NCBI RefSeq assembly: GCF_002999335.1
Contig: NW_020312081.1
Location: 124,001 to 188,000 of the forward strand
DNA: 64,000 bases
DNA from: Cyclospora cayetanensis
Lineage: Eukaryota > Apicomplexa > Conoidasida > Eucoccidiorida > Eimeriidae
Direction: 5' to 3'
Under the pieces are notes generated by a model that saw nothing but the letters and a program-made list of their open reading frames with translations, was not told the origin of the DNA and did not search any database. The translations under genes and the position numbers were made by a program. The stretch's first letter is position 1. Every line of letters starts with the position of its first letter. Shown here one piece after another: positions 1-64,000 of this stretch.

Positions 1-3000
1 CATCTATGATCAAGCTGAATGGGGATTTGTGAATGCGTCTGGGAAGGCGCAAGTTGGGTAGATTCTTGCTTCGTGCAGATTGCCAATAAATTCGCCAAGA
101 TGAGGCATTGAAAACTTTGGCTTTACAACAATCGTGTTCAGGATGTAAACTTTAACGCACACATGCCAGTACATCGGAGACTTTCGTTGTACGAAGACCT
201 TATTTTAAAAGTAAACGTGAACGCGCATGCGCCACCATCCGTCCTTTTGCGGCAACAACAACGGGATATAGTCAAACGTGCTGGTCTATTCCTGCTATTT
301 GCCTCTTTCGACACATCGCCCGATTGACACTGAGCGTCCTCCTCTTGCTCTGTGGCACCAAACATAGCTTGGTCGTGGCCTGGGTTAGCTCGATAGGGTG
401 GGCTGCACGACTAGCAAGTGGCCAGCCTGCTGGCTTCCAGTCCTTCTTTAGCACACAAGCGACATCCCCCTTCATAATTGCCCATTCTTGATATTTCCTG
501 GCTAAAGCTGCAATCAGCATACTGATAAAGGTCCGGCTGCGTGTCCAGTGGAGCTAGGGAGATGCTTAGAACCGTCTTCTTTAACTGCGTTGCTGAGAAC
601 CCTGCATGAAGATTTTGCCTTACCCTGTTAGGGCATAGAGTCTACCGCACTCAACGTAGACGCAGTATGCAATACTCTGGAGACTAAGGGACGTGCTTTC
701 CATAGCACTGCTTGGCAAACTAGTCATTCCTGCCCGCAGGTGTGGCCGCCTGCACAGTTTCCATTGAGTCATCCATAACATGCCTGAGTCTATGCCATGG
801 CACACTGGTCCAACATAGAAATCATGGATATTAGTCAAAGTGCTAGTGTCGAGCTGGTGGCGGGTAACTGCACTAGCCTTGTCAATCGTTGTGCTGTGCC
901 GCTTGTCAGCAAACCACAGTCTTAAGGACTACGCTAGCGAGTGAATAGGCAGATTGCTTTTGTGTGCCATCTCCTCGGATTGCAGATGCAGCTCACAGTT
1001 ACTTGCACGTGGCGCCAGCAATTCTAGTTCATCAATGCGAGCTCGAAGCAGCATAGAATAGACCTGTAGTGAAGGTCAAGTTGCTGCTCGATCCTCGGCA
1101 GCCCCCTTGACTGCGCCGCAGCAGCCTGCGTGGGGGTCTTTCCGCTTCCCTAACTCGCCTTCTTTGCTTTTCAAGCAGCCCAGATCTGTTGTGCCTACTC
1201 CTACTGTTTCGGTTCCTTGCGATTTTGCAGGTGCTTGCAGTTTAGGAGATGCGACACTATTTTTTACAACAGAAGCAGATGCATTGTTGGGGGCTGTCTG
1301 GGGATGCTTAGGAGACTTGCTTTCTTTTGGCGTTCTTTTTTCGTCTTCCTTGGACTGTGGGCTAGGGCCGGTTGGCACACCTACCCTATCCGTGAACTTT
1401 TAATGCTATTATGACTCTGCCTACTTATCCGTATGTGCACAAGCTGCGCTCATCTAATCCTGCAGCCTTAAGTGCTTCATCGTTTGCGAAACGCTCATCG
1501 TTTAGATTGGTGAAATGCTGAGTCGCTGCTCATCGTGCGACCACCTTACGTGAAGCCTCTTTTAGGCGTGAGATAAATGCTTAGCAAAGCAGGTGTTTGC
1601 CTACGTCGTGGCTTTTAGCGAAGGAAGCCCGCCCATATCTCCAGATATTAATCGACTGAGTGGTTCCCCTGCTTCGGCATTCTTGGTTTCTAAAAGCTTG
1701 CTGTTGAGTTAATTCCGGTAGAAACGGCCGAGTCATGGCATTTATATTGGTTCGGAGTATAGTAACCCTGCAGGTAGGCGACTTCCTCTGCGCGGATAGA
1801 GCCATCATTGGAGTGCGTCCTTCTTAAATGAGCATGGCACAAAAAGTCCTCCCCCTTTATTCATTTCAAGGGTGCAACGCTCTAATCGCCTGTAAAAATG
1901 TCCCGGTACTTGCCCATGCTTGCGGCCATTATACTTTTCTGGTTTGCATAACCTCATTGACGCATGCATTAACATTTTATCAGCTGGGGGATATTTCCCC
2001 CCACCATACTGCTGCCAAACAAAATCAGATTGCCAGAGTACCCATTAATTCAACCAGAAGTATTAACGTATTGTGGGTAAACCTGACCGTTCACTCTCTG
2101 GACAATCAGTGGATGAGCGGGACACAGTAGCATCGAATTATGCAAGGCTAACAACTTCGGAGCTCCATTCAATGATTCCGTAGGGAGACACTCAATACAG
2201 AGCCGATAAAACCTCATTGGAGTTTATTGGTATTTCCCAAAAGAGCTTACTCGATTTCTTGCCTGAACCTTTTAGGGCTTTGACATTAGGAAGTAGGGTC
2301 ACATAAGAACCGCCTAGCTGCCCGCTCTATGTACTTGGAGAAATTACAGCTTGTTGCACATACCACCTAATGCAAACGCACACAACACTTGGGCTCCTTG
2401 TAGCGGGCGAACAGTTCTCTGCAAGGATTAAGATGTGAACACAGAAACAAAACAGTTTTTTACCAATTTCAAGTCAAGTGTAGCTAGTATACTAGACTGT
2501 GGTGAAGTGTAGTTTTGCACGCTACAGCAGCTTGCTCCCCAAAAGTTTCTCACCCTTGAAGTCGGAAACTCCGAGGGACGCTGGCGTGGGAAGGAAAAGC
2601 TTGTTTTATGAGCCTTCAATTAATGTGTGTCAGGCTTAATTCAAGTCTAAAGCTCACTATGTCCCTATGCATAGATTGTGACATTTTCGTTACTCTCCCC
2701 TTCAGCCCTGAACGCCATGGTTTAAGGAGAGAAAGGATGATGCAGGTTTTGCTTGCTGGGGGTTTCCCCTTACATCGATCGCAGCTTAAGTTGGGGTGGC
2801 GCAGGCTTGAGCGGTCCGGTTAAGATAAGCAAGCGAACGTACTCTAAATTGAAATTACACAGGAGCTTTCTCTTACGGTCTTACAGAGTTTGGGAGCAGA
2901 GGATGTCCTAAAGGCGGTGTGATCCTTCGGGGAGCGTTCAATTATTCAGATGCAGTCGACAGCGCAGTAGTCTCCTGGGGCATCTTCAACTATTTACTAC

Positions 3001-3737
3001 CACGATAAGACACTTAACATTTCCTGAATGTCTGGATATTAAATTCAAGCGCTAGCCCTGTGCGTTCACGCTCCAATAGAGAGAGGTATTTGGCTGCGGC
3101 AGCTGGTGGTTTCACCCTAGCACAGAAGGCTATTTCTTGCAAGTCGTATATAATGAAAGAAGGCAATGCAAGATTTACAGTTAAAGCGAAAATTTTAGCT
3201 TAGAGAAATAGCCCTATTCAACAGGTTTAAATTCTGAAGGAAATAGCATTTCAACGCGACAACCAGGAGGCACTTCCGCCCTGACTCACAGTGGATGGCT
3301 GTTCACTCCGCTTGCTTCGCCAATTGACTGGCTTGTGTGCCTGTTTGTGGTCGTGTGTGCATGTTGTGCTCTCTTTTCGAATTTGGGGGGAGCTTGAGGG
3401 CTAGTTTTTTTTTAGTTCCATGCTTTCCAGGTCCAAATCACGGTGTGTATACCCCCGATTGCCTGCACGGCGGTCAGCAAGGCCCCTATTGCCCACGAGG
3501 GGTTTACTTTCCAGCATTTACATTTATCTCCTTGCACAGTCTGCAGGGAAACGCTTGCTCAGGTGAAATTGCCTCGGTTGTCGCGGAGGGTTCCGGTTTT
3601 GCTGCTGGCGTGCGAGGATAGGTAGCAGGTACGACAGAAGGCGGCAGCACCTTATAAACCGTGCTGTGCTTCCACAAGCCCTTTTCTTTAGAAAGCACTG
3701 CCCTCCACACCCACCTCCGTGGATCCGCCTGTGCACC
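1..3737. other. Gene-poor left end
   Basis: No gene is supported here. The open frames are about 100 codons or less, overlap on both strands and lack family motifs. The least random is a minus-strand frame at 1078-1378 that reads as a Lys/Ser/Pro/Ala-rich low-complexity peptide of 100 residues. It could be an exon of an unseen gene, but nothing recognisable flanks it. Triplet repeats, common in the rest of the window, are absent. Confidence 0.5.
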
Positions 3738-4139
3738 ATGGAGGGGACGGAGATCAACGGGGCAGGCATAGAAACCATCGCATATCTCTGGGAAGCGATA
3801 TTTAACAGTCTAGGGGAATCTGCGAGCAGCTTGAAAGGTTTGGGGCCTCTTTCCTTGGGGGATGCCGTTTTGATTGTTGCCCCGCTCTTGCAAGCAGCAA
3901 CGTTTGCAGTGCTGTTGTGCCTACATTGCGCATTCTTCACTTTGGCCATAGTCCACCCACGAGGCTCCCTCTGCCTCGTCCCAAGGCCCTGCGAGGGGTC
4001 CCAAGATGTAGGAGAGACAGAACTGCGATGCATTCAGTGGGCCTGCCTTCTGCTTTATTTGATGGCTTTCTTCCTGCTGAACGCTGTTGTGGCCCCAGTA
4101 AAGACGCACTCAACTAAGGGGATCGGCTTTGTTATGTAA
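3738..4139 (+). CDS. Small putative multi-span membrane protein, unidentified
   Basis: An open frame of 133 codons starts at an ATG in strong context (CACCATGG). I do not recognise the family. The first 45 residues are mildly polar. Hydrophobic stretches follow at about residues 47-77 (long enough for one or two spans) and about 100-122 (LLLYLMAFFLLNAVVA). A short polar loop containing two Cys separates them, and the C-terminus is short and basic. The same frame stays open upstream to 3666 with a Pro-rich leader, but the Kozak match favours 3738. The next gene, centrin-3, is convergent, with about 1.1 kb between. It may be a single-exon gene or the last exon of a longer one. Confidence 0.45.
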   Translation: MEGTEINGAGIETIAYLWEAIFNSLGESASSLKGLGPLSLGDAVLIVAPLLQAATFAVLLCLHCAFFTLAIVHPRGSLCLVPRPCEGSQDVGETELRCIQWACLLLYLMAFFLLNAVVAPVKTHSTKGIGFVM

Positions 4140-5239
4140 AGCTTCGAAATAGGACCTCATCTATGTGCTATTGTTGGAGCCAAGGCAGCACAGGGGATAA
4201 CATACGCATCAGAAGGCACACTTCAAAGGAATGTTCACCAGTACATACTGCAGTGACAAGAGGACCCTCCGCATTATACGGGTTTGTGGCCTAGCGGCGT
4301 TGCACAACAGGTAATTAGGCACCCTGTACTACACACGCAGCGCTTCCCCTTCTGCTGGAGTTCCGCGCGGCATTTCCCAAGGAGAATTCGGCATTCCCGA
4401 GATGTTGCCGCTCCCTCGAGTTCCGGGAGGAAAACGGCAGGTTTAGCAGAGTACTTCGGAAGGTATTAGATGGGCAAACAGAATGTAAAAATGTACAATA
4501 CAGGATAGCTTCATGCGGATTTTTTTGGGATACGAGCGATGCTGCTTGTATCTTTAGCAACATTGATCGTCCTCCGCGCGCAGCTTAAGGTTACTGCAGT
4601 GGGTCCCATCAATATGTGTTGCTCATGGGCTTTGAATTTGCAGACACCCCGCCCCCAGTTTTCCTAGTTTAGGGGCATCTGTGCTTTGCCATTCCTCCTT
4701 TTTCTGAAGAAACTGTTCTTCTTCAGAGAGTGCAAGATGATACGGCACTGCAATGTAAGTCTGAATGGGTCTTCGTGCATAGCAACCAGGTGTGACCAGC
4801 GTGGAAGTAGTCTGGCGATTACAGTCCCCGTGGGAACCGACATTCGGAAATATTCACGAAACTACGGATACGTGTAGGCTAACTATGGAAGCAAACAGGA
4901 TAATGCGGTTCTCTTCCCACAGAAGTAGGCATGTAGTGGGTCCAGCCCATGGCCGGGGAGTTGCTGTGGTTTCCTTGTGGGGCAGTCTCGCGTTACTTCT
5001 GCACTGCCGAAGTTTGCCCCTCGGCGAGTACAAATAAAAGGAACCCAAAATCGACAGCTTCAGCAGCTAAAACACCTTGCAGGTCTATCCACTCGAAGCT
5101 AGCGGCGGTTCCTCAAAGCATTTTCCAGATACAACGGGAGGCCAAACGAGGTAGTGCACACGATGCATGCAAGATTCACCATAACTTAAGAATATAAGCA
5201 CCAGATAGCTCCTACTGGGGGTCCCGCGGTCACTTCGTA
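4140..5239. other. Intergenic, no feature seen
   Basis: This lies between two convergent genes. The short overlapping frames have no recognisable motif and there are no obvious repeats. Confidence 0.5.
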
Positions 5240-6514
5240 TTACTGGTAGAGGCTCGTCTGCTTCATGATGGACATGAATTCCTCCTTGCTAACTGCACAA
5301 CATAAGACAATCTAAAACATTCATGCAGTGCACCGCTTTAGCCGTACCGCGTTCAAAAAAGCGTGCAGCGCCATCATGCACGTTCGGTCGCACAGTTGAG
5401 TTTGTAAAGCGCCATGCGGCAGTTTGTTGGCGTTCGTTTGTTGGCTGGGAAGAATTTAGGTATCTTCTTGCACGTACTTTCGCCATCCATGTCCCTATCA
5501 AACTCATCTATCATGGCCCGTAGTTCTTCGTCTGATAAGTCCTCTCCCTATCACCATTTCAGATCACGCATACGCATCAATGTCTGCATACAATCTTTTG
5601 GGAACGGAAAACTGCAAGAGATTTGTGGAATACAACAAAAATAAGTAGTTCTACATTAAAAAGCAGACCACAGCGTGGGTTGTGGGGCTGAATAGAGTTT
5701 GGATGGAGATTCACAGGGGAAGAATAAAGGTTTCAAGCATATACATCCCGGAGCGCATTTACCAGTTCCCTTGCAACACGCCTCAGGTTTTTAAAAGATA
5801 TTTTCCCCGTATCATCATCGTCAAAAAGGCGAAATGCCTTCTGGAGTTCTTCCGTTGGGTCGCGATCCAAGAATTTCTGCGTCACTGTACAGAAGAGCAA
5901 GAACGGAACAGAGGCAAAACGTACTAGCCTCTGCAAGGTGTGATGAGTGAAAGCGTCTTTCAACGTGCCGATAGTTTTTTCAAATGACGAACCCGAACAG
6001 GACAACCGCTGTGCAAAGCGTCTCAGCCCTCTTTTTATTCAATACCCCTTAGAGTGAGTGCCACCAGCACCTAAGACGGACTTATTTCCTCGAAATCGCC
6101 TTGAGTAATGAATCCTGTGTTTTGCTTGTCGTAAGATCGCATGATTTCTTGCACATGCGCTTTCTTGACATCAAATCCCAGAGCCCGCATCGCAACCTAC
6201 GCCGCACATTGCAGACGATCCGTGTGCTGAAAATTGGTGGAATGGAAAAAATTGGTCCAAGTGTTCAGCACACTATGGGGTGTGCCAAGCATGGAAAGCT
6301 GCATGGTTTTGATGGAAGGACGTACTTTGAGTTCGTGGTAATCCATCTTCCCTGTCTTTTCCGAGTCGAACAACTCAAACGCCTCTTTTATTTCGATCTT
6401 TTGCTCTTCCCTGAGTTCCCGACGCCGTCCGCCACGAGCGCCAGAGGCAGCGGTGGCGGCTACACGGGGACCCCCAAAGGCGAGAGGCCCCCCGACATCG
6501 GGCTTTCTGCTCAT
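5240..6514 (-). CDS. CETN3: Centrin-3 (EF-hand, centriole/spindle pole)
   Basis: Centrins are calcium-binding proteins of centrioles and spindle poles. Five exons join in phase: 6514-6326, 6196-6082, 5884-5763, 5547-5478, 5292-5240 (549 bp, 182 residues). The start at 6514 gives the common MSRK opening. The core begins [11 protein letters not shown] loops lie at residues 50-61, 86-97, 123-134 and 159-170. Loops 1 and 4 keep the usual ligand positions. Loop 2 lacks several acidic ligands and loop 3 ends in Asn instead of Glu, so Ca2+ binding is probably confined to the outer hands. Centrin-3 rather than centrin-1/2 is indicated by [35 protein letters not shown] and [12 protein letters not shown], which follow human CETN3. 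The donor after exon 2 is GTCCGT, slightly off consensus. Identity is very secure. Confidence 0.93.
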
Positions 6515-7681
6515 GTCTGTTGTAGGGAAGATAAATCTGCAGGCCTTCTTGCTGTACAGCCGGCTGTTGCAGAACCTTACACTCTGTTTGGTGAGCACAA
6601 AATACGAACTCCAGCAAAGCTACAGGGGATAAAGGGATCGCTGGGGGCTTGTGGTCTAGGAAGCAGTACAAAATTGAGTGCGCTCGCCTCGCCTGGCAGC
6701 CTCCCTGCTTGGCGTCCACCAGCTCGGTTCTCTTGTGGCTTGTGCCACCTAATTTGACTGTAGTAGCGGTAGCCTGCCCTTTGCAGCCTCCCCGCTAATG
6801 CAATCCACAAGGCGTGAGTGTCAGCAGCTCTGGTGCGCGGTGCGTGTCCTCCCTCCGGCAAACTCCAATCAGCCGCTGGACCCACTTCGGACGGTTAGCG
6901 GGGAGTTTAATAGCTTTCAGTATAGCGGCTTTTCTGTTGAAAGTGCCGAGAAGCGGAAATGCGGCATGGCCCTTTACCAGTGCTGGGGGATCTCTCGCCG
7001 ACACACGGGGTAGGTGACCAGAGACTGAAGTCCAAAGACTGAGCAGGTCCTGCGCAATACGTCAACTCCACCGCAGATCTCCTGAGACAATGCAAAAAAG
7101 TGTCTCGTCACGTCTTCTTGTCGACTGGAGAGCGCTACTGAGGCTGGTGCAACAACAGTAGGTGGTGGATAATCTGAAGAGGCCTGGGTGTTTGTGGACC
7201 CCTACCACGGGGCCAGCAAATGGTAAATATCCTCTCTTTGAGAGGAAAATGAAATAAAACCTCTTACTTAAGGTGTTGAAATAACGGGGACTAAGGGGAG
7301 TTAGCAGAAAACACAGACCACTGAAGTGCTTTTTAATCTGCAGAATCCCTTTTCCCCTCTGCGTCGGCTGCGACAGTGCATGCGGCATGTTACGGCGTTC
7401 GTAGCTCACCCTGTGTTTTTTTGGGTTTCTTTGTCTTACATCCGAACGAAAATCCTGTGTCTGCGAAACTCCGTAATTGGCTGTGGTATGGGCCTAATGC
7501 CCTGGTTGTAGTGGACATACGTAGGGCCCCCTGCTTTGCCGTGTCTCTGGAGCGCCATTCTTGCACTGCTGCTACCGCTAAGCATTTTCGGGTGTATACG
7601 TGTACCATTATACACGTAGCGGCAACTAATGGCCGCTGCCTCCTGCGGCTGAAGGAAGCGAAAGACAGCGGGTTGCTGACA
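6515..7681. other. Shared upstream region between centrin-3 and CDK5RAP3
   Basis: This is a 1.2 kb divergent intergenic region and should hold both promoters. I see no TATA-like element or conserved motif that I can defend. Confidence 0.45.
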
Positions 7682-10636
7682 ATGGAAGATGTTGCTGATG
7701 TGCCGTATGAGGGCGTTGTCGGCTGGCTCCTCTGCAGGCGGCTGCTGCCGGAGGATTACCATCAGAGATTGAAGGGTGCGTGCGTGAGGACGAACCAAGA
7801 ATGCTGCATAACAAAAGAAACCAAGGGTTAAGGCGACACGGGATGAAGCAGGGTGATGCGTTTAGCTAGTGCATCCATGAATGCCTGTCGCGTCCTGCGG
7901 CAAACGCGGCTCTGGAAGTCAACTGAGAGATTCAACTTGAGCTCAAAACATGCTTATTCGTGTGTATATGTAGGAGTCTGAATAAGGCCCTGTGCCCTTG
8001 TGCTTTCTTTCGAGTCAGGGATGACGGCCCACGTTAATGCTGCCTTAGAAACCCCTCCGGAGAGCCAAGAAGCCGCTAAGCTGATTGCAGAGAAGAAAGG
8101 CGGTCCCTTTGGGTATAGAGAAGTGGAAGAACTTGTGCAAATTCTAATGAAAGAAGGGGTGAGAGACCGGTGCATGCTTACCTCCAGATGTATTTTTCAG
8201 ACATTGAGCGTTCCCGTGGACGGTCTTTCGAGGCAGATTCTCTAAAGGAATTCGTGATAACGAGGACTCGGCAAGCAATATGCGTTTTTCTTGTGGCTGC
8301 TGTTATAATATGTTTAGGGCTCTGAGGGCCTCTTTTCGAAAGCGTTCGGATCTGCGATGTACAGGCAGTGGCGGCGTTTGCAGCGTACATTTCAACAACA
8401 GAACCTACACTTGGCAGATCTGTCTCGGTGAGCTTCAAATACGTAATCCTGTATAACTGGTGCATTAGAGCCATCTCCACCCAGGATTCTGTATTTCAAG
8501 TCCGTTGGCGCTTGCATGCTTCGCGTCCGCTGCCTTACGTGCTCCTACCAGGGCCCTTACAAAGACAGCCAACATGCTGGTGCCTACGCAACAGAAGATT
8601 CTACAGCAGAAACAACGATTGGTGGGCGTTTTCCTGACTTGAGTCCTTGTTATCCAGCGTCGTGAATGTATCCATGTGTCTGTATCAATGTCCATATTAT
8701 GCTGTACATGCATCTGTATCCGCACATGTCGGCAGGGATGCACGTATATACATATACATATATATATATGATCCCTAGAAGTGCGTGTATGCTGTTTACA
8801 TATTGCCTTGTCCCTTCGATGTGCGGCCACTGTAGATCTACGCAGAATACTGTGCATATTGACTCCCCCTGCTATGCTTTCTGCTGTGTAAAAAATGCTG
8901 CTGCGGCCGCACTAGCAGTGCAGAGTCTGACGTAACTGCCTGTACAGCATAGCATATCTTGAGATGCGTTTCGCTGCTGCAGCTCTCTGACTGTATCAAA
9001 AAGCAGCAACTGCTAAAGCAAAGTGCAGCCTCCTCCCAAGAGGCCTACGTTCAGCTGTGTCTGAAGTATGGCTTGGAGGAAGCAGCAGCAACAGATCCGC
9101 TGTTGCTGCAGCAGCAGCTCTTTGAGTATGTAAACCGCGAGCTGCCGCTGCGATTGCGCCGGGCTGAAGCACTGATTCGGCAGCAGGGGGCGGAGCTTCT
9201 CGCCTTTTACCGCTCGTTCGTGGCTTTCAGCACATCGGAAAACACTTCCAAAGAGGCACGAAACGATTCGCTGCCGCTGCTAGCCCTTCTTTCGGAGATG
9301 GGGAATGTGCTATTAGCAGAGGCCGCAGCAGCAGCACCCGAAATACCCGTCTTGCAGCAGCAGGTGCAAGACGATACGGCGGCAGCAGCAGTGCAAATAG
9401 AGATTCAGCAGCAGGGAGATGAGGGGGGCCTCTCGGATCTAGACGATCTCCCTGCAGACCATACCTGCTGGATTGTTGAAGAGGGCGAGGGGACGTGGAA
9501 TGGCTCGAGCGCCACTGACAGCAGCAGCAACATTACGGACAGCCTTCTCGGAAGTGCAGCCGTAAGAAGGCAACTGTTGCTCGAACTCACTGAGCTGCGA
9601 GGCTTCCTGTACGCGCGAATCGTGCAAAATCCAGCAGCAGCAGCAAGCAGCAGCAAGAAGCAGCAACTGCGGCAACAGTGGCAGCAACACAACGTCTTGC
9701 CAGAAGAGCTGCAGAAGTCGCACGACACAGTACGAACGTCTACCGTCTATGTCCTCAATCAAACCCCATAGCAAGCAAGCGAATAAGGAGTGCACTTTCT
9801 CTGGTGTTAGCTGTTGCTCCGGGTATTGTTGCCGCTGCTACACGTTTTTTCTGGGGGGGCCTACTCTTTCTCGTTTTGAGGTGTTGACAGCCTCCTCGTG
9901 AAGCCTGCTGCCGCTTCAGTTGCAGTATGCGTTCGCCGGTATACGCGTTTTCATTTGTTGGTATTGTCGTTGTTGCCGTTGTTATGCTTATTCTTATTGT
10001 TGTTGTTGGGTGGTGCTGCTGCTCCTGCCTGCTGCAGTTGTTGCGGTTGCGTGATTCGCTGGAGGAGCTGCATGAGCTGCTGGGAGGAGCCGAGACCGTC
10101 CAGCTGCTGCAGCTGCTGCAAAATGAAAGAGCGCGTAACAAGTAAAAATAAGGAACCTATTTCCCTCTACAGAGACGTATAGCCGTGGATTTTGTTTGGA
10201 GCAGGGCCTTTCTTTTCTTCGGCTATGCCGCAGGGGGTTGTTGCTTCTGGATCGAGAGGCCTTTGCTAAAATGGTGGTGCTGCAGGGTGTTGAATGAGCT
10301 CATGGCTGCGCGGGCACAGGCACAGAAGCCGCTAAGTGCAGCCAAGGAACAACAGAGGAGAGAGGCCTCCCTGAGCAGCGAGGTATGTTTTTTCTCCAGC
10401 TTTGCCGCTGTCATCCACACAGGTGCATGTGCTAGCGATTTATCAGGGGGCGTCGTGCTCTGTCTGGCGCTGCTGCCTCTACTTTTGTGCTGCCGCAGAT
10501 GGAAGCGGCAGCGGCTCTACTAGACAAACAGCGCGGGGAGCTGCAACAACTTGTGAAGCTCTTGCACGAGCGAATGGCAACGGCCGTCAACAGGAAGGTG
10601 CGCATAACTGGCATCCCCAGAGATCGGCTCCCATAA
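7682..10636 (+). CDS. CDK5RAP3: CDK5RAP3 / C53 homologue (UFMylation, ER-phagy adaptor)
   Basis: CDK5RAP3 (C53, LZAP) works with UFL1 and DDRGK1 in the UFM1 ligase complex at the ER and acts in ribosome-linked ER-phagy. Eight exons join in phase: 7682-7775, 8019-8158, 8318-8427, 8552-8621, 8983-9729, 10038-10141, 10286-10382, 10499-10636 (1500 bp, 499 residues; human 506). The start is set by MEDVADVP, matching human MEDHQHVP, with ACAATGG context. Landmarks follow the human protein in order: GWLLCRR (human DWLVDRR), HVNAALETPPESQEAA, the YVQLCLKYG helix (human FYHSCKQYG), LLELTELRGFLYAR and the end KVRITGIPRD. The family is largely helical with coiled coils and no membrane span. The central disordered linker is short, CAG-coded and lacks the IDWG shuffled AIM motifs. 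The AA|GTAAAA donor of exon 6 is the weakest junction. Confidence 0.9.
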
Positions 10637-12327
10637 ATCCCAAGCTTGAAGCCCCAACCAGATATCGCACAAGTCTCATGTACATGATTTAAGCCGAACA
10701 GCACACCTGAGAGGGGAGGGGTTTACGGCCTATCTGTGCTGGAGTACCTAGCTTCTAGTCAATAGAACACCCTTGTTCGGCTATTCCCCTACCCCAGAAA
10801 CCTTTTGCGACAAATCCTGCAGTATATGCATAAGCCGTAATTTGTCGTATCTACGAGGGCACCTGGTACGGGATACTGAATCTGCCGAAAGGCTGTTGTT
10901 TTTTGTTTTACGGCAAGCACCACTTGTAACGCTGTGTGCAAGAGTTCCACAGAAAGCAGACGTTTCATTCCAGACTAAATTCAAGCTTTATCCAAATTTA
11001 TTGTGTAATCAACAAAGGAGCTGCTGCCTCCTTCCCATACTAGCCTCCCTGAGAGTTTCCGACAAGAAGAAAGGGGAGGGGGGAGAGCTAAGCGGCGCAC
11101 AGTTCTTTGCATCCTGTAAGCATTACCCCGAGAATGCCGATCAACATAAATTGGCTCCACTTGCCATCTAGGGCACAAGCATGCAACATCGCGGCTTCTT
11201 ACGGGGCGGAGTTGTAACGCTGCTTCCTTTAAGGTCGCCGTAGGGAGACAGTTACCTCCCAAGCAGCAAGACAATTTTGTTAAAAATTTATTGTGTTCCT
11301 CGAGAAGCTCCGGCTTTCCTTTGTCATCAGCCCTCAAAGTTTGGCGATGAAGGGAGAAGGTCAGCCGCGCTGCGCAGAGCTGCACTCTCTAAGCAGTGCT
11401 AGCGTTCATAGCTAGATGCACATAGCGTGTAGTGCACACACACATACACGCACACAATTGCGTCTTCTTATAGTAGATTGCAAATCAAGAAGACGTGGAT
11501 ACAGACAAATCAAGGAGCCAATCCTTCACGAATGCTTGGTTAAACATAGCTATTGCAGCAGGAAGCATTGAAGTGTAGCTTAGCTCGGCACACCTCGACT
11601 TGGGGTGCCCGCGTGATGTGTGCACCTATCTAATAGCGACAAACGCGTTGTCATAGGCAGTCCCATGCGTTTGAAAATAGGTTTTAAGGTTAAATTATAT
11701 TGAGGGCCTTGTTTTCTCTACGCTGCACGGGAAGATAAGAGCACCTTTGAGTGCTCAGCAGGCGGGAGGTAAGGGTGGTAACACTCATGGTAACTTTTAG
11801 GTGTTGGAATGTGGCTTTGCTTCGTGCTGTGTCTGCACAAAGTGCTGCAGCAGTCCTTTTGTTGAAGTCCACTTATGCGTAGGTGCCAGTCCACAGGCCC
11901 CTACCCAGCAAGTGCACTTAAGCCGAAGATATTAGATTCAGCGCAATGGTCCTTGTAACATTGAATTTTCTAAGCGCTCCATAAGGGAAATCTAGATCAA
12001 CGAACGAACTGAGCAAAAGATAATGCGCACGCTCCAGGGGGGGTGGGCAGCGTTAGCGCGTGCTCGATCGACAGGGGCCCCTCAGGTGAGGGAGAGCAGC
12101 GCGGGAAGGGGGGAACGGGTTTCCTGGTGGGCCCCCCTCTCCCGTCTTTTACTAAGTAACCAAGCCGCGATAGACTCTGCCGAGCAGTATTTTGATTCTA
12201 TTTCTTCTCGAATCACGATTTCTGTAAGGCCTGTGAGGCGTTGCCTCCTCCGATTCGCTCTCGAAGAGAGCAATGCGTCCAGAAGGTCCTTCACAGCGAG
12301 AGACTGAACCTGTAGCTTCGAAGCCTT
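10637..12327. other. Intergenic, no gene supported
   Basis: This separates CDK5RAP3 and COX15. A minus frame at 10981-11385 (134 codons) has no recognisable motif and its translation does not look constrained. Nothing else is seen. Confidence 0.45.
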
Positions 12328-15300
12328 ATGGCGGCATTGGCCGCTTCGCGCATGCGTCCGCTGCTGCTCGTTGCAGCGCGAGGGCCCTTTTGTGCCCCTC
12401 AAGGCGGCGCCTCGAGCTTCCGGGGATTTGTGGGGTGCTCCCAAGGCCTTCCTTGCCTCCAGCGATGTATTTTTAGCCGAAGTCTCGGAGCATGCCTCCT
12501 TGAGGGAGGGCGAGGGGGGGATCCTTGGAAACAGCAGCGGGCTAGCGGCACGCGTGCGTGTGCATTGAGCCCAGCGCGCTATGGTGGCTCCTCCGACAGT
12601 GGAGTGTCTGCGCGTTCCAGCCTAGCCCAGGAGGCAGCAGCGCAGCGAAATCCATCTCCATCGAAAGCACCGACTCAACCCCGCGAAGACCCTTACCATC
12701 ACGCGAGCAGGCAAGAGCAGCACCCGTAGGGGCGATTCCACGGCTCCCCCCCGTCACGTCTCGGCGTCAGCGCTGTTTTTGCGGGCTCCTAAAGCTGCCG
12801 TCCTGTGTGCTGGCTGTCTTCCACAGGTTCGTGAAAGACGACTACAGAATTCCGGTAGGACTGTGGCTACTTGGTGAGCGTAGGGGCAAGGTTTCTTCAG
12901 TGGCGTCCTCCGCCCAGGCTTCTCTTAACGGACGCGTGCCACGGGAGGGTCTTCCTGCCATGGATGCAGACACAGCCGCTTGTTTGTGTGTGTTTGTATA
13001 TATGTGTATGTATGTGCGGATCTTCACAGGCTGCACGGGATGGGTGTTTGCTATGGTGGTTTGGGGGGGCCTGACGCGTCTCACAGAGAGCGGCCTCTCC
13101 ATGACGAATTGGCGTTTTGCTGGTACTGCATGGCCTGCCTCTGAAGAGGCTTGGACTGAGGAGTTTGAGGCCTACAAGGTGCTTCTTGAGACGCACAACA
13201 CTTGCTAGAGCGAACCGTGGAATCTTCGGGGGAAGCATTGGGGTGGGGAGAGGAGGAATTGGAAGGCGGGAGGGAGGGGAGAACGCTTCCTCGTCTGAAG
13301 TGTTCCTTGCACTGAATAGAACGGTTTTTTGCGGTTTCCTTACACTGTACAAAGCGTTTCTATGCGGTCTACGTGCAATACGCGCTTCGGCGTCGATATG
13401 GCGCTCACCTGTAGTCGAGGCAAGTGTCTCTATTTATACCCACGGGATGGCCATGTGTGCTGGTGTGGTCGTAGGAAACCCCAGAGTATTTGCAGTTGAA
13501 CTACGGAATGACGCTGTCGGATTACAAGAGGATATACTTCTATGAATGGGCTCATCGGTGGCTTGGCAGGGGCCTTGGCCTCGTATTTGTTGCAGGATCT
13601 GCTGCATGCCTTGCTGCCAAGGCAATTCACAAACCCCTTGGCTTGAGACTCGCAGGTTCGACCACCCCCCCCAATTAAAGCCTCTTGTGGCTTCCCTACG
13701 CCCCCCGTAGCGTCTCTGGGAGGAATAATTGGGGTTTCTTCTAGTACGGCCACCTCATGCAATCTCACAATACCCCATTTGACGTCTTTTGCTTCGAGCT
13801 TCTCCTGGCCTTAGAGTGTTCCTCTCCTCCTTCTCACTCGGTCATTGAGTTTCGCCTTCCCAAAAGATCTTTGCTGCATTTTTGCAGCGTTTCAGATTTT
13901 GATATATATATATATATATGTATATATGAGTGTGAGTATATGTGTATTGTGTGTACATGTGTTCATATGTATATGTATATGTATGTGAGTATATGTTTTT
14001 GTATGTGTGTGTATATATGTGTTTATATGTATATATATATATATATATACTTTTGTACCTTTGGAATATGGAACTGTTTTCAGTGTACGGCCTGCTGGGG
14101 GGTATCCAGGGTCTTGTGGGCTGGTGGATGGTTCGCTCGGGCTTTGAAGAACCGAAAACGGAAGTCAAAACTCCTCGGTGAGCTGTTATTTGTGAGTTTG
14201 TGTAAGAATCCGGCTTTGGAGAGCCTATTGCGTGGCGCCATGAGGCCTCGCAGTAGCCAAACCTTTCCCTCTCCCTCTCTGTCTGTCTCTCCCCCACTCT
14301 GTCTCTGTCTCTCTCTCTCTGTGTATGTGTCAGTCCTCCAATCTGCATGAGGCGTCGCGCGCATCTGGTTGTGTGGGATGCTTTCTGTGCGTTTGCACAT
14401 TACGGGCAGCGTGTCACCCTACCGATTGGCCTTCCACTTGATGATGGCCGCTACGCTGTACACCTTGCTGCTGTGGCAGTCCTTGGCTGTGCTGCTGCCT
14501 TCTCCCCCCAAGGCAGCCATCACAGCAGCGGCAGCGGCGGCAGCGAAGGTGGCGGGAAGAGAGGCGCATGCATTCGCTGCCCTCGCGGGGACTACCTTCT
14601 TCTCCGGAGCTCTTGTTGCTGGGAATGATGCTGGCCGATGCTGCAACACCTGGCCAACTATGAATGACAAGTGCGGCAAACTGCGATTCGAATCCTTCTC
14701 TCGAGGTTTCTTTTGTCGAGGCTAGCGAAATGGCTCCGGCGGTGGTACCCTCAACAGGGCTTGTAAACGTTGCACATGGAAGTGCTTCAAACTCGGATGT
14801 GGTAGGCCGCTGCCGTAGCTCAGGAGGCTACTGCGATCCACCGGGTTTAAGGTATTTGTGGCCTTTCTCGCGATTTTCGGTGCAGATGGGTGCCTACCGA
14901 GGTGTACGCTAAGCCCTTCAATTGGAGGCGCTTCTTTGAAAACCCCGAAACCGTGCAGTTCGATCACAGGTTGCTCGCGTACTTGACGTTTTTGTCCTCC
15001 TTCGCCCTCTTCTTCAGGCATAAGGACAAACCTTTCCCCGCCCCCATCAAAGTCCGCCGCTAGTGACATCGATTTTCGCATGTAGACTTTTGGAGAAAAA
15101 GGGGTCGAAGGAGGGAATGGGGGGAAGTGATAATGAGTCCGAAAAGCCGAAGATTGAGCTGCACAGCCTAAGAAGGGGGGGGTGGTTCCCAATAGCACTG
15201 CCTCTCGTCCGACTAAGTGCGCATGTCACGTGTGGGTGCGAGTTTACTGCCCTGAATAACGTTAGGGATAGGGAAGCGTTTCGAGTTTTTGTTTACTCAG

Positions 15301-15652
15301 ACGGCACTGCGGTTTCTGCCGATGATGACCTCCTTACAATTGCTCTTGGGAATACTTACAGTGCTGTACTACGTCCCCACAGAACTGGGAGTTCTGCACC
15401 AAGTGCGTTGGTTGGTTTTTGCTTTTGCTGCTGCGACTGCTGCTTCTAAATGCTGCTAGACATGCTCTATGGGGCTGCTGTACACTGTTGTGCTCCAGCA
15501 GGGCCCGCATATTCCATTCACACACCGGCCGCCAAGTGCTACATGCCCAGTTCCTTTTGAGCATCTGTGTGTTTCAGGCTCAGGGGTTGCTGACGCTGAG
15601 CAGCGCAATTTACCTAATGCACCTTCTCTCTCGTTTGAAGCTCAAAGTCTGA
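12328..15652 (+). CDS. COX15: Heme A synthase COX15, mitochondrial
   Basis: COX15 oxidises heme O to heme A in the inner mitochondrial membrane for cytochrome c oxidase. Nine exons join in phase: 12328-12725, 12827-12873, 13030-13178, 13475-13655, 14084-14177, 14410-14670, 14886-15051, 15301-15402, 15578-15652 (1473 bp, 490 residues). The first 60 residues are Arg-rich with few acids, fitting a mitochondrial presequence. The core begins at about residue 134. The four family heme-ligand histidines are present: His225 (EWAHRW), His299 (YRLAFHL), His404 (VQFDHRLL) and His465 (LGVLHQ). [14 protein letters not shown] and GWWMVRSGF also match. An Ala tract in exon 6 comes from GCA/GCG repeats. Introns 2-4 are TG/TA-rich. 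Exon 8 reads on to a stop at 15459, but splicing at CAA|GTGCGT restores the conserved last helix, so 15652 is the preferred end. Confidence 0.93.
13902..14052. repeat. TA/TG microsatellite in COX15 intron 4
   Basis: An imperfect run of TA, TG and TGTATA units directly precedes the pyrimidine tract and acceptor of COX15 exon 5. Confidence 0.85.
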
Positions 15653-18600
15653 ACCGTAGTCGGCCCGAAAAGGGTTCGCAGCTGCCGCTTTGTAGGGGAG
15701 TACATGGCCTTCCAGCCTTGTGCGGATCTGATAGCACACCTTCGACCAAGGATCCAGTGCCAAGCCAAAGACAGCCCTTCGTACATACAGGCTTCGCACT
15801 CTGCCATCGTAGCCGTAGGGCCTTTGGATAGCGCTGGCGATTTCCGTGGCATTGATTTGTTGTCTCTGTCACTTGTTTTATGTGCATGCCGTTGGGCATG
15901 CGCCTCTCCTCTCGAGGGCCAGTAATGCCTCTTCCTCCCTGGCTGCTCTTTCGCCAGCGCGGCCTGGCATACCCCTGCATCTGCTTATTTCGGAGGGGCC
16001 CCTCCTGTTTAGTTGCCGTCACTATCTCCCCGTCCCGCTCTCTCTGCTTCTGCGGATATGCTCTTTGATCCTCTTCATATGAAGCCTCTACTTCGCCCTC
16101 TGACTTTGCCAGGCGCCACCTTTTTCATTGCCTATGGGTGCTCAGTCAGTTCTGTGTGTCTCGCATGCCTTGTGTCTCTTCTTGGTAACCCTGGACAACT
16201 CTCGCCCTTCAGATTTTCCTCTAGACTCTCCTAGCGGCGTAGGCGAACGCTGGCCTTTGTATTGGAAGTAGGGAACTATCCACATCCTGCAGTAGAGCAA
16301 ACACGATCCACCGAATCTTCTGTCATTAGACCGCCCTTTCCGGCTAGGTTTGGTTCTCTTGTGGAGTGCCTGTTTTCCGGGTGGAGACACTTGAATTTGC
16401 CGCTTATCACAGCCATCTTAATTAGAGGCCGGTTCCTCACCTTTTAAGAGTAGGTCGCGTGTGCATTAGCCGCCTAGCAGCAGGGAGTTCAATTCATGCG
16501 GGCATGTGTGCCCGATTACCCAGCACTTCGGGGCATGCTGAGAAGATTGCAACCCCTCTGGACAGCCGTCTAGTTGGGAGAAGCACACTGTAGTTTGTTT
16601 CCAGAAGAGGGTGTAACGGGCTGCTTCCTGAATGTGCTTGCTGGGTAATCCAACAGGTGCGTGCACAGCGGCACACCCAGAGCTTTCGACAGAGTGCTAG
16701 ACTCATTCTGGTTCGACTTTAGCACCTTTGTGCAAGGGCGTGTTAGTGCTATGTTACGGCGTGCTTTACCAAGGATGACAACCTATCACAACGGTTAGGG
16801 CAGCAGGAATCAGACAATGTGACAAACCATTAGGCAGCACCCAACGAGTTTCCGTCCAGGTTCCTCGTAAAAGGGGAGCTTTGCGACGAGGCCACCGGGA
16901 AGGTCGCCATATCAACGCCGGTCAGAGTAACGTTCTCCCAAGAAATATCCATGGCGTGTGCATAGAAGGACTCAAAGGACTGCAACGGGAGCACTTTTGG
17001 GTACGCTCTGGTAGGGGTAAACGCCTACCTGATGCTGTAGTCAGGTTATGTTGAAAGCATGGGTGGTGCGGACTTGCGGCGGAAGCGAGGAAAAGCCTCT
17101 GCCTTCTAGCGGAGCTTCCCCCTGCCTCCAGAACTGAACAAGACGCCGGCTTTGACGCTCCTGTTGATGATTTTTACAGTTGAGAGAGGGTTGATCGGTT
17201 AAAGCTGAAATGCATCTTGTACGGTCTCTATGCGAGGACCTATATGTTTCTTATCGTGCGCTTCGCCTCCACAGTTACTGCGTCGAGGAAGGAAAAATGC
17301 AGGGGGGCTGAGCTACACTCAAATGCTTTCAACTATATTACTTATATATAGCTACGAATTAATATATTAACCGATTGCTTTGCCTGCAATAATCTCTTGT
17401 TATTGCACAATACTGCTAGCTTGCTGGGAAAAACGGCACGTAGTTGTGTACGTATCTGTAAGACGCTTTGTGCGACTGGATGTGAATGCAAATATTGCTG
17501 AGAGGGTGCAAATACGCTCACCCTAGCTTCTCCCTACCTCACGGTGGGACCTCTGAGGGCCTCTGGCAAGGAAGAGCGGCTTTTCCCCTTGAGAAACCCT
17601 CAATAACTTCTGAGTAATTTCGTATTTAGTCTTGAGTTTAATATTCTTGAGAGATGAAGTGCTACAGGAATGAAAGCCGGAGAACAAGCGCAATTGCATT
17701 CTCCGTTTTTACACTCAGTTTCAAGACCGCAACTTGGTGCATACGCAAAAAGCATAACCTCTCTATGGAGTTAACTAACCGTGCTCTGCAACAAATGCAG
17801 TGTGCAAGCAGCTTGTCCACTCAGCCAGTACTTTGCTAATTATTACCTACATATAGTGCTGCAGTATAAAGTGCCCAAATGGCACTTCTGCATTGAATTT
17901 TGGGCTAAACGCGTCTGTCTAGAAAGACCCCACGTGGAGCGGTAGCTGCTGTAAGGGAGCGCCTCATGGCACCTGGATGGCCTATCAAACTCACAAATAA
18001 AAATGCGGAAGCGTGCAAGAAATAGGGCGGGAAAGCGGGTTGGTGTCCTACGATCTAGATGGCGAACTCATTAGCCAGTTTTCAAGTGTTGTTTCAAAGA
18101 GCATCCTTCGCTGCCTGCCGTTTACACCCTGCAGAGTTCCTGCAAGAGGAGAGAGAGCTTGGCACTGCTGGGGTAGAAATTGGCATTACCATACTCTCTG
18201 TAATGACTACATGAGTGCTTGTGGTCGATAGAGTGCCCTGTGCAACTGGCCGTTAATATATAGGCTCGGGTTCTCTACGTATCCAGCTACCCAGCTGGAC
18301 GCTACGGCAACTAGACTCGACGAGCATCCAGGCAAAATGTTAGCCAGTTGTTTATATAGTCTTAACTGAGTGGGAATAATGTTCCAGAGAGGATTTGTAT
18401 GCAGTTATCGGCTCAGTAGATGTCCCCGCGGTGTGAATCCCATGAGTTATGCCTTCAAGGCACTTTGCCATATTTTCCTTTTAGAATAAGGTAAACACAG
18501 TCTGTACCAAACCCCTTTAATATGACAACAGCAAACCGCAGGCCTTGACGCATACACCCAGCGTTAAGCGGCGAGACAGCGGAATCAACACGCGGCTGTG

Positions 18601-18673
18601 GAGATTGGATAACATGTTGCGCAAATGACGGCCAGATGGCGTACCTCCTGAACTGTAATTCCTTAATACTGAA
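15653..18673. other. Three-kilobase gene-free stretch
   Basis: I find no exon with family motifs or coherent splice phases. Frames at 15469-16234 are short, overlap on both strands and look random. AT content is somewhat higher around 17300-17900. No repeat or RNA gene is recognised. Confidence 0.45.
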
Positions 18674-21600
18674 ATGAAATATTGTTCTCTGTTTCTGGGG
18701 TTTGGGGTTAGCAGCAGCAATTACTGGCGGCATTGGGGAACGACTGTGCACCCTTCCCTGATCAACTCCATTTTGGGGCAGGAGAAGGCTGCTGAACGCT
18801 TTTTGGTTTGTAAGTGTCTGCTTCCCTTAAATGGCATTCTCGATTTGCTTCATTCTCTTTTATGAAGTAGATTAATGAGCGGGAGTGTCTCGGGAAGATA
18901 GGGGGTTCCCGCTTTCTGAGCGATCGTCAATTTGTAGATCTGAACCCCGTGGCGCCACCAAGTGAAGGCAGGGGATGAAATATCTTTTTTGCTCTGGAGC
19001 GGATTTTCCCTTGTTATATCTTCAAATATGGCGGCCGCGTATGGTTCGGCGTCCAGAGGAGCAGTGCCTGGGGATGACAGATGGGTTCAGCTTACCCCTG
19101 TGGCGTTCTGATGCAACAGCATCTCATTCATGCGAAGCTGCGGCAGATGATTGCATTGCTGCCGTAAGGTCTGCACCGGCTACACACGGAGCGCCAAGCC
19201 GGTAGCTCTGGGGGTCGGTTTCGCAGGAGGAACGGCCTCCTTGCAGCTCCCTTACAGGGCATCTCCTCCGTGTGTCTCCCAAATACGCCAAGGGGCCTCC
19301 TTCCCGCTCCATCGCTCAAGGGGGCCCCCTGACCCACCTTTTATGGCCCCTTCCACCTCTTACTATCCCGCACTGATCCTCCCCTGCATAGGTGTCTCTG
19401 CGCTTCCAGGCTGTTGAGCCTGAGGTGCTCCTGCGATATCGAGGCAGCGGCTGCAGCCGCGAACCCTATGGCGTACCGAGGAAGCGCTTTTCAGCGGCAG
19501 GCACTGCTGTTGCTGCTGCTGCTGCCGCCTTGCCGCTTGCCTCTACTTGTGGGCCTTCTGCAGCTGCCTGCATGCCTGGGGGCTTCCCCCCCTTCAGAAG
19601 CGCTAGAACATGTAGACTCCCAAACTACCGATACCACTGCGGACTTACAGAATCCAGATCCAGAGCTAAAACTCACGCTGAGACAAGCAGCCCCCCTTTC
19701 TCCCCCTCTTTCCTCGCCTCCAAGCGCGCACCCATCGGTCGAACCCCTCCTGCTTACGAAGACGAGCCAACAGAGAAACGCAATCTATGGAGACAGCTTC
19801 TACGAATGTAAAAATTCTGAACCCACCCCAAACTCCGTCCGAAGCCCCTCCTTATAGAGAATCGCCTGTAGATCCGAACGTTTTCTGCAATACCGAGCGC
19901 AATAATGTTTACCACGTGCTAATACATGGTGCAAGAAGCAGCAGCACATCCTCGCAGTCTTCTAGGGGGGCAGATACAGGTTGAACCGTAAGAAGTGCTT
20001 CATGCCGCGCGCGCACGCGGGGTGTCTGGCGGGCAGCAATGGCACTGTGCGCGTCCCTACGGATCTTTGCGTGCAGCAACTCTGCGGCTGTGCGATGTAG
20101 ACTTGCAGGAGATGCAATCTAGGTGGACGATCCTGAATCGCAGCAACGTAGACACCAGTGTCGTGCGAACGGTGCTGACAGACTTGACGGCGTTCGCTCT
20201 ATGTGCCGAGTTGAACTTGGAATTGGAGGACCTCTGGGTGCTCATTCCGGAGGGCACTAAACAAGTGGGCTATACCTGGCGTTTCTGGGTTAGCGAGCCT
20301 CTGGGCTCCGAGGCTCACCTCAGAAATAACGTCGCTTCATTGGGTACGCTTGCGTTGAAATCTGCGCTCCAGGGTTAAGAGAGAGCTGCGGAAATTGAAG
20401 AGGGAAAGAACCTCTGTGTGTATATGGATCTGAAGGGTTCAGCTTTCTAGCCTGCACGAGTACATATATATTTAAATATATATTATACATATGCATATCT
20501 ATGCATAAATATGCATATTTCATGTACACATGCAGGTACGCATGTGTATATGAAAGGTTCTGCTTTCCAGCAAACACGGTATCTATGCATATTATATTTA
20601 TTGATGATTCTTTTTAGCAGCTGAGGGAAAAAACCAACTTGTACTTGAGTGGGATGCATGTACTGACATGGGAGGCCTAGAGATGCACTATTGGCTATAG
20701 GGTGTTATCCTCGCTTCTATGGATGGGTCGTCCCTGTGCTGTTCAGAGGGGTACTCTGGATCAGCTGGGTTGATAGACAGCTCTACTGGTGTTGGTTGGC
20801 GCACTTTAGTTCAGCCGACGCATGTGCCCCTGTGCTGCGTGTTATCGAATGCTCCGATGTACTTGCTCGAGAGCTCTTTTTCGAGGGTGGCAGTAGGGAG
20901 GTGCTTCTGCTCTGGTCTCTTTTTGTGTTTTCTCCAGAGCAGAAATATACTGGACTATTGCGACTCGTTCAAAGTGTACAAGCGTCCTTTGAAAAGGCCA
21001 GGCTTACATGTAAGCAAGAACGCCGTAATTCAGAAAGCTCAACATTTCACCGCAGCACATTGTACAGTTAAATGGAAAGGGTGTGGATCATGGCGGTGCC
21101 GCAGAGAACCGAAAAATATATGTCAATCGACTCTCGGTGCCTTGCTCTTGAGCGTTGCCCATAGCTCATGTGCAGCTGTGCAAACCGGAAAAAACCGATA
21201 CTGGGAAGCTCGCGTCGCACGCGTTATTTTTCGGCAGTGTGCTCATGAATTTTGAATCTCGAAGTTCTATGAGGCTTTTGTGCGCTCGCAAGGCTTCTTA
21301 ATGTGGTGCTTACTCCCCCTTGATGATGGGCTGACTGTGTTTTTCCAGAGCCTGCGATCCCCCCCGTAAATTTTGCTTTTTGAATCCGCAGTCCCTTCAA
21401 ACCTATCGGACATGAGCGTCGCTGTTGAATACACTGTAAGCGAAGAAAACGCCAATTTTTTGGACAAAGAAGCCTTCGACTGTAAAGGTGCGCCAGAGTC
21501 GATAGTTGTGGGGGTTGTTTGAGACCCGCTGTTTCACGGGGGCCTCTTGAAATGTCAGTCCGTGAGGCATTGTCGCATCCTGCTGACTCCGGATGCGCGG

Positions 21601-22814
21601 CTGCCTGTGAGTGATGTGCGGCTTTATTGCAGCGATCACTCAAGGAACCAGGACGGTCCTCGGGTCCCTAAAGTACAAAGGCTTTACTGTAGAAAATGGA
21701 AAGCTCCTATCGGTTCCGGAGATCACTCTGGGGGATGACAGCGGACTCTGCGGTAAACCGTTTACGCCCCCGTAGACTTGAATCGTAGTCAGGCGCCCTA
21801 ATTTGTGTGTCTGTCCCCTTCACCCATCCTCGGCATGTGTGTGTCTAAATGTTTGGACTTTTGGAACTGGTGTGTTGCGGTTTGGACTTTTAGGACTGTT
21901 GCTGCTGCAGGCGTTGTTGCGCCGCTGCAAGAACTTTGGGCTGACTGAGATCCGCCTGTCTGCTGCCAGCGGGGACTTGACGCTCTTGAAGGCTGCCATT
22001 GCTTCAGGGTTTAGGCCGGTGCAAGTCTACATTGGGGAAAATGCAGAGGTCTATCAGACCCTGAGTGCAAACCCGCAGCTTCCAGAGCCTACGATCCTCG
22101 AAGTCAGGCGAAGGGCTGCTGCTCTGGGTAGGGTAAGGGGCATTCGGGTTGTGGGGCTGGGACTCTAAGCAAGAACAACAAAAACGAACGATCCCGAGAA
22201 TACACCCGACAGACCCTAGGCTGCGAAGCCTCGCTTTGAGGTCGGCAGAGGCGCGCCTCGGCCTTGCGGAGGCCGCCCGCACCCACTGGGGGTGCCTCAC
22301 GGGATCGAGTGAATGGCTCGCCATTGGGGTTTCTTTGGTGTTATTCATTGCGTCGTATGATGCAGAACGTATGAATACGTTTCTCTCTGCCACCTACTTC
22401 CAAGCTATGGCGGTTTTGTCCGTACACAAGAATCTCTCTATTGAGCCGAAGCCTGCGAGAATGATATCGGCGCCAGCGCCCGCGAAGAGCCCCGTGGAGC
22501 CACAGCATTTGGAATTCGTGCACCGAACGGCTGGTTTGAATCTGCAGTTCGGGCATGGATCACTGGTTTTTGCTGCTCTGGGGACAGCCTTTCTTCTGGC
22601 CTTGGTGTTTTGGGTCTTCAAGAAAAAGATGAAGGGGGGAGGAGGACCCTTCCTGGCGTCAAAAGCTAAGTTTTCCCATAGGGCAAGGTACAAGGACGAA
22701 AGGTACTTGGAGGCTCCTCCCCACTGGGAAGAAGCGTACAAACGAGAGCCAGTGTATGAAGAAGACCAAGACAACAGTCCGGAAGCGTTGAGGGCAGTGG
22801 CCTCCTTTGAATGA
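18674..22814 (+). CDS. Unidentified multi-exon membrane protein, 5' end unresolved
   Basis: I do not recognise this protein. The 3' exons chain in phase: about 20037-20343, 20938-21009, 21392-21487, 21633-21752, 21894-22132 and 22170-22814. The last exon has two hydrophobic segments (WLAIGVSLVLFIASY and SLVFAALGTAFLLALVFWVF), followed by a basic KKKMKGG and a polar, Glu-rich tail. The 5' part is ambiguous. Candidate exons are 18674-18809 (donor TTT|GTAAGT) and 18972-19099. A frame from 19468 also begins with a strong signal-peptide-like Leu run (LLLLLLLPP) and could be the true start. A third frame near 19787-19930 also looks coding. The last intron would be only 37 nt. The likely topology is a secreted or ER N-terminal region plus a C-terminal anchor. 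The left border given is the outermost candidate. Confidence 0.5.
20462..20530. repeat. TA/TGCATA-rich intronic repeat
   Basis: A degenerate TATA/TGCATA tract lies inside an intron of the 18674-22814 gene. Confidence 0.7.
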
Positions 22815-24508
22815 GAATTGAGGTCGTGAGGTCGTGCCTGCACAGATGGGTGCCTACACGAAGGGCAGCAGCACCAAAACCGGGCGTCTTGCAGGTTATC
22901 CAGGAGTTTCGTGGTTTGATGACGAAGGAACTGACTTCAGGCGTGTATTTCTTATAGTACTGTTTCATTTAGTCGCAAACAAACGGCGCTCTAAGTAGGC
23001 GGTCTCAACAAAAAGGAAACCAATGCGTTTCTGCGGTGGGCACCCGAGTATACGGGCGGTTGACTCTGGCAAAGCCCCACAGGCATGGTCAAGGGCTCTA
23101 AGGAGTCACAGGTTTCCTCCCGCTGTGGCGTTCTGAAGAGCTCTTCACCGTAATAGTTAGTACCATAATACTAGCCATTACTATCGGTGGCTTCTGGCGC
23201 TTGTTTAGTACTGAAATCATGCGGAAATGCAGCGGAAACAAGAGGAATCGCATGACGGTCCGGTCCCCCAGTTTAATGCAAAGACTGACTGGAGGGAATG
23301 CCGGAGTTCCGCAGGAGGGCGTCGGGAGAGACCTCTTGTACACATCCCTCCACAGGTAGCGGTGCACACTGTGAGGCATAGAAGCAAGCCCCCAGACGCA
23401 GTACAGGGGGGTGCAGAATTTGCAGTGCTCTTCTAAACACGCATCGAGGGTTTTCATAAAATTTGCGCTGACGTGGCGGCAGGGCCCGTCGGCTCTTTGC
23501 ATTGCCATGCGCTCACCTGTTGGTTTTCGTACGGGGGTCCATATATATATATATATTTTCACAGGACGCCAACCCCATTAACTACTGAATCCTTATTTGC
23601 CTCTTCTCCGATTAAACAGATATAGATTCCTATGCCCACAAAGGCGTTCTTTTGCTTTGATTAGGCCGCTCACGGCGCATGCGGCACGAAAATTCGGCAC
23701 TGGGTACTCCAACAAATTATGGAGCTGCTGGCCTTGGGTGTAGTTCTCTCTAGCGCAGCCTTCTCCGAAGGTTCGGCCGCTTTCCGGCATGAACACATTC
23801 AAAACCCCTACAGAAAAATCGCACGCTTTAAAGGCCGTGTAGTTGGGCCTTCCAACGAACGACTTTGGTAGAGTGCCTTCGGCAAGACAGAGCTGCCAAC
23901 AACTGTGTAGCGCTGCGTTGCTGCTACTTTCAACAGCAACCCACTTTGCTGGACGGCACGAAAACGCGCGTGCAGGCAGTGCATCGAGGGCTTTTATACC
24001 ATACTCCAGGTGCTGCAAAAAGCAGCCCTAAGCTGCTTTCTGGGGGAGGGAGAGGGTAACGAGGGGAAGGGGACTTTTTCTGAGGATTGAGGATGCCTGC
24101 CACCCCTAGACTCCAGACACCTATGACATCTGGTTGCGGCCTTAAGCGCTACTAAGGGATCAACACACCCCTAAAACCCCTTAAAACTAGCAGACATCCA
24201 CGCTGCTCTGACAGTGCTGAATGTAGAGCGTCTTCATGCCCCGAGGGAGGAAGGGCAGCAGTATAGAGAGCCCAAGGGCTCCCCGAAGACACGCACAGAC
24301 AGACAGACGCCCGGCAGCAGCAGCCAGGCATGCGGTTTTTGCGTTCTTATTACGCGCCCCTTTTAGGAAAAAGATGGCAACACGCATTAACACAGAGGCG
24401 GCGCAAGAGTTTGCAGATTTGAGTTTGGGGCCTTGTGCATTTGATTTCGCGAATTCCTGGCCAAAGCGATGATCCTCGCGCCCTATTGGGGTATAAGAGG
24501 TTCAGAGA
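22815..24508. other. Intergenic, no gene supported
   Basis: This lies between two convergent genes. A minus frame at 23593-24018 (141 codons) has no recognisable motif. A short TA run lies at 23541-23559. Plus-strand frames near 24236-24470 run into the antisense of the DUF2009 last exon and are not accepted. Confidence 0.45.
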
Positions 24509-27500
24509 TTACATTTTACCATCAAAACCCGTAAACCCAGTGAGGAGGAGAGCGGGGAAAAAGGGCTTTTTCTCGATAGATGAGCACCAATTCCATGCGG
24601 AGGTAAGGCGGCCATCGATACAGCTGCCAGCATCAAAGAAATTATCCGCGCCGGAGCCGTCAAACGCGTGACGAAAGAAGTCGCACAAGATAAGCTTCCT
24701 GAAACAAGACGCCACACACCCGCATGCAGAGGCTGAGATGCCCTTGGCAGGACCTCCACAAAAAGGTGCAGAAGCGAACATCGCTCGCGCCATAAAAATG
24801 AACGAAAAGTTCAGCCGAAGAAAAAAGAAGACGCAGGAAGACGTCATGAGACCCTCAGAGCAGCCAAAAACGCACAAATACAGACACTATACACCACCTT
24901 GTGTAAACACAAACACTTGGAGGCAGACGCGTAGGGAGCATCCCAGCCAATGAACATCCAGCGCGGACATGTATGAATATGTCGATCTATACAATTTATA
25001 TATTTATGGATATGGACACACTCTGCACATTAGAAGACGAGTCAATGTTCAAGGAACGAAAATTAAAGAAAAACAGATCGCTAGACAGATAGATAGATAA
25101 TTAGCGCAAGATGGCGATGAGGGTCTCAAGAGACTGTTGCATGGAACCGCTGCGTGCTGAAGGGCAACACTAACAAAAAGCGGCGTGCAAACAACAAGCA
25201 GCCATAACAAAAACCCCACCAAGAACAACAAAATCAACTACTTTCGGCCTTCTATCGCAGAAAAAACTTTCCCACGCAGAGCGCTGCCATAAGGAAACAC
25301 AAGCATTCTTACCGTAGATTCTCCAAACCTCCAAACTGCTTGTCGAAATACACCTTGAGGGCGGGCTGCATATTGAGCTCTGGCAGCTTGTCGAGACACA
25401 AAACGAGAGGCCCCAAGATCCTTGGAACCTGAAGATACCCCATCAAGACAAATAAACACAAAAGACATCCATACATAACACACACAGACAGAGAAACACA
25501 ATAGACATACATACATACACACAGACATACATACACAAACACACATACATACATACATGTATATACACAGACAGAAAAAAAGGTATTAAAGAGGCCGACT
25601 GGTATCAAACGTGAGTGCCCGTATTGACCCCACGCAGAAGTCGCAGCCTGAAGGCCTTTGGTATGCAAACTTGAATCTCCTGCTCCGCCAGCTGTAAAAG
25701 CCGAAGGAGGCGATAAGCGAGTCGTCTATGTCTATCTCTCGCTATCTCTCTCTGTAACCCTGACCTTAGCCCTCTCAAAGAGGACCCCCTCCCCCATCAC
25801 CTGCCCTCACGCAAAACGCCGAACCATTTATGAGGCGCAGCTCACACCCCACCGCACCCCTCCTATACGCCTCGTACCTGCGTGTACTTGTCGATGAACA
25901 TAAGCGCATTAGGCACGTTGTTGTCTCCCAAGTGCACTACGGAGGAGCCCACCCAACCGCATGTCTGCCGCTGCACCCTCTCCAGAATGGCCCTCATGGC
26001 CCTCCCAACGCGGGGTGCCTCCTGTACTCTGATTTGCATGCGTCATCAATCGAACGTCACACACATTTACGTGTACCACCCATACACACACAGAGCGACA
26101 GCAAGCTGATCCGAGGGTAAGGAAGCCAGAGGAAGAGGGAGAGCCACCGCGCAAAGGCGGGATTTGCACGACTCGAATTCTATTACGCCCTCAAAATACC
26201 TGTTGAGTCCTTGCCCAGTATCTCGAAGTCTGTACGGGTTGTTTGACTGCAGCAGATCTGCCTCCGCCATAGCCCAGAGCAAAAACATCTCAGAGGAGAT
26301 CTCCCTCCACAGCGTCAGGGACTGCAAAACGTAGAGGTACTGCCGGCTGCAAGACAGCGAGCGAAAACAGGCAGTGTGATATATATGCACAGGTGCAAAA
26401 TACATCTCCTCGCTCATACAGAGGCCTCCTAAAACCTTGGCTTTAAGCGCGTTTCTACGCTTGGCGAATCATCAGCAAAACATTCCCGGCGTCGCTCTGC
26501 GACTCGAGAAGGAAAGGAAAGAGGCCAAGGCGAAAAATTGCGGAACGAGTGAACGTAAAAGGGGGGTAGAGGCATCATCAGACGGCATACACATACGCCA
26601 AAGAGTCATGCTTCAAAGCGCATCCACGACATGCTGTATGGATATATACATATATATACAAATACAGATGCATACGTGAAAGTTGATGAGTGCAGGCACA
26701 AATCCAGAGACTAAATGGTGGAAGGAAAGCACGCCAAAGCTTATGAGAATACACAGAAATCGACGGAGAGAGCGAAAGGGGGAGAACCCCTGTTGCCAGT
26801 GCTTATTACAGTAGCAATCCCAAGACAGAAAGCGGTAGCCTTAGAAGCAGGGCTGACCAGAGTAGGCTACCTGTGAGAGTGCGTCAGTCGAGAACCTCCG
26901 CTTCCATGGGAAATCGCCAAGGAGAACTCATCAGAAGGGCTGTCTGGCGAGAAGTATTCATGAAGGAACCTGCAATGAGCGCAGACACAAGCGCGATCTG
27001 CCAAGATTGCACCCTAGAAGTCTTGCTTGCACGCCAGACGGCATGCGGGTAATCGCGGCTTCGCCACTCACGGAGGTGAAGGAAGCTCACTCAACGCATG
27101 CATGCATGCAGACAGACGGACAGACAGCACCCAATACAGCAACAAAACAACGATAAAACAGCAGAAGAGCAGCAGCAAAAGGCAAAACAACAGCAGCAAA
27201 ACAGCGGCTAACTGAATCATCCGGTCGCACGGCCCTCTGCTGAATCGCAAATGCGTATTGTAATCTCCCAAAGAATACAGGCACTGCTCAATTTCTTCGG
27301 CGGTGAGGACGGAGTCTTCCCTTTCCGAGGATAAAACCAAACACGAGTTTTCAGGCTCCACCCGGGAGAACAAATTAAAGCCTATACAAAGCAAATAATG
27401 CACAAAAAGTAATCAAAACTTTGTTCCACAAGGGCGCTGCACGCACAACCCCCAGGAGAAAGGCACAAGGAATCCACCAAAAAACTTACGAAGCCCAAAG

Positions 27501-30317
27501 AGAGCTCTTTGCTTAGGAGTTTGGTTGCCGGCATATTTCCTGCTGAGGGCTTTAACGGCAGCCTCCTTCTCCTTAATCTCTCTGTCAATCTGACTCCTGC
27601 TCTTCTTTTCAGGCATAATTTCTGAGCCGCAGAGCCGCACAAAGCCAGTACCACTGAAGACTCCTAGGGAGAGAGAGAGAGTAAAGACCTTTCGGGGGAG
27701 CACTAATGTGCTGAAGGAATCTATTGATATTTATATATATTTATGTGTATCTCTATCTCGATCACTATCTTAGTCTCTCTCTCTTCCTATATCAGACTCT
27801 ATATATCTCAACCCCGCTAACCATCTCTAGTTGCTCTCAACCTCTCTCTCAGTAACCATCTCCAATTTCTCGCAACCTCTCTCTCAATATCTGTATCACT
27901 GTTAATCGGCCTCTCACCGCGAGTCGCAACCCGTACAAGAGGGTCTTTCAGCAGCGCCAAGCCGTTCTTCTTTGAAGCAAGCAGCGAGTACACCGTATGC
28001 ACTGCATGCACACCCCAAGCAACATGCATACTCTCCGAAATGTGGCTGCCACCCCACCCCCTCACACACACAGCTGCACTGGGGGTAGCTGAACAGGGGG
28101 CTGACGGCAATTAGTTGATGAAAGAAAGCGTACCAGGCGTGACGAGCTGAAATTGGAGGAGCTGCTGGATGTCGGGTTTTTGGCTGTCCATTAGAAAATG
28201 TATCAGCTTGCCGTATGCCGATCGCATGCGCTCAGGATTGAGGATTTTATAGCGCCTGCCGATTTCAAAGACGGCCTGGAAAAAAAGCGATTGCTCTGCA
28301 AAAGTCATTTCCTGCAGCAGTCGCTGACCCTCCTCTGCACGCATGCATTTCTCACATGTCACTACACCGATTCCTCATACCACTGTACACATTTCTCACA
28401 CGCCACCAGACAAACTTCGCACACACCTCACTACACAAAGTTCTCATACCACTATACACATTTCTCACACGCCTCCACACACAGTTCACATGCCGCTACA
28501 CGCATTTCCCCCTCGCCTCCACACACCTCACAGCTTCCACCGTGGGGTGTGTCTACGCTGAGGAAACAGCGCCTTTTCCTTCAGGCATTCAGACCCAGCG
28601 GCTATATATATATATATATATGTATATAAATATGTATATATATAGATGTATATATATAGATGTATCTATACATATAAATAAATAGAGGGCATGTGGGAAA
28701 TAGGTCTCTTTGCGCGCCAGCAGCTCTATCTATCTATGTCCATACAGCGACCCCCTCGCGTAGCAGAAAGCGGCGACAAGCGGATATACACCTCATCGCC
28801 ATCAACGCGCAGTCGTGTAAGGTGAGTAGTAGGTCGGTCCTACAACGATAGTGCTCGCCCAAAATGCCCCTCACCATAATCGTGTGAAACAACAAGGCCC
28901 GTAAGTATTGAGCAGACGAGCCGAATTTCTTTCACGATACGCCTTGCACGATTTGCACAAATGACGTCTGTCCGGTCGGTATATTCGGATACCTCCAGGG
29001 AACCCTCCAGCAAACGGAGGAAACGCCGCTCTGCAAGCGCAATCCACGGGAGAAATTTTGTCAAGCTCGTCCCACTGACGGGGGATGTGGGGAGAAGTAC
29101 ATGAAAGGAAGGAATGGGGGAAGAGGAGTGGTGGTGGAGGTGCAGAAGGAGGTAGAGGTGGCTGCCGCAGCGCAAGAGGTCTCAAGTTTAGACCCTAGAC
29201 GGAGTTTCACTTCTATCTCGCGCTGCCTTCACGCTCACCATCATATGTGAGTCTCAAAGGAACAAACTTTGCCAGATGGACGAAGCTATCTGCAGATAAA
29301 GAATCTCGAGAGTCCGATCTGTATGCCGCCGCTGCTGCTGCAGAAGCAGCAGCGGCAGCAGAAGCGGCCGCTGCTTCTGCCGCAACATCCGCTGCATCGC
29401 GCTCCGCTGCTGCCTGCTCTGCTGCTGCCTGCAGCAACACGGACCGCTGTCACACCTCCTATTATGATAGACGTTCCCAAGACGCTAGGTCAGGGCCGTT
29501 CATTGCCGCATAAACATTATATGTATGTAGATACACGTATATACATATATATACATATATATACATATATATATTTATATATATATGCCAAGCAGGATCG
29601 TAAAACATGTCTTTGACCGCAAGACTTCGCGCTGGCTTACTTGCTGCACTCTGGCAGCCACTTGCGGGGATGTCTCATTAAGAAGTTGATCGAGAGCCTG
29701 ACCCTCCAGCAGGCCGTCAATTACTGAGCAAATGGAAATCACAAGCGCACAGGAAGAGGACGAAGCCTCAAAAGGTCCTTGAAAGCAGCAGAAGACGCTA
29801 GAGGAGCACTTGCCGAAGCCAACAGGCAACAGGGTGTACAATGCGGGAAGAAAGAGACCCTTTATGTGCGCTTGCTGCAGTATTGCAACCTACACAGACC
29901 TCGGTAAGCCCAGCCTAGCGTATCCTAGCGTAAGCTAGCAGCACTTAAAGACGCGCAAAAAGACAGCAAACGCTACAGTGGGGGGCACAGCAAACCTGAG
30001 AGCAGCTGCCTTTGGGTAAGATTACGCAATACGGCGGTCTGGAGCTCGCTGAGGTGCTCGAGGCTTCTGTGTGCTTTCAGCCCTCTGGAGACTCCTGGCT
30101 GAGTCTGAGAATCCTCCTGATCGTCCTCTACGTCTGCTACCCGCTTCCCAATTTCTGCTGCGGCAGCATCGATGCTGCCCGTCAAGACCATGCCCAGCGT
30201 CCTGTTGCTGCTGCTGCTCCTGCTGTGGCGAGTAGTGTTGTTGGTGTTGTTGTTGCTGCTGGGGTTCGAGGAGGTTGAGCTGCACGATGCCTCAGAGCTG
30301 TTGTCGCTGTCGTCCAT
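24509..30317 (-). CDS. DUF2009 / UPF0652 family protein, 12 exons
   Basis: DUF2009 is a eukaryotic family without settled function. Twelve exons join in phase: 30317-29996, 29723-29641, 29028-28875, 28334-28134, 28001-27918, 27621-27490, 27381-27213, 26969-26871, 26346-26200, 25977-25878, 25428-25313, 24698-24509 (1797 bp, 598 residues). The first 70 residues are Ser/Asn-rich. Family-like blocks follow in order: [117 protein letters not shown] and the C-terminal [11 protein letters not shown]. The ATG at 30317 sits in AAGATGG. The borders of exons 1-3 are least certain, because exon 3 is placed on a CAGAG acceptor to keep phase. Introns carry many microsatellites. The family assignment rests on motifs I recall, not on a search. 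Confidence 0.82.
25440..25566. repeat. CATA/CACA microsatellite in DUF2009 intron
   Basis: Imperfect ACATAC and ACACAG units lie in the intron between 25428 and 25878. Confidence 0.8.
28368..28530. repeat. Imperfect minisatellite in DUF2009 intron
   Basis: Units of about 20-28 bp resembling ACATTTCTCACACGCCTCC recur about six times with substitutions, just upstream (in gene sense) of the exon 28334-28134 acceptor. Confidence 0.65.
28600..28682. repeat. TA/TATAGATG microsatellite in DUF2009 intron
   Basis: A (TA) run followed by TATATAGATG units lies inside an intron of the DUF2009 gene. Confidence 0.8.
29518..29588. repeat. ATATAC/TA microsatellite in DUF2009 intron
   Basis: ATATATAC units recur next to the donor of the short exon 29723-29641. 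A GCT/GCA triplet cluster lies nearby at 29330-29435. Confidence 0.8.
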
Positions 30318-30368
30318 CTTGACCGCTGAGGCTGTACGTATGCAGCTGCCGCTTTCGCGTGGTGGGGG

Positions 30369-30370
<2 letters not shown>

Positions 30371-30409
<39 letters not shown>
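30371..30409. repeat. (CTG)13, i.e. (CAG)13 just upstream of the DUF2009 ATG
   Basis: There are thirteen perfect CTG units on the plus strand. They lie about 54 bp upstream of the minus-strand start codon, so probably in the 5' untranslated leader or promoter of the DUF2009 gene. Confidence 0.9.
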
Positions 30410-30410
<1 letters not shown>

Positions 30411-31293
30411 CAGGGGCTCTGATGATCTTGCGGCAGATCGCTTGCCCCTTGCGTGTGCAGCAGGAGGGCGCCAGGCCGAGCTGTCACTGCAGTTTACGCT
30501 CCAATTCCCACAGTGCTGCTGCTTCAGGCTCCGCTGTCGCCGCAGATGCTGCTGCTGGTGCTGCTGGTGCCTCTGCCTGAGCGGCTGCGCTTCTGAAACG
30601 GAGCGCTTACGCTGGATCGCAAAGAGAAGCCGAGGGCGAGATCGAGGTCTTCAGGAGGAAGGGGAAGGGGAGGAAAGGCGGCAAAGAAAGGGAAGAGCCC
30701 TTCCGGCTCACAAGGGGGGACTGCCTGCGGAAGGATTCATAGCCAGCGGCCGATTTGCCGCTGTTATTGCAGCGACAATCAAGCCGATACCGCTGGTGTA
30801 ATTACTGCTGCCGCGGTTGCCGCTGCATATACAGAGCGCTGGCGCATGGCAGGGTGCTCGAGAAGATGAAACAATATTTAGAATTTGCATTGTCTCAATG
30901 CCAAAAAAATCCAGACACTGCAGGAGCTCAACGGGCAGCAGCAGCCATTACCGAAGCAGCAGCAGCCGCCACAGCAGCAGCCGCCGCCGCTGGATTATCC
31001 AAGGAGCAGCAGTGTATCTCTGTTGCGCTCTTGCCAATATGTCTAGTGCTGCTTTAAAATTTACATTCGTCCCGTATCGTATTAACAATTGTTATTCCTG
31101 CTCGATTCTGTGTGTGGTATTATTTTGGGGGCGTTTTCCACCATCTGAGTTGAACCGAACCCTCTCTGGGGTGTAGCACTGCAACATGGTGTGTGCCCAA
31201 TTCCAGTGGAAAGTGGCCACATTTATGAGCATTTAATAAGGGTTCTTGCATATTTGGGGGTTTAAACTTTTTTGATCTCGTAGGAGAAAGCGA
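30410..31293. other. Divergent intergenic region, triplet-rich
   Basis: This separates the DUF2009 gene (-) from the gene at 31294 (+). GCT/GCA-type triplet clusters create Ala-, Leu- and Gln-rich open frames on both strands, for example at 30172-30801 and 30755-31057. None shows a domain, so I do not call them genes. Confidence 0.5.
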
Positions 31294-32544
31294 ATGGCGG
31301 AATCTCTATCTACTACAGGTGGGTGGGAGGGGGGAGGGGGAGAAGGGGGTAGAGGGGAAAACGGCGGAGAGGTGTCTGCCTCTTTACCCTGCGCAGTAGT
31401 AGCCGTCGCTCTTCTCCATTGGGCTATGCGGGGCCGTCGCGTCTATAGGTGGCTGCGTTTCTCCTTCCCAAACCCGTCGCGTGTGCTTCCTCCGCGAAGC
31501 TACCGCTTGCGTCTGCCATGGTTTCCCCCAAGCGCTCTTGTGTGTGTAGCTACGCGTGCTTCTGCAGAAATACCCCGCCCGGTCTTTTTCCGGCGTCGTA
31601 TTAGCAAGGTGCACCAAGGATCAGGCTCGAAGTGGCCGCTTTCACCAGCAGCATCAGCAGCAGCCACATGTGTTGCAGCGCACAATGCCCAACCGGCTTC
31701 GTTCCCTTACTGTCTGAGTGAGCACACCACGAGTGACGCCGATTACGGGTGCAGAAGCAACGCTTTCGACGGCAGCAGCAACAACAACACAGGCAGCAGA
31801 AACTGCAGCATCAGCGGCAGCATGACGCCTCAACAGGCTGCGGGAAGACATACACCCTCAGGCTCGTCGATATCGGCACAGCCACAAGATTTTCCAGCCT
31901 CAGCAGATGCAGCAGAAGCAGCAGAGGCAGCAGATGCAGGATTTGAACCTCGAACAGCAGCAGTAAGGGCCGCACTTGCCCTGTGCAAGAAGAAAGCGGC
32001 AGGCAATTTCCCGCCGAAAGCGGCCTTAAGAGGAGCACCTGGCTTCCTGCGACGCTGCATGCGAGCTACAATATGCACGCTGTGCGTGTCGAAGCTGCAG
32101 GGGTGCCTGCTCCTGCTTCTTCTGCTGCAGCAGCTAGTTCTTTTTGGCATGTTGCTGCAGCGGCAGCAGCTCCTAGAGCAACGGGATGCAGCAGAACAAC
32201 AGGCACAGGCGTATCAGCTCGCCTACCAGCAGTATCGCCATCACCAGCTTAGCAGTTGGAGATCACGGGCTGGCTTCAGACAGCAGGAGAGCCTTCAACA
32301 GCAGGAGACGCGTCAGTGCCGCTGCAGCCCATGTGGCCGTGAGCAGCTCTCCGAGGCTTTCATCGACATACGTGATCGCTTCAAGCACACGCAACTGGAA
32401 GTACATGGAGGCGTGAACGCTATGTTGCAGCGTATAGATACTGCAGCTGCTTCCCTTTCGGATACGTTCGAGGAGGCACAGAGACTCCCGTGGAAACAGC
32501 TCCTGGACGACAAACTCAGTGACCTGCAACAGCCCACCTTCTGA
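31294..32544 (+). CDS. Unidentified low-complexity protein with one membrane segment
   Basis: This is a single open frame of 416 codons starting at AT-rich upstream sequence. I do not recognise the family. After a Gly/Glu-rich start come basic segments, then a Ser/Asn/Ala-rich stretch from CAG and GCA triplets (about residues 110-230). A strong hydrophobic helix follows at about 268-290 (GCLLLLLLLQQLVLFGMLL), then a Gln/Arg-rich predicted coiled coil (about 291-345). The C-terminal 70 residues look non-repetitive and amphipathic (AFIDIRDRFKHTQLEVHGGV), which argues that the frame is real. A run of 13 C residues begins 12 bp after the stop. Some N-terminal sequence may be intronic or non-coding, so the true start is uncertain. 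Confidence 0.5.
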   Translation: MAESLSTTGGWEGGGGEGGRGENGGEVSASLPCAVVAVALLHWAMRGRRVYRWLRFSFPNPSRVLPPRSYRLRLPWFPPSALVCVATRASAEIPRPVFFRRRISKVHQGSGSKWPLSPAASAAATCVAAHNAQPASFPYCLSEHTTSDADYGCRSNAFDGSSNNNTGSRNCSISGSMTPQQAAGRHTPSGSSISAQPQDFPASADAAEAAEAADAGFEPRTAAVRAALALCKKKAAGNFPPKAALRGAPGFLRRCMRATICTLCVSKLQGCLLLLLLLQQLVLFGMLLQRQQLLEQRDAAEQQAQAYQLAYQQYRHHQLSSWRSRAGFRQQESLQQQETRQCRCSPCGREQLSEAFIDIRDRFKHTQLEVHGGVNAMLQRIDTAAASLSDTFEEAQRLPWKQLLDDKLSDLQQPTF

Positions 32545-34535
32545 GGCGTGCAGCACCCCCCCCCCCCCGTATCACCGGTTCTGCAGCGCGTTTAGCGAAG
32601 CGCGTTTAGCGGAAAGAAAAGCGCCATCCATTTTAACTGACACTATATACAAGCGATCCGCCTTGCTCTGCTGCATGCAATAATCACAATGCGCTGCACG
32701 AATCCGTTACGTAAAAGTCGCTACGGATCGAATGGTGAGGGTTACGAGACGCATCGGCGTCATGGTGCCGCTCACACCTATCGTTTGCTGCTCTTTGCCA
32801 GAGATTTCTGCTGCCCTTCTCATGGGGCAGACGTGTACAGCAGAATACCCTTTCGAGCTGTGTAACATTCAGACCATCCCAACCTCCTTGGAAGGCTTTC
32901 AGTTTTTGGGCACGAGAGGCGTCTTTGCAGAACCTTGTCTTCTTACGTGATTTTGAGCCTGTACTCTCCTCCCGCGTAAACTACCACTATTAACGGGGCC
33001 AAAGATGCCATTCTTATTCTTCTGTACGAGGCGTAGCGTGCGATGCTCCATCTTAGATCTCCGGGGGGCATAGATCGCTCCAGACTCAATGCAAACTTAG
33101 TTGTATATTAGTGCGTTACTTGATACAAACTTGATTGTATGTCACTGAGCGGGCTTTGCAAAAAGCTGCCCATGTTCCCCGCCTCCACCCCTCAAGCTCC
33201 AAATATGAGAGGAAAAGACTGCCAAGGCGCGCGTGGCTGCACCTTCCAGCATGCGCAGCTAGCTGCTGCACCTTGTGTTTAGTGCAGACAAACGCACACA
33301 GCACTGCGTCATGGAGTATCGTGCCAAGCGGCCTCTTCAGTACCTAATGGTCACAAGTATACAAACGCATAAACCTTTCCATTTCTCCTGTTTAGCGGCT
33401 ATGCCTCCCTCCAGTGTAGGCGAAAGTTTTGAAGTGAATCTTAGCGCCACTCCGTATTGTACGGTACGTGGCGGGCTGCGCGTGCAAACGAAGCCACTAT
33501 AGATGGGGGGCTTCCGCATCTCGAAAAGCGCAAAGTTCGGGAATGTAATTATTTTTTTCGCCCGGAAAAGCGTCTTGTGTGGTGATGCTTGGTGGCGCGT
33601 GTAGATTCGCGGTGCCGTATCTGGGGATGCGCGAGGCGACATCAATCTCTGGCTCACCGCTGTGTGCGAATTTCATGGGGCTGTCTTTGTAGGACGGTGT
33701 ACACACGCATGCACACACCTGAAGATCTACTTAAAACAAAAGCTTTGGTGGTTCCACATAGGTGCCTTAGTCCTCCTACCCACGGTGTGTCCCCTGTAGC
33801 CACGCACTGCCTCGCTACTACTTTGTTCGGCGATGGAACAGCCATCTAAAACCCTATGTCGGTACTTCAGGCGCGCGTTTTGATGAGCACTAGCTGCTAG
33901 CTGATCAGCGCCCGATCCGGTATGCAATAAAAGAACCATAGCAGTCTCTACGGGGTGCTGGGAATGGCGTTCACAGCGCTTTGTTGCAGGAAGAGCGGTG
34001 AGCGATTTCGTACGCCGCTGGTGCGAGATCAATGAAGGATCACCACTAGCCACAAGAAGTACCACACAGAGAAGCCGATTCTCCACTAGGGGTATTTTTT
34101 TAGTCCGAATTGGGAAGCGTCGTGTCTTTATCATGGAAGCAGAACACACGACGCCCAGACTTTCGCGCGCGACATCGCCCACCAGTACAGCTCAGTAGAC
34201 AAGCCCTCTACACGATCGGAAGATATGCACGCGTGGACGCATTCGCACATCGTCATGAAGCGCTAGGAGAGACGAAGCACTAACAGAGGAGGTGAGGGGT
34301 GGCAGCCGCAGCTCTACCCCCGATGATCATGGGAAAAACTGGGGCTGCCACCCCTCAGCTCCTCTGGCCAGTCCCGTTGATTCTGGAAGCTCTCACTCAG
34401 CGCGTAGCGCGCAGCGCAGAAATAAGTGCGGCTCCAACAATTCGTATATTACTCTTCTCCCTCGTTTTTCGCCCGTTCGCTCGTCTGGAAGATCAAGCAA
34501 GTTTTGTCGTTATCGTATTCTCAGTTCCCGCCGCG
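32545..34535. other. Intergenic, no gene supported
   Basis: A poly-C run (13 C) lies at 32556-32568. Short overlapping frames, including a minus frame at 33727-34182, carry no recognisable motif. This should contain the hexokinase promoter, for which I see no specific element. Confidence 0.45.
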
Positions 34536-37196
34536 ATGTGCCCGCTCTCGACCGCACAGTGCGCAGAGGTATGCCGAGCCCCCTATCCCTCTACCTGGTA
34601 TTTTTCCTTTCTGCGTCATTCAGACCAATCTGGTACACGAAGTATGTCGTCGCTAAGCGAGTGACACTCTATAGGGCTTCGTGCACGCCGCGTGGTTGTG
34701 CCATCGAGGCCCTCCGGCGCGGCTTCCCGAACCTAGTGGCACGACCCGCTGCTGTCTCGATGAATTTTCGCTCTTCCTGTACATGCAAAAGGGTTCAGAT
34801 GCATTTCTTGAACTGTTTAACGTGTCCTGACTGCGGTTTGTGTAGCGCGAATTGGCGCCCCTCAGACTGACAACGGAGAAACTTGAAGAACTCGCAGCGG
34901 CATTCAAGGATGAGATTATCAAGGTGATTAAAAACCCTGGATTAAAAGCCTCTTCCCCTAGGTTTGTGTGGTTGTTTAATGCCGATATTCATTTGACCAA
35001 GGCTGTTTAAAAGGCGCTTGTGGGTGAAAACCCCTCCCCGTGCTTCATGGTGATTCGCGGAGGCGTGGCGCTTCACAGAGTAGGGTGTTCAACTTTTCGT
35101 GGTGCAGGGACTTGCAATGCACAAGCATCATGGCCTCAAGTGGGTTCCCGAGGAATGCTCGCTCCGTATGCTGGATTCTTGTGTTTCCGTCGTGCCAACT
35201 GGACATGAGAAAGGCGTGTTCTATGCCCTAGACTTTGGCGGGACCAATGTGAGAGCTGTGCGCTGCGAACTGATGGGAGAAGGGAAGATAGTCTCCAAGC
35301 AGTCACTTAAGAAGTACGATTTACAATCTCTCCGTCTAGTTTAAGCGCGTTTCCCCTTGAAATGCATGAAAAGTATCGTTGCACGGTCGGTCAGGTGGGG
35401 GGCGCGTTCCTTCGGTGTTGCTTGACGGCCTTTCAAATTCTTGAAGCCTGGTTCCTGAAATGTTTATTTCTTCGTGCTGTTTCTCAGCTTGTATGAATGC
35501 GGAGGGGATGTGAATCTGATGGCTCGCGAGACATCTGCCTCACAGCTCTTTGACGTTTTGGCTGCCTGTGTCAGCGAACTTGTCGATGACCAGCAGCAAG
35601 ATAGGGAGGCATTCAACAAAGGACCGGGGTTGCTCGGATTTACTTTCTCTTTCCCCTGCACGCAGAGCGTGAGATAGATTTGAATCACAAGAGGATGAAT
35701 GCACAATACGTGCATCCGTAGAACGGCTTTGCCTATCGTTCATATCGTAGCCATCATTCACGGGTTAGGAATATTTCTTATATTCAAGTGGAGTTGCGTA
35801 TCTGTATTTTATTAAACCTCCTCGTGTACTTCCTGCCTGGGCGTGTGTTTTCAGGCTCTGGATACCAGTATTCTGGAGGCGTGGACGAAAGGCTTCAAAA
35901 CAGGTTATGACACTACAGATCCAGTGGTGGGACAGGATGTTGTGACGCTTCTCGATGCAGCTATTTTAAGAAAAGGACTAAACGTTAAATGCGCAGCCGT
36001 CGTCAATGACACAGTGAGTGTGCAAGCACTGCGAGGCTGCTCATATAGGATGGGAGCGTGTGGCTGAAAGCAACGCAATCGAGATGGATGCATGTTGTAC
36101 GATGCAACCGCTTTCGTGTTTTTCAAAGCGTTTTCCTTCGTGTAGGTTGTAGCTCTCCTTGTATCCGTTTTATTAGCGCATACAACACATCATCCTATTG
36201 CTGTGTTTTGACCACTGCGATTACGAGTTTTTGTGGCCTTCTCTTTCACTCATGTGCAGGTTGGAACTATGCTGTCTTGCGCCTATCAAAAACAGCCTGG
36301 TTCTCCTCCTTGTAGCGTGGGGGTTATCCTCGGCACTGGAGCGAACTGCTGCTATGTTGAGCCCGAAGCAGCGGCAAACGGATATAAAGGGCGCGTCATC
36401 AACGTGGAGTGCGGCAATTTCAATAAGCATCTCCCCACCACTTCTGTAGATACAGCTGTAGGTTTCTTTTTCGGTTGGAAATGGTTTCCAGTGCCGGCTG
36501 CAGGAACCTTTTGTGAATCTAACATGGTGTATGGTGCATGCACCTGCGAGTTCAGTTCGGCTTTCGTAGGCAAATTGCCTTCTTAGAAGAGCTGCAGTAG
36601 CCACACTGAGAATTTAGCACACTTTACGGAAACAGTGCAGCTAGATTTTTTCTGACGCATTACACAGGGGGTGCTGGTTTGGGGCAGTTTGTGTTGATCT
36701 TCAAGGCAGCGAAGTGCTTGTGTTCGCATCACGCAGTTCAAGGGAAACAGATTGGGGTGGGGTCTATGTGTGATCTTCTGGGTGCTTATTTTGCAGATTG
36801 ATGAGAAGTCGCCCAACAAAGGCGAGCAGCTGTTCGAGAAAATGATCTCCGGCTTCTATTTGGGTGAACTTGTCCGACTGCTCACTCTCCGTATCTTCGG
36901 AAACGCTGCTCCTGCAAAGGCAAAGTACGGCAGAAGCCTTGTGCGTGTACTTTGAAGTGGTGGTTCTAGTCTAATACCAGGTCTGAACGGCGTACCGAGA
37001 TTTAATCGTGTGTGCGTGTATTTGGTGCTTTGTAATCTAAAAAACTACAGGAGGAGGTCTACATACATGTGTTCTCTTCATGGGAACCTTTCCACGCCAT
37101 ACAAATATTCATCTTCATGTTTCATCTCGCATGACCAGCGGCATTCCTACTTGCTAATAACTTGTGTCAGCTTTAGTACAGGCATGATGTATAAAA

Positions 37197-37248
<52 letters not shown>

Positions 37249-37886
37249 CGGTAGGGAAGAGTTTTCTTTGGACACGAAACAAGTTGCTATTCTTGCTTGT
37301 ACCTGCGTTCCCGGTACTCCAGTGGACGCAGCTGCAGATCAGAAATGCAGAGACACTCTTAAGGAGTCATGGTGTTGGGAAACTGACGACGCGTCTCTGA
37401 AGATTATGAAGGATATTGCGTTCGCGGTGTTTGATCGCTCCGCGGCTCTTGCTGCTATATCCATAGCTGTCCTGGCAGAACGCACCGGCGTAAGTGATAG
37501 AAACAAGCATGCCTATATATGCCTAAGCAAAACACATTCCCCAGCCCAGTCTCGAATACGGTTCTCCTGAGACTGTGAATCGAATTCGCCCTGCGTTTCC
37601 TTTCCTCTCTTTGCGCGTAGCGCGTACTGAACGATTTTCTCGGTTTGTACTTGTCGCGTTGCATTCATTTACTGCGCAGGAGCTCGACAATAACGGCAGC
37701 CTGACGGTTGCTGTGGATGGCTCTTTGTACGTGCGGAACGCGTGGTACGGCGAGCGGATCAGCGAATACATGAAGATTCTCACGGGGGACAAACAGAAGC
37801 GCATTACGCTAAGGGCTGCTGACGACGGTTCAGGGAAGGGCGCTGCCATCTGCGTTGCTGCCCTAAACGGAGGATACCATCCGTAA
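34536..37886 (+). CDS. HK: Hexokinase
   Basis: Hexokinase phosphorylates glucose with ATP, the first step of glycolysis. Nine exons join in phase: 34536-34568, 34846-34923, 35108-35313, 35488-35668, 35855-36013, 36260-36457, 36797-36924, 37255-37489, 37680-37886 (1425 bp, 474 residues), about the size of single-domain 50 kDa hexokinases. Motifs include phosphate-1 LDFGGTNVR (78-86), glucose-binding LGFTFSFPC, the catalytic Asp218 in VVNDTVGT, phosphate-2 [10 protein letters not shown] and the adenosine loop DGSGKGAA (455-462). At the usual EWG position the sequence reads VECGNF, with Glu269 kept and Trp replaced by Cys270. The ATG at 34536 is the nearest to the first donor. The frame also extends upstream to 34299, so a longer hydrophobic leader cannot be excluded. 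The donors of exons 3 and 7 (GTACGA, GTACGG) were chosen by phase. Confidence 0.93.
37196..37249. repeat. TA then TG dinucleotide repeat in hexokinase intron 7
   Basis: A long (TA)n passes into (TG)n and ends about 6 bp before the exon 8 acceptor, occupying the usual pyrimidine tract. Confidence 0.9.
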
Positions 37887-38471
37887 ATTAGGCTAAGATG
37901 TGGCGTAGGCTATCCATCATTTGAATTGTGCCTCTACTGCCGAAGGCAGTAGGGCTTCAGCCCTAATGGCTCTAGCACAGACGAGCCATTACTGTCCAGG
38001 CATCTGCCCTCCCTCCCCTCTTCCTCAAGGCGCAGTGGCCTCTATGCCATGCTTTTCTCTAATCCTACAACTGGCTTCCTGTGTGCCGTCGCTGCTCCAT
38101 ATGAAGCATGCGCCTCGGTTTTATCCCGAATGTGAGTCTGAATTTCAATATTTCAAGATGCACGGCTTTTAGACAGCTGAATGCGGAATCACGAGGCTAA
38201 GCTCTGCTACATTTATATCGCCGAAAGCCGTTGATCGCATTCCTTTCATCCAAGCATGGAGCTGACTTTAGGAAACAGCAGGCAGCGCTAGGTGTAAACA
38301 CGTTTTATGCATGTGCCGCGCGAAGAGAAGCGTATAATGTTCAACAAGACCTGAAAAACGTTCCGCGTTGTCAAAAAGAAGAAAGACTTGCGCATCTGCT
38401 GCAAGAGACGCTTTACTTCAGTACGATGAACAAACTACGCCGCAGCAACATGATTTGCGTGTTTGTCCACT
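37887..38471. other. Intergenic, no feature seen
   Basis: This is the space between the convergent hexokinase and helical-repeat genes. No motif or repeat of note is visible. Confidence 0.5.
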
Positions 38472-41354
38472 TCATTTAGTTTCGTGTTTCCGCTGTGGTC
38501 CCTGCTGTGGGTTACGCCATTCTTGTGGCAGCAACTCGAGCACACAATCTGCGTGTTCTTGTGACGCGGCCGTTTTGTGGATGGCGCATAGCAAATAATT
38601 GATCTGCGAAGGAGAAAAACCGTCTATTTTCTCGGAGAAGAACTGGCGAATCAATGGACGCAGGTCGACGTAACTGTCCCTTAGCTGGAGTTGATCACCG
38701 GGGGCTGCGCACATTCAAGCCGGAAGAGTAACAGAACATCGTGGAGAAGGTGATGAAGAAAAGTGTTTTTGAACAAAACAATGAAGAGCTGAGAGGCAGG
38801 TATGAAGGTATCCTAAGTAACGACTTACCCAACTCGGCAGAACCCATGAGTTCTGCGGTGTACAGACGGCCGAGGCGCAGAGCGCCGACGACGAAAAAGA
38901 GGAACTCAAAAGGCCGCATTCCGCTTGCAGTTGTGGCCAGCCTGTTGCAGATAAGCTGCAAAACCGGGGCTCCCTGTTGCCACAAGCAAAGTAAGCAGCA
39001 GCAACACGCAGAATGGAAGAAACGTTGGCTGTGAAAGAGCACAGCCACAGGGTAAAGACAGTCCTATGGAAACGTGCTTCGAAAGTGCAAAGCTGAACAG
39101 TTCGTGGGTACAACCAATCGATGCGAAGAGTTCAATATGTGAGTGGAGAAGGGGGAAAGACAGCATAGCCTACATGGGGTAGTGTTTGGGTTAGACGAGC
39201 AAAATCGATAGGGCCGAATCGGGAGGCGGCTCGCAGAATCTGCACGAAAAAAACACATATATGACTGCTCTATGTCATGCTTCTCGAAGTGTAGAGCCTG
39301 TAGCCCCTCAGTAACAGCACCATCAGACAAGCCTGTGGTGAATCAAAAGCCTGCCGAAACGTCCATGCTGGCGCTCCTCTCTTTGCTGAAACTGCAAAAA
39401 TATGCCTGGACGCTTGCAGTACGGCAATGCGTGCAAAAGGCACTTCACATATACAGCTCAGTCCACGAACATGCCGACGGTGTTCATGCCTGCGTTCGAT
39501 GAGTGAATTCCTAAATCTAGAGTCCTAAGCACTAGATGCCTTCTGTTGTGAGGGTACACATTCATGAGCGAAAACACGTTCGTTGATTGCGAGCAAAAGA
39601 CATTTCCCGCGTTGAAATAAGACGCATGTCGAACTCACCGGCCGCTCCAGAACCCTTTCCACTCTGTGAAATTCGCCAAATTGATTGAAACACCATGCAA
39701 TCTTGGCTAGCAAGGAAGGCGGCAACACGTCTGCAACAGGACCCCTCTTTGCTGCTGCCAACGGTTGCTGCTCTTGCTGTTGGTGCTGCTCCAAGAGACC
39801 TTGGGAACGAATCCTTTGACCTAAAGCCTGGATGAACTGCGAAACCTCTGTGACATTCATCTTGCGGAGCGCCTCCGCATCCACTTCCAAGACACTCTCC
39901 TGTTGCAGCTGCTGGTGTTGCTGCCGGTTGAGAGGTTGTTCGCGAGGAGGCTCTTCAGAGTGTGCCTTGGGAGTGTACGTTCCGTTGTGCAAGAAGTATT
40001 CGCATTCTTCTAAGATGCCCTGGTGTCTAATTCCGCATTTCTGCAGCAAGTGCAACAATTGAAAGAGCTGGAAAAATGAAAATCCGTCCCTTTTCAGGTG
40101 TCCATCCACCTGTTGCAACACGTGAGGCAACACGGCGAGATGCGGGTTGCGAGACAGGAGCTGCTGCATGTTTTCTGTGTTCAAGAGGTGCTGGGCTTCC
40201 TCGGAATGCTGCTGCTGCTGCATGTGTCGTTGTTGTTGCTGCTGCTGCGGTGTAGGCGGCATAGGCGAGGGCGTGGCAGTTCCTCCGTAAGTTGCTATGG
40301 ACGCGATGATCGAGATTAACTCCTGGGGATCATGCGCCTTCAGCATTGCATCCGTTCGCCTTCTGAGTTGCTTAACAAACGTCTCCAGCGATTCTCGCTC
40401 GTGTTTTCTAAAGGCATTTGGGTCGGCAAGGGCCTTTGTGTAAGCGCGGATGAAGGAAAACAAATTTAGCGCCGACAGTCCTGACAGCAATGCTGGCTCT
40501 GCCTCTGTCTTCTCCTTCAGCGACACGAACAAGTCTGCCTCCACGCGTCGCGTTCGTCCAGAGCCGACCACTAGCCAGCTCAGCACTCCGTCTTTCCGCG
40601 TTTCGGGAGGATTTCCGTCCGGGGAGAGGTTGGCGCTGCCCCCTGCCCACAAGAGCTCCATGAGAGACACGACTGCCATTGCCTCTTCAGATGTATGCAC
40701 GTGCTTCAAGTTTTTCCTGACATGCTCCAGAAGCACCTTTTCAACTTCCTTATCGCGCAACGCCTCAGGGAGCTTGGCGTACGCGCCACCCACCTCGCCA
40801 AGCTGAAGCACTGAAAAAGATGGAGCCATATGAATGATCTGATGCTCTAGATGCGGCAAAAACGTGTCCGAGACAAAGTTTGGAGGGATCGGCTTCTTCA
40901 GAACGCGCCTGGAATGAGCGAGCGCTTTGTTGGACTCCGCTTCCACCGCAGAAACCGTAGCCGTGCTGGCGACAGGATCGACGGGCGAGGTGTCACCCTG
41001 CCTTGAGATCTGATGGCTGTCTGATGAAGAAGGAGCAGGATCAACACGAGAAGAAGCTGCATGGTGAATTTGACGGGCCAAATGCGAAGAATTACCTGCG
41101 GACAGGCGGATTCTACCCACCGGAGAAACAGCCTGCCCAGGCACGCTTTCCCGGAACGCGACGTATTTGGCGGAGGAACTGCTCCTTCTAGTTGAGTTTA
41201 TGCATGAAGGCGTTGAAAAAAAAACGTCCACCCTACCGCTTTCTCTTAAAGCTCCCCTCTGTAGGCTCACACACCACAGGACCCCAAGGGTCCCCTTCTG
41301 CCGCAGCGCCATGGGGAAGGAGAGAAGGGAGCAGCCCCCTCGTGAAGCAGCCAC
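38472..41354 (-). CDS. Probable mitochondrial helical-repeat (HPR/FAST-like) protein
   Basis: Three exons join in phase: 41354-39639, 38955-38829, 38704-38472 (2076 bp, 691 residues). The N-terminus is basic and Ser/Arg-rich, fitting a mitochondrial presequence. The rest reads as repeated helical units of about 37 residues (for example LPHVLQQVDGHLKRDGFSFF and LPPSLLAKIAWCFNQFGEFH). This style is typical of the heptatricopeptide-type RNA-binding proteins expanded in apicomplexan mitochondria, and the assignment to that group is inference. I see no RAP domain. The two downstream exons continue the pattern (ICNRLATTASGMRPFEFLFF; DLRPLIRQFF). Gln tracts come from CTG/TTG triplets on the plus strand. 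The first ATG (41354) or the second in-frame ATG (41312) could be the start. The second lies in a CCATGG palindrome that also offers a start to the opposite gene. Confidence 0.68.
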
Positions 41355-41652
41355 TAATATGAGAGTGCAAACTGAAAAGTGTCGGAAATACGGGCCCTGT
41401 TACTGCTTCGACGGGTGTCTGCGCAGGTATGCACGCAGGCAGGTAATTCGCAACGCTGGGGCTGCCGCAGAAAAGCATGCATGCATGCATGCACTACAGG
41501 TGGGAAGGGCCCCCCCGTTCCGCCACGCCGCTCTTTCCCCCACGCGGATTCGGCTGCTCTCCCTTACATATGCATGCGTTCTTCTGTCCTCCGCAACTGC
41601 GGGTGTAAGCGCGCGAGCGAATGTGCAAGGGGCTTTCGAAGCCACGTCGGAG

Positions 41653-41841
41653 ATGAGCGGGGGAGGCCATGTGGAGGAGGAACCCCTAGCGGCGTCTGCT
41701 GCAGCCACGCAGCAACAGGTGCGCGACGGCGGCAGTAGCAGCGTAAGCAACCCCAGCAGCATTAGCGCCAGCGACCGATACAACCGCCAGCTCAGTACCC
41801 CCCCCTGCGAGACAAGCAGCGGCAAAATCGTCGAACCGAAT

Positions 41842-41884
<43 letters not shown>

Positions 41885-44800
41885 CGGCAAGGGAGCCTAA
41901 GGCGTCCAGTGTTGAGGGCGCTTCCCCTCAAGATCCTCAAGAGGCCCTCTATAGGTTTGGTTTGAATCGTTTGCTGGGTAAGTCCGTTCTCTCAGCCTGC
42001 AGCTTGCTGCTCGGGAACACCCTATTTCAAGCTTTGAATTGGGGGGTGTCGCTGATATATATATATGTATGCGAAGAGGGCGCTAGAAGGGGGCTGCGCT
42101 GCTCGGTTCGCGTGTGCGCATGCGCACAGACTTCGTCCTGCAGTGCGGCGTTGACGAAGCCACCCCTTCCCCGCAAGGAGCAGCGGCAGGGAAGGAAGGG
42201 GGATCCTTGGGAGCAACAGGAGCAACAGCAGCAACAGGAGCAACAACAGCAACAGCAGCTCCTACAAGGTGCAGCTGCGGCTGCGAGTTTGCCAGTCCTG
42301 AGTACTCACCTGCCTCCCCGTCCTCCGCATGCCCACCTCCCTCGGAGAGCAGAACGTCAGTCTCCTTAGACACCAGCCCCCCAGCGACTACCCCCTGCTG
42401 CACTGCAGCATGCGGAGAACCACCCCCCACCGTTAGACTTCCAGAAGGAATAGCTGAATTCCTGGATCTCTTGCGAGAGACTGCCGCTAGGGGGGCCCCC
42501 CTCTATCCATGGTCTTTATTTAAGCTCATCCTCGGAGGACGGCTGTACGAGGTACGCGGCAAAGTGGACGGACGTGGAAGCGTACCCCTTTTCTCCTCTT
42601 TCTGCCCCCTTTCGAACTGAGCCTGTACCCCGTAATTCTCATCACGGCGGCACTGCCGCCACTTGCGCACGCTCCTTCGCTGCAGCTATTTACTGCACTT
42701 GGAAAAAAACAACAGCGACACCTGCGCTCCTTCGACTGGGAACGAGCTCGCGACACCCTCTTCGCGCAAGTTCTCGCATTTGAAGCGTACGCCGCTCCTC
42801 CCCCCGAATAGGCAGATGATCTGAAGAACTGCGTATCCTCCACTGTAACATTCCGAGAAAACGTCTACATGTGGCGAAGGGGGGATATTTACGATGAAAG
42901 ACAGGGCAATGCCAGGGTCGTAAGGGTTAAAACTGTGGTTTTTGTGTTTACAGTGTGTACTTGTGTATCTATGTATGAGTGTGTGTGTGTGTGTGTATCT
43001 GTATACATATATATATGTGTATGTATGTGTGTGTGTATCTGTATGTATATATCTCGATCTGTGTATCTGTGTGTGTATCTGTGTGCATATACCTCTATCT
43101 GTGTATCTGTGTGTGTATCTCGATCTGTTTATCTGTGTGTGCATATCTCGATCTGTTTATCTCTGTGTGCACACCTCGATCTGTGTATCTGTGTGTACAT
43201 ATCTCTATCTGTGTATTTGTGTGTGTAGCTATATATATATATGTGTATGTGTGTGTATCTTGATCTGTTTATCTGTGTGTGTATCTCGATCTGTTTATCT
43301 CTGTGTGCATACCTCGATCTGTGTATTTGTGTGTGCATATATCTCTATCTGTGTATCTGTGTGTGTATCTCGATCTGTTTATCTCTGTGTGCACACCTCG
43401 ATCTGTGTATCTGTGTGTACATATCTCTATCTGTGTATTTGTGTGTGTAGCTATATATATATGTGTGTGTATGTGTGCATATCTCGATCTGTTTATCTGT
43501 GTGTGTATCTCGATCTGTTTATCTCTGTGTGCATACCTCGATCTGTGTATTTGTGTGTGCATATATCTCTATCTGTGTATCTGTGTGTGTATCTCGATCT
43601 GTTTATCTGTGTGTGCATATCTCGATCTGTGTATTTGTGTGTGCATATATCTCTATCTGTGTATCTGTGTGTGTATCTCGATCTGTGTATCTGTGTGTAC
43701 ATATCTCTATCTGTGTATTTGTGTGTGTAGCTATATGTATATGTGTGTATATGTGTGTATCTCGATCTGTGTTTCTGTGTGTGCATACCTCGATCTGTGT
43801 ATCTGTGTGCATAGCTATATATATATACATATATATATACATATCTGTGTGTATCTCGATCTGTGTATCTGTGTGTTTATCTGTGTATCTGCCAATCTCT
43901 CTGTCCGTCTGCCAATCCCTCTGTCTGTCTATCTGTGTATCTCTCTGTCTGACTCTCTGGTCTTAGGCCTCCGTTGACGCTTCAGCGGTTGTGTGAAATC
44001 GCGTGGAAGCCTCCGCACCAGCAGCTGGAGAAGCTTTTTTTTGCTCTTAAGAAGGTAAGTGGATTGATTTGCTTGGCGTTGGTTTCTTGCCCAGCCACCC
44101 TCAACCTGCGCACCCTTCCCCACGACCACAGTCTGCACCGGTTTAGTGCTTATGACGTTGAGTTTTTCTGTATGTGTGTGTATGTATGTGTGTGTATGTG
44201 TGTGTGTGTGTATGTGTATGTATATGTGTGTGTATGTATATGTATATGTGTGTGTATGTATATGTGTGTGTATATGTGTATGTGTATGCATGTATGTGCA
44301 TGTATGCACATATGTATGTGTGTGTATGTGTATGTATGCATATATGTATGTGTGCACGTATGTGTATGTATATGCAAGCATGTGTATGTGTGTATGTATG
44401 TGCAAGTATGTGTATGTATGTGTGTATGTGTATGTGTGTGTATGTGTACGTATATGTGTGTGTATGTATATGTGTGTGTATATGTGTATGTGTATGCATG
44501 TATGTGCATGTATGCATATATGTATGTGTGTGTATGTGTATGTATGTATGCATATATGTATGTGTGCAAGTATGTGTATGTATATGCAAGCATGTGTATG
44601 TGTGTATGTATGTGTGTCTGTCTATGTATGTGTGTCAGTCTATGTGTGTGTATGTGGATGTGTGTGCAGCTGGTGCGAGTGCGGGATGGGTGCACTGAGT
44701 GGCCATCCCTTCCAGCCATCCCTACCGACGAAGCATTTAAGCGGCGTCTTGCAGCAGCCAACGCCGTAAGTCAGCCTCTCAGCTCGGTGCTGCGTGTTGC

Positions 44801-45185
44801 GAGTAAACAAGGCCAACTGTGGGGCGTGTAGCGCAGCCGCCTCTATCCTGAGCAGCATTGCAGCGCTTGCTTTGTTTCTCTTCCAAGGGGGGAAGGGGAG
44901 GAAGGCGCAGCAGGATTTCTCCCCCCCCTTCCTCCCCGCAGGCCTCTTTTTCGCTGTGGAAATCACTGTGCGCTCCTCGCGAGTTTTCTGGTTTGGGGGC
45001 TTTGCCGCTGCAGGTGTCAGATACGCTAACGGCAGCGTCTAGGCGGCTGCTAGGTGCTCGCACAGGCTTTTTCCTGCTTTCCAGGGGGCCCCCCCAAGGC
45101 AGGGGGGGGGCCTCCTCTTCGGCGGGCTGCGGCGAGGCAGCGCGCTGCGGCTGCCCGTGCTGCGTCGATTGGCTGAGCGAGCTGC

Positions 45186-45216
<31 letters not shown>

Positions 45217-45553
45217 CAGCAGGTACTCCTCTGAGGGGCCTCTCGAAACGGAGACTGAGGGGGAGGCTGACGCGTCTTCAGCGGCTGCCCAGGAGGAAGC
45301 GGGGGGTTCTCAGGAAGAGGGGGGCCGATGCCAGACAGCCGTCTTCGCGCACGGAGACAAGTGCAACGGGGGAGGCGCCAGCCGCAAGCGCAACTCTGAG
45401 GAGGTTTGCATAGCAGAGGCACCGGGAGCTACAGACACGGAGGCAGACCTTCCTGCTGCCCCCAGGAAAAGGAGGGTAGATGGGGGGCAGTTCATCGAAT
45501 CGAGCGGAAACACAGAAGGAGACGGTGCTGCGAAGGGGCAAGATGCTCCCTAG
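41653..45553 (+). CDS. PPP4R2: PP4 phosphatase regulatory subunit 2 (PPP4R2)
   Basis: PPP4R2 binds the PP4 catalytic subunit and acts in DNA repair, splicing and mitosis. Six exons join in phase: 41653-41977, 42445-42551, 42686-42786, 43967-44054, 44670-44765, 45014-45553 (1257 bp, 418 residues). Recognition rests on PQEALYRFGLNRLLEGIAEF (human LQEALKDFEKRG..VLDQFL), PLYPWSLFKLILGGRLYE and APPLTLQRLCEIAW (human IPFTIQRLCELL). A low-complexity acidic tail with Gln8 and a basic RKRRV follows, as in other R2 subunits. Exon 1 also stays open upstream to an ATG at 41311, but that would overlap the opposite gene and add a hydrophobic leader, so 41653 is preferred. Exon 1 holds a Ser10 tract. Introns 3 and 4 are mostly microsatellite. 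Confidence 0.85.
41845..41874. repeat. (AGC)10 coding for Ser10 in PPP4R2 exon 1
   Basis: Ten perfect AGC units are read as poly-Ser in the PPP4R2 frame. Confidence 0.9.
42215..42268. repeat. GGAGCAACA/GCAACA triplet repeat in PPP4R2 intron 1
   Basis: Interrupted CAG/CAA/GGA triplets keep two frames open, but they lie between the GTAAGT donor at 41978 and the acceptor before 42445, so they are read as intronic. Confidence 0.7.
42940..43960. repeat. One-kilobase TCTGTGTATCTG-type satellite in PPP4R2 intron 3
   Basis: Variants of TCTGTGTATCTGTGTGTG and ATCTCGATCTGTTTATCTGT recur dozens of times, organised in higher-order blocks of roughly 70-140 bp. Several frames on both strands stay open for 90-260 codons because the units rarely contain a stop codon. 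Confidence 0.92.
44162..44662. repeat. TGTATG satellite in PPP4R2 intron 4
   Basis: TGTATG/TGTGTATG units fill the intron almost completely. Longer blocks of about 230 bp appear to be duplicated (compare about 44200-44395 with 44430-44615). Confidence 0.9.
45191..45214. repeat. (CAG)8 coding for Gln8 in PPP4R2 exon 6
   Basis: Eight CAG units are read as poly-Gln in the acidic tail of PPP4R2. Confidence 0.9.
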
Positions 45554-48500
45554 AGGCCGCTCACGGCTTCCTGCCTGGCCCCTCCATACACATACATATA
45601 CACATACACATACACATACATATACACATGCATATACACTTACATATATTTACTTACTTACACTTACCACAAGTAGCGCTAGAGAGAGCTGCTGTAGAGG
45701 TTGGGCTGGGCCTCACAGGGTTACTGGCCGCTCTAGCCTGCAGGCAGGATTTGCCACACAGCTTTCTTCTGGCAGTGGCTCGGAGCGCTAGCCGAAGGCA
45801 AGGCTCCCTATCTACCTACCAGCCAGAGCCACGAAGGAGGTGCCGCGAGCCTCGAGAGCAGGCTAGCAAGAAGCGTTTCCCGAGGCTTTAAGGCCATCCT
45901 CAGTTCACTGAGAGCGCGGCGCGAGAAGCAATACGGGAGTTTGCCTTGCGCATTTAATAGAAGCTCGAAATGCCACTCGAGAGACCCAAGCGTCTCTAAA
46001 CCCCGAAGTGCGCTTCTGAGAAGGGCACTTGCTTGCATATTTGCATACACATGCATCTGCCTGATGCCGGGGAAACACGACGCCACGTGCAGTAGACAAA
46101 GTCTGCCCAGGGGGTCGCTTAGGTGTGGAGGGATGCTAGGAGTAACGGAATGGTTTTCTCCTCAGCGTCGAAAGCCCCAGAGTCGCCCAACTTACACCCT
46201 AAGTGAGGCGTGTCAGAGGCTCTGCCTCTCCCTCCTTAGAGCCCTTTTGGGCAGTGCAACCGTTTGCCTGGAGGATGCGCCTCCACGCAATCGCACGGAT
46301 GCCCTGGGGCTTTAGGTTGCCAGAAAACGCGTGGCTTGCATGCGCAGTGCCCCCTCATGCAAGGGGACGAGCAGAAAGAACACCCGCTACACGGTAGAGA
46401 AAGGATACGTCGCAGACGGAGTCAGGGCTATCCAAGCAGGCTGTTTCAGGCAAGAATGATGCATGCACCACCCCGCCACAGGAGGCTGGCGAACAACAAG
46501 CTTTACGGTTTGAAGAGGCCTCAACAAGTCGGCTCCTAAGCGGCCTTGCCTTGATGTCTTTTTACCCTTGACTAGGGGGAACGGTTTGTAGACAGGCAGT
46601 CACAAAAGGAGCTAGAACGGAAGCCCTTTTCGAACTAAGAACGAAGGGCCAGACACCTTGATCAGGATTAAGGCCAGTGGCTCCTTCGGGGGAGCTTTTT
46701 GGACGGCTTTCGAGTCCCTAAACTGCCTCCTCCATACTCCTCCCCATACGCTTCTCTGCCGACGAGAAAACAAGTGTTTTTGTCGCAGAGCCTATTGAAA
46801 TTCCGCACGGCTTTGACGCTGTTTGGACTGAACGGTCCCTTGGAATTCTCCAGCAGATCTTCTACAGGGGTGCCTCAGTTCAAGCCACCATACCATCACC
46901 CCACAAAATCCCGCCTTAGGTCAGGAGGAGGTAAAGGGGGCTCGAGCCAGTAGACCCCGTGAGCAGCATGCTCACCACCTTGACTGGCTGCTCACGGAGT
47001 CGCTCTGTGCCCAATACCACACAACTTGAAGTCAAGAGAGTGAATGGGCTTGACCAGCCTTGCTCTGTTGCACGGACACCACAACACAAGCCGTACATCC
47101 AGATACAATGCAGACAGCGTCATTCATTTTGTTGGGTATGAAAAGCAGGACCGTCCAGTGTGTAGCTTTTCCGGGCCGTTACACACACTCCACAAGCTCT
47201 TAAACGTGATAGACCTTCAGTAGAGGGCTAAGCTACGCATAGGCACTTCCCACTGCATGATATATATACATACATATATATATATCCAAGGATTTGTTTA
47301 GAGCTGCCTAATCGGTTTGTCTATTATAGAATGCTATTTATTGTAGAGCACTGTTCGCTTGGCACTGTAAGACGCAAGTTTGTGTGCGTGTATTTGCCAG
47401 GAGCTATGTAAAATTAGCGGAACTTCAGAGGATGCAGCTACGCACAGCTTCATGTTCCTTCCCCCGCCTGCCAGAATTCTTAGGGGTGAGGGCGGGGAAT
47501 ATAGAGAAGCTCTTTTGGAAAGAAACTCAATAAGGTTTGAAGTGTCTTCTTAAAGAGACCTTAGGAAGAGCGTTGCAACAATCATGTACAAACACAGCAC
47601 CGATGAACTCCTAAAAGTAGCCAGCTTGCACTGCGTGCTGCTGAGCTCTGGTGAAGGCTTCTTAGCAGAACCGGGGTGATAGAAACCGCTGCCCAGCAAC
47701 ACCACAGCCCCTTAGAATACGACTTCTTACAGCTTCTCTCTCTTAGCGGACCACCGTGCAGCTGTAAAAAGAAAAGGGCCCTAAAGAGGCTTTTTTCTAG
47801 CAGTTTCGGAGGCGGGGGACACACTAGGGGAGACTAGGAAATGGACATTGCGACTGTTCGGCAGTCAACAACTGATCGCAAGACATTTATAAAGCGACCT
47901 TTTTAGCCTTGATCCCGGTTAAAGATCGGAAAGAAAGATCTTGATACCCGCTTATAAAAGTCTTTCTTCCCCTTTCTCCCTGCCTTATGCATCGTAGAGG
48001 GCTCCGGCGTAAGGGTAGAGAACAGAAAGATAGGGCGTGCAACGCTGCCCGATCTGAGCATTCCAAGCATTCTGTTGCACCCAGTTGTACATTGCAATCT
48101 ATAGCGCAAGGGGACTCATATTGGAGCTCATATTATGGTGAGCTAATCAGCGCTACGCTTCAACCCATAGTCCCCTGCCCCAAGCAAATAGCCGCATCTA
48201 ATAATCAGTCCATATTTCATTGCTTCTCTCTGAACAGAAGTTGTGCGGTGGACAGTTACCCTACGTACAACTTTGGCGTGCCCGAACGCACACTAGTGTT
48301 ACCGCATGGGGGAAAAGCAGGAGCATGGAAGCCCGTCTACCTGTCCGTACACGCACATGGAGCATTTAAAAAGGTGGAATAGGGAAAGAGAGCGTCTGAA
48401 AAGGGCGCAAGACACACCTGCAACGCCCTCAAACAACTACGCCCGACACCCCGGGGAGCAGTCTCGAGGTGAACCGACGTCCGTTCGCCTCGAGACACAT

Positions 48501-49153
48501 TATTATAGAGTCGACACAAGAAGGGGGGCAGAGAAGACTTGCGTTTAAGCGGGAAAACATATCTGTAACTGGGCAAACAGGGAGCGATTGGAGGACAGGT
48601 GGTACCGGTATGTAGGGCTGCATGCACGCCGACTGCTGCCCGTCAACTGGGACGGTGGTTAGGCAGTAGCCGCTTTGCGGTATTTCTCTCGTCAAATACG
48701 AGGATATTGTGCATGCAACCTACGCTTCCTCTGGAATTTTGAGTACAGGCCACAAGGGGCCTGGCGGTGGGGGTACACCGCTTGCTGCTTGCAGCAACGC
48801 AGTGGGTTATGGATTTGGGTTTTTACGGACAGCGTAGGGTTGCTGCTGTTTGATTACTGCATGATCTTTGAAGTTTAATGTTTACCTGTCGAGTAGCGGC
48901 CTACCAACGATTTATGGCGCAGAGACTGCATGAAACAAAGCATTCGAGTGACTCGTCTGGCCCCCTCTCTCCAGCGGACGCCAGAGTAGGATCAGGAGCC
49001 TTTCTTCATGTGCGCCGCATGCGTCCCCCAAAACATTCCTGATGCAACAGCGACAGCCAGAGAAGCAGCGCAACGCAAGCAGTAGCAGCGGCAGGAGTGG
49101 AGCAGCAAAGGGCCTCGCTCCTGCCATTCGGCGAAGGGGGCCCTGAACCCCCA
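45554..49153. other. Gene-free stretch of 3.6 kb
   Basis: I find no exon with family motifs. A CATATACACATA repeat lies at about 45586-45665 and a TA run at 47258-47286. A perfect 11-bp inverted repeat lies at 46957-46967 and 46987-46997. Frames at 45808-46540, 46699-46953 and 47987-48695 are short and look random. Part of the right end is the CCR4 gene promoter and leader. Confidence 0.45.
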
Positions 49154-49184
49154 ATGAACCGCCACGAACGCAAGAAGGATGCTG

Positions 49185-49221
<37 letters not shown>

Positions 49222-52200
49222 CGCAGCAACAGCAGCAGCCGCAGCAGCAGGAGCCGGAGCACCCGCTGAAGCGTCCACCTCCCACGGGCCTGGCAGCAAC
49301 CCCAAGAAAATCCACCGAAGCGCCGTGCATAGCAGCAACAGCGGCAGCAGACGTAGCAGCAACTGTAGCAACAGCACTGCCAGTGGCAGTAGTACGGGTA
49401 TACTGAGCACCTTCAGCAGCCCTCCAGGGGCCCCCCAGCCGTCCTACTCACAGGCAGCCGCAGAAACTGCCGTGCATTTGCCTCCTCACGTGCATGCAGG
49501 CATGGGTGCAGAAGGCGGTGGGGTCCTTGGGGGCCCCCTAGGCGGATCCTTTTCTGTCGAGAATGCGTCTGCGCGCCTTCCGGAGCGTCACCTGAATAGC
49601 AACCCGAAGAAGCTGGCAGCAGCCTCTGTTGACGCCACTACTGTTGGCGCGAACGGAGCTATTGGCAGCGAGGCGTCTAAAGGGGGAAAGCTATCTGCTA
49701 CGGCAACTGCAGAAGCGGGCTGTGCAGTTCACGGGGGAGAGGAGGAAGAGGAGGAAGAGGAGCGCCTGCACCAACGCCAGCGCTTGGCGAAAGCAGCAGC
49801 AGCTACACAGGCAGCAGCTACACAGGCAGCAGCTACACAGGCAGCAGCTTCTCAAGCAGCAGCTTCCCAAGAGGCTACGCAAGCGGCAGGGGAGGCGCAT
49901 GCGCATCTCGCGGAAACACTTGCGCTAGCAGATTCTATGTGGGCATCCTCTACGCCGCCCCTTCGAGCCATGAGCGCGTCTGCATCTCGAAGCATTTCCC
50001 ACGGCTCTTTGGAAGTTTCTGGCAGTTTCGCAGATCTTCCGGGAAGCCCCCGACGCTGCCTCCGATTTTCTTCCGGCTCCAAGGCTCCGGTGTCTTTTCT
50101 TCGATGCTGCCTCTCCTGGGGAGGCGGCCTGCAGGAGGAAATGGTGCCTGTTGAGGGGTGCGAGCTGCGTCCAGTTCTGCTCATCAAGGATACACGAGGG
50201 GCCCTTGTCAACGACGAAGCCTTGCAGCTCGGAGGGGGCTCTCCCTGTGTCTCGGAGTGGGTTCATCTGGCGGAAGCAGAGCGGCGCTCGTCTTCTGCGG
50301 ATGTCGAAGGGGCAGCAGGAAGCGCACTCCTCGCCTCTGGTGACGCTCCAGGGGGGCCCCCCCCGTACCCTTGCCGTGTTTTGTACAGGTGGCAACGGGG
50401 GCCCCCCCGCGCGGTCTGTGCGCTGCACCCCCACCGCGAGGCGAAGCTCCAGTGCGTGGCTTCTTTGCGCTGCTTTTGCGGCTATCGATGCTTCTCTGCT
50501 GGCATGCAGCAGCTGCGGCGATTCTTCCTCTCGGGGGGCCTCTCCCCCCTTCCCTCGCATCCGAACCCCTGCACGTATGGGGCCCCCTGTCGCCCCTTCA
50601 GCTGGCACGACATCGACGAGGAGCGCGAGACTGACGTGCAGCATTTAGCTCTCTTGACGCAGGCCGGCCTTGTGGATGTTGTGGATCCGCGCGGGCTCGC
50701 CGGGGGGGGGGCCCCTCGGGGGGCCCCCAAGGGAGCGCCCTCGAAGGGGATCGCGGGTTCGGAGCAGCCTTGGCACGAGTTCTCGACGGGCAAAGTCATT
50801 CCCGTCTCGGCGCCTCCTTCGGCGGTACACGAGGAGGACGAGGAGGGGGAGGTGGAGGAAGAATGGGGGGCCCCCCGGGGGCCCCCCCCCCGGCAGTCGC
50901 ATGCGAAGGGCTGGTCTGTAGTGAGCTACGAGAAGAATTATGCCCCCGAACCGGGAGACGCCGGGCACCAGCTTCAGTTTGAGGCCCTTATTGTCACCGA
51001 TGAGGTGCTGCTTGAGTTTGAGCTGGCGCAGCGGCAGCAGCGGCTACGAGCGAAGGGGAGAGCGCCAAGGCATCACTCGCAGCCAGGGGAGGGGGCTCCA
51101 GACGAGCAGACAGACGACGGGGAGGCTGATTTTGGGAGACTCAGTATTTTCGACTGGGCTCCACGAGACAGCAGCTTCTACCGATGCATTCGGACGGCTT
51201 TCTGCCTCCCCAAGGTAGGGGCCCCCAAGCCTAGAAGACGGTGGCTTATGCCGCCTTCTTCTAGGCATCATCCACGACCCATCGGAGAGGGGCCTCTCGA
51301 GAGGATGCGCTCCAGGCAGTTTCTGAGTAAGGGGCCCCTTCCCAGGAGTCTTCTTCCCAAGCTGGACGATATCGTGCAGGGCATGCTGTGCGAGGGCATG
51401 AATCCTGCAGCCTTTCCTTGGCTGCGCTCCAGCAGGGGGCCCCCTCAAGGCTGCCTGCCAGGCGAAGAATTGGGGGGCACTTGTCAGGGGCCCCTTGCCG
51501 CCACTCTGTCGGGGGGGAGACGACAACAACCTTTCGGATGGAGCACAAGAGGGGGGGGGGAGAGCAACTCCTCAGGCCTCTCCGCTCCCTCGGCTGCTGC
51601 CAGCTCAAGCCTGCGAAGGGGCCTTTTTTCGCCGCATCTGATGCCTCCCTTCGACGTTGGAGATTCCCCCTTCCCGGCTGCAGACTTCGGGGAGGGGCTC
51701 TTGGGGGCCCCCCAAGGGGGGGGGGCCCCTGAGGCTCCCGGGGGGTGCCCAGCAGCTGCGGCAGACTACGGAGACTTTCTGCCGCCCCTCGGCAGCAGCG
51801 GCAGCAGCAGTCTAAGGGTGAGCATTATGAGCTGGAACGTCTTAGCCGAGCTGTACAGCACAGTGGCTGCCTTTCCGCATTGTGAAGCCTACGCCCTCAG
51901 TTGGCCGTACAGAAAACAGAGGATCATTCAAGAGATTCTGACACACAAGCCGGATATTGTGTGTCTTCAGGTAAGAGCAGATCGGGAGTATGAGGGGCAT
52001 GTATGAGTCCACCAAGCGGTGGTTTTTGTTGGAAGGAGGGAGGGAAGGAAGGGAGAGAGAGAGGGAAGGAAGGAAGAGAGAGAGAGAGAGAGAGGGGGAA
52101 GGAAGGGAGAGAGAGAGAGAGAGGGGGAAGGGAGGGAGAGAGAGAGAGAGGGAAGGAAGGGAGAGAGAGAGAGAGGGAAGGAAGGAAGAGAGAGAGAGGG

Positions 52201-54160
52201 ATCGAAGAGGGGGATGGCAGGAGAGGTTTTTTTTTTTTTCTCCTTTTCCTCTTCCCAGCACGGCGTTTTTTCTACGGCTGACGATCGGTTTTGGAGGGGT
52301 TGTGTTTGATGTGCGTAGGAGGTGGAGCGGGAGCATTACGAGGACTTCTTTCTGCCACAACTGGCTGCGGAAGGGTATGCTGGGGTCTATAAGCAGAAGA
52401 CTGCCGAGATTTTTGCTGCCAGCAGCAGCAGCCAGAGAGGGGGAGGGCGGTTCACGATGGATGGATGCGCCTCATTCTATTTGATGCACAAGTACAGACT
52501 GATTGACTCTGCGGCTCTGGAATTCTCTGCTCTGGCGAAAGCTGCCTATACACCCCAGCAGCAGCAGCAACAGCGACAGCAACAGCAGCAGCGGCAGCAG
52601 ATGCTGCTGCCCAACCAGCAGCAGCTCAGCACTCCAGCCCGCGGCAAAGATGGACCTCCTAAACGGCTGCTGAAAGACAACATCGCCCTCTTGCTGCTTT
52701 TCGAGCTGAAGACGGATGCCACTGCGCACTCCCAAGAATCGCAGGAGCAGCGACCAGAGCAGTCGCATGGCGGATCAGAACTGCAACGAGAGCCAAAACT
52801 TTTGCTTTTGGCCAACACTCACGTTGCTGCGAATCCGGATTCGAATGACGTGAAGATCTGGCAAACCCAGACGCTTCTCGGGTAGGGGGGAGGAGGGGGA
52901 TGTGGTGCTGTCTTTGCCACACAGTGTATTACTGCGCACTCCTTTCAAGCAGAAAAGGCCTTTGCTTTTTGGGTTTTCTCAAGAGCGACTTGGCTGTGTG
53001 TAATGTTGCTCCTTCGGTCTGCTGCGGTTGGCCTCCTTAGCCTTCAACCCCCCGCCGTTGCCTGCTGTTTTCTTGCTGTTTTCTTCGGCACTGCTCTCTG
53101 CACGCCTCCGCCGTGCATGCGTGATTCTAATGAGCGCCCTCTTTCTGTTTGTCTTTTTGTAGAGCGCTCGACAGCTACTTAAGCTGCTTTCCTTCACGGC
53201 CGCCTGCCCTCCTCCTGTGTGGAGATTTCAACAGCTCTCCAGACTCCGCGGTGTACAGACTCCTACTCACGGGTGCATGCGATGAGCAGCATCAGGATTT
53301 CGCCGCGGACGCCAATGGAATCCTCCGGGATTGCCACATTGGGCATTCGCTAATGCTCTCATCGGCGTATGCGCTGGTAGGCGCGTTGCGAACGGCGTTG
53401 CGGGCAAACGAAAGATGGGGGTCTGTGTTGGAGAGGGGGTTCTGTTTCGGAGGCTGCCGGTTTGTTGCGAAGGGCCTCCCTCTCTGCAGTTTTCCGGCTC
53501 ACAACGTTCGCATGGGGTAGATGAGGATGTGCTGGGGGTTTGCCGTGTTCGCTTGTAGGGGAAGGCTCTGCGGGAAAATCTGGATCCGTACGACTTTGAA
53601 GTGTCGCAACAGTGTGAACCGCCCTTCACGAATTATACTGGCAACTTTACGGGCTGCTTGGACTACATATTCTTTTCCGCGTCCGAGCTTCGACTTGCTG
53701 CTCTCATGGAGCCAGTCTCGGAAACTCAGCTCTTCATGGTACGTACGTTAGGGGCAGAAGCTTGGGCTACGGATAAGTCTGAAGAGAGTCGTGAATACTG
53801 AAGGTTCGGAGTGGTGGAGAGCTGGCTCGGTGGCTACTTTGGGGAATGCACAGGCCTTAGTTGTCTGCACCGACTGCTGCAGTTCCGCGTCGCCCTTACG
53901 TTCCCCTTGAATTGTTCTCTGTCGGCTTCTTTCGTTGACGCTTCCTAGCTGCTGGGCTGCACAGACAGGAGACGCGATGCCGCGCGGTGCTTGCGGTGTT
54001 GCTGCAGGAGGCAGAAACGCTGCATCTACGAAGTGCTGCACTGCCATCACCCTTACGGCCCTCTGACCACGTCCCATTGATTGCGGAATTCGACTGGATC
54101 GAGGATCCTCTAACTGCGAATCCTCTTCAATCATCAACCCCTCTAGACGTGATTCACTAG
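49154..54160 (+). CDS. CCR4: CCR4-type poly(A) deadenylase (EEP nuclease)
   Basis: CCR4 enzymes shorten mRNA poly(A) tails as part of CCR4-NOT. Five exons join in phase from the chosen ATG: 49154-51970, 52319-52881, 53163-53376, 53559-53738, 54008-54160 (3927 bp, 1308 residues). The C-terminal 415 residues form the endonuclease/exonuclease/phosphatase fold with all signature motifs: MSWNVLAELY (Asn895), VCLQEVE (Glu940), MDGCASFY, LLLANTHVAANPD, LLCGDFNSSPDS (Asp1148, Asn1150), NYTGNFTGCLDYIFFS and RPSDHVPL (Asp1278, His1279). The first 890 residues are Ala/Gln/Gly/Pro-rich low complexity, with Gln10 near the start and no leucine-rich repeats. They contain a less repetitive island (about residues 360-480) with several Cys. 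The open frame extends to 49097 without an ATG. The true start could be in an upstream exon. CCR4 rather than nocturnin or angel is inferred from the motif set. Confidence 0.88.
49190..49219. repeat. (CAG)10 coding for Gln10 in CCR4 exon 1
   Basis: Ten CAG units near the N-terminus of the CCR4 protein are followed by GCA-coded Ala runs. A second Gln cluster lies at about 52556-52626. Confidence 0.9.
52036..52218. repeat. Polypurine GA/GGAA tract in CCR4 intron 1
   Basis: About 180 bp are almost purely purine on the plus strand, built from GAGAGA and GGAAGGAA units, followed by a T-run and pyrimidine tract before the exon 2 acceptor. Confidence 0.9.
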
Positions 54161-54502
54161 AGCCCTAATGTAGTAAGTAGCGAACCCGAACCCCTGCAGC
54201 ACACAGACGCCGCTGCCCGCCCATCTGCCGCGTAAAGTGGCAGCATGTGACTGAAATGATTTTTTTCCTGTTTTTCTCGCAAATTTAACTGTCGGATGTG
54301 TGGATCCTTTGAACTTGTGCACTGGCACCGTCTCTGGGCTGCTCAAACACGCGGCTTGCCGCTCGTGGGCGGTGGACCGACTCCCCCTATCGATCCGAAT
54401 AAAAACTAGAGCCAGATCCCGCAAAAAGCGCTTAGGAAACGTGCGTCGGATCATGGCAAACGAAACCGCGCTAGCACAGAGTCTGACTTCTAGTCTCCCT
54501 TC
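54161..54502. other. Convergent intergenic spacer
   Basis: This 342 bp spacer separates the CCR4 and ADAT2 stop codons and must hold both 3' ends. I see no defined element. Confidence 0.55.
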
Positions 54503-55552
54503 TTACAGCCAGTCATGACGAGGAAGAGCAGCTCCCTCCTCCCCCCCGCAACCGGCTGCACCTTCTGCAGCGGATTCAATCGGCCGCTTCCTTTTGCATT
54601 CCGGGGCATTGGGATTTCCCCTGGCGTAAAATCTTCTGAGGAGCTCAATTGCCTCGCTTTTTAAGATCCCTCCCTTGCACAGGAGGGGCGGGACGGCCTC
54701 CCTGCCCGCATCGCCGTGCTGGCCGCTCGTTAGGGAGCAGCTCGCGGGGAAGTTATGGATATTGAGGACTGTGCCACACCCCCCAAACCTGCTGTTCATA
54801 CACCCAAAGTAGACGCGCGAGATACCGCACAGGCGAATCGCCCAGGCACACATGACGCACGGCTCACACGTTACGTACAGATGGAGGGAAGACAGCTCCG
54901 GGCTTTGTGCAAGACTACGCTTGCTGCTGCTCGCCTCCTCGCTACAGCAGCTACTGCTGCCGCCGTTTCCTGCCACATTTGGGCTCGACAGCGTCGCAGA
55001 CACAGAAAGGGGGCCGTCACCTGGGAGGTTTCTCTCTGCCGCGCTCCTTAAAAAGTCATCTATTGCCTCGAATTCGCAGTGCCGCGTCGCATTCCTCTTT
55101 TCATTTGTTTTGTTTCGGCCCCTCCCAACAACTCGAAGCGTCAATGGGCAGACCAGCACACAGCCTACTGGTACCTCGCCCTCGGCAGCCGCCGCAGCGG
55201 CCTCTTTTAGTGCTTCCCGCATAAACGCGACTTCGTCGTAGGCCTAGAAACGCAAAGCCAATACACGAGAACCACACGCAAATATTGGCAGCAACAGCTA
55301 GTATGGCAGAGGAAGGGAAAAACCGCAATATGAGGAATCTCGCGAGGGAGTGGATGCCTCGAAGACCAGCAGGCCCTTAAATTAGCAGCAGACTATGTGT
55401 AATGCAGAAAAAGCCGGAATTCCCCGGTTCGATGCCATCACCTCCAGGTGGTTCCTAGCGAAGAAGCTGACCTGTTGCTCCCGCCTTTCTGTCATCTGGT
55501 CTTCCTTCAATGTGTGAACTGCACTCCCGAACGCTTCCGGCTTGGCTGACAT
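54503..55552 (-). CDS. ADAT2: tRNA-specific adenosine deaminase subunit ADAT2/Tad2
   Basis: ADAT2 is the catalytic subunit that, with ADAT3, converts A34 to inosine in tRNA anticodons. Two exons join in phase: 55552-55472 and 55243-54503 (822 bp, 273 residues; human 191). The ATG at 55552 is the first in the frame. The deaminase fold shows GEVPVGCVLV, GRGRNKTNEKRNATRH with zinc ligand His82 and catalytic Glu84 (HCE, where HAE is usual), then PCVMC with zinc ligands Cys156 and Cys159. RFGGCGTVLNI and FYARGNPNAP are ADAT2-specific. A Ser/Ala-rich insertion of about 45 residues (95-142) separates the two zinc motifs, and the tail is basic, then Gly/Glu-rich. The partner ADAT3 is not in the window. 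Confidence 0.93.
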
Positions 55553-55884
55553 GAGCGCCCCTGTCCGTTCCAAGACGCCCTCCCAGTGCGTGTTTCGGCA
55601 CGACGCTTTGCTTATCTGGCTACTGCTGAAGGTTCGCCTTTATGTGTGCTCGTATCTCTGCCCGGCATATGCTCCCTAAGAGTCCGCCGAGTCGCGTCTT
55701 TTCTTGCTGCCTCGCTTGCAGCCCCCACCAACCACCGCCCCCACTCTTGATCCAGGAAGATACCACGAAGATACTGCGTTTCAGGGTCGACTTCCTTCTC
55801 CTCCTGTATATTCTCGGCTCAACAGGAGCATGCAGCACCGGCTATGCAACACGTGCGCGTTCTTGAGTGTGACTGCGTCAATGT

Positions 55885-58272
55885 TCAGAGCTCTTTTAAT
55901 TCAGCGTCGAGACGGCTGAAAGCGAATTCCTGTCCGCCGACCTGCGGGCAGTCGAAGCAGCAAGACACCCCAAACCCCTTTACACGTAGCCCTGTATGCA
56001 CCCATGGAGGGCGGCAACATTGAGTGACATACGAAGACTCCCACACATTCCAGAGAGAAAAACGCCATGAGAAAAGACGCGAGTGACTCTGCCCCGTTGC
56101 AGGGGTGGTGGTTGTGTGGAGCATCCGCTTAAAATGCATGCGGACATGCGTCTGCTCCAAAGTTGCATGAAGACAGCGCATGCATAGCTCATGACTAGGA
56201 TACGAAATCAAAGAACACATGTAGCAGCCATCCACAGCGCCGGAAAAACTAGGTTGCCCGGAGCATGCAGATTTCGCCGCCCCCTAACTTGCATGAAGAC
56301 AGCAGTATGTTTCTTCATGCATTTTAAAAGAGCTCCAAAAAAGGCTAGAGCAGGACATAAACAAACGGCTATACCTTAATGATGCCGTCCCTAATAATGA
56401 TGCCCCATGTGGCGCTGCGCTCCATGGAAAGCGGGCGAGAGGAGTCGGCTGGTCGCGAAACCTGAAGCGCTCATCATGAAGCACCCGAGAGCAGCTAAGC
56501 TTCCAGAGCGTTGGCCTCAAGCGCAGTGTGCGCAGGCACGTTTCTAAGTAAAAAGATGGAATTCTCGGTGCACTAGAGTGTAGTTGCCTCATGGCATTTA
56601 GCGTTTCGGGGCTTTGTGGCGTGCAGGGCGTAGAGTCTGCAGCACATGGAGCCTATAGCTCGTTCTTCTTCAACGACTCTCGCCTCATTAGGAAGCCTGT
56701 GGCGTGTAAGATGGGCACCTTATCAAAATGGCCAATAATTTTGTCTGGTGCGTCTGCTTCTGGGATAAGTTCAGTAAGATCTGAGAGCGGAGGTGGCGCC
56801 AGCCGGTTCTCTGAGAGGAAGGCGACTTCTTCCGCAGAAAGACCAACTCTTCCCGCTAAACAATCTCCTTCTGGTCCTAGCTTGTCCACATTCGCGCCCT
56901 CAAACTCGTCTACACATACAAAAATGCAGATTCGCTTCCGTAGCCGGCTGTGTCACTCATGCTCACCCCAGAAGGGAGAAGAGGGGGGCGATGATCTGTG
57001 GACAGCGCCTCCCGGAAACAGCCAACCGGGTAAGCTAGCCAGGTTCAAACCCTTAAAAACTCCTAAGCCAGTACAAACAGCGAACTGCTAAAATAGCAGA
57101 GAAAATGGAAGAAAAGAAGCAAAACCGCTTACCGTCTGATCCTCCGGTACTTGAGCGCCTTCTCTTTCTGCTTGGACTGCAAGAGACACCTCCAGCCCAC
57201 ACAGTTCACGAGCAACTAGACTCCCTAAAGACACCAAGCCTACTGTACCTACCCGTGCTACGGCTCCCATGCGGCTACAACCATGCATTTTTACGAACCT
57301 CTCTTCGTCAAAAGCGTGATCAGAGAGGAGCGCCAGAGGCCTTCCATCCGCCTGAAGGATTTCAACAAAAACACCGGCGCAAACGGAAACAAGTGCGCCT
57401 CGATAGCATGCAAGCATAACGCTCTGTACAGTTGATTACTCAGCGCTCTTATGGCAAAAAGCCCTCTTCGTTTTCCCTGCTTATGAGCTGACTGCATGTG
57501 CCCCTTTGCAAGTCCGAGCATTCAGAATGGACGGGTGCATGCCAAAGGGAGGGGCTGCATCATGAAACATACTTCTGGAAACGCAAGCGTCTGGTTCCGA
57601 AGACGCTCAACAGTACCCTCCCTCCACACCTGAAGTGACACCAGAGCCGTGAACCTGATTAAATGAATATTCCGCTTCCGCAATGCTGCAAGGCTGGCTA
57701 ATCCGCAGTCCAAACGCCTGTACCCACCCGCTTCCTTGTGCGCTTTTGGGGTTGCCTCACTCTTATAAATTTTTCCTTGATCTCCTTTGGCAGCGAAATG
57801 GACGGCTCTACCTCAATACGGGAGGCAAAGTCTGCGCGTTTAGAGCAAGGCATGTACACCCCAGTGGGTGGGTGTCGTGGAAGGCACAAAAATACACCGC
57901 CATGAAGTTTATCCACAAAGAATTCACAAAATCGGCGACGCGATTAATAGAAGGCCTCTTATGCTGCAAGGCTGTCTGCTCCCCACCCCTTTCAATCTGC
58001 ATCCATGCAAGCTCTTTTTAATTATGGTACTCTTCGCCTTTGATGCACACGAAGCACGGCTGCCCGATGCAGCACCGCGTGGTGTATACACGGCTCTGCC
58101 CTTGTTGTTCGGCTGCTTAGGATGAAGCAAGAAGACGCGCATCCAGGAGATAGAGCATTGAAGTAGCTAAAAGGGCTTTTATGGCGTAGGGTGTGGGAGT
58201 TGGCATACGCTCGATGAGTCGCTCGCAAATCAGTTGAACTTCAGGCTTCGGATCGGTGGGCTGAGGCATCAT
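55885..58272 (-). CDS. Unidentified 212-residue protein, eight small exons
   Basis: I do not recognise the family. Eight exons chain in phase: 58272-58137, 57831-57761, 57629-57573, 57351-57295, 57176-57133, 56848-56719, 56461-56375, 55941-55885 (639 bp). The opening is MMPQPTDPKPEVQLICERL with a mildly hydrophobic helix (AIKALLATSMLYLLDA). Next come RIEVEPSISLPKEIKEKFIR, a basic stretch (SKQKEKALKYRRIRR), SAEEVAFLSENRLAPPPL and the C-terminus GIIIRDGIIK plus VGGQEFAFSRLDAELKEL. Composition is non-repetitive and lacks the CAG tracts of its neighbours, which suggests a conserved small protein, possibly organellar. The start of exon 6 (AAG acceptor) is the weakest border and could lie further upstream. 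The gene is divergent from UFM1, with 449 bp between. Confidence 0.6.
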
Positions 58273-58721
58273 CTGCCTCCTTCGCCGGTGATGGATTGCA
58301 CCGAGGTCAAGAGAGAGCAAGAGGAAGCGCGTACGAAGCAATTGAGAGAGGAACGGAAGAAGAGGATCAGGTCGCTTCCTAGAGCACAGCGGGAGGCTTA
58401 GCCCGACAATGCCGCATCTACAGATCAGAAAGCGGCATCCGACGAACGAAAAGACACAAGCATTTTAAAGAAGGAATGAACACACACAGAGCCGAATGAA
58501 CACTATGCATGCAGTGGAAGCCCAACTGTCACAAGCCCTGTAGCCACAGGGGCTTCAGTACCTTGAGAGGGCCCCCGTAGCAGCCGAATTCAAGCGTCTT
58601 CTTCCTCCGTTTCCTTTACTAGATCTCTGCGCATTCCAGGAATAAAGCATAGAGAAACACCGTTTCCGCCTTCTGCTATTGCATACAAACCTGCGACTCC
58701 CTGTCGCCTGGGGTACCGACA
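58273..58721. promoter_or_regulatory. Divergent promoter region of UFM1 and the 55885-58272 gene
   Basis: This 449 bp lies between two start codons pointing away from each other and probably carries both promoters. This is inferred from position only, as no element is recognised. Confidence 0.4.
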
Positions 58722-59532
58722 ATGTCTGAGAAAGGGTATTGCTACTTGCGCTATTCAGCCTTCCCCCCTTTTAACCCTCCGCTTCCCCCCTAAAAGCAGT
58801 AGTAAGATATCATTCTCTCTTTGGGGTCATGCGATTTGCTGAGGTTATTGCGTTCTACAGTCCTTTCAGGCGTGCTCCCTTCTCTTGATCGCTTGTCTTG
58901 TGGTCTGTCTGCGTGAAGGGGTAAAGTCACCTTCAAGATCACCCTAGCCTCAGATAGCAGGCAGCCGTTTAAAGTCCTCTGCGTGCCCGACGCTACGCCC
59001 TTCTCTGCTGTCATCAAATTCGCAGCAGAAGAGGTGAGGAAGCACCTTCTCGACACCTTGCCCAACGGACGGGTGGTCTCCCCCACAATTATTCGCACCT
59101 ATTCGTGACAACCTTCCCTTACTTGATATCGCATGCACGGACATGTGCCTCGTGCTCACGCGCGTAGAAGCGAAGACACGGGAATGCCCCTAACGAGACA
59201 TACACATGACCCATTCTGATGGCAGAATCGTATACGACGTAAAATTAGGAATTCAGATAGATGACATTTTCTGTATCAGCGAATACAGCTAAGACCGTCC
59301 ATAGAGGACGCTGATCTGGTGTCTCTGCTTTCGCCTCTATCCCCGCCTGCACTTCCTGTGCTGTGCCCCACTATCTTGTCTCTCCCAGTTCAAGGTCAGC
59401 GCCGCCACTTGTGCGTGCATAACGAACGACGGGGTCGGCATCAACCCCCAACAAACTGCAGGCATCATCTTCTTGAAGCACGGAGGAGAGTTGCGGCTCA
59501 TTCCCAGAGACCGCGTGGGAGCCACGCTCTAA
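58722..59532 (+). CDS. UFM1: Ubiquitin-fold modifier 1 (UFM1)
   Basis: UFM1 is a ubiquitin-like modifier conjugated to ER-bound ribosomes and other targets through UBA5, UFC1 and the UFL1 complex. Three exons join in phase: 58722-58735, 58919-59033, 59389-59532 (273 bp, 90 residues; human 85). Residues 8-90 match the human protein almost throughout: [36 protein letters not shown], then [32 protein letters not shown]. The conjugating Gly is followed by ATL, where human has SC, so processing by a UFSP protease would still be required. Exon 1 is a 14-bp micro-exon coding for MSEK and part of the next codon. It was chosen because its GG|GTATTG donor gives the needed phase. The frame just before exon 2 has a stop, so an upstream exon must exist. 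Confidence 0.93.
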
Positions 59533-60084
59533 AGTTTGGCGGCGTGGCGTGTTAGTACACGCCGCAGTCGCGGTTTAGGGTTATTAAGTGTTTTGCTGCA
59601 CTGGTTGAGGTTGTCTGAGGGGGCGAACTGCTTTTGCATGGTTTGACCCTCTCCCCAACTCCGGCTAGCCGCTTCGGAGGGCGTCTAGACAGCGCAAACC
59701 GTGATCTAGAGAATGGTAGCGTAAAACTGAATTAAGGGGGGGAGACTCTGAATTAGTCGTGGTGCAACCCTTTGGGGGCGTAACTCGTGTCTCTTGAGCT
59801 GTTGAAGGCGTATCTATCCTTCCATTGCTGCACTCCGGACCCTAGCGAGCAGCATCAGTCTCAGTGGCTTCCGCTTTCCCGACTCGGCGCATGCTTAATA
59901 ACGTGATGCCTTCAATGTGAGGTTTCGATAGATGTAGACCAAAAAATGCGGAGTAAATCACAAAATCATTCACACATACAGCGCACATTGCGACTCTTCG
60001 GGCCCTAGGCACCCTTTCTCCCAGTGGTTCGGGATGAAGTCGCATGCCGTTCAGTTCAGCTTTGAACTTTGTTGTATACGCTGT
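59533..60084. other. Convergent intergenic spacer
   Basis: No gene or repeat is recognised between the UFM1 stop and the next convergent gene. Confidence 0.5.
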
Positions 60085-60922
60085 TCATTTAAGCTTTGAA
60101 CTTTGTTGCATGCTTTGCTCGTTACTAGGCGTCGCGATTCTGTCTTCAATATCCTGGCAGACCCTCCTGGCTTCTTCGGTCATGCCTTCCAAGAGGGCCT
60201 TTTTTTCTAGTTGAACACCTGCTATCATGTGCTCGATCTTTTGCACGATGGATCCTAAAAGCCCCACGAGCTTTTCCCCCGACGTCTGTTCCAGTGCAAC
60301 TTGCTTCTGATTCCAGACCCTAAAGGGCATGCACTCCCTGACGGTAGTATGAGCGTGTGGCCCCCCCCCCGACGCCTCTGAGTGCACAAGTTGCGTACCA
60401 TGCATGCAGACGCGCAACATGGATTCCTCGTAGGGTGAGGTATGTACAGCAAGCACCGGAGAAAGACGATACGGACAGCAGGTGTGAGTGTGCGGGTTGT
60501 GTTTGGGGGCAATGCCGCCAAACACAACCCGCTGTACACGCATGAGGATAGCACCATCCGACAAACCGTAGTGAAGTAAGGACATAACTTAGATATTGAA
60601 CGTGCATACCTCGAATCTCCTTCACCAATCGCTGCACGAGGGGGTCTTCCGCGTTCACCTCGCCTCCCAGGCATGCCCCTGAAGTTCTCGAGGGGGCCCC
60701 TACGAGGGAACTCCAGGCTGGAGCCGAGGGTGCCTCCGAAGAAGAGCGACCAGATTGGCTCAAGAATTCATCTGCAGTGTTGGGCAGCGGATTTTCCAAG
60801 GGCCCCCCATCAACGAGCTTCGGCTGCAGCCTCTCGGAGTGCGCCCCTAGCAAATCACCACTGGCGTTCGATCCCCCTCCAGAGAGCGGAACTAGATGAT
60901 CAAAGAAACAGTCTGCATCCAT
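60085..60922 (-). CDS. Unidentified coiled-coil protein
   Basis: I do not recognise this gene. A probable first exon, 60922-60610, starts MDADCFFDHL and is Ser/Gly/Pro-rich. It ends in VQRLVKEIR at a G|GTATGC donor. A second exon to the stop at 60085 carries a helical, coiled-coil-like segment (GLLGSIVQKIEHMIAGVQLE, then EEARRVCQDIEDRIA) and a Ser/Gln tail. The acceptor is uncertain. 60377 keeps the phase and gives 201 residues in all, but places a run of ten G in the coding sequence. The TTTAG before 60322 would break phase unless another exon exists. The C-terminal helix is the best evidence that the gene is real. Confidence 0.5.
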
Positions 60923-61990
60923 TATTAAAAATGGTACAAAACAGACGCCACAAACCCTAAGTCGACAGACTTTCCCCGCAAGCGCTCGCGAGCCCCCTGC
61001 ATCGAGAGTGAAAAATCCGCATGCCGCCGGCACCGTCCAAGGTGCGCGCCTAAAAGGCCTACGTAATGGTGGGTGCAAGCACACAAATTTCTCAATCTCT
61101 GAAAAGAAAGCAAGCAACAGAGGCGACGGAACACCTGTGGCACCCACTGCAGCGCCTCCAGGATGCTGAACACACGTGTATCTGCCCTACTCTCGAGCTT
61201 CCTAGCCTCCCTGTGTTCGCCCTCACCTTCAGCCAGTACCCATATTCTCTGAAGGATCTATTCTCAAGGATCATGGGGAAACGCGCGCAACCGTGCGAAA
61301 ATGCTCAAGGGGCTTCACTGACGCCGGGGGCCCCTCCTGTGAGGGAGGGCCCCTCGGAGGGTTCGTTGCCAGCCCTTCTCCCGTGCTAAATTGGATCGCA
61401 AGAATCGCATGCCGAATGAGCATCCGGAGTTTGGGAGTTTACAGGCATAGGCTTTCAAAAACGAGGCTAGCAAGAGATGCGCTTTCATGCGAAAGACAAG
61501 TTGCAAGAGAGCAAAGGGCGGGAGGGGCAGGCAGGCGGCGAGGGAATGTTAGAGGTACAGAGCCTCGCACAAAGCCAACAGAATGGTAGGACTGAATTTC
61601 CTCATGCTGCTTTAACCATTGCCACAAGTGTCGCTCTGCCTGCCTCTCTCCCCACCACCCCCCAACCCTTCCTTCCCCTACAAATTGTTTGCCTGCAGCG
61701 GTGCGACTCCGTCCCTTCCCCCTCTGCACGCTGTACCAGTGCACTAAGACCACCGAGAGCCTTTGGGAGCCCCCTGAAATCACACTGAGTTGGGTGCGCT
61801 CCCGCTGGCTGCTGCCGTTACGCTTTCCCCATGCTTCGCGTGTGGGGTCACATCTGTGCGTAGAAGTAGTAGGTGTACATGGCGTCATCCCTGATAGCAC
61901 GAATCCCCGCAGCACCCAATTACTGTCTGTAGCTGCTGCTGCGGCTGGTCACGCTGGCGCTGCCGCTCACGCTGCTGCTGCCCCTGTTAC
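60923..61990. other. Intergenic or 3' exon region, nothing certain
   Basis: Short frames on both strands have no motif. Part of it could be a last exon of the phosphatidylglycerophosphate synthase gene if the GTAAGT near 61996 is used as a donor. Confidence 0.4.
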
Positions 61991-64000
61991 TTACGGCAAC
62001 AAGAGCGCCCTTGCTACATACTCTGCAGCAGAAGCAACAGCTAGCGCGGCCGACACCCAAAGAGAAGAAGCCGCAACAGTGAGAAGGGATGGATATCCGT
62101 CGATATAGGTGCACTGAAGGGCTTGCCTGCTGCTGCTTGCTGCGGTTGCTGCTGCTGCTGCTGCCGAAACGAACGGCCTAGCCAGCGGGTTGCGCGCTGC
62201 TGCCGCAGCAAACGCCTGCACTCGGGGCAGCTTGCATAGGGAGCGGCAACCAGCAGCGGCTGCTGTCGCAGCGGCAGCAAGCCCCCGCGCTGCTGCCGCT
62301 GTTGCTGCTGCAGCAACGGCTGCACACCGCAGGACCAGCCGTTGTGGCATCGAGCGGTGGCGCGAAGCAGCAGCAGCAGAGAGCGCGTCAGCCGCTCGGC
62401 TGCTGGCTGCAGCGGGAGAGAGCAGCCGCACGCGTTTAGCAGCGACAGCGCAGTCCTCAAGCCCCCAGAGGGCAGCGGTAGCGGCAGCAGCTGCACTTGC
62501 CGCCGCTTGCCGCAGCAACTTCCCGCAGCGCATGAGGAGGGGGTGCCTGCCCGAAGGCTTAGAGCCAAAACCAATAAGGCATCGCAGCCTGCTTGCTGCC
62601 GCAGCGGCGGCGCTTGCAGGGCGCTGCAGCAGCAGGGAGACTGCGCCTGAGCAGCAGCGCGTTGCCGCAGCGCGGATGCCTTTAGCGGCTGCTGCAGCTA
62701 CTCCCCCTGCAGCGCCTGCTCTTGGCACGTGCTGCTGCTCTTGCTGCTGGGGCAGCAGCAGCAGCAGCAAGCTCACAGAAAACATCTCCGCTGCCGTCTT
62801 GGCTTTCCCAAGGAAGGAAACGCCCGTTAGGTGACCCCGGTGTTGCAGCTGCAGCTGCTGCCGCAGCGCCTGCACTGCAACTTCGCGAAGCAGCAGCAGC
62901 GACACTGCAGGCTGTAGAAGCCGCAGCAGCGGCAGGCCTGTGCCTACACCGCAGGCTCCGTCTGCAGCAGCGGGGGAAGCGGCGGCAGCAGCAGCAGCAG
63001 TCGTTACATCGCCGAGAGCAGCAACTACGAGTAATTTGTCGGCTACCGCATCCACAGCAGCACCGACAGCCGTGCAGACACCCCAGCGCCGCGCCAACCA
63101 GCCATCCAGCCAATCCGTCGCAGCGGCAGCACTAAATAGGAGACTAGGCACTGCTGCAGTCTGCATCAAATGCAGCTTCTGCTTCCCCCCCCTGGCAGCC
63201 GGAACCCCCCAATACGGCTGCAAGTACAGCAACCCTGCAGCCACGATGCGACAGCACGTTAGACCCCATGGGAGGCTACGACGCAACAGATGCAATTTGC
63301 TGCCGACCGAGGAGCCCGCAACAAACGCTGTGGCTGCTGGTGCTGCTTCGCCTGCAGGAGCTGGCTGGTCCTCTGCAGGAAGCCTCTCTTCCAACTGCCC
63401 TACTGCCTGCTGGTAGCCCTCCTCGCCATGAGCGTTGAACATCTCGTGGTGCGGCGACCAAGAAGCTGCAGCTGACACTTCGGGTGAATCGAGAAAAGCA
63501 CCAGCAGCTGCTGAGGATGCTGAGGACGCACTGTCGGCGCCATCCAAGGCGGGTACTGCAGAAGCTGCTGTTGGGGCTGTAGTGTTTTCTGCTATCGGTG
63601 CTGCAGTATATTCTGCTGGAGGTGCTGTGCTGTATTCTCCTGCTGGTGCTGCAGTATATGCTGCTGGAGGTGCTGTGCTGTATTCTCCTGCTGGTGCTGC
63701 AGTATATGCTGCTGGAGGTGCTGTGCTGTATTCTCCTGCTGGTGCTGCAGTATATGCTGCTGGAGGTGCTGTGCTGTATTCTCCTGCTGGTGCTGCAGTA
63801 TTTTCTGCTGTCACTGCTGTGCTGTATTCTCCTGCTGGTGCCGCAGTATATGCTGCTGGAAATGCTGTGCTGTATTCTCCTGCTGGTGCCGCAGTATATT
63901 CTCCTGCCATTGCTGCAGTGTATTCTGCTGCTGGTGCCGCAGTATATTCTCCTGCCATTGCTGCAGTGTATTCTGCTGCTGGTGCTGCGGCAGTTACGGA
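61991..64000 (-). CDS. pgsA: Phosphatidylglycerophosphate synthase (CDP-alcohol phosphatidyltransferase), 5' end off window
   Basis: The enzyme transfers phosphatidate from CDP-diacylglycerol to glycerol-3-phosphate, the committed step to phosphatidylglycerol and cardiolipin, and is a membrane protein of mitochondria or plastid. The minus frame is open from the window edge to a stop at 61991. Its first in-window ATG is at 63958, which leaves 655 residues. The catalytic signature D-x2-DG-x2-AR-x8-G-x3-D-x3-D is complete (ATDWLDGWLARRWG..., about 63030-63117). GKAKTAAEM follows (about 62785-62810), which points to the PgsA branch. The last hydrophobic helix is near the C-terminus (LTVAASSLWVSAALAVA). 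Between these the protein is inflated by Ala/Leu runs from GCA/GCT triplets. The N-terminal part consists of tandem 16-residue repeats. A perfect GTAAGT shortly before the stop could mark a further 3' exon. Confidence 0.85.
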   Translation of the reverse strand, partial: SVTAAAPAAEYTAAMAGEYTAAPAAEYTAAMAGEYTAAPAGEYSTAFPAAYTAAPAGEYSTAVTAENTAAPAGEYSTAPPAAYTAAPAGEYSTAPPAAYTAAPAGEYSTAPPAAYTAAPAGEYSTAPPAEYTAAPIAENTTAPTAASAVPALDGADSASSASSAAAGAFLDSPEVSAAASWSPHHEMFNAHGEEGYQQAVGQLEERLPAEDQPAPAGEAAPAATAFVAGSSVGSKLHLLRRSLPWGLTCCRIVAAGLLYLQPYWGVPAARGGKQKLHLMQTAAVPSLLFSAAAATDWLDGWLARRWGVCTAVGAAVDAVADKLLVVAALGDVTTAAAAAAASPAAADGACGVGTGLPLLRLLQPAVSLLLLREVAVQALRQQLQLQHRGHLTGVSFLGKAKTAAEMFSVSLLLLLLPQQQEQQHVPRAGAAGGVAAAAAKGIRAAATRCCSGAVSLLLQRPASAAAAAASRLRCLIGFGSKPSGRHPLLMRCGKLLRQAAASAAAAATAALWGLEDCAVAAKRVRLLSPAAASSRAADALSAAAASRHRSMPQRLVLRCAAVAAAATAAAARGLAAAATAAAAGCRSLCKLPRVQAFAAAAARNPLARPFVSAAAAAATAASSSRQALQCTYIDGYPSLLTVAASSLWVSAALAVASAAEYVARALLLP
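63555..64000. repeat. Coding 48-bp tandem repeats in the pgsA N-terminus
   Basis: Units of 48 bp (minus strand) code for APAGEYSTAPPAAYTA-like 16-residue repeats. At least four units are nearly identical at about 63630-63800. More degenerate, half-unit copies (EYTAAMAG, ENTAAPAG) lie on both sides and run to the window edge. Confidence 0.92.

Follow-up and report, generated by a model that had tools for sequence, protein, structure and literature searches.

The sequence data make it highly probable that two genes of a complete, and probably working, UFM1 conjugation system reside in a 64,000-nt stretch of the Cyclospora cayetanensis genome (GCF_002999335.1, contig NW_020312081.1, positions 124,001-188,000, forward strand), here called the window. 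The modifier, the E1 and E2 enzymes, UFL1, DDRGK1 and C53 as ligase parts, a protease, and RPL26 with both its acceptor lysines are all encoded and show the motifs expected of them. UFM1 had already been recorded in a coccidian, the modifier being listed for Toxoplasma in Table 1 of PMC7600729.

The UFM1 and C53 genes of the window

UFM1 is encoded by three exons separated by GT-AG introns (Table 1). The 90-aa product matches all the 75 positions of the Pfam Ufm1 model (PF03671; 129.4 bits, E 4.8e-38), and the best solved chain of the family was matched at 6e-39. The alignment to solved UFM1 stops at a single C-terminal Gly, which is followed by a short propeptide and the stop codon, the joined exons ending in RDRVG-ATL. 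A Cys is found at the position of a Ser in the aligned solved chain. The site, in the numbering assumed, is probably Ser22, the residue bonding UFBP1 Glu199.

C53 spans eight exons, and its 499 residues are identical over the full length to the NCBI entry "CDK5 regulatory subunit-associated protein 3 [Cyclospora cayetanensis]". The protein matches the Pfam CDK5RAP3 model (PF05600) from residue 6 to 492 (148.1 bits), and CDK5RAP3 chain 8ohd_B at the sequence level (6.9e-12). The predicted structure (mean pLDDT 69.5) was matched by Foldseek to the same chain (E 2.0e-9, TM 0.50/0.60), and two C53 chains were the only matches at E <= 0.001. Genome-wide profile searches covered the 43.2-Mb assembly and provide lower bounds on family counts; among the matches listed, both the UFM1 and the CDK5RAP3 family occur only in this window. 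Chance matches or pseudogenes are ruled out by the full-length frames and GT-AG introns of the two genes, and in the case of C53 also by the NCBI identity. A preliminary description of this DNA had placed UFM1 at 58722-59532 and a full-length CDK5RAP3/C53 at 7682-10636. Both genes are real, with intact frames, and the coordinates hold to the base from ATG to stop. Separated by 48 kb, the two were correctly described as co-occurring, not as an operon.

Table 1. Exons and C53 loop features, in positions of the window
Feature	Position	Strand	Basis
CDK5RAP3/C53 exon 1 (ATG at 7682)	7682..7775	+	gene model, NCBI identity (model P0001)
C53 exon 2	8019..8158	+	gene model, NCBI identity
C53 exon 3	8318..8427	+	gene model, NCBI identity
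C53 exon 4	8552..8621	+	gene model, NCBI identity
C53 exon 5, contains the disordered loop	8983..9729	+	gene model, NCBI identity; loop pLDDT < 50
C53 disordered loop, residues 274-320	9388..9528	+	AlphaFold2 pLDDT < 50
First conserved loop island IEIQQQGDE, residues 277-285	9397..9423	+	mean column identity 0.94, 11 rows
WIVEEG, residues 301-306, the conserved Trp motif, proposed to bind UFM1 and lying where sAIMs would be	9469..9486	+	column identity
C53 exon 6	10038..10141	+	gene model, NCBI identity
C53 exon 7	10286..10382	+	gene model, NCBI identity
C53 exon 8 (stop 10634-10636)	10499..10636	+	gene model, NCBI identity
UFM1 exon 1 (ATG at 58722)	58722..58735	+	gene model
UFM1 exon 2	58919..59033	+	profile match, gene model
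UFM1 exon 3, encodes the mature C-terminal Gly, then ATL and stop	59389..59532	+	profile match, gene model, alignment to solved chain

Partner genes in the assembly

Complete gene models are available for UFM1 and C53, and the other components were read as exon pieces. UBA5, UFC1, UFL1, DDRGK1 and UFSP2, which the preliminary description had suggested looking for, all reside in the same assembly with their key motifs, the protease being of the UFSP2 type. UBA5 finds its best PDB matches in UBA5 chains (E 6.4e-98). The segment REGVCAASLPTTMG is common to the Cyclospora protein and the PDB chain, LHEENPFGISLV aligns with IHEDNEWGIELV, and VDDLAARLKSLQS is found at the C-terminal end. The UFM1-interacting sequence is present with its His, Phe taking the place of Trp341. 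The Cys at the position that we take to be the active site is present as well. UFC1 scored 260.4 bits after exon joining (model 2-153 of 155) and contains GGRICLDAHF, which presumably includes the active Cys.

UFL1 aligns with chain 8ohd_A over residues 8-384 (E 2.6e-26), its C-terminal half falling outside the alignment. The "GGN" loop of UFL1 enters the peptidyl-transferase centre; translation of the 10-kb UFL1 locus in all three forward frames showed no GGN tripeptide, the alignment ending before that part of the protein. DDRGK1 reached 144 bits against the DDRGK family after exon joining and includes LDDRGRF. The favoured splice model of its motif region, a GC-AG intron read by eye, gives WKKAFKIEAEG, and the correspondence of KKAFKIEAEG to KEAFVVEEEG of the solved DDRGK1 chain is to be read knowing that this same likeness guided the choice. 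Among three GT-AG joins, two retain FKIEAEG (WKATFKIEAEG, and a longer form ending in LQKAFKIEAEG), and one loses FKI. The protease (Peptidase_C78, 143 bits after exon joining) carries the catalytic Cys in GWGC and the Asp-Pro-His in DPHY, and is nearer to UFSP2 (7.8e-36) than to UFSP1 (8.6e-16). RPL26 scored 117 bits against Ribosomal_L26 after exon joining, in a model from which the first exon is missing (MKFNK at L033:947 may be the start, but was left unjoined). Its tail, NKGKYTEKD, holds both acceptor lysines (numbers as given in the available text of PMC10937380), a check also proposed in the preliminary description. A link of UFM1 with the RPL26 tail was weighed and dropped as not clean. 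ATG8 is encoded in the genome. Searches for ODR4 and ATG11 gave no match, and neither did their controls.

Ligation of UFM1 to ribosomes is likely, given the presence in one assembly of UBA5, UFC1, UFL1, DDRGK1, a UFSP2-type protease and an RPL26 with both lysines. The UFSP2-like protease would trim ATL off UFM1; UBA5, whose UFM1-binding tail is present, would charge the modifier and hand it to UFC1; and UFL1-DDRGK1-C53 would attach it, at the ER, to the RPL26 of 60S subunits. Tagging of RPL26 may in turn release stalled or terminated ribosomes. The names looked for do not occur in the main text of an expression paper on Eimeria acervulina, a result that weighs neither for nor against transcription.

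The C53 loop and its tryptophan motif

The preliminary description had proposed an ER-ribosome quality-control or ER-phagy route. A complete UFMylation cascade is supported by the genes encoded, but an ER-phagy role of C53 is not supported by its sequence. Twelve related C53 proteins were compared, from searches that gave C. cayetanensis, eight Eimeria species and two further records. Neither the sAIM, searched for as [IL]DW[GD], nor the canonical AIM, as [WFY]xx[LIV], occurs in any of the 12 loops, and the loop thus carries no sign of a sAIM-type ER-phagy receptor. A second loop tryptophan of Cyclospora (TWNG) was rejected as a relic sAIM2, being confined to the two C. cayetanensis rows. In the available text of PMC10183829, T. 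gondii and other apicomplexans are counted as devoid of sAIMs. Toxoplasma C53 was absent from the matches of our protein searches, two of which scored only the 7,994 candidates with the greatest word overlap.

The loop is conserved at WIVEEG, where column identity averages 0.91; the flanking stretches average 0.50 and 0.53. W301, E305 and G306 are invariant in the 12 rows, and the full W-[IV]-V-E-E-G pattern is found in all of them save Eimeria flavescens, whose WVGDEG departs from it. The motif resembles the UFM1-interacting motif (UFIM) FVVEE of UFBP1/DDRGK1, in which Phe196, Val198 and Glu199 are the contacts with UFM1 according to the accessible part of PMC9772183. Common to the two, each within a flexible region, are an aromatic residue, any residue, Val-Glu-Glu and a following stretch of acidic/Gly character; the Cyclospora strand differs in lying in C53 and in having Trp for Phe. 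The structure of the UFBP1/DDRGK1 motif is probably PDB 7w3n. The form [FWY]x[VI]EE is present in 11 of the 12 loops, occurs once in the 32,071 aa of the window reading frames, precisely at the C53 motif, and arises in 0.06-0.28% of shuffled loops, figures that do not amount to a prior test, the comparison with UFBP1 having been made only once the motif was known. C53 is thus a candidate UFM1 reader, with the expected sequence form in 11 of 12 rows and a loop of predicted disorder in the Cyclospora protein.

Since the loop lacks sAIM and AIM and conserves a UFBP1-like W-[IV]-V-E-E-G, C53 may act here as a UFM1 reader and not as an ATG8-binding receptor. We tentatively conjecture that the dual UFM1/ATG8 motif has come apart in the C53 of Eimeriidae: its IDW part, which faces ATG8, would be gone, the UFM1-facing strand kept as a one-tryptophan UFIM, and C53 would be a ligase subunit and UFM1 reader uncoupled from autophagy. 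Somewhat unlikely is that the tryptophan motif serves a partner other than UFM1 or ATG8, for instance UFL1, a protein specific to coccidians or the ribosome, and so confers no UFM1-reading role on C53. The equally conserved IEIQQQGDE, 15 residues upstream, suggests that the loop may serve an unrelated conserved function, and E. flavescens is off the UFM1-type pattern; yet Aromatic-x-Val-Glu-Glu fits the crystallised UFBP1 motif (PMC9772183, available text), and Cyclospora DDRGK1 probably retains the same strand as FKIEAEG. It is improbable that C53 is still an ER-phagy receptor, with W-[IV]-V-E-E-G a degenerate sAIM binding both ATG8 and UFM1, as the sAIMs of plant and animal C53 do. The tryptophan is kept in all rows, E. 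tenella has DW, ATG8 is there to be bound, and the disordered loop that holds the motif is the one that carries the sAIMs in human C53 (263-316 in human, 274-320 here); LIR/UFIM-type motifs of UBA5, moreover, bind UFM1 and ATG8 alike (both from the available text of PMC10183829). Against this stand the absence of IDWG/D and W-x-x-[LIV] from every loop, and the published placing of T. gondii and other apicomplexans among those lacking sAIMs.

The usual account treats UFMylation and ER-phagy as a single route, with C53 as the joint. Coccidians may be a natural case in which ribosome tagging is kept and the autophagy half dropped, which would show that the two halves are separable. The published statement is sharpened, in that sAIMs are missing in these relatives, yet a conserved motif, in a form known to grip UFM1, persists in the loop. 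If the split is true, apicomplexan C53 did not merely lose its motif, a proposal directly testable with short peptides.

Comparison with other UFM1 systems

The Cyclospora system shares with those of human and other eukaryotes the core members and key motifs, the C-terminal Gly of UFM1, the UBA5 UFM1-interacting sequence with its His, the UFIM strand of DDRGK1 as spliced in the favoured model, and the RPL26 lysines. It differs in the three-residue propeptide, in the UBA5 Phe for Trp341, and in a C53 loop that has none of the three IDWG motifs found in the human protein. Part loss is reported in alveolate parasites (PMC10183829, available text). Plasmodium has lost UFM1, but it is very improbable that the Cyclospora genes are functionless relics of a pathway in the course of loss, a path that may have led to the Plasmodium condition. 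No core component is missing, and each carries its motifs; the exons that were read are open; C53 shares 54-60% identity with its counterparts in eight Eimeria species; and RPL26 retains the acceptor tail, before which the uL24 chain (126 aa) of 3j79 and allied entries ends. The 3j79 chain is, we assume, that of P. falciparum.

Toxoplasma gondii is alike in being a coccidian that keeps UFM1 and has a C53 reported without sAIMs (PMC10183829, PMC7600729, as far as their available text goes). The C53 proteins of Albugo candida and Piromyces finnis are similarly without sAIMs, but these organisms lack UFM1 and their C53 bound ATG8, not UFM1 (PMC10183829, same text), whereas eimeriids keep the modifier.

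UFM1, C53 and their partners

The preliminary description placed in the window a UFM1 gene and a gene for the ligase partner CDK5RAP3 (C53), and both are borne out, at the coordinates given there, by joined exons and intact frames. The UFM1 protein matches the Pfam Ufm1 model end to end (129.4 bits), and solved UFM1-family chains with a best E of 6e-39. The C53 gene model is identical to the NCBI entry 'CDK5 regulatory subunit-associated protein 3 [Cyclospora cayetanensis]', and its AlphaFold2 structure, built from 12 sequences with a mean pLDDT of just 69.5, gave two Foldseek matches at E <= 0.001, both to C53 chains (8ohd_B, 8qfc_C). Within the 43.2-Mb assembly, the window is the sole site matched by either family, such counts being lower bounds.

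A working UFMylation pathway had been proposed, and UBA5, UFC1, UFL1, DDRGK1 and a UFSP2-type (C78) protease are all present in the assembly. Matches were retrieved as exon-wise pieces and scored against the curated cut-off. Upon joining the exons, UFC1 reaches 260 bits (model positions 2-153 of 155), and DDRGK, Peptidase_C78 and Ribosomal_L26 score 144, 143 and 117 bits, respectively. UFL1 aligns to the UFL1 chain 8ohd_A over residues 8-384 of 794 (E 2.6e-26). The ThiF profile has 12 matches on 7 contigs; the one on contig C223 is assigned to UBA5, because UBA5 chains match at 6.4e-98 vs 2.5e-20 for the next family, MoeB. The profiles were also run on 14 named genomes, the controls with names being prokaryotes. 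CDK5RAP3, UFC1, UFL1 and C78 matched none of the 14, Ufm1 one (score under the cut-off), DDRGK one (above it), Ribosomal_L26 four (all above) and ThiF 12 (11 above).

Diagnostic residues are largely in place. UBA5 retains REGVCAASLPTTMG, and its tail reads LHEENPFGISLV in place of IHEDNEWGIELV, meaning that the His reported in the UFM1-interacting sequence (PMC5428781) is retained, and Trp is changed to Phe. The protease, nearest to UFSP2, retains GWGC and DPHY; the solved chain aligned to it has Ser in place of Cys. LDDRGRF is intact in DDRGK1, and so is KKAFKIEAEG if the favoured splice model is followed; under one alternative splice FKI would be absent. In human UFL1 a GGN loop is reported to enter the catalytic centre of the ribosome (PMC10937380). 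The UFL1 locus has no GGN tripeptide in its forward frames, but the UFL1 alignment ends before that region, and the absence may thus carry no meaning. An ATG8 gene is also present in the assembly.

With this equipment C. cayetanensis would UFMylate its ribosomes, and C53 would act as a ligase subunit. No match for UFMylation and Cyclospora together was found in a literature search that left preprints and most subscription journals outside its scope. The pathway, for which genes, frames, motifs and conservation are established here, is an ordinary extension of existing knowledge. Separately, an above cut-off match to SAYSvFN, which we take to be the family of SAYSD1, tied elsewhere to UFMylated ribosomes, was noted.

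Features located in the window (plain coordinates) and on other contigs of the assembly (C numbers; L numbers are loci)
Feature	Location	Strand	Details
UFM1	58722-58735, 58919-59033, 59389-59532	+	3 exons, 90 aa, C-terminus RDRVG-ATL
C53	7682-10636		8 exons, 499 aa
IEIQQQGDE	9397-9423 (C53 residues 277-285)		mean column identity 0.94
WIVEEG	C53 residues 301-306		mean column identity 0.91 (11 rows)
UFC1	C359		4/4 pieces above cut-off
UFL1	C387 (L030)		2/2 pieces above cut-off
DDRGK1	C358		2/2 pieces above cut-off
C78 protease	C327		2/3 pieces above cut-off
RPL26	C344:146557-147423 (L033)		2/2 pieces above cut-off; acceptor tail present
SAYSvFN match	C360:15922-16047 (L037)		model positions 26-70 of 70
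Haem A synthase start	13020-13190		COX15/CtaA type, Pfam 1.1e-14
Deaminase-type protein	54503-55243	-	PF00383, 8.5e-18
Endonuclease/exonuclease/phosphatase start	51827-51970		22.8 bits (cut-off 24.5)
Repetitive open frames	42900-44750	both

A conserved Trp motif in the C53 loop

In human and plant C53, shuffled ATG8-interacting motifs (sAIMs, IDWG/IDWD) in a disordered loop (263-316 in the human protein) are reported to bind UFM1 and ATG8; the same source gives sAIMs as absent from T. gondii and other apicomplexans retaining UFM1, and UFM1 as lost in Plasmodium and Gregarina (PMC10183829). In C. cayetanensis, a member of the Eimeriidae, the corresponding stretch, residues 274-320, has an AlphaFold2 pLDDT < 50. 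Neither [IL]DW[GD] nor the canonical pattern [WFY]xx[LIV] occurs in the loop of any of the 12 C53 proteins retrieved with the C. cayetanensis query (two C. cayetanensis models, eight named Eimeria species, two further records).

W301, E305 and G306 of the Trp motif are unchanged in all 12 proteins, and [FWY]x[VI]EE is present in 11, the exception being Eimeria flavescens (WVGDEG). In the 11 rows obtained by leaving out the second C. cayetanensis model, mean column identity is 0.50 in residues 286-300 and 0.53 in residues 307-312, on either side of the motif. Values for the Ser-rich (313-321, 0.79) and Gln-rich (259-269, 0.85) tracts may be due to low complexity. A second loop island, IEIQQQGDE, is conserved on par with the Trp motif. 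[FWY]x[VI]EE occurs once, in the C53 loop, in the 32,071 aa of window frames (those of >=100 aa between stop codons on either strand, whether coding or not), and in 0.06-0.28% of shuffled C53 loops; since the pattern was picked post hoc, the motif having already been seen, these figures show how rare it is and do not amount to a blind test.

The UFM1-interacting motif of UFBP1 (DDRGK1), FVVEE, has the same form, and in the crystal Phe196, Val198 and Glu199 are reported to touch UFM1 (PMC9772183). Similarly, FGVE in the human C53 loop (IDWGDFGVE) shares the aromatic-x-Val-Glu spacing, and in Arabidopsis C53 the hydrophobic Ile278 and Val280, directly after sAIM1, reportedly strengthen UFM1 binding (PMC10183829). 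These likenesses are consistent with eimeriid C53 having lost IDW and retained the strand that follows. Against such retention, a Ser of the solved UFM1 chain, probably at position 22, is Cys in C. cayetanensis UFM1, and the Ser at that position is described as bonding to UFBP1 Glu199 (PMC9772183). We conjecture that the Trp motif is a putative binder of UFM1, and not of ATG8; the motif is the part of this work that merits testing. The literature covered, preprints and most subscription journals being outside it, yielded no description of the eimeriid motif, though one may exist elsewhere.

The acceptor tail of RPL26

The acceptor lysines of RPL26, singled out in the preliminary description, are in place: the tail NKGKYTEKDVAQVD holds both, aligned with human Lys132 and Lys134, the latter reported as the main UFM1 site (PMC10937380). 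Tails were compared by chain lengths and aligned ranges in 60 of 64 matches, which is not a survey. Among the matches listed, the uL24 chain of 5xxb, presumably the T. gondii ribosome, is aligned through the tail (NKGKY in the query, TKGKY in the chain), and that of 9ygm as NKSKY. In 3j79 and allied entries, which we take to be P. falciparum, the uL24 chain has 126 aa and its alignment ends at query residue 112, with two residues remaining, short of the acceptors at 115 and 117; for the 126-aa chain of 4u3m, assumed to be yeast, it ends at 110. The exception is the 136-aa chain of 7r81, presumably a fungus and so probably devoid of UFM1, aligned as far as residue 117. By these alignments the acceptor tail is present in the coccidians compared, and absent from one apicomplexan reported to lack UFM1 (PMC10183829). 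The correlation between tail and UFM1, as judged from these chains, is not clean, given 7r81.

Other features of the window

The haem A synthase match covers residues 159-215 of the frame 12546-13208, and a cytidine/tRNA-adenosine-deaminase-type protein is also encoded. A 987-aa open frame has, close to its end, the weak endonuclease/exonuclease/phosphatase match; it appears to encode a CCR4-type nuclease whose N-terminus is long and of low complexity. Many open frames crowd one further region; their translations are repetitive, which indicates simple repeats of the CA/TG type, and the frames are unlikely to be genes.
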